Shown here piece by piece: positions 1 through 64,000 of a DNA stretch of 64,000 nt. Made by a program: the position numbers and the translations under genes. Each line of letters starts with the position of its first letter. The first letter of the stretch is position 1. The stretch is from Cladocopium goreaui. Taxonomy: Eukaryota > Sar > Dinophyceae > Suessiales > Symbiodiniaceae. Below the pieces are notes generated by a model, which saw only the letters and a list, made by a program, of their open reading frames with translations, did not search any database and was not told the DNA's origin. The DNA lies in the NCBI GenBank assembly GCA_947184155.2, contig CAMXCT020001463.1, forward strand, positions 1 through 64,000, given 5' to 3'.

Positions 1-2
1 CA

Positions 3-1268
3 GCAACGAGAGCGTCTTCTTGCCTCTCAGCCATTAGATTTGGAGTGCATGTCCTTGGAATGGAAACCCTTGGCCCTTGCCTGAGCAGCAGGAGGCTCAC
101 GGGGCTGGTAGAGATTCTGCTTGCAGGCAAGCCCTTGCTCAAACAAGCAGCGCCCCTCACGGTCAATCAAGTCCTCCTCATTCACAAGGCTCTCAATGAT
201 GTTAACAAACATCCATACGACCGTGCCTTCAGTGCTTATTGCTTGATTGCACTTTATGGGAGATGTCGCCATTCGGACTTGCAGTGTATTCATTCTGTGA
301 AGCTTGACGTTGGCCGAGGGTGCAGCTTTCTGGAGATCACAACATCAAACCACAAGACCGGACGCAGTGCAGAGAAAAAGTCAAAACTTCTGCCGATTTT
401 GATTCCTGGCATCGGCGTCAATGGCGAACAATGGCTGGCTCTGGCGTGCAAAGCCCTTGAAGCAGTCGGAGCCCCCGTGGACAACATTGACGAAGGTCCT
501 TTGCTGCCAGCGCCTGATCGTGAGCCGGGGTCATTGTTACAAAGAGGCCTGACATCCTCAGAGACCACGGGCATGCTTAGAGCAGTCACGCACTCGCTCG
601 ATCAGCTTAATGGTGATGGCAGACTTGAAATCTCGTCGCACTCATTGAAATCGACCACGCTGTCCTGGTGTGCAAAATATGGCCTATCAGGAACGACGAG
701 GTCAATACTGGGTAGGCACTCTGGTGCCCTGGTCGACACCTACACCATCTATAGCAGGGATTTGACAGTAGCTCCGACAAGAGAGCTTCAGTCAGTGATT
801 GTGGAGATCGCAGAGGGCAGGTTCTTGCCGGATGCGCCAGGAAGAGATTTCTTTCCGACATTCCCTCCGACACCGCCTATCCAGAGGCATGTCATGAGCC
901 AAGGTGTATTGGGCCCAGTCGAAGTTGAGTGCAAGCAAGAAGATCACCCAAGCGAGGTTGTGGAGGGTGAAATTATTGTCAGCTCGGATGAATCCGACTC
1001 GTCATCGTCTAGTGACGCTGAAAGCTCTGCTTCCAGTGCGATTGAGGAACCGCCCACAAAAGTCAGGCGTTTTAGGCCAAAGGTACCAGCCGATGAGCTA
1101 TGGTACGTCCATAGGAAAAGCCACATCCTCCACAGGCATGAACAAGGTGACGAGGGTTGGAACATTAGGTTTCTGAGCTGTGGCAAGAGGCTGACAGATG
1201 CATATAGCAGGTCAACCGAATCGAGTGCCTGGAATGTTATCTGCAAGATGTGCGCCAGGAAGATGTGA
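3..1268 (+). CDS. YR1 tyrosine recombinase (5'-partial)
   Basis: This is the catalytic part of a tyrosine recombinase, which would integrate the circular element DNA by strand exchange. The frame is open to base 3, so the start lies upstream of the window. The GTG at 45 is not a convincing start. Visible catalytic motifs are the first Arg in GRCRHSDL (258-281), a His-x-x-Lys in HSLKST (about 636), an ILGRHSG box and the nucleophile Tyr in YSRD (about 751). An acidic Ser/Asp/Glu-rich linker follows. The C-terminal tail has LH...SCGK...CKMC (about 1126-1259), a putative zinc-binding motif also seen in the other three YR proteins. The family assignment is secure; the DNA target is unknown. Confidence 0.85.
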   Translation, partial: ATRASSCLSAIRFGVHVLGMETLGPCLSSRRLTGLVEILLAGKPLLKQAAPLTVNQVLLIHKALNDVNKHPYDRAFSAYCLIALYGRCRHSDLQCIHSVKLDVGRGCSFLEITTSNHKTGRSAEKKSKLLPILIPGIGVNGEQWLALACKALEAVGAPVDNIDEGPLLPAPDREPGSLLQRGLTSSETTGMLRAVTHSLDQLNGDGRLEISSHSLKSTTLSWCAKYGLSGTTRSILGRHSGALVDTYTIYSRDLTVAPTRELQSVIVEIAEGRFLPDAPGRDFFPTFPPTPPIQRHVMSQGVLGPVEVECKQEDHPSEVVEGEIIVSSDESDSSSSSDAESSASSAIEEPPTKVRRFRPKVPADELWYVHRKSHILHRHEQGDEGWNIRFLSCGKRLTDAYSRSTESSAWNVICKMCARKM

Positions 1269-1587
1269 AAAAAGGAGCGGTTGGTGTGCATGTCACGTGA
1301 TGGAAAGCTGCAGCGGTGAAGCTCATGCAGTGAAGCTCATGCAACGTCCATGGGACATAGTGCGTGGCATGTTATCCAACGTACGCCGACCGGCTCCAGA
1401 ATTCACAAAGCATGAAGAGTGTCTTACCATGGTTTTTTCTTTTGGTCTTAAAGGAATCCCTCCTAAACCATTAACATGGCCTGTCTTGAGCAATTTTCAA
1501 CCAAAGTTTTCTTGTACTCATTTTCAGGCAGACAAGCGTCATGTTGAAGCTGACTCACGACCCTTCTTTTGAACGCTGCCTGTGATC
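1269..1587 (+). other. YR1 spacer between recombinase and Gag
   Basis: This is a 319-base spacer after the recombinase stop. It holds a short direct repeat of GTGAAGCTCATGCA-like sequence (about 1315-1342). I recognise no gene or RNA in it. Confidence 0.6.
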
Positions 1588-2805
1588 ATGTCTTCGTTCG
1601 CCGATAGCACTGCACAATTTGAGCAAAGGTTGTCAGATTGCAAGGTCCCTGCCACCCTGAGAACTGCTTTGGAAACGGCAGGTATCACCACCATTTCTAC
1701 GCTTGCTTATTCCTTTGGACAGCCGGGACAGACAATCGATGATGTGAAATTTGCCACGTGGGTCAAGACAATTGATCCGAATGTGACAGTGGGAGCTGTG
1801 GCCACCCTCAAGCGTCTGCTTTTTGAATCTCAAACGCAACTCTTGGCACTTTTGAAAGAGCAAGTCACACAACCCGACAACTTCGTCGCCAAGAAGCTCC
1901 CCCAGGCGGAAAGAGAAATGCGCCTGAACAATTTGAAGACGAGACTTGCTGGCCAAGTAATCGAAGGTGCAACAGAACCCGGACACGGTCTCCTCGACCA
2001 AGCAGTACAAATGCATGAAAAGAACCAGGTGTCCTACATCCCTCCTGAGAAATGCGTCAGCAGACTTCATGAGCTGACGTCTACAAAACAACCCGACAAA
2101 ATTCTGGAGGTGGAATCATCGAAACTCATTGTGAAGGAGCGCGGAGGAGATTTGGAGATCGCTGCACAATCAGCGCTCCAGGTTCAAGAAGCCCTTCGCC
2201 GAAGGGGTTTGGCGCTGGATTTTGCGGACATCTGTTCCTTTGCCATCCACGAGAAGTACATACAAACATTGTTTACACACCTGCACAGGGAGCCCCCAGC
2301 AGGGTTCGCGCGATGCAATGTGTCCCAGCTGGTGAATGCAGACAAAGAAGTTTGGAAGAAGCTCATCCAGGACAATGTCAAGCCTCGACGTGCAATCGAT
2401 GGCACAAAGCCCATTGACAGCAAACTGGATGAAGCCTTGAAGAGCTATGAGGTGTCCTTCATCCTCATGCCATTGCCGAGCAGATCCACACCGAAGACTG
2501 AGACCAAGCCATCGCCGTCCTTTCCCAAGGCCAAGCCGCATGCGGGGCCCAGGCCGCTTGTGAAGCCATCCATCAACAAGCCAAAAGGGAAAGGCAAGGG
2601 AAAAACCAAATGGGAGCCCAGGATCCCACAGCAGATCCGTGACCAAGGAGGCAAGGCCTCTCTTCCTTCAGGCGAGCCAATATGTTTTTCTTACAACATT
2701 GGATCTTGTGACGGCGCTATGGACGGGGCGAAGTGCACGAGAGGGCATCATGTGTGCGCGAAATGTTTTGGGAACCACTCCATGAAGAACCATGGCAAGC
2801 ATTGA
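1588..2805 (+). CDS. YR1 Gag-like nucleic-acid-binding protein
   Basis: This is the putative structural/nucleic-acid-binding protein of YR1. The ATG at 1588 is preferred over the GTG at 1582. The N-terminus (about residues 18-45, LRTALETAGI...AYSFG) resembles the N-termini of the YR3 and, more weakly, YR2 and YR4 Gags. A basic GKGKGKTK stretch precedes a C-terminal CCCH-type finger, C-x7-C...C-x3-H, starting at CFSYNIGSC, followed by HVCAKCFGNH. The ORF ends at UGA 2803-2805 and the same frame stays open into Pol, so a Gag-Pol fusion by readthrough is possible. Assignment as Gag rests on position, the basic tail and the finger; no capsid fold can be shown from sequence alone. Confidence 0.75.
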   Translation: MSSFADSTAQFEQRLSDCKVPATLRTALETAGITTISTLAYSFGQPGQTIDDVKFATWVKTIDPNVTVGAVATLKRLLFESQTQLLALLKEQVTQPDNFVAKKLPQAEREMRLNNLKTRLAGQVIEGATEPGHGLLDQAVQMHEKNQVSYIPPEKCVSRLHELTSTKQPDKILEVESSKLIVKERGGDLEIAAQSALQVQEALRRRGLALDFADICSFAIHEKYIQTLFTHLHREPPAGFARCNVSQLVNADKEVWKKLIQDNVKPRRAIDGTKPIDSKLDEALKSYEVSFILMPLPSRSTPKTETKPSPSFPKAKPHAGPRPLVKPSINKPKGKGKGKTKWEPRIPQQIRDQGGKASLPSGEPICFSYNIGSCDGAMDGAKCTRGHHVCAKCFGNHSMKNHGKH

Positions 2806-2808
2806 CTA
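2803..2808 (+). other. Candidate UGA-CUA readthrough site, YR1 Gag/Pol
   Basis: The Gag stop TGA is followed by CTA, and the frame then remains open to the Pol stop at 5952. UGA-CUA is a known stop-readthrough context in RNA viruses and some cellular genes. Use of readthrough here is inferred. Confidence 0.6.
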
Positions 2809-5800
2809 CAGTCAAAGCCCCAGCGCAATGATGAAACATCGGCCGAAGCGCCGCAATCCAATTCAGTGCCAGTGGCCGAAGAGCCACACAATTTTGCTGC
2901 ATGTAAAGATGACACCATACTGAAGCAGCCTCAGCCTACTGCCCCGTCACAGCCCTTCGTCATTGAGATGTTTGCGGGTTCCGCTCGGGTCACTGCATGC
3001 CTACGTTATCTGGGACTTACGGGCTGCTTTGGAGTGGACCACATTCTCAGTAACAACATTGCAAAAGTAATCACGGCCGATCTTACAACGAGCAGCGGTC
3101 AGTCGCTTTTCTGGCAGTGGATTAAAGCAGATCAATGCTTTGGAGTGTTCGCTGCACCGCCATGCGGTACCTGTAGCCTCGCGCGCAACATCCCAATTCA
3201 AGTGCCGGGCTCCAAACAACGTTCTGGACCTCCACCATTGAGATCTTCATCTTATCCAGATGGATTACCCACATTGACGTGGAGCCAAAGAGCCAGGGTG
3301 GGTGCTGCGAACAAGCTGTATGCATTCCTCACGGAAATCGCACTCTACTGTGTGGAGCACGGGAAGGTCATTTGCATAGAGAACCCCAGAAGTTCCTTGT
3401 ACTGGCTGACCTCTTTTGCCCAGCCGTTGACAAAACTACTCAAGTTTACAGCCCATCAAGCCTGTGCATACGGTGGACAGAGACCCAAGTGGACCGCTTT
3501 GCTCCACAACCATGATGGATTTTTCACCATCTGCAGGACGTGCCCGGGTCAATCCAAGCAGCACATCCACAAGCCATGGGGCTACGACATGGACAAACAG
3601 CAATTTAGCACAAAAGAGGAAGCTGCCTACCCTGTTGACCTGGCCTATGCGATTGCAGGTGTCTTCGCAGCAGTAGCAGTTTCCAAAGGTTGGCTCCCAC
3701 CTGCGGTGCAATTGAGTGAGGGTCCGACTCTGCAGCACTTGCGTGCAGTTACGTCCACCCAACCAAGGGCATCCAAACTGCCACCATTAGTGCCAGAATT
3801 CAAAATCATACATCATCGCAAGCGGCCACTACATGACTCGGACCCTTGCCTGCCAGGTAGTTCACTGCAGTCCAGCTGGCAAGACCTTCCCCCTGGCGCC
3901 AAATATTTGAAACAAACACCAGTACGGACAAACGGGGGGGATATGGCTGATATGGATGACAACGTTCCTCAGAAAGACATGGCCTTCGGGATTTATCACA
4001 CCCCTGAAGAATTTGTTGAAGAAGCGGTGAAAGCTGGTCACCAATCCCAGTGGAGCGCTGTCCTGCCATGCGCTCTTGAAGAAGTTATCGAGTGGAACTT
4101 GAGGAGCACCCCAAAACAGCTGTGCCAAACCATGCTCCAGACCCTCTCGGAATGGTCCGCCCTTGCCAAAGATCTGCAGAAAGAAGAGCGAAACATTCAC
4201 GCAGCCCTTCCAGATCATGCCAGAGTTATTTTGCAAGGGAAACGAATCCTTCTTTGGAAAACCCTTTTGGAGCGCTACAACTACGACGACATGGAAGTGG
4301 TCGATGAGCTCTTGAAGGGAGTTGATCTTGTGGGCTCTGTGGGCCAAGTTCCATCGATGACATCGGCCTTCAAGCCAGCCACCAAATCTGTCGGTGAACT
4401 GAGAGAAGGTGCCAAGGCATCCAGGGATGCGACACTGGCCGGCATGAGAAGTGGGGGTGACGGCGAGATTGATGCCGAAGTATACCGAAAGACCCTGGAT
4501 GAGAAAGCAGATGGCTGGATATGTGGACCCATCAATCAGGAGGACCTTCCTGAACACGCCATCATCAATCGAAGATTCGGCATACGGCAAGGTGACAAAG
4601 TCAGATTGATTGATGATTTTTCTGCTTCAGGGGTGAATGGCTGCGTGCAAGCAGGTGCAGCACCCTATCTCCACACCCTCGATTTCGTAGCAGCGCTTCT
4701 CAGAGAACTCAACATTGGTGATCGCTCGAACAGGTGGCTGGGAAAGACATTCGACCTTGCATCGGCCTACAGACAGATGATTGTTTCAGAAACTTCGGCT
4801 TGGGCTGCGTATATAGCAGTCTACAACCCAAACACCGACAGGGCTGAAATCTATCAAATGAAGGCCTTGCCCTTCGGGGCCACAAAGTCTGTCTATTGCT
4901 TTTTGAGAGTGGCACACTCCCTCTGGTACCTTGGTGCTAAGGGCTTAGGCCTGATTTGGTCGAGTTATTTCGACGACTTTATCTGTCTCTCCCGTGAAAC
5001 TTGTGCTACGATTGTTTCGGGTTGTGTGCAAACCTTCTTCGATCTTTTGGGTTGGAGGGTATCTGGCGGTGACAAAGATCTTCCCTTCAGCGACATCTTC
5101 AAAGCTCTGGGTGTGCAGATATCCCTTGACAACTGGACGAAGGGAATTGTGCTCATGCAAAACACAGAAAAGAGGATTTTGGAGCTCAGCGGTTGCATCG
5201 ACAAAGCGCTGAGGGAGGGCACACTCTCTAGTGCCGCTGCGTTGTCTCTGCGTGGAAGGATGCAGTTTGCAAACTCACAGGTTTGGGGAAGGGCTAGCAA
5301 GATATGTCTCAAGCAGGTGACCCTCCATGCCTACAACAACAATTCAAGCAAGGTTTGTGACGCCTTAGCAGCGGCGCTGTCCACCTTCAGAAAAGTTTTG
5401 AATGCCGGTAAGTCCAAGGAAATCATTTCAGGCACCAACAAGCCCCGGTTTGTTTTTACTGATGCCAGCTTCGAACCTTCCGATGCATCTTGGCCGGCTG
5501 GCGTGGGAGGGGTCTTGTATGATGAGAATGGCAAAGCCCTGCGACACTTCTCATACTGCCTCGACAAAAATGATCTGGCAGTTCTAGGCTTCCCGGAACA
5601 CAAGCAGACTGTGATTTTTGAAGCGGAGCTCATTGCAGTCATCGTTGCAGTCAAACTTTGGAAGAACGACTTGTTGGACAGACCTGTTGTGATCTTTGTT
5701 GACAACAACAGTGCAAGAGATGTTGCAGTTTCTGGATCGGCGAGAACCGTAACACCTCTGAAACTCGTCAACCTTTTGCTCACACTGGAGGATGAGCTCT

Positions 5801-5952
5801 CCATCATCCCTTGGTATGCTAGAGTGCCTTCCAAGTCGAACCCTGCAGATGAGCCATCCAGAAGTGACAAAGAGATCGAATCCCTTGGACAAAGAGCTGT
5901 GAAGAGTGAGGTTGAAGCTGCGGTCCAGTTCATTCTTTCATGCATCAATTAA
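2806..5952 (+). CDS. YR1 Pol: MTase-like module, reverse transcriptase, RNase H
   Basis: Numbering from 2866, an MTase-like module spans about residues 30-230: motif I-like VIEMFAGSARVTACL (about 31), motif IV-like PPCGTC (about 97) and motif VI-like ENPRSSLYW (about 171). The RT follows, with FDLASAYRQ (about 629), LPFGAT, and the catalytic YFDD (about 700). RNase H follows, with FVFTDASF (about 862), FEAELIAV, FVDNNSA (about 943) and NPADEPSR (about 991). No protease or DDE integrase is seen, consistent with YR-mediated integration. No Met is seen just after the Gag UGA, and the in-frame start at 2866 is GTG, so expression as a Gag-Pol extension is likely. Classical DIRS elements carry a different methylase-like domain after RNase H; here it precedes RT. 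Confidence 0.88.
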   Translation, partial: LQSKPQRNDETSAEAPQSNSVPVAEEPHNFAACKDDTILKQPQPTAPSQPFVIEMFAGSARVTACLRYLGLTGCFGVDHILSNNIAKVITADLTTSSGQSLFWQWIKADQCFGVFAAPPCGTCSLARNIPIQVPGSKQRSGPPPLRSSSYPDGLPTLTWSQRARVGAANKLYAFLTEIALYCVEHGKVICIENPRSSLYWLTSFAQPLTKLLKFTAHQACAYGGQRPKWTALLHNHDGFFTICRTCPGQSKQHIHKPWGYDMDKQQFSTKEEAAYPVDLAYAIAGVFAAVAVSKGWLPPAVQLSEGPTLQHLRAVTSTQPRASKLPPLVPEFKIIHHRKRPLHDSDPCLPGSSLQSSWQDLPPGAKYLKQTPVRTNGGDMADMDDNVPQKDMAFGIYHTPEEFVEEAVKAGHQSQWSAVLPCALEEVIEWNLRSTPKQLCQTMLQTLSEWSALAKDLQKEERNIHAALPDHARVILQGKRILLWKTLLERYNYDDMEVVDELLKGVDLVGSVGQVPSMTSAFKPATKSVGELREGAKASRDATLAGMRSGGDGEIDAEVYRKTLDEKADGWICGPINQEDLPEHAIINRRFGIRQGDKVRLIDDFSASGVNGCVQAGAAPYLHTLDFVAALLRELNIGDRSNRWLGKTFDLASAYRQMIVSETSAWAAYIAVYNPNTDRAEIYQMKALPFGATKSVYCFLRVAHSLWYLGAKGLGLIWSSYFDDFICLSRETCATIVSGCVQTFFDLLGWRVSGGDKDLPFSDIFKALGVQISLDNWTKGIVLMQNTEKRILELSGCIDKALREGTLSSAAALSLRGRMQFANSQVWGRASKICLKQVTLHAYNNNSSKVCDALAAALSTFRKVLNAGKSKEIISGTNKPRFVFTDASFEPSDASWPAGVGGVLYDENGKALRHFSYCLDKNDLAVLGFPEHKQTVIFEAELIAVIVAVKLWKNDLLDRPVVIFVDNNSARDVAVSGSARTVTPLKLVNLLLTLEDELSIIPWYARVPSKSNPADEPSRSDKEIESLGQRAVKSEVEAAVQFILSCIN

Positions 5953-6003
5953 CTTGCAAGAACCTTTTCCTTGCCACAGCGATCGTGTTGCTTGCGGTTA
6001 AGT

Positions 6004-6349
6004 GGGGTCAATTGGATCCAGCCATTCAATTTGGTTTTTGACAAATTTTCCTGTGCAATGCATTGGATGTGCAACCCGGTGCATCATCCCTGCTGTGATA
6101 TAAGTGTTCAGCGTGGCGAGGAGAAGACCACGTACTTGCTAGCCCATCGTGTTAAAAAAGGTGTGCTGCGATTCACTCCACCGCTCCTGCTGAATGAACA
6201 TGTTCATTAATGCAGTTCCACTAAGAACGATTGTGACACGTAAAACGAGCCAACAAGTTAACAACATTTCCTTACGTTGCCTTGCGTAAAATACTGTTAC
6301 ACTTGACGACTAGATGTGGTGGCGACGCGTTTTTCTAAGTTGAACTTAA
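6004..6349 (+). repeat. YR1 split direct repeat B1
   Basis: This 346-bp sequence begins GGGGTCAATTGG and ends TTGAACTTAA. It is repeated almost identically at 7314-7659 and joined directly to A2 at 6350. A B1-A2 junction like this is what circularised YR-element DNA would carry. Confidence 0.9.
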
Positions 6350-6710
6350 GTTTACTGTCAGCCCTCTGATAGTACTTTAAGTTCCTCTTAGAAACAAGAT
6401 GTTGAAAACATCTTGAGCGTTCATACTCCGTCTATCGTCTTGTGTTTCAGTTATCGTCAAAAAGAAACTACGCCTGTACGGTGGCGATCAACAAACATGT
6501 TGCCAAAACCTAACAACCTGAACAACAGTGATGTCATGGCCAAATTGATGCAGTGTCTTGTTGGTGGCTTGTTTGTCGCATGCTTGCACATCCATCCATT
6601 TGCATTCGTGCTATTTTGGCTAGTGCCCACACACAAGAGCATTTTTGACCTGGTAGATCCGTGAACCTTGCTCGTGGGTTTTTTCCCTTTTGTTTTTCAC
6701 CCACCCACCC
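6350..6710 (+). repeat. YR1 probable A2 repeat
   Basis: This is assigned by analogy with YR2-YR4, in which A2 follows B1 directly; its partner A1 lies left of the window, so its right limit is estimated. It contains a 9-bp perfect hairpin (6395-6403 with 6407-6415). It ends near a CCCACCCACCC run, the same motif that follows A2 in the other three elements. Confidence 0.55.
6395..6415 (+). other. Hairpin in YR1 A2
   Basis: A perfect inverted repeat has a 9-bp stem CAAGATGTT and a 3-nt loop. YR2 and YR3 have similar hairpins near the start of their A repeats. Confidence 0.6.
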
Positions 6711-6725
6711 ATCCCTTGGGTGGCT

Positions 6726-7271
6726 ATGCCAACCATGATTAACACAATGACATTGCTCCTGGTGGTGCTACATTTTCTTCGAGCATCCGTTGCTTCAGCC
6801 CCAACGGACGATGACTACCGGACCGGCTCTATATTGGCCATAGAGGACATCTGTATGTGCTTGCACGCCATCATCGACAGAGTAGGTGCCCCTATTCACT
6901 TGCAGTCCCTTTACACTCTTTGGTCTGCTTGTTCAAAAGCATTGGCAATTTTGGAGACGGAGTTGTTCCCAGGATGTGAGCCGTCCATTCCCTCTGAGAT
7001 TCACATGCCGGCCATACCACTCAAGCTTACAACCTTGAAACAACAAGCATGGGCCCAGCACAGACCCTTGATTTGGCCAGCTCACGACGGCTTACAGCGC
7101 TTCAAAGCTTGGTTTGGCACCTTTTATGATCTGCAGTTGCACCAAGACAATCTTGACATTCTGAATGACTCTCTGTTGATTCTCGAGTCTATCGCCGACA
7201 TTTGTGACACGCCCATTCGACAACCTAGTGCCGCTGGTCAAGATTGTACAGTCCTTCAAGACACATCTTGA
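6726..7271 (+). CDS. Small ORF in YR1 linker, signal-peptide-like N-terminus
   Basis: I do not recognise this protein. It lies between A2 and B2, where YR2 and YR3 have only 19-51 bp. From the ATG at 6726 it begins MPTMINTM followed by a hydrophobic stretch (TLLLVVLHFL) and ASVASAP, which resembles a cleavable signal peptide. About 155 more residues follow, with no recognisable domain. It may be a passenger sequence picked up by the element, or a chance ORF. The frame is also open upstream to 6690 through non-ATG codons. It is followed by a pyrimidine-rich stretch and CAG immediately before B2. Confidence 0.4.
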   Translation: MPTMINTMTLLLVVLHFLRASVASAPTDDDYRTGSILAIEDICMCLHAIIDRVGAPIHLQSLYTLWSACSKALAILETELFPGCEPSIPSEIHMPAIPLKLTTLKQQAWAQHRPLIWPAHDGLQRFKAWFGTFYDLQLHQDNLDILNDSLLILESIADICDTPIRQPSAAGQDCTVLQDTS

Positions 7272-7313
7272 GGACACCTTAGCGCTGTCTGCTCCTTTCA
7301 TTTTTTCCTGGCA

Positions 7314-7659
7314 GGGGTCAATTGGATCCAGCCATTCAATTTGGTTTTTGACAAATTTTCCTGTGCAATGCATTGGATGTGCAACCCCGTGCATCATCCC
7401 TGCTGTGATATAAGTGTTCAGCGTGGCGAGGAGAAGACCACGTACTTGCTAGCCCATCGTGTTAAAAAAGGTGTGCTGCGATTCACTCCACCGCTCCTGC
7501 TGAATGAACATGTTCATTAATGCAATTCCACTAAGAACGATCGTGACACGTAAAACGAGCCAACAAGTTAACAACATTTCCTTACGTTGCCTTGCGTAAA
7601 ATACTGTTACACTTGACGACTAGATGTGGTGGCGACGCGTTTTTCTAAGTTGAACTTAA
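7314..7659 (+). repeat. YR1 split direct repeat B2 (right end)
   Basis: This is the second 346-bp B copy and marks the right end of YR1. Its last bases TTAA are followed by AACCATAG of the interrupted helicase gene. It is preceded by a pyrimidine tract and CAG, so the linker/B2 boundary looks like a splice acceptor. Confidence 0.9.
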
Positions 7660-9922
7660 AACCATAGTGATAGACCGCTAGCGTCTGAGCCATCCCGATC
7701 ATCCCAGCCATGTCAATGGGAGAGACAATGTACGTATGCCTGATTGCTCTTGTAAGCGCCACCGTGGCTCGTCCAAAACAGTCTTCCCTGTCTTCCAGAG
7801 AGGCCCCTCGACGGCCCCCGCTGAGGAAACCACACCCCGTTTGGACAACAACTGCAATTCGTGCGGTGGCCCCCGCCGCTGACGAGGTTGTGGCTATTCT
7901 GAGCCCTCCAAACCATGCTGCTTGAAAACCATGTTGCAGGAGCTGGTTGTGCACAGCTGTGCGGTTGCACATCACCAAAAGCTGCGCTGTCGCTCCTTGG
8001 CTAAGGTCCCGATAGTACCTCTGAAGGTAGTTAAGGAAGACTACGACGTCTTCAATGGCTGCCATAAGATCTTTGGGAACCTCCCACAAGACCGTCCGGA
8101 ATCCTCCGTGCTCGACAGTGTGATCATGAGGTACAAAGTGCCCTATCTGGATGGGGTCCTGGTCATGCAGTACTAGTTCTGGGTACCTAACTGCGACAAT
8201 AGCTTTGTACGTCAGCAGAGACAGTCGTGAACTGTTGGGCAGTATGATGCCCCATCGGTGCGGGCCGTCCAGGCCGGCTGCTTCCACTGTGGTTGTACAC
8301 TCCGGGATTCCAAACTCTTCGGGTGCAGTAGCGATCAGCAGGACTGCTAATATTGCAGAGATCAGGCAACTGGCAACATTGAGATGGCTGAGCGTCTCCC
8401 CACTGAAAAGGCGCGCCAGAGAGGCTGGCAGGCATTGTGTGGTCGTTGCGGTAGTCCAGACTCCTGTATGTGGTGCTTGGCCAACGTTGAGCAGACACGC
8501 AACATCAGAGTCAGGATCCTGGCTCGCATCCGGCCAGAGGAGGGGGAGAAGCTTGGTGAGCCGGGCGGGAGGAAGGTAGTCGCCCGGGCGATTCAGGGCG
8601 CGTAGTCCGAGGGGACGGTGAAGAAGCTTCTGCCTGTTTGCTGCCGCAGCTCTTCCTTTGGATAGGCCACCAGGTGTTTGCCTATGGTCTCCCACAAATA
8701 CGATAAGCGCTGGCTGTTGGATGGCAGCAAGTGCAGCGATTTCATGATAGTTGCCGTACTGCTGGCTTTCATCCATAAAAGCTAGCCACGCCCTGGAAAG
8801 CCATGTGCTGAATGATGAGTATTTCATAGCCATTTCTGCCGTAGCTGAGCCTCCAGTCGCAATCAGAATGCGCTTTTCCGCGATAACTCTGTTACGATCG
8901 CTGCATCGCACATCAATTCTTGTCGCATACGCTTCGCCCTTTCCTTCCTCGATACGACCCAACAATCGTCCAAAGGCTGATTGTGTTGGTGGGGAAAGGT
9001 CACTGATCTGGTCAGCAAGGGCTTTCGCAGCGACATTCTCCTTGGTGTAAACGATAGCATAGAAGTCATCTAGTTCGCAGCTGAGAGCGATTAGCAGGAC
9101 TGCTAAGGAGCGAATTTTGCCAGCGCCAAAGACTCCGGCTATGCATAGGTCAGAGCGGCCAGTGAGGATCGCCAGGAGCAATGCTACTGCCACGGTGAGG
9201 ACATGTCCATCGCCATGCCCCGCCAGAGCAAGCAGGCTGTCCCGCATGTACCCGTCATGTGCTCCCGGCAGAGTAACCCCAATGGGTGTTAGGAAGCGGC
9301 GCAGCACTCGGACCAAAGCATCAGTCAGCTTTGTCCTGCGTTCACTTGTCGTCATTCGCACAGGAATATTGGGCTGGAGGATACCCATCGTCAATGGGAG
9401 CCGCGCCGGGTTGGCCTGCGCAAACACGAGCGGTTCACATCGACTTCGAGTGTCCCCAAGGAATGCCAGTTCTTCCAGTAGTATAGAAAAAGTTGCGTGG
9501 AACACGATTGGCTGCGGCCAATCTCGTGCAGGGTCAAAGTATTCCACCCCAGCTGGCTGCTGCACCAGTAGTCGTCCACAGAAGGCAAAGGCGACAGGCC
9601 TGGAAACTACGACTAGCTCGGGTGACTTCGGGGCAATGCGTCGATACGCACGATAGTCAGCGGCTCGACTGGTGCCCTGCATCACTTTTTCTTGGACTAG
9701 GAAAATGGCACAGCGGCGCAGGCCATCAGGGAGCTGGAAGCACCCAAACAGTGCCCTACCTGCCATCACATTGGATTCCATGCTCCCTAGATTGCCAGTT
9801 GCGCATAGGTCCCACGGTGATACGTGGGGGACAGCATTCGGATCGCTGAAGAGCAAGATAGGAACACCCTCTGTGAGCAGCTGGATGACATGGAAGCCAG
9901 CATATATAGGCTTCATACACAT
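7660..9922 (-). pseudogene. SF1 helicase region of a large gene, 3' end cut by YR1
   Basis: The minus-strand ORF runs from about 9922 and terminates at 7607 inside YR1 B2. The last roughly 18 codons are therefore element-derived and the native C-terminus is lost or lies left of the window. Superfamily 1 helicase motifs are visible: Walker A GVFGAGKIRS (about residue 267), a DExQ-type box FMDESQQ (about 385), motif III GDHRQTPGG (about 410) and motif VI VALTRAI (about 729). These fit UvrD/Upf1-like P-loop helicases. Its frame connects with the upstream ORF if a candidate 79-nt intron (9846-9924) is removed. The substrate, RNA or DNA, cannot be told. The alternative to an intron is a frameshift. 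Confidence 0.7.
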
Positions 9923-9924
9923 AC
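9846..9924 (-). other. Candidate 79-nt intron in helicase gene
   Basis: On the minus strand a donor CAG|GTATGTG (from 9924) and an acceptor CTTGCTCTTCAG (ending 9846) flank 79 nt. Splicing joins the upstream frame (...ELLV) to the helicase-side frame (SDPNAVP) in phase. The two ORFs otherwise overlap in different frames. There is no transcript evidence. Confidence 0.5.
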
Positions 9925-12900
9925 CTGACCAAAAGCTCTACTCCCTGTTGGCTCCGTGCTTGCCGCTGCGCCAGCTCCACGCTGATCCAGGGTTTTAGGT
10001 GCTGCAACTGACGGCCGGCATGATAAGCGTCCAGTTGTGGCAACACCATATCAAGCAGAAATATCAGGGTGCGAAGAGAAAACCCACGAAGGAATTCAGC
10101 AAGCAGGTTCCTCATGAGGTGTCCTCCTTCAGCATGAGCCTGTCCAGGGATGGGGATCATGTCAATCAGCACCTGGCGCAGATCCTGTTCAGTGGCGAGG
10201 GGATCATCCCTTACATCTCTGCCATCAAATGGCACTGTATGCAAGTCAGAGCATCCATCGCCAGCAGCCTGGGGTAACGCGCTCAGGGTGCGTTTGCAAT
10301 GATCAGGGAGATCAAAACTGACCCATGAGAGCACTCGCAAGAGCCCTTCACATCGTATCCCGTGCGGTATGACCTCAGGGGTTGTGATTTGGAGATAACC
10401 AATATGATAGGTGCCTTCTTCAATTGGGGTAAACAATAGGTGGCCATATGCATGCCTGGCACGGCCACTCCAAGATGGATGCCCATCTATAAGGACAATA
10501 TTGTAGCTCAGGTCTGTGAGAGTGTCTGGGCGCCACACGCAGAGTCGGTCCTCAAGACAGTGCAGGAGCACCACCTTTCGTTCCCCAGTTGCCAAACGCA
10601 ACATTGCAGGCGGAGAGGCAATTGCCGCTACCTTAGTGGTACCCGGGAAGCAATCAAATTCATTGAGCACTTCATGGATTGCGAGCCCAGTATACGATCC
10701 CGCAGAGAACCCAAGGACGTCAACATCCCTAATCCCATCTGGGACGGGTACTGTCACATATTGTGGAAAACAGGCTCGCAAAAACAGCAATTTGCCTTGT
10801 GGGTGATAGCACCGGAAGATCTGGCGAACTGCAGTGACCCACGTGGGATGGGGTGGTCTTGCATGCGCCGGGCGGCTTGTAGCAGCCGTCAACAGCCGTA
10901 TGGCACGGGTGATCAAAAGCTTATGATTGGCAAATTTGTCCGGAAGGAACGCCCTCCACGCACTCCATCCCAGTGCAGTGGAGAACAACTGGTAAATTGC
11001 ATACTCATGTGTGGTTTTGGTCAACCCTAGCTGAGTGATGCGCTGCTCCCAGTCATCTGTCATTGCAAGTGAGGGGCCATAGACTTTCATTTGCGCATGA
11101 TTCTGAAAGAAAATGTCGTACTCATGCTCGGGGCTTAACAGCCCTCCCCCCAATCCACTGCAATGCACTGTGAGGGGTCGATCCGGCATGGGAGAATCCT
11201 CTTGCCAAACATTTCCCACCGAGAAGATCCATTGCGCCCATTTCTGTGGCCGGTCAATCAAACCCTGCGAAGTTCTTGCGGCAGCTCCCGTGTAGATTCG
11301 CTGGGCACACTGCACTAAATCAAAAGCTTCACCTTTCATTTCTGCTTGCCAGACCTCTGGTGTGCGGAATACGGCTGGGAGACCGAAAGTGAGCTCCGCG
11401 GCCTGGGTGAGGGCACGGCACTGGCTCCCCATTTCAGCTCTTCGCTCCCACAGACCAAGCAATGCCACGGTCTGCTGATAAGAGAGTGGGGACGGTGGGA
11501 CTTTCGCATGAACACGTAGGCCAATGACAGGGAGAAAATTATGGTGTAGCCATTGCGGCTGCCAATCTACTGTTCCAAACAGAGCTGCCGCTAGTGGTAA
11601 CCACCCAAATTGCGCCAACTCCGCAAGTCTCGATGGTAGACGTTGCTTGGCACTCGTTCCAAACCCATGCAGAATAGCAGGCCTCATAAAGCCTTGCTCA
11701 ATTTCCATGGCCTGGTAAATTTTGTCTCCTGGTAATACTTTTATCACAACGTCTCCTGGGAGGAGACTAAGTGTTGGCAGGGCCCCTTGCTCATATGCAG
11801 GACGGGCCCACTTATGAAAGTTGGGCTGTCTGCCTTGGAAGCCATCAAGGATTCCTCGCAAGTGTCCATGCCGAGGCCGCACTCCCGTCTCGGGAACCGG
11901 AAAGGTAACCCACCCAGACCATTGTCCTAGTAGACTCCAGGCATGACACCAGTCAGCTGCACATCGAGTAGTGGTGCCTAGAAGTGGCGATCCCAGTAAA
12001 CCACTAGAAACGGCAGTTTCAGTGTCACAAGGCGGCTGGGTGGTTGAAAGGTAACCTTCAACATGTTCAAGATAGGCTTTGCTGGCTACCGTAGCGAGTT
12101 CATCTGGGTCTCGCTCAGGATCAGCAAGTTCAGACTCCAGGAGTGGGCTGCGATGTCCAGACGCCAACACAATGACTAGTCCAGCATTAATTTCTGTGAA
12201 GGCTTCGCTGACCAGGATGACACCCTTGCTGGCCGCAGGTTGCGGTGCTCTAAGGGTTACCCTCTTGTCCGTTGAGCCAGAGCGCGAATGGGTAGTGGGA
12301 GAGGAGTTGCCGCTTTTCTCTTCCTCTCGCTCAGTTGGGTGTGGACTCGGCGGTTCAGACCCACCAAAGTCGACCTCATCCTCAAAATTGCCCGTAGCAT
12401 CTGGAGGCGGTGCCCGCACGTCAATGGCCGCAAAGTTCTCAACACTGCGCGATTTCGGCAGCTTGATAGGGGGGCCAGGTTGTTGTTGCGTGGCTTTCCC
12501 TGTGTCAACAGATCGTGCTCTCTTCTGCGCAGGTGCAATCGGACTGCTCGGCATCAGTTCAGGTTGTAGGCACCCTTCAGCAGGCGGCTCATGCCCTGCG
12601 CACGATAGCCACAGCTCCTGAATTTCGAAGAGCGTCACCGGCATGCAATCACTGTCAATGAGAGCAAAGTTGATGCTCGGGAAGAGAAAGACACATGCAT
12701 CCAATATGTAGGTGCCAGCCCACGTAGGGTGCACCTTGTCCAGGCCTGTGTCTGCCGATATGGGCACGAATACAACTGTGGTGTGCTCGCCATAAGGGCC
12801 CACGTATCGGATTCGCTCCTTCCACCACGCAGCAACCATGGGCCAGTGACTTAATCCTGAGGTGCTGGCAACCATATCCGCTAGCAGGTCTCGATGATCA

Positions 12901-13186
12901 GTGATGAGGTAAACAGTCTGGAATGATAGGAACTCAGCAGCTTGGCTGACGACCCAGCGATAAAGGCTGTGCCAATTAGGTCCCGGTGCAACCTCCACAC
13001 CATTCACTACCCTGATCTCATAGTCGTGCCTATCAGGTTCACCAGACTTCTTGTGGGGGTCTCCAAATCGCCACTGGTGATGGACAGTCTGGTTCAAACC
13101 ATACTCAGTGGAAATATCTTTATACAGACCCAGCGCTTCCAACAGTCTATGGCCAGAAGGACCAGGCACAACACCCGAGGGAAGCG
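9925..13186 (-). pseudogene. Large protein: glycosyltransferase-like and alpha/beta-hydrolase-like regions
   Basis: The minus-strand frame is open from the YR2 edge (13186) to the candidate intron. Numbering from the GTG at 13169, about residues 70-185 resemble a nucleotide-sugar glycosyltransferase core, with a DxD-type motif in NFALIDSDCMPVTLFE. A Ser/Pro-rich, low-complexity stretch follows. About residues 820-900 contain a GxSxG nucleophile elbow, VLGFSAGSYTGLAIHEVL, then HCLEDRLCVW, suggesting an alpha/beta hydrolase. No in-frame ATG occurs near the start, and the frame reads straight across the YR2 insertion point once YR2 is removed, so the true start is in or beyond 21989-22402. Marked as pseudogene because YR1 and YR2 interrupt it. 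Enzymatic activity is not shown. Confidence 0.55.
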
Positions 13187-13640
13187 GGGTGGATTAGTCC
13201 ATCGAAGTGGGACAGCTAGGGAGGGAGTACCGTCTTAAGGGTGCTGTTGATGTATTCAACAGCACCCGTCTTGTCTGGGAAAGTATTTCCCCTAGGTATC
13301 GTCGACGCAACTCGTTGGGTCAACAATCGTGTTAACAAACCCGTTGACAAACACACCTGTGTTGTTTCGTGTTTGTCAGACAACAACAGGGAATGTACTT
13401 TCCTGAAAACTTATCTTCTTTGGGTTTCTTCCCAATTTGTTGAGTGAAAGTATTTCACTTGACGGGGAATGATTTCTTGAAGGGAAAGCATTTCCCAATC
13501 CCACCTATTTGGGAGTTTGTTTTCCTAAGTAGGATATTACGGTGAATGTACTTCACCAGAGTAAGTATGGTTTTGTGGGTAAGAAAGTATGTGTGATGTC
13601 AGCCACCGCTGGCTCACAGGGGGCCTTCAAAGAAAGGTCT
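13187..13640 (+). repeat. YR2 split direct repeat A1 (left end)
   Basis: This 454-bp sequence is repeated at 21223-21684. It contains a perfect 12-bp hairpin (13239-13250 with 13256-13267) near its left end. It probably holds the promoter and recombination end, which is inferred from position. Confidence 0.9.
13239..13267 (+). other. 12-bp hairpin in YR2 A1
   Basis: The stem GGGTGCTGTTGA pairs with TCAACAGCACCC across a 5-nt loop. It is repeated in A2 (about 21275-21303). Confidence 0.75.
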
Positions 13641-13683
13641 GTGGGGGGGGTGCGCCCAATGCAGTTGGGCATCGTGTGACGCG

Positions 13684-16017
13684 ATGGAAGGACCGGGGCC
13701 ACCGAGGGGCTACAGGGCCCGGTGGCGGAACCGGGGCAAAGCGTCTGAGGGAAGTGCACCCGAGCTTGATAGCGGAGGGGCTGACGACTGGGAGATGGTC
13801 GGCATGGGTTTCCCAGATGGGTCTGAAGTGGACGAGCCGCAGGCCGAAGAGACTGAAGCAGCGGTCCAGCGGAGGCTTGACCAGATCAATGTAGATCTGC
13901 AGAAGGCGGTGGACCACGTGACGCCTGAGGAGATCGAGGTCTACTGGTCAGCCCTGCCCCCAGAGGTCAGGGAGTTGGTCTCTGTGGGCGGTGAAGTGTC
14001 AGCAGATTTGCTGTCCTACATTGCGGACACAGATGAGGACCGCATGGAGATCCTACGTCAGAACGGATGCCCAGAAAGCGAGGTAGCTGAGAAGGCCGTG
14101 GTGCTGGAAGCCCTGCAGCTTGCAGCTGAAGAGAAGGCTGCAAGGTTGAGGCGAAATCGAGTGGCCAAAAGGGGGGCACAGATGGCCCTGGACTTGGCCA
14201 CGCAGAGCAAAGCACAGAGGCAGCGTGAAGGAGGTGACCTGTTGGAGGGAGAAAAGCCAACGTACAAGTGGCTTGAGAAGCACTCAGGTGCGGTCCTCGT
14301 GAGACGCCGGAGAAGGTCGACCGACCAGGAGCTGGACGACGGAGCTGTGGAGGCGGTCAGAGAGAGAGAACGCCGCCAGTGGGAGGTGGAAGCAGAGAAG
14401 GTCGTCCAGATGTTGGAGGCCAATGACGACCTCCCCATCATATTGGGAGCGTCTGAGTCGAAAGACCCCACCGAGTTCTTGAAGACAGTGGTGGGCTCAT
14501 ACAGGGCATCTACGTTGAGGAAGCGGCTGAGAGAATGGAAGAAGTACCTAGCTTGGCTGGAGATTGTCCACCAAGTTCGGTGGCCATCAAGGCAGGCCCA
14601 TGCCATCGACTACCTGGTCGAACTGAGGTTGGCGGAGGCCCCACCGACGGTGCCCCAGTCTTTCGCCACTACCCTCGCCTTCTTTGAGAGGGCAGCAGGG
14701 GTCGGGCCGGGAATGGCTATCTCAGCCGACGTGGCATTCAAGAGGGCGTTGGACATGACCAACAAAGAGATGGAACAGAGGAAACCTGAAAAGAAACAGG
14801 CACCACTGTTGCCTATCAAGGTGATCGCGTCCATGGAGATGTTGGTCATGAGTGGGGCCAACGCAACCTTCGTCCGTTTCGCGGCTTGGTGCAAGCTGGT
14901 CAAGATTTGGACGGCCAGTCGAACTGATGACTTGCAGGGCATCAGCCTGAGGAGCATGAAGTTCACGAAGGCGGGACTTCATGGAGTATTCTGGAAGACG
15001 AAGGTCTCGGGGCCGGGGAAGAAGAACAAGATCCTCCCGTTCATGATCAGCAGGAGGGTCGGAGTGACCGGCCTGCCTTGGCTGGAAACAGGGATGAACA
15101 TCTTGGAAGAGAGGTATTGGTACCCCAGGGACTATCTGATGCCAATGTATCCCTGCGGGTTAGAGGACCTCGATGAGAGGAGACCGGCGACCTACGATGA
15201 CTTCGTAGTGATGACGAGAGTGGTCTATGCCCGGCTCAGAGAATGCTTCTTTGATGAAGGGAGATGGGTTGCCGGGCGGGGGCCGCTACTGCTTCCAGAA
15301 CTTTACAAGCTCTGGACGGAGCACTCAGAGCGGAACTGGATAGTTTCAATGGCCGCGGCCTCGGGCATCCCGAGAGAAGAGCGGCAGATGCTTGGCCGGT
15401 GGGCCGTCAAGGAGAGCAGCGACGAGTACATCAGGTCGGCACAGAGGATCGTTGCCAGGATCCAGTGCACGCTACTGGAGAAGCTGCGGGTGGACAGAGA
15501 ATGGGACCTGAGAAACTCAGGACTTGATGAGGTGAGAGAACACATCACCAGGATCAAGTATGATGCAGACTCCATCAGGGGACAGATGTTCAAGCTGGAG
15601 ATGCCAGAAGCTTGGACGCCAGTGGCGGAGGATGAACCTCGCCAGAGCCCACTGGAGAGACCGCATGTGGCTGAGCAGGAGGAGCCGGGGCAGCGACACG
15701 ACGAACCTGAGGAGGCCAAGTCCCTGAAGGAAGTGATGGAAGTCCGGGAGGACGCCGATGATGTGGGAAGCGAGGAAGATGACGTGGACGCCAAGGGCAA
15801 GTTCTTCGTGGCCATAAATGTCCGCAGCCGGCACAGGAAACTCCACATATGGGGGAAGTGCGGCACGAAGCCAGGGCAGAACTTCGCCGCGTATGAACCG
15901 CATGACAGCCTCAAGGGAGTTCAGTTTAACTCCCTTTGTGGCCATTGCTGGAAGGGCAAAGACCCTGAAGAAGCCGAGGACAGCTCGACGACGTCAAGCT
16001 CGAGCGACCTTGACTGA
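13684..16017 (+). CDS. YR2 tyrosine recombinase
   Basis: The protein is 777 aa from the ATG at 13684, and longer than the visible parts of its relatives. About residues 1-230 are charged and likely helical, rich in Glu/Arg/Lys. The core has a first Arg in ASRTDDLQG (about 410), a lysine-rich loop SGPGKKNK, an ERNWIVSMAAASGI helix where relatives have HSLKS (the usual His is not evident), MLGRW, and a candidate nucleophile Tyr in DEYIRSAQ (about 580). The C-terminus carries LHIWGKCG (about 720) and LCGHC (about 751), matching the putative zinc-binding tail of the other YR proteins. It is followed by a 512-base spacer and then Gag. It probably catalyses integration of circular element DNA. Confidence 0.8.
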   Translation: MEGPGPPRGYRARWRNRGKASEGSAPELDSGGADDWEMVGMGFPDGSEVDEPQAEETEAAVQRRLDQINVDLQKAVDHVTPEEIEVYWSALPPEVRELVSVGGEVSADLLSYIADTDEDRMEILRQNGCPESEVAEKAVVLEALQLAAEEKAARLRRNRVAKRGAQMALDLATQSKAQRQREGGDLLEGEKPTYKWLEKHSGAVLVRRRRRSTDQELDDGAVEAVRERERRQWEVEAEKVVQMLEANDDLPIILGASESKDPTEFLKTVVGSYRASTLRKRLREWKKYLAWLEIVHQVRWPSRQAHAIDYLVELRLAEAPPTVPQSFATTLAFFERAAGVGPGMAISADVAFKRALDMTNKEMEQRKPEKKQAPLLPIKVIASMEMLVMSGANATFVRFAAWCKLVKIWTASRTDDLQGISLRSMKFTKAGLHGVFWKTKVSGPGKKNKILPFMISRRVGVTGLPWLETGMNILEERYWYPRDYLMPMYPCGLEDLDERRPATYDDFVVMTRVVYARLRECFFDEGRWVAGRGPLLLPELYKLWTEHSERNWIVSMAAASGIPREERQMLGRWAVKESSDEYIRSAQRIVARIQCTLLEKLRVDREWDLRNSGLDEVREHITRIKYDADSIRGQMFKLEMPEAWTPVAEDEPRQSPLERPHVAEQEEPGQRHDEPEEAKSLKEVMEVREDADDVGSEEDDVDAKGKFFVAINVRSRHRKLHIWGKCGTKPGQNFAAYEPHDSLKGVQFNSLCGHCWKGKDPEEAEDSSTTSSSSDLD

Positions 16018-16529
16018 GAGTAAAATGGGGGCGAGAAAGAGACTCCATTGGGGTGGAGCCATGAGGTCCTTGCACAACAGCCGTGGGGAGGGACGTGGTT
16101 GTTTAACCAAGTGAAGTCCCAGTGAACCCCAAGTGAAGGCTGCTTGACAAACCGGGAGGGGTCAAGCACTGATCCCAGGGAACCGGGCAAGCGTTGTAAG
16201 CTTGCGGAGACAGAGCAAGCGTTGCAAGCTTGCGGCGACAGAGAACCTGGCAATGTACTTGCCGGGGTGTCAGCTGGTAGGACCTGCCGAGGGATTGTCC
16301 GGGAAGTGTTGTGACACAAAGCACTTGTGTCGATGCAGACCTGTTGGGTCAAGCAACACGTTGGCAAGGGCGGCAGAACCAGCTTTGTGTTGTTTATTTG
16401 TGTAACAGTTTACACGAGGGCAACAAGCATCACGGGAGCTTCAATGGTTGGGGCGTTGGACACCTCATGCAGAAGGGGTTCATGACTTTTGACTAGGGAA
16501 CGTATATCCCTTAGGGACCCGTCGGAGCC
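16018..16529 (+). other. YR2 spacer between recombinase and Gag
   Basis: This 512-base non-coding spacer has two near copies of a GCAAGCGTTG(T/C)AAGCTTGCGG unit (about 16187-16237), each internally palindromic around AAGCTT. The rest shows no recognisable gene. The repeats could fold in RNA and may affect expression of the downstream Gag; that is speculation. Confidence 0.6.
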
Positions 16530-17786
16530 ATGCCGATGCTTGTGCTGACGGAGGATCAGTCGAGGGCAGCGATGGATGCTGCGGACTCGGACCTGAAATA
16601 CCTCCTCACAGAGGTAGGGGTCGCTGAAGAGGTCCAAGCGGCCTTGTATCACCGGGGTTTCACTACCCTGAGACTTTTCTCAGGGATCGACGAGTCCAGG
16701 GCGGAGGTGAGGACCGCGATCAATGCAGAGATCGGCCTCGACCATGCGGCAGGTAATGCCGAAAGGCGCAACACGGCCCTGCTGCTCAGCGCCTGGGAAA
16801 CAGCTAGGACCCAGCAGAGGTCGAATGATGAGAACAGGGCAGAAGCCAGGGTGGCGATGGTGCCGCGTCCAGTCCCGGGCAACGAGCATGCCATGCTCCG
16901 GGAAGCTCTTGAGGCCCAGATCGGCCGACTGAGGGACTATGAGGTGCCAGCCAAGAGCCTCATAGCGGCCAAGCTGGACGACATCGAGTCCAATATGCCA
17001 AAGCTGGAAGACCTGCGTGACGTGGCATCGGTGGAAGATGGTGAAGCGGACCTCCTACAAGGGAGCTTGGACGCCGCGACGGGGACTTTCAAGATGAAAG
17101 CGGCCAGGAATGCCATCACGATGCCCAAGACCGCAGAGGAGCTACGCCTACGCCACCGACGTATTGGGCTGGCATGGGAGATGGCCCGTACAAAGCATAG
17201 AAACCGGGTCTGGCTCCAGGGCGGCTTGGTGGAGGCATATCGCCATTTGAGCGATCATGTGCTTGGAAAGCACGTCTACGGGCTACAGCTTCCTCACGAA
17301 CAACGACCCAAATGGGAGCTGATACTCAGTTATGAGCAAGAGGTCAGGAAGAGGGCCTATCAACTCCTCAGGAGGGGAGACGAGCCCACGTTGGAGGAGG
17401 CCATGAAGAAGGCCATCGGGGACCCGGAGACGATGAACCTCCACTTCGTGGTGCCGCTGACGACGAGCCTTGCGTCGAGCTCTAGCAGTGGAGCTCGGGC
17501 TACGAGTGCATCAGCCAAACCAGGGGCAGCAGGCCCGTCCGGCGGCAACAAAGGCGCCAAAGGCGGCGGACGCAACGCCAAGCCGGTGAAGAAACTCCAG
17601 GTGAAGACCCCTGATGGAAGGCCGTTATGCTTTAAGTATAACAATAACAACAAGTGCTCGGCCAAGAACTGCAACTTCGTTCACCAATGCCAGCGATGTT
17701 TGGGTAACCACCCCAAGTCCTCCTGCAACGCACTGAAAGGTGACACAGCCAGGGGCGGTACAACGCCCGCAGGAGGAGGTAACTGA
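16530..17786 (+). CDS. YR2 Gag-like protein
   Basis: The protein is 418 aa from the ATG at 16530. The N-terminal segment VQAALYHRGFTTLRLF is weakly similar to those of the other YR Gags. Basic, Gly-rich sequence (GGNKGAKGGGRNAK) precedes a CCCH-type finger beginning CFKYNNNNKCSAKNC with a following His, and then CQRCLGNH. It ends at UGA 17784-17786, in frame with Pol, which is open immediately after the stop. The putative role is packaging element RNA. Confidence 0.75.
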   Translation: MPMLVLTEDQSRAAMDAADSDLKYLLTEVGVAEEVQAALYHRGFTTLRLFSGIDESRAEVRTAINAEIGLDHAAGNAERRNTALLLSAWETARTQQRSNDENRAEARVAMVPRPVPGNEHAMLREALEAQIGRLRDYEVPAKSLIAAKLDDIESNMPKLEDLRDVASVEDGEADLLQGSLDAATGTFKMKAARNAITMPKTAEELRLRHRRIGLAWEMARTKHRNRVWLQGGLVEAYRHLSDHVLGKHVYGLQLPHEQRPKWELILSYEQEVRKRAYQLLRRGDEPTLEEAMKKAIGDPETMNLHFVVPLTTSLASSSSSGARATSASAKPGAAGPSGGNKGAKGGGRNAKPVKKLQVKTPDGRPLCFKYNNNNKCSAKNCNFVHQCQRCLGNHPKSSCNALKGDTARGGTTPAGGGN

Positions 17787-17789
17787 GAT
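17784..17789 (+). other. In-frame UGA between YR2 Gag and Pol
   Basis: TGA is followed by GAT, with the same open frame on both sides. It lacks the CUA context of YR1 and YR4. Confidence 0.5.
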
Positions 17790-20700
17790 TCACCGGTGAC
17801 AGTTTCACCAGTCTCACCGACACCGGAGAAGTGTGTCCGAGTACTTTACATGTTTTCGGGAGCGCCTCGGAAAAGTGATGTGCGCAGCTACTTGCAGAAA
17901 CTCTGCGTATCAGCCGGGGTCCAGTTGCAAATGACGGAAATAGATTTACAGATATCGGAGGATCACGACATGTCAGACGAAGATAGGTGGCAAGAGCTCA
18001 TCACCAAGATCAGAAACGGGGAATTTGACATCCTCATCATGTCCCCACCGTGCTCAACATGGTCGAGGGCAGTGTGGGCGAACCGCTTGGGGCCCAAGCC
18101 GGTCCGGTCAAGGGAATTCCCGTTTGGTTTCCCATGGCTGAAGGGCGATCTCAAAGAGAAAGCAGAGCTGGGAACGCTGTTGGTGATGCGATGCATAGAG
18201 ACGCTGGAGACAGCCCCAGCCACAACGGTCTGTCTCTGGGAGCATCCAGAGGACCTCGGGAGGTCACGCAATGGAACACCGGCAAGTGTCTGGCAGCTGG
18301 AAGCCCTAAGGGCGGTTGCAAAGAAACGGGGCATGGAATCCATTGTATTCCACCAATGTACCTATGGGGCGGACTATCCTAAGCCCACCAGGTTCCTTAG
18401 CGAAGCAGACGGTTTGCTGCAGCTGGGATTTAGTGGCTGGCCAATATTTAGTAAGGACTTCTACTACTTGGGACCGTTGCCACGATCCTGCGGCCATGCC
18501 CACCGAGCTCTTATTGGAGCCAACGACACCGGTGGTTTCAAAACAGCCCCAACCGCAGCATACCCACCACAAATGAACGAAATGATTGCCACGCTGCTGT
18601 TCCAGCATTGGCACAAACACCTACCACCGACGCCAGATGGAGGGGGTGTCGAGAAAATCGCGGTGTCCGGCGTGGAAAATCGCCAGGAGGGGGACCTGGA
18701 AAAGGAAGTTGAGGCCGGAAAGGCCCGAGCAACAGAAGAACCCCCTGAAGACCCAGCCCGGGAGCTGGCAGGTCGAGGTGGCAGCTACCCAATGAGGGGA
18801 CCCGGCCAGAGGTTGTTCCATGATGGGGCGGGTCTATGCTCACAAGGCAACAAGAGACCGGCGTTCAGAGACATCTCGCCGATGAGCAGCTTGGGAGAGG
18901 AGTTCTTGAAGTTGACTTCCGAGAAGGAGTTGAGGAACGACCTCTACAGACTGGCCCTTGGGAAATGTGAAGGGCCGCCATTCCGTGAAGGCATCGTGGA
19001 CGCTGCAAGGAAAGCCTGGTTGACACGCCTCTCAGAGGCCTCGGGGGCGACAATGGAGGACCTGACCGTGGTGACGCCTAGACAGCCCTTTTGGCTGGCA
19101 GCCCTTGGAGAACACCTCAGGGTCATAGGCGATCCCGACGCAGATGTGTTTGGAGGAGGACCGGGCACCTTCAGAACCGGGGTAGAATTGGGGCTCCAGG
19201 GGATGCCAAGGGTGCCGGAGGTCTTCGAGGCCAAAGAGAAGTGGAGGAAGTATGACCCCATCCCTTGGCCTACGGACAAAGGCAACTACACCTCAGCGGT
19301 GGATAATGCCCTGGCGGTACAAAGGCAGTTCCGCAAGGAAGAAGCCCTAGGAGCCATGATCGAGGTCGAAGAGGAGGAAGCAAGGAGGGATTATGGACCC
19401 AAGCTCAGGGTAGCAGTCCTGGCAGCCTTGGAGAAGGCTGATCACTCCTTTCGGGTGGTGCACGATGCCACGCACAATGTTGGAGTCAACTCCCAGATTA
19501 AGGTGGAGGATCAGTTGAGGTACCCCGGGCCGGCTGAGATCAAGATGGCGATGCAGGCCCTGTACCCACCGACATTTGTGCTGGCGGCAGACATTGCCCG
19601 GGCACACCGCTTGGTCCTGGTGAGCAAAGGGGACTGGGGGTACCAGGCCTGCCGCACCGGAGTCAATGACCAGGGCGGAGAGAGCACCAAGATATGGCTC
19701 AACACAGTGGGCACCTTTGGAGTTACGTCGGCCAGCTACCATTTCACCAGGTTGTTTGCGGCGGTCACGAGATGTGCCCATTCGCTCTTGGCCAGACGCA
19801 GCAGCTGCCAGCTGACGTACGTGGACGACTTGCTCTTCATGGCCAATGGACTGGGGGGAATGTCAGCCATATGGGTTACGCTCTTGTTCTTGGTGGTGGT
19901 GGGAACCCCCTTTGCTTGGCGGAAATTCCAAGGAGGCTCCAGGGCCGAATGGATTGGATTCCAGGTTGACATAGCGGCGTGCGAGCTGGGCATGACTGAA
20001 AAGCGGCTACGTTGGGCCCGAGACTGGATGGAGAAGACGGTGGCCAACAAAGTGGTTAGGGTGGAGGAGTTTAGGTCGGCGCTTGGCCGGCTAGCTTTCA
20101 TGATGTCGGCCTTCGGACACCTGAAGCCATTCCTGGGCCCACTATACAGCTGGGTCACCGCAGTGGATCACTGCAATACGCTACAGGTACCAGCGGCAGT
20201 CATCATGATCCTGGGCTTCCTCAAGGCGACAATGGTGCCTAAGATAGCCCGCACGAAGGTGAGATTGACACCGGAAGTGGAGGAAGAACATGCGTTCAGA
20301 TCGGACGCAAAGGCGGAGGGAGAGACTGTGGTGATTGGAGGATGGTGCTGCAGTGATTCGCCGGACAGGGCGAAATGCCGGTGGTTCTCGGTCAAGCTTG
20401 ACAGGAGGAACGCACCTTGGGTGTTTGAGTCCGGGGAGCCTTACCGGGCGATCGCTTCGCTTGAACTCCTGGGCACCCTAGCTTCGATTGTGGCGTTCCC
20501 TCCGCGCCGAGGCAGCTCCAGGAAATTCTTCCTCTCAGCCGGGACGGACAATCTTGGAAACCGTCACCTGGTCACAAGACTGCTCACCACGAAATTTCCC
20601 CTCTGTGTGGTGCTTATGCAGTTGGCGTGGACCCTACATTGCAGGGATTTGGAACTCCGGTTGGATTGGTTCCCGAGATTACAAAACAGAGAAGCAGATG

Positions 20701-20918
20701 CCCTGACAAATGGGGACTTTAGCGGCTTCAGTGCAGAGTTGAGGATCGAGATCAAGCCGGAGGAGTTGCTGGAGGACCAGTTCAAGGACTTGATGGAGAA
20801 AGGGGCCGAGCTCTTTGATGAAGTCAAGGAGCTCCGCCGGAAACGAAAGGAGGGTATGATGAAGTCATTACCCTCGAGCAAAAGGCCCAAAGGGGCGAAC
20901 TTGATTGGGCCGTGGTGA
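17787..20918 (+). CDS. YR2 Pol: MTase-like module, reverse transcriptase, RNase H-like
   Basis: Only about 60 nt separate the Gag UGA from the MTase-like motif LYMFSGAPRKSDV (about residue 17 from 17796). Motif IV-like SPPCSTWSR is at about 82, motif VI-like WEHPED at about 148 and a CTYGADYPKPT box at about 190. RT follows with FRVVHDATH, LAADIARAHR (about 595) and the catalytic YVDD (about 674). The C-terminal RNase H-like region is divergent: FRSDAKAEGE...IGGW (about 833), AGTDNLGN (about 914) and NREADALTN (about 965) mark candidate acidic residues. There is no protease and no integrase. The protein ends with a Lys/Arg-rich tail. Confidence 0.85.
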   Translation, partial: DSPVTVSPVSPTPEKCVRVLYMFSGAPRKSDVRSYLQKLCVSAGVQLQMTEIDLQISEDHDMSDEDRWQELITKIRNGEFDILIMSPPCSTWSRAVWANRLGPKPVRSREFPFGFPWLKGDLKEKAELGTLLVMRCIETLETAPATTVCLWEHPEDLGRSRNGTPASVWQLEALRAVAKKRGMESIVFHQCTYGADYPKPTRFLSEADGLLQLGFSGWPIFSKDFYYLGPLPRSCGHAHRALIGANDTGGFKTAPTAAYPPQMNEMIATLLFQHWHKHLPPTPDGGGVEKIAVSGVENRQEGDLEKEVEAGKARATEEPPEDPARELAGRGGSYPMRGPGQRLFHDGAGLCSQGNKRPAFRDISPMSSLGEEFLKLTSEKELRNDLYRLALGKCEGPPFREGIVDAARKAWLTRLSEASGATMEDLTVVTPRQPFWLAALGEHLRVIGDPDADVFGGGPGTFRTGVELGLQGMPRVPEVFEAKEKWRKYDPIPWPTDKGNYTSAVDNALAVQRQFRKEEALGAMIEVEEEEARRDYGPKLRVAVLAALEKADHSFRVVHDATHNVGVNSQIKVEDQLRYPGPAEIKMAMQALYPPTFVLAADIARAHRLVLVSKGDWGYQACRTGVNDQGGESTKIWLNTVGTFGVTSASYHFTRLFAAVTRCAHSLLARRSSCQLTYVDDLLFMANGLGGMSAIWVTLLFLVVVGTPFAWRKFQGGSRAEWIGFQVDIAACELGMTEKRLRWARDWMEKTVANKVVRVEEFRSALGRLAFMMSAFGHLKPFLGPLYSWVTAVDHCNTLQVPAAVIMILGFLKATMVPKIARTKVRLTPEVEEEHAFRSDAKAEGETVVIGGWCCSDSPDRAKCRWFSVKLDRRNAPWVFESGEPYRAIASLELLGTLASIVAFPPRRGSSRKFFLSAGTDNLGNRHLVTRLLTTKFPLCVVLMQLAWTLHCRDLELRLDWFPRLQNREADALTNGDFSGFSAELRIEIKPEELLEDQFKDLMEKGAELFDEVKELRRKRKEGMMKSLPSSKRPKGANLIGPW

Positions 20919-20937
20919 CCCGAAGACGTCGTTGAGA

Positions 20938-21222
20938 GGGGCTGAAAGTGAAGGCGCTTCGGTTCTATGAATTAGGACGGAAGAAGCAGCCGGAGTCAGC
21001 TACCTTGACTCGACCTCGGGCACTCGTCCAATAGAGAGATAAAAAAGGGAGTGAGGGAGATTGGTAATATCAAGATTGAAATTATGAATCGGGTAAGTAT
21101 TACCCAAGATTAAGATTAATAAGAAAGTGCGTTGGTTTGCTTTTGCAACCGTTTGTTTTGTAAGTTGGCCAAAGTTATTTGGCCGGGTTCTCTTTAGGTA
21201 CGTTCGAGCTAGGTGTCACGCG
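20938..21222 (+). repeat. YR2 split direct repeat B1
   Basis: This 285-bp repeat begins GGGGCTGAAAG, ends CACGCG, and is joined directly to A2. It appears identical to B2 at 21704-21988. Confidence 0.92.
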
Positions 21223-21684
21223 GGGTGGACTAGTCCATCGAAGTGGGACAGCTAGGGAGGGAGTACCGTCTTAAGGGTGCTGTTGATGTATTCAACAGCA
21301 CCCGTCTTGTCTGGGAAAGTATTTCCCCTAGGTATCGTCGACACAACTCGTTGGGTCAACAATCGTGTTAACAAACCCGTTGACAAACACACCTGTGTTG
21401 TTTCGTGTTTGTCAGACAACAACAGGGAATGTACTTTCCTGAAAACTTATCTTCTTTGGGTTTCTTCCCAATTTGTTGAGTGAAAGTATTTCACTTGACG
21501 GGGAATGATTTCTTGAAGGGAAAGCATTTCCCAATCCCACCTATTTGGGAGTTTGTTTTCCTAAGTAGGATATTACGGTATTACGGTGAATGTACTTCAC
21601 CAGAGTAAGTATGGTTTTGTGGGTAAGAAAGTATGTGTGATGTCAGCCACCGCTGGCTCACAGGGGGCCTTCAAAGAAAGGTCT
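21223..21684 (+). repeat. YR2 split direct repeat A2
   Basis: This is a copy of A1 with a duplicated GATATTACGG-like octamer (about 21570-21587). It is followed by the 19-bp linker CCCACCCACCCACACCTAG-type sequence and then B2. Confidence 0.92.
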
Positions 21685-21703
21685 CCCACCCACCCACACC
21701 TAG

Positions 21704-21988
21704 GGGGCTGAAAGTGAAGGCGCTTCGGTTCTATGAATTAGGACGGAAGAAGCAGCCGGAGTCAGCTACCTTGACTCGACCTCGGGCACTCGTCCAATAG
21801 AGAGATAAAAAAGGGAGTGAGGGAGATTGGTAATATCAAGATTGAAATTATGAATCGGGTAAGTATTACCCAAGATTAAGATTAATAAGAAAGTGCGTTG
21901 GTTTGCTTTTGCAACCGTTTGTTTTGTAAGTTGGCCAAAGTTATTTGGCCGGGTTCTCTTTAGGTACGTTCGAGCTAGGTGTCACGCG
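21704..21988 (+). repeat. YR2 split direct repeat B2 (right end)
   Basis: This is the right terminus. The last GCG is shared with the left target edge (13184-13186) and the B1/A2 joint, as expected for site-specific strand exchange without target duplication. Confidence 0.92.
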
Positions 21989-22402
21989 AAGAGCCAGAAG
22001 AGGCGTGGGGGAAGGGGGATGGAAGACCAAAATTTGGAGAAGACAACCCAGGTCAACGTAGAGGAGAAAACGCCTAAAGCAGAGTTCAACGGATAACAAA
22101 GGAGGAAAGAGCAGGGGCAGAGGGCACCCGGAAAAGACAATAAAAGGAGGAAGGGAGGCACTGACAGTCCTGGACCAGTCTATGGCCAGAAAAGCCAGGT
22201 ACCAAAAGAGCAAGAAAAAGGAGCAAGAAGAAACAGGACAAGGTAAGATCAGGAGAAAGGAACGAGCACGGCCAATAAATCAAGCAAAGACAATTTGGAG
22301 CCAACCCAAGGGCCAAATCAATACGGAATAAGGAGGACACTTGACGTAGAGTACAGTACCAGTTTAGACTCCTACCTAAGGGCTGGGAAACTCCTCTATT
22401 CG
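21989..22402 (-). other. 5' leader or first exon of the helicase gene
   Basis: This segment lies between the relict spliced leader (22403-22424) and YR2. Read on the minus strand it contains no ATG that I can find. Removing YR2 joins its frame to the glycosyltransferase-like ORF without a stop at the joint. It includes a stretch (about 22165-22190) in which about 22 of 25 bases match the start of the downstream ORF (about 13145-13170), both encoding a PG-x-SGHRL-like peptide, so an internal duplication is likely. It could be an untranslated leader, a small exon or an intron-containing region. Confidence 0.45.
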
Positions 22403-22424
22403 CTTGAGCCAAAATGGCTACGGG
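22403..22424 (-). other. Relict dinoflagellate spliced leader (DinoSL)
   Basis: On the minus strand these 22 bases match the known dinoflagellate spliced leader exactly, including its ATTTTGGCTCAAG 3' end. The leader is normally added to mRNA by trans-splicing and is not part of the gene. A genomic copy in the right place and orientation indicates that the downstream gene passed through a processed, trans-spliced mRNA that was reverse-transcribed and reinserted, as described for dinoflagellates. Confidence 0.85.
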
Positions 22425-22817
22425 GCTTTTGATTGTTGACCCAAGAGTCCTAGAACAGCCACAGCTGGCGCCTGTGGGCTGCGCCTCTCCTGCCTCAGCT
22501 GCTTCCTTCTTTTTGGCCGTGATGAGCAGCTGGAGATCAGCACGAGATAGCTTCTTTGCCGCCTGCGTAGAGTGATGGAACTACCACCAAAAAAAGACAA
22601 CTGCAAAAGAAAATGTCTGCCTTGAGCAAATTCTTCCTGCGCTTCTGCGCCAACCTGTTCTGCTTGCGGTTCTCCTTGATAGCCTGCAACTCACCACCAC
22701 TTAAACAAAACAGGCCCACGGCCCCTAAAACCAGCATCCCCCCACCTTGCGGAGAGAAGACCGCTGCGTCTCCAAGGCTTCTAGCTCTTCTTGCAGCAGC
22801 GCCTGCATGGGCACAGA

Positions 22818-22831
22818 CAGACAGAGAGAGA

Positions 22832-22865
<34 letters not shown>

Positions 22866-22896
22866 AGAAAGACAGAGAAAGACAGAGAAAGACAGA
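22818..22896 (+). repeat. GA/GACAGA microsatellite
   Basis: This is a run of AGAGAG interrupted by GACAGAGAAA units. A second GACAGAGAAA array lies at about 23915-23956. Confidence 0.85.
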
Positions 22897-23334
22897 GACA
22901 GCAAACTGACATCACAAGTGAAACAACATCCCACCAATAGAATAATACTAAAAGGAATTCGCTTTGCAAAATCAAAACATCTCAGTCCACGTCAAACATT
23001 GAAAGCTGAAAAAGCACGGAGGAGAAAGGGAGACAGCGCATGCTAGGAAGTGTAGAAGGCGACGGGCGCAGAAAGAACGAGCCAGACAGGAACCTTGTTT
23101 AATAAGGCACCCCAACACAAAACACCCTTTCACCACCTTCTCGGACCCAACACGCTGCTGGGACAAGGGGCCGGCGCTGAGGTTTAGGTGACCTCAACCT
23201 CAAACTTGCTTCAACGTCCAAGCTAACCTCAGGCTGACCTCTAGGTGAGCTCCAGCTCACCCAAACATAAACCCCAAGCTGACTTCTAAGCAAACCTGAA
23301 CGTAACCTCGGAATAACATCAAAAGAGGCACTGG

Positions 23335-23512
23335 TAGGTGTACCACACCCTGTTTGAGGTGAACCACACCGGTGTTTCTGGTGTACCACACCCCTGGTGT
23401 TTAAGGTGAACCACACCGGTGTTTAAGGTGCACCACATCCCTGGTGTTTAAGGTGAACCACACCGGTGTTTAAGGTGCACCACACCCCCGGTGTTTAAGG
23501 TGAACCACACCA
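23335..23512 (+). repeat. Minisatellite with GGTGTTTAAGGTGAACCACACC units
   Basis: The array alternates two related half-units, one with GTGAACCACACC and one with GTGCACCACA(T/C)CC, repeated several times. No coding role is evident. Confidence 0.8.
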
Positions 23513-23790
23513 TACGACCCTCAAACCTCCACCTGCGACCCTTCCAGGTCACACCTCCGACCTGCAAATCTTCTTGTATAGGGAGCGCACCTACGACCCA
23601 CAAACCTCCACCTGTGAAAATTCCAAATCACACCCACCACCTGCATATCTCCTTGTAGAGAGCGCGCCTACGACCCTCAAACCTCCACCTATGACCCTTC
23701 CAGGTCCTACCCCTTGTAGGGAGTGTGCCTACGCCCGCAAACCTCTACCGACGACCCTTCCAGGTCACACCTATACGACCCTGAAATCTC
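23513..23790 (+). repeat. Degenerate tandem repeats with CCTACGACC/CTCCACCT units
   Basis: Imperfect units of about 65-75 bp contain CTACGACCCTCAAACC and CTTCCAGGTC. They follow directly on the previous minisatellite. Confidence 0.65.
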
Positions 23791-24189
23791 GCACATGGAG
23801 GGAAGAGAAGAGGGAGTTGCGTCGTGTGGAGAAGCGCGCAAAGGTGGAAGGACGAAAAAACACACACGCGGGTCAATAGGGTTTTTCGGCTTACAATGCA
23901 TTCTGCCTGTAAAAGAAAGACAGAGAAAGACAGAGAAAGACAGAGAAAGACAGAAAGCAACACACACACACACTGAAACCGAGACATGCTAGTCCCAATT
24001 TTTGAACTCTGCAGCAGGACCCGGTTTTGGGCCCAAAATCTGGCACCAAGTCTGGGCTTGCAGCGAAGGGCCTCTAGAGAAGGTCTATTGCAGTTTCTGA
24101 CATCAATCCAAGGTTTGAATGGGAACAAAAGCGGGCACTGGACCCACTCCGCCACGTTGGCCTTGGAGCGGCGTGGAAACATGGCACCT

Positions 24190-24510
24190 CCTTGCCCAAG
24201 CCCAGGCAATCCAGGCGCTACTTGAGGACAAGCTTCCCAACCCAACAGTTGCAAAGGGCTGAGCAGTCAAATGTGATTGGAAAAACAAAATTCCAGTATG
24301 TTCAAAAGCGCACTGCCAATCCTTGCCAGCCACAACACTGAGTATTGCGCCCCGAACAACCTTTCCAATCACTCATGCAAAGCTCCCCTCGGGGCACACT
24401 GCTCCGGGATTCCAACCACAAAACTTGCAATTTCCTTCAGAACTCACGAAAAATATGCGTATCTAGTGGCTCAAAGCTCCAGTTAACCCGCTCGGCACAA
24501 GCAGGATTCT
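24190..24510 (-). pseudogene. DDE transposase, C-terminal fragment
   Basis: On the minus strand, just beyond the Copia A target site, the fragments LVPSGLT and EPLDTHIFREF occur in neighbouring frames. They are followed by a stop, RKLQVL, and in another frame GKDWQCAFEHTGI. They match the expected order after the second catalytic Asp of a Tc1/mariner-like (DDE) transposase and continue the piece at 43684-44595. Frameshifts and an in-frame stop show it is not functional. Boundaries are approximate. Confidence 0.5.
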
Positions 24511-24515
24511 GATCC
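24511..24515 (+). repeat. Copia A target-site duplication, left copy (GATCC)
   Basis: GATCC precedes the 5' LTR and is repeated directly after the 3' LTR at 43684-43688. Five base pairs is typical of Copia integrases. Confidence 0.85.
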
Positions 24516-25368
24516 TGTGAAAATTTGACATCTGTGGTGAGATGAATCCATTGGTCTTTTCATTGATCTTTTCTGCATTGGAAGAAGTGAATTTGGTTTT
24601 CATCTTGATGATGAGCTCAACCGTGATGGTTGACATCGTATTTGCACGTTTCATATTTTGTACGTTTTATTGGAGATGACGAAACCCAACAACGATATAC
24701 TTTTCGTCTTCTTTGAGTACTTTGATTGCACGGAGAACATCGTGAGGATTTGAATTTGTATAGTGACATGGAAAATCAAACCATTTTCCATATGTTTTGC
24801 TTTAGTTTTGCCGGCAGAATGATCGCAGAAGTGCACGAAGGAATCGTGAGAAGATCGTAGAATTCATTTTGTGACTTCGGAAGAAGGAACTTTGTTTGAC
24901 ATTGATCGGAGAAGTTTAGTTTGTTTTGTCTCTCAATGATGATAGCGAGAGCAACGTTCTGAAAGGCATTCAGAACTGGAGTTGCTAACAGATCTGAGGG
25001 AGACATCATGAATCATGTTTTGGTGCTTGAAATGTTTCAACGTTTTTCAAACACTCAAACTTATTTAAACAAACAAACCATGTCTTGATGTAAAGACTTT
25101 TTGTGAGGACATGTGTTTTTGATCGCTTTTGTGAAAGTTAGCAGAAAGATGCTGACTGGCGACTCCGCATCATTTTGTGTCAAGGCGTGACACACCAACA
25201 AGAACCATAGCGACATGAGCAAGACATGTTCCCTTGTTGCTTGTGTGTTTGGTAAAAGTGGCTGAGCTCTGGGAGTGGTTGACTTGGTTGCGTGGACGGT
25301 CTTAGTGAGTTAAGGACGACGTCCTGGACGCTGACCCAAGTAGGTTTCGAAGGTTGCGGCCTTCCGCA
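24516..25368 (+). repeat. Copia A 5' LTR
   Basis: It starts TGTGAAAATTTGAC and ends CCTTCCGCA (TG...CA), 853 bp. It is matched by 42849-43683 and by the Copia B LTR at 55372-56216. The ORFs inside it on the minus strand are shadows. Confidence 0.92.
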
Positions 25369-25384
25369 TGGTAGCGGAGCTGCC
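25369..25384 (+). promoter_or_regulatory. Copia A primer-binding site (initiator tRNA-Met type)
   Basis: TGGTAGCGGAGCTGCC directly follows the 5' LTR. TGG is the complement of the tRNA CCA end, and the rest fits the 3' end of a eukaryotic initiator Met tRNA, the usual Copia primer. The same site follows the Copia B LTR. Confidence 0.75.
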
Positions 25385-25406
25385 TGCTTGCTGCGCGTAA
25401 GTAGGA

Positions 25407-26748
25407 ATGGATTCAGGTAGTGCGAGTCAAGGTGTGCAAGGTTGTCCTAGTCCTGGTATGGCTGAAAGAGGTGAAGGAAGTGGTGGTTGTAACCGGAGAC
25501 GGATTGCCACCTGTGGTGGTGTAACCGTAGTGACGGATTGCCGCCAGTGCCTAGAACGCCTAGTCAGCAAGGTAGTGGATCTGGGATGGATGGACAAACA
25601 CCTGAAGCAAGTAACATGCCCCAGCAGCAGCCACAGCAACAACAAGCAAATGTGTCACAGAACGTACAGGGATTTGCGAGCACGACAAACCTGGATGCAG
25701 GTGGTCAAGGAGGTCCGGTGCAGGGATGTCAACAAGGAAATGTCCCCGGAATGCAAGGACCGGGACCAGCATGGTTTGGTGCGCAATGGATTCCCCAACA
25801 ACAAACGTTTTTGCAACAGAATTCGCAAGCGCGTGTGCCAAGTTATGGTTGTGCGAGTATGCCTGGTGGACCAAGGTCTGGAGATTTTCCAAACTTAGGA
25901 GTGAACCCAATGAGTTGCCAAGGAAACATGCCGAGTGGCCCGGTTGGAGCGAGCTTGGGAGGTTTGACGCCTCAGGCGGCGCAGATCCAAGAGGTCATGG
26001 CCATGTTAGGTAGCATGAGTGAGGGACAGCTACAGACAGTGCAGCAGCATATGCAAGATCGTTTCGTAACTATGCAACAGAGAAGAGGGGTTCCAGAAGT
26101 GTTTGGTGATGGTCTTGGTAGGGCAGCTGATTCGTCGTTTGTCTCCGCAGCCATTTGATGTTTTGCCTGGTTTTGGTGTTCAACAATCAAATCATGGAAA
26201 TTCACAGCAATTGGATGTCTTCGCCAAAAGCGAAAAATGGTTGACACCGGCACCAACACCAATAGGAACTTGGAAGACAAGAGAAGAAGAGGTGTTAGGT
26301 TGGGCTGGCTATTTGGATGAATTGTCATCCTGGGCAGCTGGTGGAAGCTTAGAATTTTCTGTAGAAATCCAGCATAGTAGCCGTTGGCCCGGTCCCATCA
26401 GATGGAGTGCTCTCAGTGGAGCACAACAGGCAAGATCTCGAAGGCTTATGTCCATCTTAAAAGCTGCGTTTCACGACAACCCCAGGTGTGTGGCGTTGGT
26501 GAACGCCTTCAGTGAGGGTGTGGCATTACATGGAGTAGGATCTAGTGACAGAGTGACAGTGTGACAGTGGCAGTAAACCAACAAGCAAACGGGTTTGAAC
26601 TGCTTAGGCAACTTACTCTTGAATTTTCTCTGAGGTCAAGATCCGAAGCGCTCTCACTAAGGACGCAGATTGCAGGGAGATCCTTTGTCCTGACGGCGAC
26701 ACAGACATCGCCGAGTTCCTTGGTTAGTGATACTATCAGAAGAGTTGA
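25407..26748 (+). pseudogene. Copia A Gag, N-terminal part (broken)
   Basis: The ATG at 25407 starts a Gly/Gln-rich Gag. Compared with Copia B, a deletion near 25490 shifts the frame; the correct frame is then open 25538-26158, another small deletion near 26130 shifts it again, and the frame recovers to 26564 and 26561-26748. A long Gln-rich stretch (PQQQPQQQQ) and a Trp-containing domain (about 26250-26540: EEEVLGWAGYLDELSSW) are visible. YR3 then interrupts at the TTGA at 26745-26748, and the continuation starts at 35288. Confidence 0.75.
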
Positions 26749-26769
26749 GAGTTTCTTGCAAAGAAACTC
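26749..26769 (+). other. Terminal hairpin of YR3
   Basis: GAGTTTCTT, a 3-nt loop, then AAGAAACTC, starting at the very first base of the element. It is repeated at the A2 start (34747). It is a candidate recombinase or replication-end structure. Confidence 0.75.
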
Positions 26770-26961
26770 GATTTTATTTCTGCACGCAACTTTAGGGTTT
26801 TGTTTTTGTGTTTGTGTTTAAATTTGGAAACCAAACAATTTGAAAAACAAAACCCCTCTTGGCACACACCCATGAACACATTGTCAAATTTTGTTATGGC
26901 AAAATTTCCTTTCAAGGGTAGGGAGGGAGGGATAGTCCTGAAAATTTTGACAAAGATTGTC
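26749..26961 (+). repeat. YR3 split direct repeat A1 (left end)
   Basis: The 213-bp left terminus is copied at 34747-34959. It begins with a perfect 9-bp hairpin (26749-26757 with 26761-26769). An ORF with a possible start ATG at 26872 begins inside it. Confidence 0.93.
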
Positions 26962-29097
26962 AAATGGGGACTTAGTTTAGAGATAGCCATGGTGGTGAAG
27001 CAGCCTTGGACTGGACAGTCTAGCTCTCGGAGGGCCGATGCTTCAACCTCAGAGGTACCTCTAGCAACGTCAGACTCATCACTGCCTGGCTGGTCTTTTG
27101 TTGGCAGAACATCTGCTGAAGAGACACATCCTTCAATTGAGTTCGACTTGAACAAGGACAAAGGTGACTCTGGACCGGACAATGCATTTGGTTTTGATGA
27201 TCCAGGTGACGTTGGTTCAATCAACTTAGGAGGTGATAGTGTTTCTGCAGAACCCTCAGTTGCTGACACCGATGAGTTGCAGACTTTTGCAGTTGAAAGA
27301 ACTTTGCCAGCTGAACACGTTCATGCAGTTACTTCATCATCATCTTTTGATACTGTCACTGCCTTGGAAGTTGCATCCAGATCGATTCCAATGCAAGCTG
27401 TCGAACCAATATGGGAACAAGGGATCTGGGGTGTCATCTTTGGAAACAAGACCATGTTTGATGTCTACAAACCGTTTGGAGAAACGTTGAAACGACCTGC
27501 AGACACTTCGAGACCTACTTCAGAGTTTGACATTGCGATGCCGGCTTCAACAAAACCCAAACTGTTTTCAGATTCAGGTTTATCCTTTTCAGATGTGGTC
27601 AGGGACAAGCCTGACATTTCATGGCAAGAGCAGAGGGACTCCGACCTCCAACGTTCTGTGAAGTTTTGGATGGCCCTGGTCGACAGGTGGGACACCAAGT
27701 GCAGTCTTTGTTGCAGCATAGCAGAACTTGGCAGTACTAGCAGGATCTTCACCATGTTCGCTCATTTGTTTGCTGGTAGGGCACCCATTACTGTACGTAA
27801 GAGGGCATACAGCATCATGAGATTGTGCGACTACCTCGAAAGTGTTGGAGAATTTTTCCCTTGCAATGAACGGCTTTTCTATGACTTTTTGTGCAGTGAA
27901 CAACTGGGCAACGCGCCCCAGTCTCGCTTGAAGGGCTACATGCAATCAGTGAATTTTGTCAGGTTTGTCATGTCAGTAGATGAGCTTGCAAGTTTGACAA
28001 CCAGTGCAAGGTGCAAGGGAGCCTGTTTAGGAGATCACCTTCAGGAGAGGGTCCAGGCGTCACCATTAACTGTGGCAGAGCTCAATCGCTTTCACCAACT
28101 GTTGCGTGCAGGGGATGACTTGTGGATTAAGATGTTTTGTGGTGCGGTGCTGATGGCCGTATATTGCCGCTCCAGATGGGGCGATTTGATGCGTGCAGAG
28201 ACAGTCATTGAGGATTGTGACAAGCATGGAGTTCTTTGCTATTTGGAAGCTAGGACAGGACGACACAAAACAATGAAATCGCAAATGCATCGTCATCAGT
28301 TTTTGCCAATGGTTGCACCAGCAGTTGGTGTTGATGGAAGCAACTGGGGTCTAGCTTGGCTTGATGTCAGACGTCAGCTTGGTGTTGCGTGGCCACCTGA
28401 AGGTTTGGTCATGCCTGCACCAGATCGACAGGGCATCCCGACAGGCAGGCCCTTGGAAACCCAAGAATGTGCTGCTTGGATCCGGAAGATTGTTGGCGCC
28501 TCAGAGGACAGCAGTTCTAGAAGGGTTTCAAGCCACTCTTTGAAAAGCACCATGCTTTCCTATGCAGCAAAGAGAGGGATTGGAATCCCAGAACGCTTGC
28601 AACTGGGATACCATACAAGCAATTTTCAGATGGGCATGGTCTACAGCCGTGACGGAGCGGCAGCAAGTCTCATGGTGTTAGAGAAGTTGATAACAGAGAT
28701 TGCACAAGGAAAGTTTGACCCTGACCAGACCCGAAGTGGTAGAGTAGTCGAAGAGTCAACAGTGCCCACAGGTGCAAATGTCGTCATCGAGGTGAAGGAC
28801 GAGCCTGAGACCATCGAGGAATCCGAGCCGGAGGATTTGGATTCGAGCTCAGCATCAAGTGAAGAGCCCAGACCAACTCAGGTCAAACATTTCCCAGTTG
28901 TTCAACCAACTGTTGCACCAGATGGTTTCAATCTTTGGCAACATAAGAAGCTAAAGACTTTGCATCTCATGGAAGTTCAGAATTTCAAAGTTTTGGCATG
29001 TGGTCGCTCTGTCGGGAGCTTACACGAAAAGTTGAAAGAAGCACCACAGTTTGACACGCCACTATGCAGCAATTGTTTCAACAGAAAGCGTTCTTGA
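26872..29097 (+). CDS. YR3 tyrosine recombinase
   Basis: The start is uncertain: the ATG at 26872 lies within A1, an ATG at 26989 within unique sequence, and the frame is open to 26800. The catalytic core has its first Arg in YCRSRWGDL (about residue 430), the loop TGRHKTMK, HSLKSTMLSYAAKRG (about 554), LGYHTS and the nucleophile Tyr in YSRD (about 590). This core is clearly related to that of YR1. A Glu/Asp/Ser-rich linker leads to the C-terminal LH...ACGR...CSNC motif. An 868-base spacer follows before Gag. Its probable role is recombining circular cDNA into the genome. Confidence 0.85.
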   Translation: MNTLSNFVMAKFPFKGREGGIVLKILTKIVKWGLSLEIAMVVKQPWTGQSSSRRADASTSEVPLATSDSSLPGWSFVGRTSAEETHPSIEFDLNKDKGDSGPDNAFGFDDPGDVGSINLGGDSVSAEPSVADTDELQTFAVERTLPAEHVHAVTSSSSFDTVTALEVASRSIPMQAVEPIWEQGIWGVIFGNKTMFDVYKPFGETLKRPADTSRPTSEFDIAMPASTKPKLFSDSGLSFSDVVRDKPDISWQEQRDSDLQRSVKFWMALVDRWDTKCSLCCSIAELGSTSRIFTMFAHLFAGRAPITVRKRAYSIMRLCDYLESVGEFFPCNERLFYDFLCSEQLGNAPQSRLKGYMQSVNFVRFVMSVDELASLTTSARCKGACLGDHLQERVQASPLTVAELNRFHQLLRAGDDLWIKMFCGAVLMAVYCRSRWGDLMRAETVIEDCDKHGVLCYLEARTGRHKTMKSQMHRHQFLPMVAPAVGVDGSNWGLAWLDVRRQLGVAWPPEGLVMPAPDRQGIPTGRPLETQECAAWIRKIVGASEDSSSRRVSSHSLKSTMLSYAAKRGIGIPERLQLGYHTSNFQMGMVYSRDGAAASLMVLEKLITEIAQGKFDPDQTRSGRVVEESTVPTGANVVIEVKDEPETIEESEPEDLDSSSASSEEPRPTQVKHFPVVQPTVAPDGFNLWQHKKLKTLHLMEVQNFKVLACGRSVGSLHEKLKEAPQFDTPLCSNCFNRKRS

Positions 29098-29965
29098 TGT
29101 CAACCATGTTCTCATGCATCGAGCTGACTTTGCTGCTGTTTTGCATTTTCTGGACTGGTTTGGGACTGAGTGAAAGTTTTGAATTTAACACTTCAACAAT
29201 TTTTGCACAGCCAATTTAACAATCGGTGTGGTCGAGAAGTATGCACTGTCATGCATGTTCAGTGAAGACAGCCGTACCCTTGGTCTGGAGCTCTGCAAGT
29301 TACAGCTTTCGACACAGACTGTCAACCGAATTTTCATTTAGGGACATTCCACACTTGTGTTGTCACTTCAGTTCAGTTGGCAGTGAATCATCTTAGATGA
29401 CATACAGGTGTCGGATTTTGCAGAGCCAGACGTGGAGAGCCCAAAGGAGCCACACGTGCTTGGAGGACAGGCCAGTCCAGAAAGGGATGATTTGAGAATT
29501 TTCATTTTCGTGCTGCATTGTCATGCAATTTTGTTGCATCAAATTTTTGAAGTGACGTTTGAAACTTTGTGCACCATGGACTGCAACTGTCGTTTCATAG
29601 ACTGCGTCGACAAGAAGAGGCTGTTGAAAAACCAGGGCTGCTGGTCGTTTCGAATGCCTTGCACGCAGAATCATCCAGTGATTTCAGTGTTTTCCTTTTG
29701 AAAGAAACATGTGAGCATGGGAAGACTGTTTAATGTGTGTGAGAGGCTCAGCTTGAACAACAGGCTGTAAGTCACCAGTGCGAGTTTGATCGCACGCACA
29801 TCACATACATGCTTTCAAAACACTTGACAGTCAAGCAGTCCAAGGTAAAGCAATTTTAGACAAACGTGAAACCATACCACAGTCCAGTGATAGCAACTTG
29901 AGGCACTGTGAGATGGCAGTTCCAAAGTTTTCTTCTTTTAAGTTTCCATAGCACTGTCAGCCGCC
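29098..29965 (+). other. YR3 spacer between recombinase and Gag
   Basis: These 868 bases have no ORF with recognisable features; the 97-aa ORF at 29408-29701 has no domain I recognise. The sequence is T-rich with repeated TTTTGCA-type words. It may be an untranslated or internal promoter region for Gag-Pol. Confidence 0.55.
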
Positions 29966-31177
29966 ATGAGTCTGGTGGAATCCACAGCGGCATTTAACCA
30001 AAGATGCGACGAGATTGTGGAGGACGGATCCTTGAGGACATCCTTAGATGCACAAGGGATCAGGTCGCACAGTGCAATGGCCTTCTCAATGGGCACCCCA
30101 CAAATGACGCCCACAGAGGAACAATTTGTTGCTCTTGCCCAGCGAATCTTTGGAGCTGGCTACAGTGTGGGGCAAATGTCTGCCCTTAGGAGGCTTCACT
30201 TTGAGAGCACGACTCTGGTCATCTCCATGGTCAGGGAGAGAGTCACCAGTGACAGTGCAGACAAAGGAGATGCAGCAAGGAAGATTCCTTTGGCTGAGAA
30301 AAGGCAAAGGAAAGAGGATCAGATGGCGAGGTTGACCGGCATCTCGATGGTGGGAGAGCTGGATCCCAGCCATGCCCTCTTGGACCTGGCCAATCAAATG
30401 TTGGAGAGTGGTGCCATAGTTTGGTTGGCCCCATCCAAATGCAGCAAGCGCGATGATGAAGTTCAACAGGCGCTCAAGGACTCAAAGTCTTCAGTGCAAG
30501 TGGAGAATGCGCAACTGAAAGTGGGACCCAGCACCGACACGGTGGAAGCGGAGTGGAACTCGGAATTGAAATTCCAATGGTGCATGATGAGACGTGGCCT
30601 TGCCATGGACCAATGCAGGGTTCTCAGTTGGGGCATTCACCAACAGTGGGTGAACTACATGCTCAACCTTTTGAGCAGGCCGGTCAGTCCAGGTTTTCAG
30701 CAGATAAAACTGGAACAATTAGTGAGGGCCGACCGCGAGATGTGGACAATCCTTGCACAGGAAGTCACTGGAAGCCTCAAGATGACTGGGAACGACATCC
30801 CTTTGGACGCTCATGTCAAGCGCTTGACCACAGATCCAAGGGTCACCATGCTCCTTTTACCCTTGCCTTCCAATCAGAAGGTATCCGAGCCTGCAGGGGG
30901 TCCAACAAGGCCTGCCCCTACTAGGCCAGCAGCAGCGGCGCCTAAGAGGCAAGGCAAGCGCAAAACCAGAGCTGAACGTGGGTGCCCAGATGAACTCAAG
31001 AAGTACAACATGAATGTTTCTTCGGGCCAGGTATGCTGGAATTACAATTTGAAGGATGGATGCCAGTTGCCCACCAACGGGAAGCCGGCAAGATGTCAGC
31101 GAGGATTGCACATCTGTGCAAATTGCCACAAACCTGGCCATTCAGTGGTCGTTTGCCGAGATGTGAAAGGCTCGTGA
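29966..31177 (+). CDS. YR3 Gag-like protein
   Basis: The protein is 403 aa from an ATG in a GCCGCCATGA context. The N-terminus (LRTSLDAQGIRSHSAMAFSMG, about residues 23-43) parallels YR1 Gag (LRTALETAGI...AYSFG). A Pro/Ala-rich and basic stretch (APKRQGKRKTRAERG) precedes a CCCH-type finger beginning CWNYNLKDGC and ending HICANC, then HKPGHSVVVC, which resembles a CCHC knuckle. It ends at UGA 31175-31177, in frame with Pol. Confidence 0.78.
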   Translation: MSLVESTAAFNQRCDEIVEDGSLRTSLDAQGIRSHSAMAFSMGTPQMTPTEEQFVALAQRIFGAGYSVGQMSALRRLHFESTTLVISMVRERVTSDSADKGDAARKIPLAEKRQRKEDQMARLTGISMVGELDPSHALLDLANQMLESGAIVWLAPSKCSKRDDEVQQALKDSKSSVQVENAQLKVGPSTDTVEAEWNSELKFQWCMMRRGLAMDQCRVLSWGIHQQWVNYMLNLLSRPVSPGFQQIKLEQLVRADREMWTILAQEVTGSLKMTGNDIPLDAHVKRLTTDPRVTMLLLPLPSNQKVSEPAGGPTRPAPTRPAAAAPKRQGKRKTRAERGCPDELKKYNMNVSSGQVCWNYNLKDGCQLPTNGKPARCQRGLHICANCHKPGHSVVVCRDVKGS

Positions 31178-31180
31178 CAA
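31175..31180 (+). other. In-frame UGA between YR3 Gag and Pol
   Basis: TGA is followed by CAA; the frame is then open through 31178-34522. UGA-C is a comparatively leaky stop context. Confidence 0.55.
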
Positions 31181-34100
31181 ATCACGCCCACTGAGCCAAC
31201 CTGCAAGCGTCGTAAAGACTGTGGGCAGAGTTCAGGTGGGGACATTGACGCCCACTCACATGCCAAAGCTTGCGGTGAGAAGCAACTTTTAGATGTTGAA
31301 GACACGTTGCAAAACAGTTTCATGTCAATGGAGGAGACGCCAAAAGGCGACACTCATGAGAATTTTGGGGAGATGCCAGATGGCGAACACCCACCACAAT
31401 TCACTTGCAAGAAAGATTTCACAGGTTTTTCATTGGAGGACCTCTACATCATCGAGGTTTGTGCGGGGTCAGCCCGACTCTCAAAGATTGCGCATGGGCA
31501 TGGTTTCAAAACGATGGCAATAGACCACTCAACAGCAAGGACATGTGGCTTTCCAATTTGCGTTTTTGATTTAACAGATCCCTCAGACCTGGAATCGTTG
31601 CTGCAGTTCATAGATGAAGCGGCAGGGTGCATCCTCATGATTTGGGTGACGCCTCCATGCGGCACAAGCAGTAGAGCAAGGGAGAAGAAACTGCCAAAAT
31701 TGGAAGCAACTGGTGCAAAGGTTCCTGTTCCTTTGAGGTCAACACAACAACCTGACCAACTAGATGGGTTGGGGGGCCTTGACAAGGTGAAAATTGAGAA
31801 AGCAAACTTGATATACGAAGCAGTCTACAAGATAGCGTCAAGAGCTTGCATGCACAAAATTTTTGTTGCGCTGGAAAATCCAACAAACTCTCATTACTGG
31901 AACACCTCTCCAATGAAAGCACTCTGCGAAGAACAAGAGCATCATTATGTGACTTTTCATGGATGTGCACACGGTGGTGCCAGAGACAAGTCGACCTCGC
32001 TTTGGGTAAACGACACCTGGTTGGATGAACTGGCGTTGCTGTGTGATGGAAAGCACACCCATAAGCCATGGACTACCACAATGAAAGATGGCAGCATCAA
32101 GTTTGCAACAGCAGAAGAAGCTGCATACCCCTGGCTTTTGTGTGAACGCATCATCAACTGCGTTCGCAGTGTTGCTTTGCAAATGGGTGCCCATTCACCC
32201 CAAACCGTAGCTGAACAAGCTGAAGGGCCAAACTCAGACTCCCTTTCCAGAGTTGTTCTGGGTGCTTTGCCACGTGGCCACAAGGTCAAACCTCTTGTGG
32301 CCGAGTTTGGGCACTACATCACAGTCTATGCAGACCCACAACAGCCTGCATTGACAGAAAAATTCGTGGCACAGCAACCAAAGGGAGCAAAAATCGTTTC
32401 GCGCCGCATTGTTACAAGGGGAGAATCACAGGCTGCTCACTCAGGGGATTCAAATATTTTTCTACTGGACTTGGGGCAGTCAGAAATGATAGAAAAGGTG
32501 CACATTGGGGTCCCAAGCGAACCTGATGTTTTCATACAGAGGGCTTTGGAAGCAGGGCATCCCAGAAGTCTTGATCAATACATGGACCCGCAGATGGAAG
32601 CAATGTTGAATGCTAATTTTTTGGAAGAACCAGCAGCCGTTGCAAAAAGAAGGATTGAATTTTTCCACAAGTACCTGCGTAGAGCAAAGGAACTCCATGC
32701 GCAGGAGGAAGAACTGAGACTCGGAATGCCAGAGCATGTCAGGAATTTGGTTGGGGGAAAGCGTCTCCTTTTGTGGAAGGAAATTCTTACTGACTATGGT
32801 TACCCCGACACCAATTTGATAGATGAGATGGCTGCAGGTTTCAAACTCAGTGGTTGGATGGGAAAGTCAAACGTTTTTAGAGCAAGGGCCAAGAGGCCTT
32901 CCATGTCTTTGAGCACCCTGAAGCAACTCTCGAAGGCACTCAATGCTACAACGCTCCGCAGCATGGATGTGAGACAGGAACCTCAGCTTGAGGCTGAGAC
33001 TTGGGAAGAGACAGTTGAAGAAGTAAAGAAAGGATGGATTTGGTTTGACGAGGCTGAAAACTCGAATGCCTGCCTTTTCATTGGACGCCGTTTCGGTATC
33101 CGCCAATCCAACAAAACCAGAGTGATCGATGACTGCTCGTGTTGTGGCCTGAATTGGACGGTTGGTCTTCACGAAAAATTCAGGCTGCAGTCTATAGATG
33201 TTCTGGCGTCCATGATGGCAGCTGCCTTCAAAAAGTTTCCCTTCCTTGAGTTTCCTGAAATTTTAGGGCGTTGCTATGACCTGAAGTCTGCCTACAAGCA
33301 GTTCCCTGTGCATAGCTCGGACCGTGCTTCCTTGCGCATGGCCGTTCGTGACCCCTCGATGGAGGAACCTCGCTTGATTGGCTTCAATGCCCTGCCCTTT
33401 GGAGCAGTGGGCAGCGTTGCCAGTTTCCTACGAGTCAGCATGTCGGTTTGGTACATTGGGTTGGTTGCACTACAGATTTGCTGGACGTCATTTTACGACG
33501 ACTACAGTGTCTTGAGTCGAAGGGAGCTCCTGGCCAACACTTCATGGTGCGTTGAGTCGTTGTTTCAGTTGTTGGGCCTAAAGTTTGCCACAGACGGAAA
33601 GAAGTTCATGCCTTTTGATGCGGTTTTCCGAATGCTTGGACTGCAGGTTGACCTTACAAGTTGCAAAAGGAAAGAGGTGCTCATCGGCCATACAGAAGAA
33701 CGAAAGAGCGAGTTGAAGGGAAGAATAGATGAGATTCTTTCCAGAGGAAAAATGGATTCAAAGGAGGCAGAGCGCCTTCGGAGAAGAATGGTCTTTTTCG
33801 AAGGATATACCTTCGGCCGTGTAGCCAATGCAGCAGTGAAGAAGTTGGGAAAATTCTGCACGGGCAAGACCAGCCCCAAAGACATCGACAACTCCATGCG
33901 GTACAGCTTGCTTACTTTGAGGGATCGAGTACTTTCAGCTCCTCCAGTGCGCGTCAGTGTTGCTTTAACTGATACATGGTTGGTGTTTACAGATGGCGCT
34001 TGCAGTCCGGAGCTTCGACAGGGTTCTATAGGCGGTGTCATACTGGACCCACTTGGAAGGTGTCAGTCTTTCTTTAGCTCCATGGTGCCTGAGGATGTTA

Positions 34101-34522
34101 TGACCGAGCTTTTCAAGGATTCAGAAAATCCAATACATGAGCTTGAAGTGCTACCGGTGCTGGTAGCCTGCCTTCTCTGGGGTTCCAGGTATTCTGGCGC
34201 CCTCATAGTATACTACATCGACAACGAGTCAGCTCGAATGGCATACATCAAAGGACATGGAGAAACAATCTACGCGTCGTACATGATTGGAAGCTTTGTT
34301 GAACTTGAAGCTGCTTTGCAGCACAAGACGTGGTTCGGGCGATGCCCAAGCATGAGCAATCCAGCAGACGGGCCCAGCCGACTAGACCTTTCGTGGTGTG
34401 AGAGGCAGCATGCAGAGCAGACCAGTATAAACTGGGAACTACTCAGGCATCACCTCAACATAAAAGGGGAGAGGCCGGAAGGTGATGACCTTGCCCCGCT
34501 TGCTGTCGAGAAAAATGTGTGA
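31178..34522 (+). CDS. YR3 Pol: MTase-like module, reverse transcriptase, RNase H
   Basis: Numbering from 31307, the MTase-like module has IIEVCAGSARLSKI (about 47), TPPCGTSSRARE (about 114), ENPTNSHYW (about 189) and a CAHGGARDKST box (about 225). The RT shows CYDLKSAYKQF (about 656), LPFGAV and FYDDY (about 729). RNase H shows VFTDGAC (about 893), HELEVLPV, IDNESA (about 970) and NPADGPSRLD (about 1018). Strong overall similarity to YR1 Pol shows they are one family. The first in-frame ATG is at 31322, well after the Gag stop, and the frame between is open, supporting synthesis as a Gag extension. The 3' end overlaps the start of B1. Confidence 0.88.
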   Translation, partial: QITPTEPTCKRRKDCGQSSGGDIDAHSHAKACGEKQLLDVEDTLQNSFMSMEETPKGDTHENFGEMPDGEHPPQFTCKKDFTGFSLEDLYIIEVCAGSARLSKIAHGHGFKTMAIDHSTARTCGFPICVFDLTDPSDLESLLQFIDEAAGCILMIWVTPPCGTSSRAREKKLPKLEATGAKVPVPLRSTQQPDQLDGLGGLDKVKIEKANLIYEAVYKIASRACMHKIFVALENPTNSHYWNTSPMKALCEEQEHHYVTFHGCAHGGARDKSTSLWVNDTWLDELALLCDGKHTHKPWTTTMKDGSIKFATAEEAAYPWLLCERIINCVRSVALQMGAHSPQTVAEQAEGPNSDSLSRVVLGALPRGHKVKPLVAEFGHYITVYADPQQPALTEKFVAQQPKGAKIVSRRIVTRGESQAAHSGDSNIFLLDLGQSEMIEKVHIGVPSEPDVFIQRALEAGHPRSLDQYMDPQMEAMLNANFLEEPAAVAKRRIEFFHKYLRRAKELHAQEEELRLGMPEHVRNLVGGKRLLLWKEILTDYGYPDTNLIDEMAAGFKLSGWMGKSNVFRARAKRPSMSLSTLKQLSKALNATTLRSMDVRQEPQLEAETWEETVEEVKKGWIWFDEAENSNACLFIGRRFGIRQSNKTRVIDDCSCCGLNWTVGLHEKFRLQSIDVLASMMAAAFKKFPFLEFPEILGRCYDLKSAYKQFPVHSSDRASLRMAVRDPSMEEPRLIGFNALPFGAVGSVASFLRVSMSVWYIGLVALQICWTSFYDDYSVLSRRELLANTSWCVESLFQLLGLKFATDGKKFMPFDAVFRMLGLQVDLTSCKRKEVLIGHTEERKSELKGRIDEILSRGKMDSKEAERLRRRMVFFEGYTFGRVANAAVKKLGKFCTGKTSPKDIDNSMRYSLLTLRDRVLSAPPVRVSVALTDTWLVFTDGACSPELRQGSIGGVILDPLGRCQSFFSSMVPEDVMTELFKDSENPIHELEVLPVLVACLLWGSRYSGALIVYYIDNESARMAYIKGHGETIYASYMIGSFVELEAALQHKTWFGRCPSMSNPADGPSRLDLSWCERQHAEQTSINWELLRHHLNIKGERPEGDDLAPLAVEKNV

Positions 34523-34746
34523 CCTCATTTTTTCCTGCTGTGCTTTCATTCTTTGAGATCTCCCGACATGTCGTTTGCAATGTTTTTCAATTTTGTTTCG
34601 AACCGAACTGCGAGCGCGTATCGTGAATATGCGACGTTGACATATACATATATATACTTTAACGTATGGGTATGTATATGCTTTTCGGTCTTATAATATA
34701 TGGTATGTGTTCTGGTGTGCCTGTTGTGGAGTTGGAAATAAGTTGA
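34470..34746 (+). repeat. YR3 split direct repeat B1
   Basis: The 277-bp B copy includes the last codons of Pol, ends TTGA, and joins A2 directly. It contains a TA-rich ATATACATATATATAC stretch. Confidence 0.92.
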
Positions 34747-34959
34747 GAGTTTCTTGCAAAGAAACTCGATTTTATTTCTGCACGCAACTTTAGGGTTTTG
34801 TTTTTGTGTTTGTGTTTAAATTTGGAAACCAAACAGTTTGAAAAACAAAACCCCTCTTGGCACACACCCATGAACACATTGTCAAATTTTGTTATGGCAA
34901 AATTTCCTTTCAAGGGTAGGGAGGGAGGGATAGTCCTGAAAATTTTGACAAAGATTGTC
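34747..34959 (+). repeat. YR3 split direct repeat A2
   Basis: This 213-bp copy of A1 is followed by a 51-bp linker that begins CCCACC, is pyrimidine-rich and ends AAG before B2. Confidence 0.92.
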
Positions 34960-35010
34960 CCACCTCAACGTTGTTTCCCACCCTTCTTTGTAAGCCTATC
35001 CCTAAGCCTA

Positions 35011-35287
35011 AGAGGCCGGAAGGTGATGACCTTGCCCCGCTTGCTGTCGAGAAAAATGTGTGACCTCATTTTTCCCTGCTGTGCTTTCATTCTTTGAGAT
35101 CTCCCGACATGTCGTTTGCAATGTTTTTCAATTTTGTTTCGAACCGAACTGCGAGCGCGTATCGTGAATATGCGACGTTGACATATACATATATATACTT
35201 TAACGTATGGGTATGTATATGCTTTTCGGTCTTATAATATATGGTATGTGTTCTGGTGTGCCTGTTGTGGAGTTGGAAATAAATTGA
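35011..35287 (+). repeat. YR3 split direct repeat B2 (right end)
   Basis: The 277-bp terminal copy of B1 includes the former Pol C-terminal codons as a non-coding copy. It ends TTGA, after which Copia gag resumes at CTATGAAGC. Confidence 0.92.
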
Positions 35288-37190
35288 CTATGAAGCTGCA
35301 AGGTTCTCAAGGTTGCTAGGAACTCTCCCTATGCAAGTGGACACCACAGGACTGAAGCTGGCAGACTCAGACATGCTAGTTGTTCTGTTGAAAAGCCTGC
35401 CTGAAACAGTGAAGAATTATGTTCTCCACCACAGCGGCGCAGACAACTACGAGTCCTACAGGAACGCTGCGATGCGGTGGGAAGAGCAACAACGCCTGTT
35501 TAGCGATTTTGAGACAACAGGCCACAGCAAGAGATTGAGTTCCCTGGAGGGGAAGGTAGAACATCATTCTCTTGACTCCGAACTCGTCGATGCGGTGGAA
35601 GGCAGATGCGGGAAGTGTGGAAGTCGGAAACACACGGCAGCAGCTTGTACCGCAGACGTGAGCAGGATCCGGTGCTTTAGATGCGGTAAGACCGGACACG
35701 TCAGCTTCAACTGCCCTGAGAACAGAGAGGGTAAGGGTAGTGTAAGGACTGACACTTGGGACAAGAAAGGTTCCAAAGGAAAAGGCTCTAAAGGTAGCAA
35801 AGGAAAAGGAAAGAAAGGCAAGTTGAATGAAATTTCAGAGGATTGGACCGACTGGACTGCTGAGAGTTGGGACGATGATGACTATTGGTGGCATGACCAA
35901 TGGCCGGAGAGCTGTGATGGTCAATGGGGAGTTTCGCAGACATGGTGGGACGATGGTTCTGGATGGTATTGCTATGGGTATACCTGGCAACAGGGACCAG
36001 TCCAAAGTGCGGAATCGAGTGCAAGCCACGACAATAGGTCTGATGTCCAAAAGACTGGCAGTGTCGGCAGCATGATCATAAATCCTTTGTTGTTTGACAT
36101 GACATGTGAAACCACTGGAGGTCTTAGGTTTGTGCATGAGCATGAGTTTGCTGACATGGAAACCGAGAATAGGCTTGTGGTTGATTGCAAAGAATTTTCA
36201 GAAAATGAACTGGCTGACACGGGTTGTGTGCTGGCAAGAGGTTGCGACAGCTGTACTCGTGAGTCAGGAGTGTTGGAAAATGAACTAACCGACATGGGTT
36301 GTGTGCTGGCAAGGAGTTGCGACAGCTGTACTCATGAGTCAGAAGAAGAAGAAGAAGTTGAACTGGCTGACATGGGTTGTGTGCTGGCAAGAGGTTGCGA
36401 CAGCTGTACTCATGAGTCAGAATTTTCAGAAGATGAACTGGCTGACACGGGTTGTGTGCTGGCAAGAGGTTGCGACAGCTGTACTCGTGAGTTAGAAGGA
36501 TTGGAAAGTGAAGTGGCTGACATGGGTTGTGTGCTGGCAAGAGGTTGCGACAGCTGTACTCATGAGCCATGGTTTTGTGGTTTGAAGTTTGGAGATGAAG
36601 TTGGACTTGGTGACAGTTCCAACTTAGAAACACGTTTTGCTAATGACCCCAGCCGAGACTTGTGTGCCACTGTACCGATGAAAGTCGTTTTGGTGCGTGC
36701 ACATGACTGGTTTGATGACCACAGTGAGGTTTCGGTTGAACAACAGATTGAACATTATTTGAAGTTTTTGCGACCTCTGCTTTCACAGGTCGCTGACAAC
36801 ACCGATGCTTCTTGGTGGCTTCTTGACTCTGGTGCATCCACAAGTGTTTTGGCTGAGTCAAACTTGTCAGCCTTCAGGTCAGTGCCGCAGGACAGTGAGG
36901 GGTTAGGTGGCTACAAAGCTGCCAATGGATCCTCAGTCAACATGTCAGGCACTGCTGAGATTGGAGTACAGATGCACATGTCAGGCACATCAGGTGATGA
37001 TTGGTGTTGGAAGAAAGCACATTTGAATGTTTTGGTGGGTTCCATCCGGCACAACATTTTGTCAATCACTTCATTGGCAGATTCGGGATGGAGATTCACA
37101 CAAGGTCCGAAAGGTTTTGATTTGTTTCATGAGAAGCTTGGAATGCATTGTCTTGATGTTGCTTATTTGCACAGATATTGTCTACTATGA
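35288..37190 (+). pseudogene. Copia A Gag C-terminus and protease
   Basis: This continues the Copia gag-pol frame after YR3. It has two CCHC-type knuckles (CGKCGSRKHTAAAC and CFRCGKTGHVSFNC), a basic GKGSKGSKGKGKKGK stretch, a Trp/Asp-rich segment, and five Cys-rich repeats of a GCVLARGCDSCT unit (about 36205-36570). An aspartic protease active site follows, LLDSGASTSVLA (about 36817). At about 37165 the sequence departs from Copia B, and the ORF stops at 37190 in unrelated A-rich sequence. Confidence 0.85.
36205..36570 (+). repeat. Cys-rich tandem repeats in Copia A polyprotein
   Basis: There are five imperfect units of about 22-26 codons, each with GCVLA(R/K)xCDSCT and an acidic linker of varying length. 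Copia B has five at 58520-58895. Linkers vary most, which suggests unit turnover. Confidence 0.85.
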
Positions 37191-37455
37191 AGAAAGTTAA
37201 AAGGGAGACTTTCGTGTTGTGTTTACCGTCGCAATTGGATAAGATAAAAAAAGGAAAAAAAATGCACAGGTAGGGGGGAAGGATTCGGCCTATTGTGGGC
37301 TGTCAGGGGGAAGATGGTGCATATTAGCTGGTCACGAAAGGGGAACGTAGAAAGAGGACGCCCAAACAGAACGAATAATGAAAAAAAAGACACACAGAGC
37401 GGGAAGTGATTTAGGAAGGAAATAAAAAGTTAAACGATTTGTGAGAAGAGACACT
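37165..37455 (+). other. Non-homologous segment replacing part of Copia A pol
   Basis: About 290 bp with A-rich runs replace about 80 bp present in Copia B (about 59485-59565). It carries stops in the pol frame. The origin is unknown; there is no terminal repeat that I can see. Confidence 0.65.
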
Positions 37456-40121
37456 TGACTGTGAGTAACACTCATGACTTTTCTGTCGCAGCTGTGTCTG
37501 GAGGAGACGACAGTGAATTAGCACGTCACCGGAGACAGGGACATATTCCATTCAATCCGAATTGCTTGGAGTGTGCCAAGGGTCGTTCCGTCTTTCAGCA
37601 CAGAAGAGACAAAGGTGACAGGAAAGAGGTTTCGATTCAGGCCGATTTTGCATTCCTCAAGACATCAGGCGAGATCGCCGCAGACGAACTCCCAGGTTCG
37701 GTGAAGATCCTTGTGTTAACCGAGATGATGTCGAGGTGCATTGGCTATGTGGTGGTTGGAGAAGATGTCGAAGCAGCCAGGAGACAGATTGTTGTATGGC
37801 TTCAACATTTTGGGTTGACTTCGAAGGCAGTCTCCATTGATGTCCACACCGATAGCGAGAGGGCCGTGGGAGAGATCATTGGAAATTCCACTGGTCGATA
37901 CACGTTCGCTATTCGGAGAGCCGCGCCACAACAACATCGATCAATTGGGTCGGCTGAGCGAGCAGTTAGGGAATTAAAAGAATCCTTTTCTGTGTTAAGG
38001 GCTGATCTGAATGCACAAGGGTTGGATGTCACGTTTTCACATGAGAATTTGGTTGATGTTTTGACGTATTTGGCTTTGTGCAACAACCATTTTTCAACAT
38101 CGAGAGGTTCAGACAGAAGTCCATTGGAAATGGTTTCAGGAAGGAAGTTATCCAAACCAGTTTCGACTTTGTTTGGTGCTCAAGTTCTGGCCGAAATTCC
38201 TGATTCAATTCGGCAGCATTCACCACTTTCAACAAGGAATGTTGAGTGTACCTTCATTCACATGGGATTGGAACGAGGTCCAGTTGTGCAGGCTCTCATT
38301 CGTGTGGATGGCAAAGCTGAATTGATGCGTTTTGTAGCTAGGAACATCAGGGCTATTTCACCTTTGAGATGGGATTTGAATTCGGGACAGGGAGTGTTGA
38401 CACAGTTTGACACTGGGACTGTAGGTAGTAGACCCCAAATTGTGAATGACAGTGGGACTGCACCAGCTGACATGAGTCAGCTACCTCCTGAAGAGTTGCG
38501 AAAGTTGAAAGGCCAGAGTTTGCCGGCACCTTCACAGCCCAAACTTGTCTTGCCAGAGTCCAGTAGTGTGAAGAAGAAATCTGGTGAGTTGCGTTTGGCG
38601 CCAGCAGTGCCATTGGCAAGATCGAACGTTGTCGTGACTCCACAGGAAGTTCCAGCAGAGCCGTCTCGAGTTTCTGTCACTCCATCTCTTACGTCACCAG
38701 CAGATACTGCAAATGTAGCCATTGGTAGTCCTGAGAGTTCTGAACGAACTTCACCTGACGTATCACGTTTTGAACCGACTCGTCGATGTCCAGCATGTGA
38801 GAGTGGCATGGAAGCACCTGGGATTAGGCACAACAAGGAATGTAGGAAGCGTTTTGCTGAGTTTGAGGAACAACGGAGAAAGGAAAGACGTGTTGAACCT
38901 GCACTCTCTCAGGAGAGCCCTGTAGTTGTACCCCAGGTTCAGGTGCCAGTAGAAGAGGTCGATGATGAGGAAGTGGTACCAACACCTGAGTCCGCTCGGC
39001 GACAGCCCGAAACACAGGTTGAGTATACCAGAAGGTTTAAAAGGAAAGCTGAGACCGACCGAGAACAGTTGGAAAGAGAGATCCGTGAAGATTCTGAGGA
39101 ACTGCTTCAAACAAACATGGATTTTGATTGGTTTTGGGTTGGTAGCGGTGAGCCTGTGTTGGTTGCGAGTTTGGGTACACTTGAAGGTCCAGCGTCTTTT
39201 GCTCCGGCAACATCTCCAGAAATGTTTTCTGGTTCTCTTGATTCTGTTTGTTTCAATCGAGGCAGTGAGCATGATTTTGTGAAGATGCGTCTTGGAGGTC
39301 AGGATGTCTTGGTTTGGAAACCGGACAGTATCATAGATGACCAGAGTTTGCAAGAGCTTGACTTGGAACAAGGTTTCAAAGGTATGCAAGAGGAGGTTAT
39401 GAACTTGGAACACTGCAAGACTGGCCGCATCATCACCCAGTCAGAACTGGACGACATGAAGAAGGCTGTTCCGAACCTTCGTTTGATTCAGTCGAGGTGG
39501 GTTGCAGCTTACAAAAGCAGTGAGAGGGTTCGAACCAGGATTGTTGCGAAGGACTTCAATCGTGGCTCCTCAGCTAGATCTTTGGGATTTAGTAGTCCTA
39601 CCCCTTCGATTGAAAGTGTTCATTTGGTGCTTGCAATGGCAGCGACACGGAAGATGCTTTTGCGTGCATTGGACGTGAGTCATGCCTTCATGCATAGCCC
39701 ATTGGGAACTGGCGTACATGTTGTCCTGAAAATGCCGTTGTCGATTAGCTTTCCATCAGGTGAAGCGACCTACTATTTGCTTGAAAAGGCATTGAACGGG
39801 TTACGTGATGCTTCACTGGCATGGTTGCAGCTTTTGACATTTACGGTTGAACATGTAGGCCTTTGGTCTGATTCGTTGGAACCATGTGTGTATGGTGGAC
39901 AGATTGTGAAAGATGGTCATGAAATTGGATTTTGCTTGTGTGTGGTGTACGTTGATGACATTCTGTTGTTGTCGACCACTAAGGAAGCCGAAGAACATGT
40001 GGTTGCAACTTTGTCGTCTGTAGTGCCTGTGAAGACAACTGGAGAGATCGGAGAAGAGGGAGGATCCCTGACCTTTATTGGTCGTGTTATCAAGAGATCG
40101 GAGAAGAGGGAGGATCCCTGA
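37455..40121 (+). pseudogene. Copia A integrase and RT (frame broken at both ends)
   Basis: The segment begins with the GAG-pre-integrase zinc motif (HRRQGHIPFNPNCLEC). The DDE integrase acidic residues follow in IQADFAFLK, DVHTDSERA and SAERAVRELKE. A Pro/Ser-rich linker leads to a Copia RT, with the palm motif ALDVSHAFMHSPLG (about 39670), KALNGLRDASLAW and YVDDILLL (about 39950). A 50-bp tandem duplication (about 40045-40144) shifts the frame, so the ORF terminates at 40121. Confidence 0.9.
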
Positions 40122-40144
40122 CCTTTATTGGTCGTGTTATCAAA

Positions 40145-40852
40145 AGAGAAAGAGATTCCTCTGAGATCACTCTGGGTGTTGATCCACGTTATCTTGACTC
40201 TACGTTTCTGGATTATGGCGTTACCCGTGGGTCTGAGAATGTGCCTGACATTTCGGGACATCTGGAGAAAACACTCACGGATAGCAACTTTCAGAAACCT
40301 TTGTCAGATGAAGCATACTCACGCTTCAGAAAGGCGTTGGGAAAATTGCTTTGGTTGTCACAGGTGCGTCATGACTTGAAGACATGGATGTCTGTTCTTG
40401 GGACACAGCAAGCGAAACCGATGCACGGAACTGAGCAAGCATTGAAAGCAGTTTTGAGATTCTTGTATGTTGACATGCATGCATGCTTGTGTTTACCGAG
40501 CAGAGATGAGACCATCATGAGTCAGGTTGATGATACTCAACTGAGATCAGTCCATCTTCACTCTTTCAGCGACGCTTCACATGCGCCGTACCGTTTCAAC
40601 AACCGCAAAGGTGTTAGCGGTGGAGCTGTTTTCTTTGAGAGGTCTTTGGTAAGGTCTCTGAGCCGACAGCAACAAGCTTTGAGCTTGAGTTCATGTGAGG
40701 CAGAGCTCTATGGTTTGCAATCAGTGTGTCAGGAAAGTGTTGCGTTTGGAAGACTGGTTCACCGTCTTCTGTTTGCACTTCATGAGATCGATGAGCCAGA
40801 AGAAGTTGTGATTGGCTGGAGAGCGATTCAAGCTCCGCATTGCAACTTGTGA
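40145..40852 (+). pseudogene. Copia A RT end and RNase H start
   Basis: The frame resumes after the duplication. It contains the RT thumb/connection and the Copia RNase H start: HSFSDASHAPYRFNNRKGVSGG and LSSCEAELYGL (written here in short parts; about 40560-40720). A one-base deletion relative to Copia B at about 40812 (ATTGG versus ATTTGG) ends this frame. Confidence 0.85.
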
Positions 40853-41754
40853 GGTCCATGGACGTGCCACGACGTTCACGACACATTGAAATAAGATTGC
40901 ATTGGTTACGAGAGCAGATGAGAGAGGGTTTGTTGAAATTGAGACACAGGAGTGGTGTTGAAAATCCAGCAGATCTTTTCACTAAATGCTTGAGTGCTAA
41001 AGCTTTCTATAAACACCGTTATGCTCTTGGGATTGTTGTTCCAGATGGTTTGACAGCTGAGTTGGCAGAACTTCGTGAGCTGTGTGTGTTGCAGCAAGTG
41101 TTGACTCAGGGTTCTTCAATTGCGATTGTGGAACTGTGTTGTGCGGAACATTCGAACTTGAGAAAAGTCTGTGAAGTTTCGAAGGTCCCATACATTGGTG
41201 TACTTGCTAAGGTGCAGAGTTCTGGAACGTTGAGTCGTGTAGCTGTTTGCATTCGACAGTGGAAGAATTCGTCATGTCCACCTTGGGTGCATATTCATGC
41301 ATCGACTCCTTGTGGAAGTGGAAGTCCGCTTCGCAATTTCAATCCGGATTCAGTCACTGAAAAGGACCAGGAATGGGATGAGATCATCAACGCGATTGGT
41401 GGTTACTTCAAACATGCAGACTCATGTTCGTTTGAGCTTCCAGAACGAAATACCATTTGGTCCCGACCTGAGACAGTGAATCTTTTGGAGAGTTTTGACA
41501 TGAGGCATGAGGCTTTGGTGAGGTTGTGCAAAACTGGATGTCAGAACAAGGACGGTATTCCGATTGGAAAGACATTGAAGTTTGTTTCCAATTCAGCTTG
41601 GTTTGCATTAAATCTTCACTCCAAACTTTCTACATGCACATGCCAGACTCATGCAGAACTCTATCAAACCAACTATACTGAAACAGCGTTTTACAACCGA
41701 AAGTTGGCAAGATACATTTTGATTGCAGTCAAACATGCTTCGAAGAAGAGTTGA
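40853..41754 (+). pseudogene. Copia A RNase H end and C-terminal MTase-like module
   Basis: The RNase H end (RSRHIEIRLHWLRE, then NPADLFTKCLS) continues without a stop into a further roughly 215 residues. These have IAIVELCCAEHSNL (about 41117), STPCGSGSPLRNF (about 41305), FELPERNTIW (about 41433) and LCKTGCQNKDGIP (about 41525). Their order and spacing parallel the MTase-like module that precedes RT in the YR elements (VIEMFAGSAR, PPCGT, ENPRSSLYW, C-x-GG). Some SAM-binding glycines seen in real methyltransferases are absent, so activity is uncertain. Confidence 0.7.
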
Positions 41755-42092
41755 ATTTGCGTTTAAAAGGGGGACACTCTGACAGAGAGAGAGACAGAAG
41801 TTGGATCCACGTTTTGTTTCGTTTCATTTTCTGTTTGCACGTTGTTTTCAAACAAACGTTGCCAAAGATAAACAGGAGTTTTCACCGTGTTTCATTTTGT
41901 GCAGAGTTTTGTTGCGCGATGCTGTAAGATGCAGTGTGTGTGCGCAACGCAGAACAATCTGAAAGGTCACTGATCCTATCACGACAGTGATGGCGGTTCG
42001 ACACTTCGTTTCACGTTCTAGGTTGATTGCTCCTAAGAGTTTAGCCACGGTCTAGTGCTTTTTCACTACCGGACGCGGTTTGGTTTGTAGCC
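41755..42092 (+). other. Copia A spacer between pol and second ORF
   Basis: These 338 bases have no gene. They include a purine run AAAAGGGGGACAC (about 41766) and a GA microsatellite. The same region starts in Copia B at 63807. Confidence 0.6.
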
Positions 42093-42674
42093 ATGGCCAA
42101 GTCTGGATGGACGGATGAAGATGAGAAGGCTTTGCTTGGTCTTCTTCAGAAGAAGTGGCACAGTGAGAATTCAGGGTCAGGCTATGCAGCCGGATCCAGT
42201 ATTTTGACTCCTTTGGAAAGTCAAGGAGCAATGACAGATGGAAGCAAGCGACTTCGTGAGGCTCTGGATGATGATGAATTCGATGTGATTTCTTCGGCAG
42301 CTGAACCTTTGAGTGCGCAGTTGCCTGTGATGCCTATCCCAATCTTTCCTGGGATCGCCGACAAGGTCCTTGATCAGCTTACTGCTGATTTGGTGCCTGA
42401 AGGCATGAGTTTTCGAGATTGGAGCAGAACGAAGTTTGCGTTTGGAAAGTTTGCCAATGAGGGCAAAACATACCGTGAGGTATATGTCGATGATGAGATG
42501 GCCGGATATTGCAAATGGAGTATGTGTCACCTGGGAAACAAGAGTACAAGTCCAATTGCAAAGGATTGGTATTCTTTTCTCTGCGCATGCAAGGTTGTGG
42601 AGGACTCTGGAAAGGTTGGAAAGCCAAAGGGTTGCTTCACTGGAACTTCAGTGCAGAGGCAGCTGGGTGATTGA
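42093..42674 (+). CDS. Copia A second ORF, possible ExoX-C/DUF3820-like segment
   Basis: The protein is 193 aa from an ATG at 42093, between pol and the PPT. I do not recognise the whole protein. Residues about 108-140 (FAFGKFANEGKTYREVY...GYCKW) resemble the FGKxKGKTYxEV...D...YxxW pattern of the C-terminal domain found after some DnaQ-type exonucleases (ExoX-C/DUF3820). The N-terminus has SGWTDEDEKALLGLLQ, reminiscent of a Myb/SANT helix. Extra ORFs before the 3' LTR occur in various Copia elements. The frame is intact although pol is broken. Confidence 0.5.
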   Translation: MAKSGWTDEDEKALLGLLQKKWHSENSGSGYAAGSSILTPLESQGAMTDGSKRLREALDDDEFDVISSAAEPLSAQLPVMPIPIFPGIADKVLDQLTADLVPEGMSFRDWSRTKFAFGKFANEGKTYREVYVDDEMAGYCKWSMCHLGNKSTSPIAKDWYSFLCACKVVEDSGKVGKPKGCFTGTSVQRQLGD

Positions 42675-42839
42675 GAGTATCCTCATTGGTGCAAAGGCGA
42701 GGAAAAGACTATGAGCTGGTTGTTCATTGGATGGTGGACAACGGGACAATTCGTACTATATGTATTGGCCTATCGAACTTGGGCGATATGTGCTGAGGTC
42801 TGGATGGGTTACAGCTATACATGGAATGGAGTTCATCTC

Positions 42840-42848
42840 AAAAGGGGG
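42840..42848 (+). promoter_or_regulatory. Copia A polypurine tract
   Basis: AAAAGGGGG lies directly before the 3' LTR, in the position of a plus-strand primer. Confidence 0.8.
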
Positions 42849-43683
42849 TGTGAAAATTTGACATCTGTGGTGAGATGAATCCATTGGTTTTTTCATTGAT
42901 CTTTTCTGCATTGGAAGAAGTGAATTTGGTTTTTATCTTGATGATGAGCTCAACCGTGATGGTTGACATCGTATTTGCACGTTTTATTGGAGATGACGAA
43001 ACCTAACAACGATATACTTTTCGTCTTCTTTGAGTACTTTGATTGCACGGAGAACATCGTGAGGATTTGAATTTGTATAGTGACATGGAAAATCAAACCA
43101 TTTTCCATATGTTTTGCTTTAGTTTTGCCGGCAGAACGATCGCAGAAGTGCACGAAGGAATCGTAAGAAGATCGTAGAATTCATTTTGTGACTTCGGAAG
43201 AAGGAACTTTGTTTGACATTGATCGGAGAAGTTTAGTTTTCTTTGTCTCTCAATGATGATAGCGAGAGCAACATTCTGAAAGGCATTCAGAACTGGAGTT
43301 GCTAACAGATCTGAGGGAGATCGTGAATCATGTTTCGGTGCTTGAAATGTTTCAACGTTTTTCAAATACTCAAACTTATTTAAACAAACAAACCATGTCT
43401 TGATGTAAAGACTTTTTGTGAGGACATGTGTTTTTGATCGCTTTTGTGAAAGTTAGCAGAAAGATGCTGACTAGCGACTCCGCATCATTTTGTGTCAAGG
43501 CGTGACACACCAACAAGAACCATAGCGACATGAACAAGACATGTTCCCTTGTTGCTTGTGTGTGTAAGAGTGGCTGAGCTCTGGGAGTGTTTGACTTGGT
43601 TGCGTGGACGGTCTTAGTGAGTTAAGGACGACGTCCTGGACGCTGACCCAAGTAGGTTTCGAAGGTTGAGGTGACCTTCCGCA
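42849..43683 (+). repeat. Copia A 3' LTR
   Basis: 835 bp, starting TGTGAAAATTTG and ending CCTTCCGCA. Compared with the 5' LTR it has a 16-bp gap and scattered substitutions. The GATCC duplication follows. Confidence 0.92.
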
Positions 43684-44595
43684 GATCCCTGTCTTCATGG
43701 CCATTGCACGGACATCTGGATGAATATGACACGGCGCCATGTCAACTACTAGGAAAACTGATCTCTCGGCCATGCACTCTTCTAAGGATTTGCAAAGCAC
43801 CTGGATGTACCTTTGCATGACCTGTCTGTTGTTCCAGGCGCTACTCTCCCTCCAGAGTATGATGTTGTGGGGCAAGAAACCTTTGGCCTGCCTAAGCAAT
43901 CGGAGTGAAAACCTGTGCGTGTTTCCAAGTAAGATCTGAGGGAGCTTGCTGTTCAGGCCAAGTAGGTCACGTTGCCCCTGCGGTCACTCAAGCGTGATCG
44001 ATCAGCTGGCCGCAAAGAAGACAATGGCTGGGTTCGCAGAACTGTCCCGACACCGCCGCCTACATGGTAAGCCAAGCTGGCTTCATCCATGTTAATGATC
44101 AAAGGCTCCTTCTCAGCAGCAGCTATAGCAGCGTTGATCCAACGAAAATACGTTGTTGCCTGCAACAAAACAAGCCCAAGGACCCTGTTTAAAAGCCTTA
44201 ATTTTGACCCCAAAATGGCGTCAACCAGGCGGACGTCAAAAGGAAGCCCCACCAGGTGGGCCCCAAAACCAACCCCATATAGCCAAGCCAAAACTGGTCG
44301 AAACATGCCATGATGAAAAAGCGCTCCAAATTTGGGCCAAAAAAAAGGACCCCAAAACGGGGTCAAAAACAGTTACCTAATTTTGGGCCCAAAAACCAAC
44401 CCCCAAATTTGGCTCATCCAGAACAGGAAAAATCATTACGGAAAACGCCGATGGGACTGGTTCCGCCCCCTCCCAAAAAAGATACATGTGTGGAAGAACA
44501 CTGCACGGCGCCTTCTCTTGCAGCTCCGCTTGCGACATGGTGGTTGCAACACGCAGCTTGCCCAATCTCGCGCCCCACTTCCGGCGAAAGTTTTG
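43684..44595 (-). pseudogene. DDE transposase, central catalytic part with one likely intron
   Basis: On the minus strand, the first exon segment (44595-44440) continues the N-terminal piece at 53260 in frame once YR4 is removed. After a probable intron (44439-44160) the next segment encodes YFRWINAAIAA and the first catalytic Asp in LIINMDEASLAYH (about 44090). A one-base shift at about 43960 precedes LLRQAKGFLPHN, then WNNRQVM and the second Asp in VFLVVDMAPCHIHPD (about 43745). The order fits Tc1/mariner/IS630-like DDE transposases. It stops at the Copia A insertion. Frameshift and insertions make it inactive. Confidence 0.65.
44160..44439 (-). other. Probable 280-nt intron in DDE transposase gene
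   Basis: The donor TTCC|GTAATG and the acceptor TTTTGTTGCAG| join PSAFS to ATTYFRW in frame on the minus strand. The interior is rich in GGGGTC/CCAAAA words and has no conserved coding sense. Confidence 0.55.
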
Positions 44596-44722
44596 TTTAA
44601 CGTACTTGTTTCGTTTATGTTTTACGGGGTACTTTCAGATCTTTGTTTCCCCTGAAACATTTTGGCTCAAGCTGGACTTCAATCTTCTTTGCGTTTATAG
44701 CCTGGGGATATTCTAAAAAAAA
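44596..44722 (+). repeat. YR4 split direct repeat A1 (left end)
   Basis: About 127 bp, repeated at 52390-52515. It contains CATTTTGGCTCAAG (44658-44671), identical to the last 14 nt of the dinoflagellate spliced leader; the A2 copy has one change. Confidence 0.88.
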
Positions 44723-45113
44723 CAATGCAAACAACAAATGCAAACAACACAGGCTACAACATTACCAAATGCTGCGTTCACTCATTTTCCCAATTTTTCT
44801 TCATGGCTGTGGGTTGCACTAGTTTTGTCTGAATCGGGGTTTTGATTGCTTTCTAGGAAGTTTTTCCATCATTGACCCGGCCGTCCGGGGCGTGCCATGT
44901 GGCATTTGCGTCTCAGGGAGCCTGTTTGGACCGAAATCTTTGCATCACCTGTCAGGGCAGAATTGTGCACACTCATTTTGTCGTATTTGTACGATCAACA
45001 GGCTGAATCCCATTTCTTACCCCGAGATATTTGGCGTTTTTGTTGGTGTTCTTACGGTATTTACCGTTTTGCACGGCGTTTCAGAGAGATCGATACACCG
45101 TCAGTGGCAGACG

Positions 45114-47066
45114 ATGAGACCCCAGACTAGCATGGATGATGGTTGGGACCTTATCCCATTCGAATCAGCGACTCCGTTTGTGCAACCGACAGCCAAAGCA
45201 ACTCCACGGAGTAGACCAGAATTTGTGGTGCAACCGAGATTTCCTGTTTCCCTAAGGGTTCCAGGTTCCGACATGCCAACATTGCCCAGGCCACCAAATT
45301 CAGGTCCAAAGCTCACTGTGGCGAACTTATCAGATGCTGTGCCCCAAGGGCGTCCTCTTTTTTCACCAGTTCGGAATTCACTGTTACACCATGTTTCACA
45401 TGATGATTCACCATATGCAAGGTTTCACAGGGTTAGTTACCAACCCACCAATTTACAGATGCAGTCCAATGCAACCTCCACTTTGGAGTCAGCGCCCCAA
45501 CAACCATCGGTGCCAGCCTTATGTCCTAGTACAGCGGAAGCATTGCCATGCCCACCATTAACTCAGGGTAAGGTTGGATCACACCGTTCAAAACCAGCAC
45601 GGAGCTCAACTGCCATGCAATTGACTAGATCTAAATTTGCCAGCGACAATGTTTTCCTGGTCGACCAATTTACAACGTTGTTGGGACTATTTGGGACATT
45701 TTCCGATGTATACCAGACACTGTCATCATCTCCATATGCGGATGAACATCGCAAGAGACTGCTCAACAATTATGCAGCCACCACAGCATGCCGATACATG
45801 CAAGCTGTCCTGAAGTTCGTCCGGGTGACATCGCAACTTGGATTCGATGTCCATCATTTGTCAGAAGCTCAACTTGCAGATACCCTCACAGTGATGCAAT
45901 TATCCAGAACTAGTGACACAGACCGGGATGTCTGTTCAGGGAATTTCACAATCAAAGCACTGAGATGGTGGCACAAAATTGCAGGAGTTAGAAACCTCCA
46001 AATTTGTTTTTCACCCCTGGTGGACAGCTTCCTGAAGACAAAACTGAGCAAGGACAGGCGTGAAGCCCCGCCACTCCCGCTGTGGCTGGTTTTCCAGTGG
46101 GAACGGCGTATCCTACAGAGCGCATCAACAATGTACGAAATTATGATGTTGGGCTCGTTTTTAGTCATCATTTGGGCAGGCTTGAGGTTCGCTGACGCAC
46201 AACGTATGAATGCTGATTCCTTGGTGTTCAATTTTCAGGAATTACGTGGCCTGGTATGGCGATCAAAGACTATGGCAGCCGGACATCCTTTTGGAGTTCA
46301 AGCCTCAGGACTATGCAGTTTCAGCAGCCATACCTGGCTATTCAAATTTTTGCAGACATGGGACACTTTGATGCATGACCTACAGATGCCACGGTCAAGG
46401 GTGGATTTTCTGATTCCATCGATGTCTCCAGATGGTACCTTCCCGGTTTTTGAACCTTTGGATTATGCAGGCACAACTAGGGTGTTCCGAGATATGTTGC
46501 TGACACCGTGGAAGCACTTTGAGGGGGAACACCCACTGGCACATTTACAACAGATGTATACGCTGCATTCCATGAAAGCGACCTTGTTGAGCTTTGGCCC
46601 ACAACTGGGCTCTTTGGTCAGCGACTCAGACCGCCTCCTTCAAGGTCACCACCAAGATCCAAAACATTCATTAAATTTATACGGAAGAGACAGCGTATGG
46701 GGCTCACTTCGTTACCAGGCTACGGTGATTCAGGAAATTCAAAAAGGCTGGAGACCTAAAACTGCGCAGCACCGTGGCGGCCAGTTCCCTTTGGCTGAAC
46801 CAGTGGTGACCTTAGAAAGGTTCAAAAAAAATCAGCACCGGACTACCAGTTCAAGTGGCTTTCTTTTTCTGGCCAAGATGAGCCTATTGAAATTCCATCC
46901 AAACCAGATGTGGAATCGATTGCGTCGGACACGGACACCAGTAGCAGCAGCAGTCAGAGTGACAGCTCAGACTCAGAGGAAGGGGCACCTGGCCCCAAAA
47001 AAGTTGCACCAGCACAGGAGGCCTACCAAGCAGATGAGGCAGTGTATGCAAAACATCGCCGGGTAA
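45114..47066 (+). CDS. YR4 tyrosine recombinase (frameshifted near C-terminus)
   Basis: The frame is open from 44892, but the ATG at 45114 (MRPQTSMDDGWD) is a better start. A Pro/Ser-rich N-terminus precedes the core: a first Arg in AGLRFADAQ (about residue 355), WRSKTMA, a His in HSMKATLLSF (about 484) and GHHQDPKHS followed by the probable nucleophile Tyr in NLYGRD (about 522). At an A8 run (46824-46831) the reading frame slips. The other frame continues with a Ser/Asp-rich linker and the conserved LH/CG/CxxxxC tail up to 47257, so one A was probably lost. Confidence 0.8.
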   Translation: MRPQTSMDDGWDLIPFESATPFVQPTAKATPRSRPEFVVQPRFPVSLRVPGSDMPTLPRPPNSGPKLTVANLSDAVPQGRPLFSPVRNSLLHHVSHDDSPYARFHRVSYQPTNLQMQSNATSTLESAPQQPSVPALCPSTAEALPCPPLTQGKVGSHRSKPARSSTAMQLTRSKFASDNVFLVDQFTTLLGLFGTFSDVYQTLSSSPYADEHRKRLLNNYAATTACRYMQAVLKFVRVTSQLGFDVHHLSEAQLADTLTVMQLSRTSDTDRDVCSGNFTIKALRWWHKIAGVRNLQICFSPLVDSFLKTKLSKDRREAPPLPLWLVFQWERRILQSASTMYEIMMLGSFLVIIWAGLRFADAQRMNADSLVFNFQELRGLVWRSKTMAAGHPFGVQASGLCSFSSHTWLFKFLQTWDTLMHDLQMPRSRVDFLIPSMSPDGTFPVFEPLDYAGTTRVFRDMLLTPWKHFEGEHPLAHLQQMYTLHSMKATLLSFGPQLGSLVSDSDRLLQGHHQDPKHSLNLYGRDSVWGSLRYQATVIQEIQKGWRPKTAQHRGGQFPLAEPVVTLERFKKNQHRTTSSSGFLFLAKMSLLKFHPNQMWNRLRRTRTPVAAAVRVTAQTQRKGHLAPKKLHQHRRPTKQMRQCMQNIAG

Positions 47067-47257
47067 CACATGCCATGCTGGCAGTGGTGGATGATGTTAC
47101 CACCAGACCATTTTACATGGACCACTACTGGAAAGCTGCGTGTGGAGCCCGAATGCTTCATTCAGAAACAGAATTTCTTGAGACCCTGACACCTCCAATC
47201 ATGTTTTGCCAACATGCCGGATGTAAGAAAATATGGACATCAGTCCAGCTGAGTTGA
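46824..47257 (+). pseudogene. YR4 recombinase C-terminal tail in shifted frame
   Basis: The frame after the A8 run encodes an acidic Ser-rich stretch, then YWKAACGARMLH and MFCQHAGCKKIW, the counterpart of the putative zinc-binding tail of YR1-YR3. A one-base change at the homopolymer would join it to the main ORF. Confidence 0.7.
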
Positions 47258-47645
47258 ATCATTTACCATGGCCATTCCTGGACAAAAATAGCCAGCGTGC
47301 AGCAGCTTGTTTGGAACAATCAACATGACCTATCAGCATCTCATGGCGTTCAGTTGCATCAGAATCAGTCACAGTTTTGCGTCATTTGCGTTTTTTTTCA
47401 CATGTGATACTCAGGTTCAAACCTTGTCTATATATCCGCAGCCATTTCAAAAAAAAAACCCTTTGCAAAAAAAAAAAAAACAAATGAAAACCGTATCCTT
47501 CAGGCAATTATTGATCGCTCGAAGGGTGCCGCACTCAGTGATATGCAAATCCACTCACACCGTTTACCACATGGTACAGGAGTTTGTAACTGTTTTTAAA
47601 TGGTTTTTCAAGGTTGGTATTTCAATTCCAATTCAGCGTTGCGTG
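47258..47645 (+). other. YR4 spacer between recombinase and Gag
   Basis: These 388 bases include two A-rich runs (about 47448-47482). The Gag frame is open upstream through them, but no conserved sequence is seen before the ATG at 47646. Confidence 0.55.
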
Positions 47646-48854
47646 ATGACTTCCAAAACATCGGAAGATGCCATGTCGGCATGTGGAGTGGATCCATCCA
47701 TAGCGTCGCAACTGATCCAAATGGGTTGGACGGTTCAGTCATTTACGTGTGCAGCATTGGATATGCACGAACTGGAAAAATTGTGGCCAGAATTGTTTCC
47801 AGCTGAAGAACTTGGGTTATTGCAAAAAGCCTCTTTGAGGGCGGCGTTCAAGATGTGTCAAGAAATCACCCAACCCAGCGTTGCAATGCCAGCACCTGTC
47901 AGTGCTCCATCAGCTTCCGATGCGTTGTCTAGTGCAGGCACATGGGCAGAAAGCTTCCCACCGAAGTTGGATGCAGCTTTGATCGAACAAATGAAGGCAA
48001 AATTCTTGGCTAGTTATCCCTCAGAGTTGGTGAACCACGACACGATGCCCAGCACTAGACTCCTCAGCCTTATACACCATCAGCTGGCAAAGAAACAATG
48101 GGCGTGGATTCCTTGGAAATACCGCCTCACGTTGGCGAAAGCTGAGGAGGTGACATCACAACTGCAGTCCAAGATGCCAAAGTTGGAAGTGGCTACCCTG
48201 CACAACCTCCTAGTAGATGAGCCCCCATGCATAGACATATCCAACTCAGGGTTTGGTGTGAATGCAGTCCGAAATTTACTTGCAGTACATGACATGGCAG
48301 TCGCAATGTGTGGGGGAGCTCATTTAGCAAACCTCAAAGCGTACTCTGCAAAATTTCTCAGTTACCTGACACAACGGGGGGACCCAGAGAGCATGTTGAG
48401 ATGTGCTTCAATCACGGAGGCCCAGGCAGCTGACCGCCAAATTTGGGCTTCCGTAGCTGACCTGATGTCAGAGCGTGGTTGGGATATGGACAATTGTTTG
48501 CATGAGTTCACACATATCCGACATGACTTGCCAGGTCTGTTACAGCTCCGTCCTCGCCCAGCAAAGGTACCTTCGATGCCATCACAGCCCAGCTTCCAGA
48601 GCCCAAGCAAGGGCAAAGGCAAAGGTAAACCCTCCAAAGGGAAAGGCAAGTCTAAGGGAAAAGGAAAAGTGCAATGGTTGACCGATGTGAAGACCAAGGA
48701 AGGTCAATGGAAACAGCTATGCATGCGTTTTCAGACGGGCAATTGTTCATTGGGCGATTCTTGCAGATTTCAGCACAGCTGTGCGTATCCTGTCAACGGC
48801 CAGGCGTGTGGGTTGGATCATGGAGCTCTTCAACATCAGAATACAACCCACTGA
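47646..48854 (+). CDS. YR4 Gag-like protein
   Basis: The start ATG at 47646 gives an N-terminus (DPSIASQLIQMGWTVQSFTCAALD) placed like those of the other YR Gags. A highly basic GKGKGKPSKGKGKSKGKGK run (about residues 315-335) precedes a CCCH-type finger: CMRFQTGNC, then C and H in SLGDSCRFQHSC. It ends at UGA 48852-48854 followed by CUAG, with Pol in the same open frame. Confidence 0.75.
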   Translation: MTSKTSEDAMSACGVDPSIASQLIQMGWTVQSFTCAALDMHELEKLWPELFPAEELGLLQKASLRAAFKMCQEITQPSVAMPAPVSAPSASDALSSAGTWAESFPPKLDAALIEQMKAKFLASYPSELVNHDTMPSTRLLSLIHHQLAKKQWAWIPWKYRLTLAKAEEVTSQLQSKMPKLEVATLHNLLVDEPPCIDISNSGFGVNAVRNLLAVHDMAVAMCGGAHLANLKAYSAKFLSYLTQRGDPESMLRCASITEAQAADRQIWASVADLMSERGWDMDNCLHEFTHIRHDLPGLLQLRPRPAKVPSMPSQPSFQSPSKGKGKGKPSKGKGKSKGKGKVQWLTDVKTKEGQWKQLCMRFQTGNCSLGDSCRFQHSCAYPVNGQACGLDHGALQHQNTTH

Positions 48855-48858
48855 CTAG
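48852..48858 (+). other. Candidate UGA-CUAG readthrough site, YR4 Gag/Pol
   Basis: TGACTAG is the strongest known short readthrough context. Pol is open in the same frame directly after it. Confidence 0.65.
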
Positions 48859-51800
48859 GACAACCAGTCCAACCACATCACCATCCAGACGATGCCCAAG
48901 GTACGGTGGATGTCAACAACCCTCCAGAGGAACCTCCTGAGGAGGATACACATGCCAGTTTGGCTACTGGAGACAAACAAGTTTCACAGGTTTCATCCCC
49001 ACAAGGTTCACCTGCGTTGCCTGATTTCAACCAAGGCAATGCCAAGATATTCTTGGATATATGCTCAGGAGCTACACGTCCTTTGAGTTCAGCCATTTTG
49101 GCACAACAAGGCAATGTTTTGGCTTTTGATATTCTTTTGGATGCGCGTATGGATTTGTTAAATGATCAGAGTTATGAACAACTCCTACGAGTTTGCTCCT
49201 CGGGCCAAGTATCTTATGGTGCGGCTTCTCCATCATGTGCACATTATTCTCGGTTGAAATTACATCGCCCAGGCCCCAAGGCCTTACGGACACCAGATGC
49301 ATTACAAGGAGTCCCAGGACTGAGTAGCCAGGAGCTCCTTCAGGTCCAGGAGTCATATATGATGCTTTCCAGATGTACTATTTGCTTAACTTTGATTTAC
49401 CAAGCAGGCGGCCACTGTCACCTTGAGCAACCTCCAACCGCTATGAGTTGGTTGGAGGAATGCGTCCAATCATTTTTGGTTTTAATTTCAGCATGGTGTA
49501 CGGTGATCTCAGCTTGTGAGTATGGCAAGAGTTGGTACAAACAATGGATGTTTGCAAGTAGCTGGAGTAAGATCTCAACTTTGGGTTGCCTATGCTCCCA
49601 TCCACCAGGGAGCCACACTTCACTGGTGGGTATGCGTTCAGACACAGGCGAATTTTTGAGCCGTCAAACTGCATGCTATCCTGAGGCACTGGCCACAGCT
49701 TTTGCTAACATTGTTGCTCCACTGGTAAATCAACAATATCATGACTGGCAATGGGATGAGATTCATGCGATTCCCCCCAAAAAAGACTTGTATCAAGCAC
49801 CTTATGGCCAAGAAGATGGGGGAGGCCTTCCCTCCAATCCGGATTGGAGTTTGGGGGACAGAACGGAGCCTGATGTCTTTCAACACTTGCGACGACGATG
49901 GATGACACGCATTGTGGAGTCGCGATTGGACAAAATTTTGGTTCAATATTTTTCCCAAGAAGACCATTCTCATCCACCTTTTTCGGAAGAGGTCTTGGCC
50001 CCCTTTCGCAAGGATTTGGAAGAGTTCCTCCATGGCGCCGGTTTGACAGCCAATTGGCAAATTCGACCTCATCAACCTATGTGCTTGGATATCTTACACT
50101 GTTTGAGTAAACTGATGCACGATCCAGATCAAACGCTTTTTCCATCACTCATTGCCGGAGTGGGCACTGGATTTCAACATGATATACCTTTGAGCAATTG
50201 TTTTCCAATCAACAATGATGATGCTGAACATGAACCCCCCTTGTCCGCTCACCACTGTAACTGGCAGAGCGCAGATGATGACCCCACACTCACACGTGCA
50301 CTGGTGCAACAAGAAATCGACAAGGGGTGGGTTTATGAATTTGATGGAGATTTGCAAGATGCACAGCAACGATATCCTCTTGGCGTTGCCCTAGGCAAAT
50401 TAGGCATTGCACACTCGGAAGGCAGGGCACCAAGACTCGTCCTTGACCAGACAATATGCGGCCTCAACGGGCGCTGCAAAATACCTGAGCGGAGCACCCT
50501 GCCATCCGCAAAGGATGTGCTGCGTACATTCCCGATTAGAAACTTCTCTGGTGATCATATGGGATTTTCGCTTGACATTAAATCTGCTCACAAAAGAATA
50601 GTGGTACGTGAAGAAGAACATGGACTTCTCGGCTTCACTCTCCAAGGCAGGTTGTACTTTTACAAAGTAGCTCCTTTCGGAGCCACCTTCTCGGCGGCAT
50701 GGTGGTCCAGACTCGGCGGATGGATGCTGAGGTTCTTCCACTTTTTTATTTGGTGGACACACATCGCCCTGCTCTACGTTGATGACTACTTGTTCATCCA
50801 ATCCTTGTTTAGCATGCCACTATCAGCTACAATGATTTGTCTAATGAGTCAAATAACAAATATCCCTGTCTCTTGGCAGAAATGCGAATTGGCGTTCAGC
50901 ATACAATGGATCGGGTGGAAGATTCACTTGCGTTCTGGCTTCATTGAGATTCCGGCCGCCAAGATCAAAAAATTTCAAGATTATCTCCGATCCATGGGAC
51001 GTAGTTCCCGCACCTCCAAGCGAAATTTGGAAAAATTGATTGGGCTTGCACTCTGGTTAACTCAACTTTGGCCCTACATGCGAATTTGGATACGACACTG
51101 GTACCATGATTTATATTTAATTCCTGCAACTCACTACAGCATTGACAATGGGGACTGGCGATTATTTCCAACACACTTGGATTCCCAACTGAAGATTCTT
51201 TCTCGTCCTCAAGGTACTGCATTACCAATTGGAGGTCAACTCTTGGCAGTTCGACATCAAAGTGTACACACCAAGGATGATTTGGCGAAAGTACACTTAT
51301 CCAATAAGCGTATCTGGCTTCGAATCCGAGATCCTTCTTCGACCAAACGTATTTTATCTTCAGCAAGCACCAGAATCATTCAACATTTTCAACAATGGGT
51401 GTCCGGGTTATCTCCAATGAAACCTCTTACACCTAAAGCATATTGGCCAGGATATGCTGCTGCGGATGCTTGTGCTTCTGGCACTACATGTGGGATTGGC
51501 GGTTTCGTACAGTCAACTGACGGTACAGTTTACTGGTTTTCTGAAATTTATTCCCATTCCGAATTTGCCGCTTTGGACGTGGAATTAGACCAAGACATGC
51601 AACGTTCTATTTCTGCTTTTGAAACTCTTGCTCAGATTGCATTATTATTTGTAACTGCCAGATTTTTTCCTGCTCACCGGATGCCAATATGCTTGAAAAG
51701 CCTCAGCGACAACAGTGGTGCGGAATCAGGCAGTAATAAACTTTGGAGCATGGCCTATCCTTTATCAATTTTTTTGGAACGGATGTGTCTGTTATCCGCT

Positions 51801-52016
51801 ACACTGGGCATCGAAATTGATGTGAGTCACATTCCAGGTTCACAGAATGTGATAGCTGACGACCTCAGCCGATGGGACCAGACCGGTCCAACACCCCATT
51901 CATTTCAATTGCAAGACCGCATCCGTATCCCGTTGCCAGCGTTGTGGAACATCAGTAGATCTCCAACTCTAGTACCAGCAGAAGCCTCAATTCCTTGGAC
52001 ATTGCCCAACTCCTGA
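48855..52016 (+). CDS. YR4 Pol: MTase-like module, reverse transcriptase, RNase H
   Basis: Numbering from 48906, the module has IFLDICSGATRPLSS (about 49), ASPSCAHYSRLK (about 107), LEQPPTAMSW (about 173) and CEYGKSWYKQW (about 200). It lacks the PPC proline-cysteine pair (SPSC instead), so if it is a methyltransferase fold it may be degenerate. The RT has LDIKSAHKRI (about 555), APFGATFS and YVDDYLFI (about 624). RNase H has YAAADACASG (about 851), SDNSGAESG (about 933) and IPGSQNVIADDLSRWD (about 972). It is related to the other YR Pols but distant. Confidence 0.85.
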   Translation, partial: LGQPVQPHHHPDDAQGTVDVNNPPEEPPEEDTHASLATGDKQVSQVSSPQGSPALPDFNQGNAKIFLDICSGATRPLSSAILAQQGNVLAFDILLDARMDLLNDQSYEQLLRVCSSGQVSYGAASPSCAHYSRLKLHRPGPKALRTPDALQGVPGLSSQELLQVQESYMMLSRCTICLTLIYQAGGHCHLEQPPTAMSWLEECVQSFLVLISAWCTVISACEYGKSWYKQWMFASSWSKISTLGCLCSHPPGSHTSLVGMRSDTGEFLSRQTACYPEALATAFANIVAPLVNQQYHDWQWDEIHAIPPKKDLYQAPYGQEDGGGLPSNPDWSLGDRTEPDVFQHLRRRWMTRIVESRLDKILVQYFSQEDHSHPPFSEEVLAPFRKDLEEFLHGAGLTANWQIRPHQPMCLDILHCLSKLMHDPDQTLFPSLIAGVGTGFQHDIPLSNCFPINNDDAEHEPPLSAHHCNWQSADDDPTLTRALVQQEIDKGWVYEFDGDLQDAQQRYPLGVALGKLGIAHSEGRAPRLVLDQTICGLNGRCKIPERSTLPSAKDVLRTFPIRNFSGDHMGFSLDIKSAHKRIVVREEEHGLLGFTLQGRLYFYKVAPFGATFSAAWWSRLGGWMLRFFHFFIWWTHIALLYVDDYLFIQSLFSMPLSATMICLMSQITNIPVSWQKCELAFSIQWIGWKIHLRSGFIEIPAAKIKKFQDYLRSMGRSSRTSKRNLEKLIGLALWLTQLWPYMRIWIRHWYHDLYLIPATHYSIDNGDWRLFPTHLDSQLKILSRPQGTALPIGGQLLAVRHQSVHTKDDLAKVHLSNKRIWLRIRDPSSTKRILSSASTRIIQHFQQWVSGLSPMKPLTPKAYWPGYAAADACASGTTCGIGGFVQSTDGTVYWFSEIYSHSEFAALDVELDQDMQRSISAFETLAQIALLFVTARFFPAHRMPICLKSLSDNSGAESGSNKLWSMAYPLSIFLERMCLLSATLGIEIDVSHIPGSQNVIADDLSRWDQTGPTPHSFQLQDRIRIPLPALWNISRSPTLVPAEASIPWTLPNS

Positions 52017-52103
52017 TTTCCTTTTTCCTCCTTGCTGGAATTCCCCTCACGTTTTCAATTGGGGTATATTTGGGCAAGTTGAATTCCCAGATAATTATTA
52101 ATA

Positions 52104-52389
52104 GGGGTTCGATATCCATCTGTCCATTCAACCAAATAAAGCTGTTGGTTGGAACTTCAGAGATATATAAATTCCAGCAAGCGAAAAAGGAATATTAATA
52201 CAGTGCGAGTGCTTTGAACCTGCAATTCAAGAAGTAGAATTTCAGGAAGCTTTCACATATATATATTTTTTTATAAATATAAGAAGAAGATATATGTATA
52301 TATATATATATATATTTGTAAGTATTAAGATACTTATAAATATATATATACTGAATTAATAAATAGAAGATTGAAGTCCATGTAGAACG
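52104..52389 (+). repeat. YR4 split direct repeat B1
   Basis: 286 bp beginning GGGGTTCGATATCC and ending GTAGAACG. It includes a TA microsatellite longer than that in B2. Confidence 0.9.
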
Positions 52390-52515
52390 TTTAACGTACT
52401 TGTTTCGTTTATGTTTTACGGGGTACTTTCAGATCTTTGTTTCCCCTGAAACATTTTGGATCAAGCTGGACTTCAATCTTCTTTGCGTTTATAGCCTGGG
52501 GATATTCTAAAAAAA
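52390..52515 (+). repeat. YR4 split direct repeat A2
   Basis: This copy of A1 is joined to B1 and followed by CCCACCCTCCCACACC, the motif that follows A2 in all four YR elements. Confidence 0.9.
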
Positions 52516-52980
52516 CCCACCCTCCCACACCATTAGTTATTTGTGGGTTCATGCTGTTTTTATGACCAAATTATTTGATTGTTCTTCAACAACTTCCTCA
52601 TTGCATCAAGCACCCAAGAACCACTTGGGTCTATTGGTTCGGTTTCACGCGTAACCAACTGCATCCGACTTGCATCCGTGTTTCCAACCGGGAGCCTGCA
52701 TCCGCCGTAGGTCTGTTCTTTCTCCATCCGGAGATTTGGCATTGGTTATCCACAACTTCCGAAATTTGGAAGCCTTTTTGCAACTGCAGTAGGTATCGCT
52801 CGTTTTTCACTCTGCACAATCGCAGGTTTGCATTCAGTTTGGATGTGCGACAATCCAACTTCCTATTCGTTAAGATGGAGAGTCCCCTATCGGAGGATAT
52901 CTCAACCCCCTCAAAAAAAAAAGAGAAATCAAACCTTTGATCGCGTTTTATTTCTTTGTTGGTTTGGTTCCTACTTGGAG
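52516..52980 (+). other. YR4 A2-B2 linker
   Basis: This 465-bp non-repeated segment starts CCCACCC and ends in a pyrimidine-rich stretch and GGAG before B2. It contains a 121-aa ORF (52575-52940) without recognisable domains. Linkers in YR2 and YR3 are only 19-51 bp, so this may be acquired sequence. Confidence 0.5.
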
Positions 52981-53259
52981 GGGGTTCGATATCCATCTGT
53001 TCATTCAACCAAATAAAGCTGTTGGTTGGAACTTCAGAGATATATAAATTCCAGCAAGCGAAAAAGGAATATTAATACAGTGCGAGTGCTTTGAACCTGC
53101 AATTCAAGAAGTAGAATTTCAGGAAGCTTTCACATATATATATTTTTTATAAATATAAGAAGAAGATATATGTATATATATATATTTGTAAGTATTAAGA
53201 TACTTATAAATATATATATACTGAATTAATAAATAGAAGATTGAAGTCCATGTAGAACG
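52981..53259 (+). repeat. YR4 split direct repeat B2 (right end)
   Basis: 279 bp matching B1 apart from microsatellite length. It is followed by CAACCATTTGCG of the transposase gene. Confidence 0.9.
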
Positions 53260-53696
53260 CAACCATTTGCGTTGTCTCCGGACAGAACCACGCAAGGCCT
53301 TGGCCACAGCGTCCAGGTACACACGCTCCACTGCCCGCAACCTCTCTTCAATTTGACTCCCTGCAAAAAGTTGCTTCTGGGCGAAATACTCTGCAACCAC
53401 GTTGAGGTCATGGCCACCAAAAATGTAAACCATCAACACGCAGTTTGCGAACTTGCCCCGGAGCTCGCCCAGCGATTCCTCCTGTGGCTTCGCTTCAGCT
53501 GCGCGCGTACATTGCGCATGCGACGACTTAGGGTCAGCAACATCAGCCGCCGACATCCCAGCGCCAACAGACAACAACTGTCGACGCTGAGCTGCAACCT
53601 TTGCTGACCTGCCTCAACGCGGCCTGAAATGCCAGCTTTTTTTCCGCCCAACGCCTTTATGGCTTCCGCCAGGTCGTTCAACACGTTCAATTGCAT
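53260..53696 (-). pseudogene. DDE transposase, N-terminal part
   Basis: On the minus strand one frame starts MQLNVLNDLAEAIKALG (53696) and another, from 53577, carries ELRGKFANCVLMVYIFGG and VRRQRKW just before YR4. The latter runs in frame into LGKLRVATTMSQAEL at 44595 when YR4 is removed. The change of frame at about 53580 may be a further lesion or a splice. Assignment to the transposase rests on that continuity, not on a recognised domain here. Confidence 0.5.
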
Positions 53697-54033
53697 GTTG
53701 CAAATTAGGTTTCATGGGTTAATCAGCGCATACACATGGCCGTCTGCTGATTGAGGTGCGCCTGAAATGCCAGCTTGCGCTCATGTTCTCGCACACTTGG
53801 CGCTGCCCCCCATGAAACCAATACGGACTCTGTACCTCAGCGGGGAAACACTGCAATGTCACATTGGTCGACTGTGCGGTTCATGTGATAAGATCAATGA
53901 AGGGTGCAATGCCAATATATGCACTTTGTCCAAGTCACAACAACACGACCAAAAAAGAGAGAGTACAAATGCAAATGTGTGACACAAAGTTCCAAAGCAG
54001 TTTGGATTGACAAGGGTTGGGCTTACCATGGCC
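53697..54033. other. Spacer without recognisable gene
   Basis: I see no gene or repeat here. Confidence 0.5.
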
Positions 54034-54215
54034 GGGTCCTTCTCGGGTCCTTTCGGGTCTCCTAATGTATAATGGTCGGGCTCTTCTCCGGCCCCTTCGG
54101 GTCCTTATTTACAGTGGTCGGGTCCCTTCGGGTCCTCATTTACAGTGGTCGGGTCCCTTCGCGTCCTCCTCGGGTCCCTTCGGGTCCTCGTTTAGACTGG
54201 TCGGGTCCAACACCC
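54034..54215 (+). repeat. GGGTCC(C)TTCGGGTCCTC tandem repeat
   Basis: Short units combining TCGGGTCC and CTTCGGGTCCT are interspersed with a longer TTTACAGTGGTCGGG element repeated twice. Confidence 0.8.
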
Positions 54216-54232
54216 CGTTTGGACTTTACACA

Positions 54233-54420
54233 GATACTACAAGGGGGCGGGGTGTGGGAGGTACCTTAAACACTCGAGCGGGCCTCCCACCTCAAAGAGA
54301 CTCTAGCAGGTGGGGCGGGTCTAAGATACTACAATGGGGGCGGGGTGTGGGAGGTATCTTAAACACTCGAGCGGGCTGTGGGAGGTACCTTATAGAGACT
54401 CTAGCAGGTGGGGCGGGTCG
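54233..54420 (+). repeat. Tandem repeat with GGGGCGGGGTGTGGGAGGTA units
   Basis: Two to three units of about 85-95 bp each contain GGTGTGGGAGGTA, TTAAACACTCGAGCGGG and AGACTCTAGCAGGTGGGGCGGGTC. Confidence 0.8.
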
Positions 54421-55199
54421 AAAGCTTGTGCTCCGTCCAGAGGTTGTCCAGCCACAAACCCTTGACAGGATAATCCCCAGGGAATGTTACCAGAAGTCTC
54501 CACTCTCAGTGTGCCAACCTTGTTGGCATAAACATAAAAGTGGCCGTGGTCCAAAGCTTGGCGAAGACGAGGGCCACGGGCAGTACAAGGAGCCACGTCC
54601 GGCCTCACACCCATAAAGACGACACACCGCAAAGATGTCCAATCTACCGCCTGCCCAAATTCCATGAAAACATGCAAATGGACCCTGCCAGGCTCTTCGG
54701 ACTTGAGAGACTGCTCCATTGTCGCACTCCAACGCCTCAGAAACTCCAATGTTCCAATCCAAGCTAGGAAGTCTGCCCACATGTGCTCCCCAAAGTCGCT
54801 TGAATTGTAACTGAACAAACAGCCTTGGGACCGCAGCCGGAACTGCCGTCCAGCCGCTGCCGCTTCTCTGTCTTCTGGTTCGCGTGGAGCAGCCGCCGGT
54901 ACTGAGCCAGGCAAAGGGGGCACTGCAGGGCGATTGTGAAAGTGAGCTACAACTTGCCGCAACTTCCCACGCTGCTGTGGTGTGGTGCAGCGCATTTCCA
55001 AATTATTTGCCAAGGAATCAAGCTGCTGAAGTGTCATGTCAAGACGAGCATTGCCTTCTTCAACGCCCAACTCCAGGGCCAAAGTTCTCAATTGCCCGCA
55101 GGCAGACCGTTTCCTTTGCGTTGTCACGTTTCTGGTCCATGGCTCCACAGGAAAAGCTACAAAGATGCACCTGCTAAATGGCGTTGAGAGGGTGTCCAA
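54390..55199 (-). CDS. Rep-like HUH endonuclease domain protein (fragment?)
   Basis: The minus-strand ORF of 269 codons begins at a TTG, with the frame open upstream, so the true start is unknown. About residues 135-225 show the order of rolling-circle Rep motifs: motif I-like GCLFSYNSS, motif II RVHLHVFMEF (the HUH His pair, HLH) and motif III FYVYANK (Tyr-x-x-Lys). Such domains nick single-stranded DNA and attach covalently by Tyr. No helicase domain follows, unlike full-length CRESS-type Rep proteins. It may be an endogenised Rep or a domesticated gene. Its C-terminal codons overlap the tandem repeat, and Copia B lies upstream. Confidence 0.55.
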   Translation of the reverse strand: MDTLSTPFSRCIFVAFPVEPWTRNVTTQRKRSACGQLRTLALELGVEEGNARLDMTLQQLDSLANNLEMRCTTPQQRGKLRQVVAHFHNRPAVPPLPGSVPAAAPREPEDREAAAAGRQFRLRSQGCLFSYNSSDFGEHMWADFLAWIGTLEFLRRWSATMEQSLKSEEPGRVHLHVFMEFGQAVDWTSLRCVVFMGVRPDVAPCTARGPRLRQALDHGHFYVYANKVGTLRVETSGNIPWGLSCQGFVAGQPLDGAQAFDPPHLLESL

Positions 55200-55371
55200 A
55201 CTTCTATTTCCAGGAAGTCAGGTCACTAATGCTCCTGATCCGTTACACGCCTACATGTGAACAACTGCTTCTCAGCAACAAATCTGCATCCAAAACTTCG
55301 CACGCAAAAACGCCAAAACTCTTCATCAAAACACTGGGAGAAACTTGGCAGCTGGTCCCACAAAAGTATAG

Positions 55372-56216
55372 TGTGAAAATTTCCGACATCCGTGAGATGA
55401 ATCCATTGGTCTTTTCATTGGTCTTTTCTGCATTGGAAGAAGTGAATTTGGTTTTCACCTTGATGGTGAGCTCAACCGTGATGGTTGACATCGTATTTGC
55501 ACGTTTCATGTTTTGCACGTTTTATTGGAGATGACGAAACCCAACAACGATATACTTTTCGTCTTCTTTGAGTACTTTGATTGCACGGAGAACATTGTGA
55601 GGATTTGAATTTGTATAGTGACATGGAAAATCAAACCATTTTCCATACCTTTTGCGTTAGTTGTCGTCGACGAAGTGCACGAAGGAATCGTGAGAAGATC
55701 GTAGAATTCATTTTTGACTTCGGAAGAAGGAACTTTGTTTGACATTGATCGGAGAAGTTTAGTTTTCTTTGTCTCTCAATGATGATAGCGAGAGCAACAT
55801 TCTGAAAGGCATTCAGAACTGGAGTTGCTAACAGATCTGAGGGAGACATCGTGAATCATGTTTTGGTGCTTGAAATGTTTCAACGTTTTTCAAACACTCA
55901 AACTTATTTAAACAAACAAACCATGTCTTGATGTAAAGACTTTTTGTGAAGACATGTGTTTTTGATCGCTTTTGTGAAGTTGGCAGAAAGATGCTAACTG
56001 GCGACTCCGCATCATTTTGTGTCAAGGCGTGACACACCAACAAGAACCATAGCGACATGAGCAAGACATTTCTGTGCTTGTGTGTTTGGTAAAAGTGGCT
56101 GAGCTCTGGGAGTGTTTGACTTGGTTGCGTGGACGGTCTTTTAGTGTGTTAAGGACGACGTCCTGGACGCTGACCCAAGTAAGTCTAGAATTTTCGAAGG
56201 CTGTTGGCCTTGCGCA
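55372..56216 (+). repeat. Copia B 5' LTR
   Basis: It begins TGTGAAAATTTCCGAC, ends CTTGCGCA, and is 845 bp. It is homologous to both Copia A LTRs. The left flank TATAG is the expected target-duplication copy; its partner is outside the window. Confidence 0.9.
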
Positions 56217-56232
56217 TGGTAGCGGAGCTGCC
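56217..56232 (+). promoter_or_regulatory. Copia B primer-binding site
   Basis: TGGTAGCGGAGCTGCC, identical to the Copia A site, directly after the LTR. Confidence 0.75.
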
Positions 56233-56261
56233 TGCTTGCAGCTCGTAGAGGCGTAGTAGGA

Positions 56262-57584
56262 ATGGATCCAGGTAGTGTGAGCCAAGGTGTGCAAGGTTGT
56301 CCTAGTCCTGGTATGGCTGAAAGAGGTGAAGGAAGTGGTGGTTGTAACGGTGGAGACGGATTGCCACCTGGCACCGGAAATGGTGGTTGTAACCGTAGTG
56401 ACGGATTGCCGCCAGTGCCTAGAACGCCTAGTCAGCAAGGTAATGGATCTGGGATGGATGGACAAACACCTGAAGCAAGTAACATGCCCCAGCAGCAGCC
56501 ACAGCAACAACCAGCAAATGTGTCACAGAACGTACAGGGATTTGCGAGCACGACAAACCTGGATGCAGGTGGTCAAGGAAGTCCGGTGCAGGGATGTCAA
56601 CAAGGAAATGTCCCCGGAATGCAAGGACAGGGACCAGCATGGTTTGGTGCGCAATGGATTCCCCAACAACAAACGTTTATGCAACAGAATTCGCAAGCGC
56701 GTGTGCCAAGTTTATGGTTGTGCGAGTATGCCTGGTGGACCAAGGTCTGGAGATTTTCCAAACTTAGGAGTGAACCCAATGAGTTGCCAAGGAAACTTGC
56801 CGAGTGGCCCGGTTGGAGCGAGCTTGGGAGGTTTGACGCCTCAGGCGGCGCAGATCCAAGAGGTCATGGCCATGTTAGGTAGCATGAGTGAGGGACAGCT
56901 ACAGACAGTGCAGCAGCATATGCAAGATCGTTTTAACTATGCAACAGAGAAGAGGGGTTCCAGAAGTGTTTGGTGATGGTCTTGGTAGGGCAGCTGATTC
57001 GTCGTTTGTGACTCCGCAGCCATTTGATGTTTTGCCTGGTTTTGGTGTTCAACAATCAAATCATGGAAATTCACAGCAATTGGATGTCTTCGCCAAAAGC
57101 AAGAAATGGTTGACACCGGCACCAACACCAGTAGGAACTTGGAAGACAAGAGAAGAAGAGGTGTTAGGTTGGGCTGGCTATTTGGATGAGTTGTCATCCT
57201 GGGCAGCTGGTGGAAGTTTAGAATTCTCTGTAGAAATCCAGCATAGTAGCCGTTGGCCCGGTCCTATCAGATGGAGTGCTCTCAGTGGAGCACAACAGGC
57301 AAGGTCTCGAAGGCTTATGTCCATCTTAAAAGCTGCGTTTCACGACAACCCCAGGTGTGTGGCGTTGGTGAACGCCTTCAGTGAGGGTGTGGCATTACAT
57401 GGAGTAGGATCTAGTGACAGACAGAGTGGCAGTGGCAGTAAACCAACAAACAAACGGGTTTGAACTGCTTAGGTAACTTACTCTTGAATTTTCTCTGAGG
57501 TCAAGATCCGAAGCGCTCTCACTAAGGACGCAGATTGCAGGGAGATCCTTTGTCCTGGCGGCGACACAGACATCGCCGAGTTCC
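56262..57584 (+). pseudogene. Copia B Gag, N-terminal part (broken)
   Basis: The ATG at 56262 starts the Gly/Gln-rich Gag. A one-base insertion after ARVPS (about 56710) shifts the frame; the original sense continues in the frame of 56287-56976 and then of 56888-57463. A stop (AGG TAA, about 57470) replaces the Gln codon seen in Copia A. These differences show decay by comparison of the two copies. Confidence 0.8.
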
Positions 57585-60104
57585 TTGGTTAGTGATACTA
57601 TCAGAAGAATTGATTATGAAGCCGCAAGGTTCTCAAGCTTGCTAGGAACTCTCCCCATGCAGGTGGACACCACAGGACTGAAGCTGGCAGACTCAGACAT
57701 GCTAGTTGTTCTGTTGAAAAGCCTGCCTGAAACAGTGAAGAATTATGTTCTCCACCACAGCGGCGCAGATAACTATGAGTCTTACCGGAACGCTGCGATG
57801 CGGTGGGAAGAGCAACAACGCCTGTTCAGCGATTTTGAGACAACAGGTAACAGCAAGAGAGTGAGCTCTCTGGAGGGGAATGCGGAACGCCATTCCCTTG
57901 ACGCCGAACTCGTCGATGCGGTAGAAGGCAGATGCGGGAAGTGTGGAAGCAGGAAACACACTGCAGCAGCTTGCACCGCAGACGTTAGCAAGATCCGATG
58001 CTTTCGATGTGGGAAGGCAGGACATGTCAGTTTCAATTGCACTGAGAACAGAGAAGGTAAGGGAATTGTAAAATCTGACACTTGGGACAAGAAAGGTTCC
58101 AAAGGAAAAGGCTCTAAAGGTAGCAAAGGAAAAGGAAAGAAAGGCAAGTTGAATGAAGTTTCAGAGGATTGGACCGACTGGACTGCTGAGAGTTGGGACG
58201 ATGATGACTATTGGTGGCATGACCAATGGCCGGAGAGCTGTGATGGTCAATGGGGAGTTTCGCAGACAGGGTGGGACGATGGTTCTGGATGGTATTGCGA
58301 CGGGTATGGGTATACCTGGCAACAGGGACCAGTCCAAAGTGCGGAACCGAGTGCAAGTCACGACAATAGGTCTGATGTCCAAAAGACTGGCAGTGTCGGC
58401 AGCATGATCATAAATCCTTTGTTGTATGATTTGACATGTGAAACCACTGGAGGTCTTAGGTTTGTGCATGAGCATGAGTTTGCTGACATGGAAACCGAAA
58501 ATAGGCTTGTGGTTGATTGCAAAGACTTTGAAAGTGAACTGACTGACATGGGTTGTGTGCTGGCAAGAGGTTGCGACAGCTGTACTCATGAGTCAGAGTT
58601 TTCAGAAGATGAGCTGACTGACACGGGTTGTGTGCTGCTGGCAAGAGGTTGCGACAGCTGTACTCGTGAGTCGGAAGGAGTGAGAAATGAACTGGCTGAC
58701 ATGGGTTGTGTGCTGGCAAGAGGTTGCGACAGCTGTGCTCATGAGTCAGGGGAAGTTAAACTGGCTGACACGGGTTGTGTGCTGGCAAGAGGTTGCGACA
58801 GCTGTACTCGTGAGTCAGAAGTATTGGAAGTTGAAGTGGCTGACATGGGTTGTGTGCTGGCAAAGAGTTGCGACAGCTGTACTCATGAGCCATGGTTTTG
58901 TGGTTTGAAGTTTGGAGATGAAGTTGGACTTGGTGATAGTTCCAACTTAGAAGCGCGTTTTGTTAATGACCCCAGCCGAGACTTGCGTGTCACTGTACCG
59001 ATGAAAATCGTTTTGGTGAGTGCACATAACTGGTTTGACGACCACAGTGAAGTTTCGGTTGAACAACAGATTGAACCTTATTTGAAGTTTTTGCGACCTC
59101 TGCTTTCACAGGTCGCTGACAACACCGATGCTTCTTGGTGGCTTCTTGACTCTGGTGCATCCACAAGTGTTTTGGCTGAGTCGAACTTGTCAGCCTTCAG
59201 GTCAGTGCTGCAGGACAGTGAGGGGTTAGGTGGCTACAAAGCTGCCAATGCATCCTCAGTCAACATGTCAGGCACTGCTGAAATTGGAGTACAGATGCAC
59301 ATGTCAGGCATATCAGGTGATGATTGGTGTTGGAAGAAAGCACGTTTGAATGTTTTGGTGGGTTCCACCCGGCACAACATTTTGTTAATTACCTCATTGG
59401 CAGATTCGGGATGGAGATTTATACAAGGTCCAAGAGGTTTTGATTTGTTTCATGAGAAACTTGGAATGCATTGTCTTGACGTTGCTTATTTTGCCAATTG
59501 TCCTTGGGTTCGTTTGTATCCTGATGTTGGTAGTAGTAGTGCATACAGGTCTGACTTGACTGTGAGTGATACTCGTGACTTTTCTGTCGCAGCTGTGTCT
59601 GGAGGAGACGACAGTGAACTGGCACGTCACCGGAGACAGGGACATATTCCATTCAATCCGAATTGCTTGGAGTGTGCCAAAGGTCGTTCTGTCTTTCAGC
59701 ACAGAAGAGACAAAGGTGACAGGAAAGAGGTTTTAATTCAGGCGGATTTTGCATTTCTCAAGACAACAGGCGAGATCGCTACAGACGAACTCCCAGGTTC
59801 TGTGAAGATCCTTGTGTTAACTGAGATGATGTCGAGGTGCATTGGCTATGTGGTGGTTGGAGAAGATGTCGAAGCAGCCAGGAGACAGATTGTTGTATGG
59901 CTTCAACATTTTGGGTTGACTTCGAAGGCAGTCTCCATTGATGTCCACACCGATAGCGAGAGGGCCGTGGGAGAGATCATTGGCAATTCCACTGGTCGAT
60001 ACACGTTCGCTATTCGCAGAGCCGCGCCACAACAACATCGATCAATTGGGTCGGCTGAGCGAGCAGTTAGGGAATTAAAAGAAGCCTTCTGTACTAAGAG
60101 ATGA
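57585..60104 (+). pseudogene. Copia B Gag C-terminus, protease and integrase start
   Basis: The ORF is intact for 839 codons: two CCHC knuckles (CGKCGSRKHTAAAC, CFRCGKAGHVSFNC), a basic GKGSKGSKGKGKKGK run, a Trp/Asp-rich segment, five Cys-rich repeats (58520-58895), the protease motif LLDSGASTSVLA (about 59143), the integrase zinc motif HRRQGHIPFNPNCLEC and the first two integrase Asp residues. It shows the sequence missing from Copia A at 37165. A deletion at about 60090 ends the frame shortly after the region of the integrase Glu. Confidence 0.9.
58520..58895 (+). repeat. Cys-rich tandem repeats in Copia B polyprotein
   Basis: Five imperfect GCVLARGCDSCT-type units with variable acidic linkers; one has an extra Leu (GCVLLARGC). 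Confidence 0.85.
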
Positions 60105-60120
60105 TCTGAATGCACAAGGG

Positions 60121-62010
60121 TTGGATGTCACGTTTTCACATGAGAATTTGGTTGATGTTTTGATATATTTGGCTTTGTGTAACAACCATTTTTCAACATC
60201 GAGAGGTTCAGACAGAAGTCCATTGAAAATGGTTTCAGGAAGGAAATTATCTAAACCAATTTCGACTTTGTTTGGTACTCAGGTTCTTGCCGAAATTCCT
60301 GATTCAATTCGTCAGCATTCACCACTTTCAACAAGGAATGTTGAGTGTACTTTCATTCACATGGGATTGGAACGAGGTCCAGTTGTGCAGGGTCTCATTC
60401 GTGTGGATGGCAAAGCTGAATTGATGCGTTTTGTAGCTAGGAACATCAGGGCTATTTCACCTTTGAGATGGGATTTGAATTCGGGACAGGGTGTTTTGAC
60501 ACAGTTTGACACTGGGACTGTAGGTAGTAGACCCCAAATTGTGAATGACAGTGGAACTGCACCAGCTGATATGAGTCAGCTACCTCCTGAAGAGTTACGA
60601 AAGTTGAAAGGTCAGAGTTTGACGGCACCTTCACAGCCCAAACTTGTCTTGCCAGAGTCCAGCAGTGTGAAGAAGAAATCTGGTGAGTTGCGTTTGGCGC
60701 CAGCAGTGCCGTTAGCAAGATCGAATGTTGTCGTGACTCCACAGGAAGTTCCAGCAGAGCCGTCTCGAGTTTCTGTCACTCCATCTCCCACGTCACCAGC
60801 AGATACTGCAGATGTAGCCATTGGTAGTCCTGAGAGTTCTGAGAGAACTTCACCTGACGTACCACGTTTTGAACCGACTCGTCGATGTCCAGCATGTGAG
60901 AGTGGCATGGAAGCACCTGGTATTAGGCACAACAAGGAATGTAGGAAGCGTTTTGCTGACTTTGAGGAACAACGGAGAAAGGAAAGACGTGTTGAACCTG
61001 CACTCTCTCAGGAGAGCCCTGTAGTTGTACCCCAGGTTCAGGTGCCAGTGCAAGAGGTCGATGATGATGATGTGGTACCGACACCTGAGTCCGCTCGGCG
61101 ACAGCCCGAAACACAGGTTGAATACACTAGAAGGCTTAAAAGGAAAGCTGAGACCGACCGAGAACAGTTGGAAAGAGAGATCCGTGAAGATTCTGAGGAA
61201 CTGCTTCAAACAAACATGGATTTTTATTGGTTTTGGGTTGGTAGTGGTGAACCTGTGTTGGTTGCGAGTTTGGGCATACTTGAAGGTCCAACGTCTTTTG
61301 CTCCGGCAACATCTCCAGAAATGTTTTCTGGTTCTCTTGATTCTGTTTGTTTCAATCGAGGCAATGAGCATGATTTTGTGAAGATGCGCCTTGGAGGTCA
61401 AGATGTCTTGGTTTGGAAACCGGACAGTATCATAGATGACCAGAATTTGCAAGAGCTTGATTTGGAACAAGGTTTCAAAGGTATGCAAGAGGAGGTTAGG
61501 AACTTGGAACACTGCAAGACTGGCCGCATCATCACCCAATCAGAACTGGACGACATGAAGAAGGCTGTTCCGAACCTTCGTCTGATCCAGTCGAGGTGGG
61601 TTGCAGCTTACAAAAGCAGTGAGAGGGTTCGAACCAGGATTGTTGCGAAGGACTTCAATCGTGGCTCCTCAGCTAGATCTTTGGGATTTAGCAGTCCGAC
61701 TCCTTCGATTGAAAGTATCCATTTGGTGCTTGCAATGGCAGCGACACAGAAGATGCTTTTGCGTGCATTGGACGTGAGTCATGCCTTCATGCATAGCCCA
61801 TTGGGAACTGGTGTACATGTTGTCTTGAAAATGCCGCTGTCGATTAGCTTTCCATCAGGTGAAGTGACCTACTATTTGCTTGAAAAGACATTGAACGGGT
61901 TACGTGATGCTTCACTGGCATGGTTGCAGCTTTTGACATTTACGGTTGAACATGTAGGCCTTTGGTCTGATTCGTTGGAGCCGTGTGTGTGTATGGTGGA
62001 CAGATTGTGA
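60121..62010 (+). pseudogene. Copia B integrase C-terminus and RT
   Basis: The frame resumes after the deletion, beginning with the integrase C-terminal part (MDVTFSHENLVDVL). A long Pro/Ser/Glu-rich linker with a small Cys/His motif (RRCPACESGMEAPGIRH) precedes the RT palm motif ALDVSHAFMHSPLG. A two-base insertion in a GT run (about 61985) ends the frame before YVDD. Confidence 0.9.
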
Positions 62011-63806
62011 AAGATGGTTATGAAATTGGATTTTGCTTGTGTGTGGTGTATGTTGATGACATTCTATTGTTGTCGACCACTAAGGAAGCCGAAGAACATG
62101 TGGTTGCAACTTTGTCGTCTGTAGTGCCTGTGAAGACAACTGGAGAGATCGGAGAAGAGGGAGGATCCTTGACCTTTATTGGTCGTATTATCAAGAGAGA
62201 AAGAGATTCCTCTGAGATCACTCTGGGTGTTGATCCACATTATCTTGACTCTACGTTTCTGGATTATGGCGTTACCCGTGGGTCTGAGAATGTGCCTGAC
62301 ATTTCGGGACATCTTGAGAAAACACTCACGGATAGCAACTTTCAGAAACCTTTGTCAGATGAAGCATACTCACGCTTCAGGAAGGCGTTGGGAAAATTGC
62401 TTTGGTTGTCACAGGTGCGTCATGACTTGAAGACATGGGTGTCTGTTCTTGGAACGCAGCAAGCAAAACCGATGCACGGAACTGAACAAGCATTGAAAGC
62501 AGTTTTGAGATTCTTGTATGTTGACATGCATGCATGCTTGTGTCTACCGAGCAGAGATGAGACCATCATGAGTCAAGTTGACGATGCTCAACTGAGATCA
62601 GTCCATCTCCACTCTTTCAGCGACGCTTCACATGCGCCGTATCGTTTTAACAACCGCAAAGGTGTTAGCGGTGGAGCTGTTTTCTTTGAGAGGTCTTTGG
62701 TAAGGTCTCTGAGCCGACAGCAACAAGCTTTGAGCTTGAGTTCATGTGAGGCAGAGCTCTATGGTTTGCAATCAGTGTGTCAAGAAAGTGTTGCATTTGG
62801 AAGACTGGTTCACCGTCTTCTATTTGCACTTCATGAGATCGATGAGCCAGAAGAAGTTGTGATTTGGCTGGAGAGCGATTCAAGCTCCGCATTGCAACTT
62901 GTGAGGTCCATGGACGTGCCACGACGTTCACGACACATTGAAATAAGATTGCATTGGTTACGAGAGCAGATGAGAGAGGATTTGTTGAAATTGCGACACA
63001 GAAGTGGTGTTGAAAATCCAACAGATCTTTTCACCAAATGCTTGAGTGCTAAAGCTTTCTATAAACACCGATATGCTCTTGGGATTGTTGTTCCAGATGG
63101 TTTGACAGCTGAGTTGGCAGAACTTCGTGAGCTGTGTGTGTTGCAGCAAGTGTTGACTCAGGGTTCTTCAATTGCGATTGTGGAACTGTGTTGTTCGGAA
63201 CATTCGAACTTGAGAAAGGTTTGTGAAATTTCAAAGGTCCCATACATTGGTGTAGTTGCTAAGGTGCAGAGTTCTGGTACGTTGAGTCGTATAGCTGTTT
63301 GCATCCGACAGTGGAAGAACTCTTCAAATCCGCCTTGGGTGCATATTCATGTATCGACTCCTTGTGGAAGTGGAAATCCGCTTCGCAATTTCAATCCGGA
63401 CTCAGTCACTGAAAAGGACCAGGAATGGGATGAGATCATCAACGCGATTGGTGGTTACTTCAAACATGCAGAATCATGTTCGTTTGAGCTTCCAGAACGA
63501 AATACCATTTGGTCCCGACCTGAGACAGTGAATCTTTTGGAGAGTTTTGACATGAGGCATCAGGCTTTGGTGAGGTTGTGCAAGACTGGATGTCAGAACA
63601 AAGATGGTATTCCGATTGGAAAGACATTGAAGTTTGTTTCCAATTCAGCTTGGTTTGCATTAAATCTCCACTCCAAACTTTCTACATGTACATGTCAGAC
63701 ACACGCAGAACTCTATCAAATCAACTATACTGAGACAGCGTTTTACAACCGAAAATTGGCAAGATACATTTTGATTGCGGTCAAACATGCTTCGAAGAAG
63801 AATTGA
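61983..63806 (+). pseudogene. Copia B RT end, RNase H and C-terminal MTase-like module
   Basis: The frame is intact for 607 codons: YVDDILLL, the Copia RNase H (FSDASHAPYRF, LSSCEAELYGL, WLESDSSSALQLV, NPTDLFTKCLS) and then, without a stop, the MTase-like module IAIVELCCSEHSNL (about 63169), STPCGSGNPLRNF (about 63355), FELPERNTIW (about 63485). This copy shows that the module is truly fused to RNase H and not joined by a lesion. Confidence 0.85.
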
Positions 63807-64000
63807 ATTTTCGTTTGAAAGGGGGCCCTGTGATTGTGAGAGAGAGACAGAAGTTGACGTCACGGTTCATTTTCCTGTTTTGCATGTTATTTTAAACAAA
63901 CGTTGCCAAAGACAAATGGGAGTTTTCACTGTGTTGCATTTTTCTGCAGAGTTTTGTTGCGCGATGCTGTAAGATGCGGTGCGCGCAGCGCAGAACAATC
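63807..64000 (+). other. Copia B 3' untranslated region (window end)
   Basis: Matches Copia A 41755-41950, including GAGAGAGACAGAAGTTG. The second ORF would follow beyond the window. Confidence 0.8.

Follow-up and report, generated by a model that had tools for sequence, protein, structure and literature searches.

The window, i.e., the 64,000-nt stretch of Cladocopium goreaui DNA analysed here, contains four retroelements (E1–E4), and in each of them the gene order is a tyrosine recombinase (YR) frame, then Gag, then Pol. All features given below lie on the forward strand. E1, whose start is outside the window, has its YR frame at 3–1268 (assigned by residue alignment), Gag at 1588–2802, an in-frame UGA followed by CUACA at 2803–2805 (TGACTACA in 8/8 copies including the window), Pol with methyltransferase-like, reverse transcriptase (RT) and RNase H domains at 2806–5952, and a 3′ repeat region at 6004–7659, where self-comparison places the B repeats at 6004–6349 and 7314–7659. 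E2 (13184–21988) has its YR frame at 13684–16017, Gag at 16530–17783, a UGA followed by GAU at 17784–17786, and Pol at 17787–20918. For E3 (26743–35287), which sits inside a Copia copy, the corresponding features are found at 26800–29097 (YR), 29966–31174 (Gag), 31175–31177 (UGA followed by CAA) and 31178–34522 (Pol). In E4 (44595–53259), the YR frame at 44892–47066 precedes a Gag open frame at 47292–48851, of which the start codon is not fixed and in which Pfam recognises a CCCH finger, a UGA followed by CUAG at 48852–48854, and Pol at 48855–52016. Altogether the YR, Gag and Pol frames comprise 8628 codons, with the E1 YR frame cut by the window edge.

Self-comparison has revealed split direct repeats of the arrangement A1...B1 A2 B2. 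They are complete in E2 (A1 13184–13640, B1 20938–21222, A2 21220–21684, B2 21704–21988), E3 (26743–26961, 34470–34746, 34741–34959, 35011–35287, in the same order) and E4 (44595–44721, 52104–52389, 52389–52515, 52981–53259), and partial in E1, the 5′ end of which is off the window. The four YR frames line up at the residues R, K, HxxK, H and Y, and we take the aligned series R, K, HxxR/K, H/W, Y to be the tyrosine recombinase motif. The YR frames got no support from Pfam or PDB profiles, and the relative P0170 matches a PHROG integrase family at 0.0014, so the profile support is thin. The window also holds a second Copia copy with an empty site, 94.8% identical to the first one and separated from it by frame-breaking indels. 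By comparison with this site, the insertion of E3, the one element compared in this way, shows no target duplication. The core AATTGA occurs in the empty site and at the right end of E3, while AGTTGA occurs at the B1/A2 junction and the left end, which would be the pattern expected from a tyrosine recombinase crossover. Overall, the best explanation is that E1–E4 are mobile YR retrotransposons of the DIRS order.

All four Pols start with a methyltransferase-like domain carrying PPC/ENP-type motifs, which we read as methyltransferase motifs. The C5 cytosine methyltransferase family PF00145, of the kind expected in the Pol of SymbioDIRS-Dnmt3, is matched in E2 alone (0.034), and none of 43 E1-type members has it among the matches at E ≤ 3. 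For RT, the Pfam family RVT_1 is matched at 5.1e-5 in E1, 1.5e-5 in E4, 0.075 in E2 and 0.072 in E3, where the E1 and E4 matches are below Pfam's own cut-off, as is the RNase H match in E1 (0.0027). Among the 40 alignment members, two of which come from the window, 16 show RVT_1 at E ≤ 0.01. The Pols of E2–E4 are 20–31% identical to that of E1.

A sequence-only reading of this DNA had claimed that a TGA separates Gag and Pol at 2803, 17784, 31175 and 48852, and that Pol continues in the frame of Gag, open from the base after the stop. All four stops are indeed present, just after a zinc-finger-like motif at the end of Gag, and the frame relation is true in 4/4 elements. The open codons before and after the UGA number 410 and 1048 in E1, 423 and 1043 in E2, 411 and 1114 in E3, and 520 and 1053 in E4. 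Since open frames are stop-free by definition, the telling point is that each Gag-Pol has a single stop. If one such stop were placed at random in each Gag-Pol, the chance of finding all four in the spacer that runs from the last cysteine of Gag to the methyltransferase motif would be roughly 5e-6. The identity of the codon alone says little, because six of the eight other terminators of E1–E4 (the YR and Pol ends) are UGA as well. As for the contexts, they are UGA-CUA-C in E1, UGA-GAU in E2, UGA-CAA in E3 and UGA-CUA-G in E4. The earlier statement that E1 and E4 have UGA-CUA and E4 has UGA-CUAG is thus correct, and CUAG has also been found in the distant E1-group loci L048 and L052. The presence of CUA after the stop in 2/4 elements has a p of ~2–4e-4.

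The same reading had suggested examining the UGA in further copies. Other copies and families of E1 and E3 were taken from the host assembly (1.17 Gb); E2 and E4 are represented by the window copies alone. Fifty-two loci were fetched and 38 tallied, which together with the window E2 and E4 make 40 junctions, and the stops were located by translating through Gag, with UGA not required. UGA is present in 40/40 junctions, and a C follows directly in 39/40, the exception being E2. Unrelated Gag and Pol frames would have refuted the reading, and one frame runs across the junction in 38/40. The two frame-shifted exceptions are the decayed copies L031 and L011, the latter with a 2-nt deletion between UGA and methyltransferase.

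At closer range, eight copies, one of them in the window, match the E1 query over its full length and four are close to E3, with UGA kept in 12/12 (4/4 for E3). UGACUACA is kept in 8/8 E1 copies. Additional stops between Gag and Pol were a further concern of the sequence-only reading; over the 3913 nt compared, 6/8 E1 copies (window included) have neither an additional stop nor a frameshift. The identities of 83% for L005 and 73% for L011 include stretches beyond where these copies stop matching. At larger distance, the UGA is at the same place in 15/15 E3-group loci with a readable junction, and at the same place and in the same frame in 11/11 E1-group loci. UGA-CUA occurs in 8/8 E1 copies, E4 and 5/11 distant E1-group loci, while neither UGA-CUA nor UGA-CGG is found in E2, the E3 group (0/19) or the other 6/11 distant E1-group loci. 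The tally leaves out loci at the same places as others (L025, L028, L034, L035, L038), a near copy of L026 (L027), a frame-shifted copy (L022), two loci with Pol only (L029, L033), two that have the same UGA context but whose Pol start could not be placed in the alignment (L016, L017), and three in which the Gag match ends before any junction (L039, L049, L050). L026 has an additional TAA five codons upstream of the UGA; this locus and identical rows do not enter the counts of dN/dS, third positions and structure, which leaves 15 distinct E3-group junctions.

We have calculated dN/dS across the junction, a check that the sequence-only reading had also proposed, and have found amino-acid constraint directly after the UGA, which is weak in the E3 group. 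For E1, dN/dS is 0.44 over the 54 codons from UGA to the methyltransferase motif in five copies (L001 and L005–L008; the near-identical L002–L004 were dropped), compared with 0.037 for 300 Gag codons and 0.11 for 240 methyltransferase codons (the latter without L005). For the 15 distinct E3-group junctions, the 20 codons that follow the UGA directly give a value of 0.71. Synonymous divergence in this group is 0.37 in the 20 codons after the stop versus 0.67 in the 20 before, and part of the constraint therefore acts on the nucleotides themselves. A dN/dS of 0.71 is a weak coding signal, which is confounded by this nucleotide constraint.

In the E3 group, the post-stop peptide mostly retains the form P-T-[EG]-x...K-x-R-K, which lies before the first AUG. 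A separately initiated Pol is one of the findings that the sequence-only reading had named as refuting it. In the window, E1, E2 and E4 have no AUG before the first conserved methyltransferase strand; the first AUG is inside this strand in E1 and E2, and after it in E4. In E3, in-frame AUGs are at Pol residues 49, 51 and 66, while the first AUG is at residue 26–52 in nine E3-group relatives and at 38 or 39 in 4/8 E1 copies. Together, these observations indicate that the codons immediately following the UGA are probably translated in the frame of Gag. As a separate observation, which is a lead only, basic clusters occur in 22/95 of the called linkers versus a mean of 6.3 and a maximum of 14 in 500 shuffles; among the window elements, E3 alone has such a cluster as judged by eye.

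At the nucleotide level, the third codon positions that are invariant in 15/15 distinct E3-group junctions amount to 6/20 after the stop versus 1/20 before. RNAalifold predicts an extended stem-loop for this group at 31187–31240, i.e., +10 to +63 after the UGA with a 9-nt spacer. In its alignment, 95.6% of cells are paired versus 84.1% in shuffles (0/500 as high), two-sided cells number 30 versus 9.0 (0/500 as high), and 8/18 pairs show two-sided change (reached by 3/500 shuffles), though copies within one genome are not independent and these shuffle counts are not probabilities. In slid registers no more than 53.7% of cells are paired. Of 16 distinct E3-group loci, 13 form the base of the stem-loop when each is folded alone to its energy minimum, while L020 and L031 favour a variant fold and L026 is without the motif. 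A covariance model of the stem-loop gave 24 strong matches in a search of the window and 44/52 loci, namely the window E3 and 23 E3-group loci, of which L009 coincides with the window E3; E1, E2, E4 and the distant E1-group loci gave no match beyond the noise. A small hairpin of four pairs at 31173–31186, the 5′ arm of which contains the UGA, covaries in the E3 group as well. It has 96.7% of cells paired and 8 two-sided cells, though its pairs with two-sided change are no more than in shuffles (367/500); these changes may trace to one or few events.

For single sequences, 16, 39 and 30 of 40 shuffles equalled the best domain at this spacing in E1, E2 and E4, respectively, so that no stem-loop is supported there; in E3, 4/40 did so. 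The folding energy of the 100 nt after the UGA gave no signal in E1 (z −0.03), E2 (−0.16) and E3 (−0.12), while E4 reached −2.85. For 81-nt windows around the UGA, z is −0.99, 0.35, −1.42 and −1.99 in E1–E4, respectively. The stem of the E3 group became visible only when copies were compared. In five of the distant E1-group loci, the 3′ region has no clear structure (z 0.15, −0.27, −1.81, −1.12, 0.74). For E1, too, one can draw a hairpin whose 5′ arm contains the UGA; it was rejected, since some of its pairs are broken in L005, L006 and L007.

From protein databases we have collected 199 proteins, of which 190 match Pol, 26 match Gag and 22 match both. The named relatives are proteins of Symbiodinium, Cladocopium, Durusdinium and Effrenium; scans of IMG/VR, GTDB genomes and plasmids found no relatives, and neither did sequence searches of the PDB. 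Four fusions from ENA contigs, aligned by eye, cross the junction directly. Three of them (P0100, P0126, P0137) have a Trp at the place of the stop or within about two residues, and Trp-rich tails are seen in P0100 (15/262) and P0137 (7/56), as if the UGA had been read under a code in which it means Trp. The fourth, P0190, has a Gln and no stop near the place, and this counts against programmed readthrough unless a code with UAG as Gln was used. A fifth fusion, P0183, passes the junction in what is apparently another frame, and gene models from eukaryotes cross it at varying points.

By far the best account of these data, and one we regard as very probable, is that a Gag-methyltransferase-RT-RNase H protein is made by programmed readthrough of the UGA. 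Most ribosomes would stop at the UGA and release Gag, while a minority would insert an amino acid and continue, so that the methyltransferase-like domain, RT and RNase H are added to Gag. How leaky the stop is would depend on signals resembling those of viral type II readthrough: UGA-CUA(G) for E1, for E4 and for several relatives, and for the E3 group UGA-C combined with the extended stem-loop that starts 9 nt further on. The claim that Gag-Pol synthesis by readthrough is a family-wide feature is supported by the UGA in all 40 junctions, the shared frame in 38 of them and the covarying stem-loop of the E3 group. On the other hand, UGA-GAU in E2 is not a known readthrough context and counts against it. 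The conservation of the UGA, the frame, the following C, the amino acids and the RNA pairing was observed directly, while ribosomal readthrough, its rate and the decoding tRNA are inferences.

Pol might instead be translated from a spliced message from which a short in-frame segment with the UGA is removed, and public gene models do bridge the junction with introns (e.g., P0125, P0135 and P0185–P0189, whose spliced status is inferred from the source). However, P0187 and P0188, which do not differ ahead of the junction in the sequence printed for both, join at different points of the zinc-finger region and therefore resemble the output of predictors jumping a stop. Moreover, protein sequence and RNA pairing are conserved around the UGA, and more than 90% of Symbiodinium methyltransferase genes, those in retrotransposons, are intronless according to the part of the source available (PMC5890265), so that we consider splicing unlikely. 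A separate start of Pol after the UGA, by reinitiation or at an internal start, could use the AUGs of E3, of the nine E3-group relatives and of half of the E1 copies mentioned above. Yet in the other three window elements the first AUG is inside or past the first methyltransferase strand, some constraint acts on the peptide ahead of the AUGs, and a separate start would not require Gag's frame, which is nevertheless kept in nearly all junctions. This explanation appears very unlikely.

Dinoflagellates use selenoproteins, and the UGA could accordingly be imagined to encode selenocysteine, or to be a sense codon in this organism. Against this, Gag ends just past its zinc-finger-like motif, and 6/8 Pol and YR frames end in UGA, which is therefore not simply reassigned; no Rfam family reaches its gathering score within the window, and SECIS is presumably among the Rfam families. 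We regard such decoding as extremely improbable. Equally slight is the probability that these are dead copies whose stops arose as inactivating mutations. Some loci are decayed, e.g., L005, L011, L019 and L031, but the identical codon stands at the identical place in every tallied junction, among Pols as little as 20–31% identical to that of E1, and each Gag-Pol of the window has just one stop.

Programmed UGA readthrough, the reading that we prefer, can be compared with known systems. Readthrough of the gag stop is known from gammaretroviruses, where a UAG followed by a compact pseudoknot separates Gag and Pol. The present elements are similar in having Gag and Pol in one frame with a single stop, and the E3 group also in having a downstream structure, but the stop is UGA (40/40) rather than UAG, and the structure, from tests that covered stem-loops, is a predicted stem-loop rather than a compact pseudoknot. 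Tca2, a Copia-type retrotransposon, likewise has a UGA between gag and pol. In the portion of the source available, the flanks of this Candida gag-UGA-pol junction gave no readthrough in yeast (PMC2194720), which is a caution for the present reading.

As far as the available text of a further source goes, UGAC is a leaky stop, and type II readthrough employs UGA-CGG or UGA-CUA, often with an extended stem-loop ~8 nt downstream, in alphaviruses, coltivirus VP9′ and tobraviruses, often for replicase extension (PMC3542737). UGA-CUA in E1, E4 and relatives and the E3-group stem-loop 9 nt after the stop resemble this type. Differently from the viruses, the signals here belong to retrotransposons; the E3 group combines UGA-C with a stem-loop but has neither CUA nor CGG, and no stem-loop is supported for E1 and E4, which do have CUA. 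In mammalian genes, UGA-CUAG drives readthrough as measured by reporters, according to the accessible part of that report (PMC4132726); E4, L048 and L052 share this context, although the mammalian examples are cellular genes.

In architecture there is a resemblance to SymbioDIRS and other DIRS-order YR retrotransposons; by the part of the description available, SymbioDIRS are dinoflagellate elements with A-coding-B-A-B repeats, a methyltransferase inside Pol, a separate YR frame and a shuffled YR/Pol order (PMC5890265). E1–E4 share the dinoflagellate host, the repeats, the Pol methyltransferase, the separate YR frame and the shuffled order with them, but unlike in SymbioDIRS, the methyltransferase-like domain is barely detected by Pfam. 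They also differ from Ngaro, which has no methyltransferase domain, as all four Pols have a methyltransferase-like one. The words gag and readthrough are absent from the SymbioDIRS text as available (PMC5890265), and a gag-pol stop or its readthrough is not described in this or the other YR papers searched (PMC8547959, PMC3266345, PMC3783388, PMC6681497, PMC4157794, PMC9210276). For YR, DIRS, Ngaro, retrotransposon or dinoflagellate readthrough, there is no report among the matches listed, though an earlier mention in the founding DIRS or Ngaro papers is possible.

As a tentative proposal, and one we hold as a whole to be somewhat doubtful, UGA readthrough might be the ancestral and general way to Gag-Pol in the methyltransferase-bearing YR elements of dinoflagellates, with the signals UGA-CUA(G) and UGA-C plus stem-loop swapped as modules; the UGA hairpin of the E3 group might switch between translation and packaging, and a basic, nuclear-signal-like start of the tail might be present on the Gag-Pol form only. 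Overall, a conserved UGA with CUA, or with a stem-loop that covaries, would add the YR order of retrotransposons to the known cases of programmed readthrough. If so, one genome would offer a natural series of readthrough signals, the breaking and mis-splicing of these elements by gene predictors would be explained, and there would be a direct route to testing the leakiness of termination in dinoflagellates.

The four tyrosine-recombinase (YR) retroelements of the window, E1 to E4, have the gene order YR - Gag - Pol in common (4/4 elements, 3-52016). In published descriptions of YR retroelements, the usual order is Gag - Pol - YR, that is, YR comes last there while it comes first here.

At the N-terminus of the E1 Pol we have found a divergent methyltransferase-like domain (2806-3705) with PPC and ENP-type motifs, and the Pols of E2, E3 and E4 likewise start with a domain of this kind carrying both motifs. 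In a Pfam search, this domain was almost undetected in the four Pols. Four related database proteins (P0071, P0072, P0074 and P0075) carry about 150 additional residues ahead of the methyltransferase, a putative 2-oxoglutarate oxygenase-like addition.

Between the in-frame UGA that splits Gag from Pol and this domain lies a linker. Basic, nuclear-signal-like clusters (KRK, KKRR, K.RK) were observed within the first 20 post-UGA codons in the E3 group, i.e., the E3-like loci of the host genome, and in L040-L052, which include distant E1-group loci; of 95 called linkers, 22 contain such a cluster, compared with a mean of 6.3 after shuffling. Two copies, the locus L022 and apparently also the protein P0183, have a shifted frame around the stop and thus read past it in a different frame.

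The gap from the E1 end to the E2 start is spanned by two long overlapping minus-strand frames (7607-13193) of 1137 and 771 aa, counted from the first start codon of each. The second gave a weak AAA helicase match, and no match was obtained for the first. The stretch between E2 and the Copia copy contains short tandem repeats (23336-23694), which are spaced 22 and 25 bp apart.

As the window holds both an occupied and an empty Copia copy, YR integration with a 6-bp core is cleanly visible for E3. Self-comparison, together with comparison with the second Copia copy, places the core at 26743-26748 (left end) and 35282-35287 (right end), and the empty site, obtained by comparison with the E3-occupied copy, is at 57608-57613. 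In the host genome, several E3-group pieces (L020, L029, L030 and L032) are clustered in ~30 kb of contig C2713, three of the pieces on this contig sharing an identical junction; this cluster is a local duplication or array.
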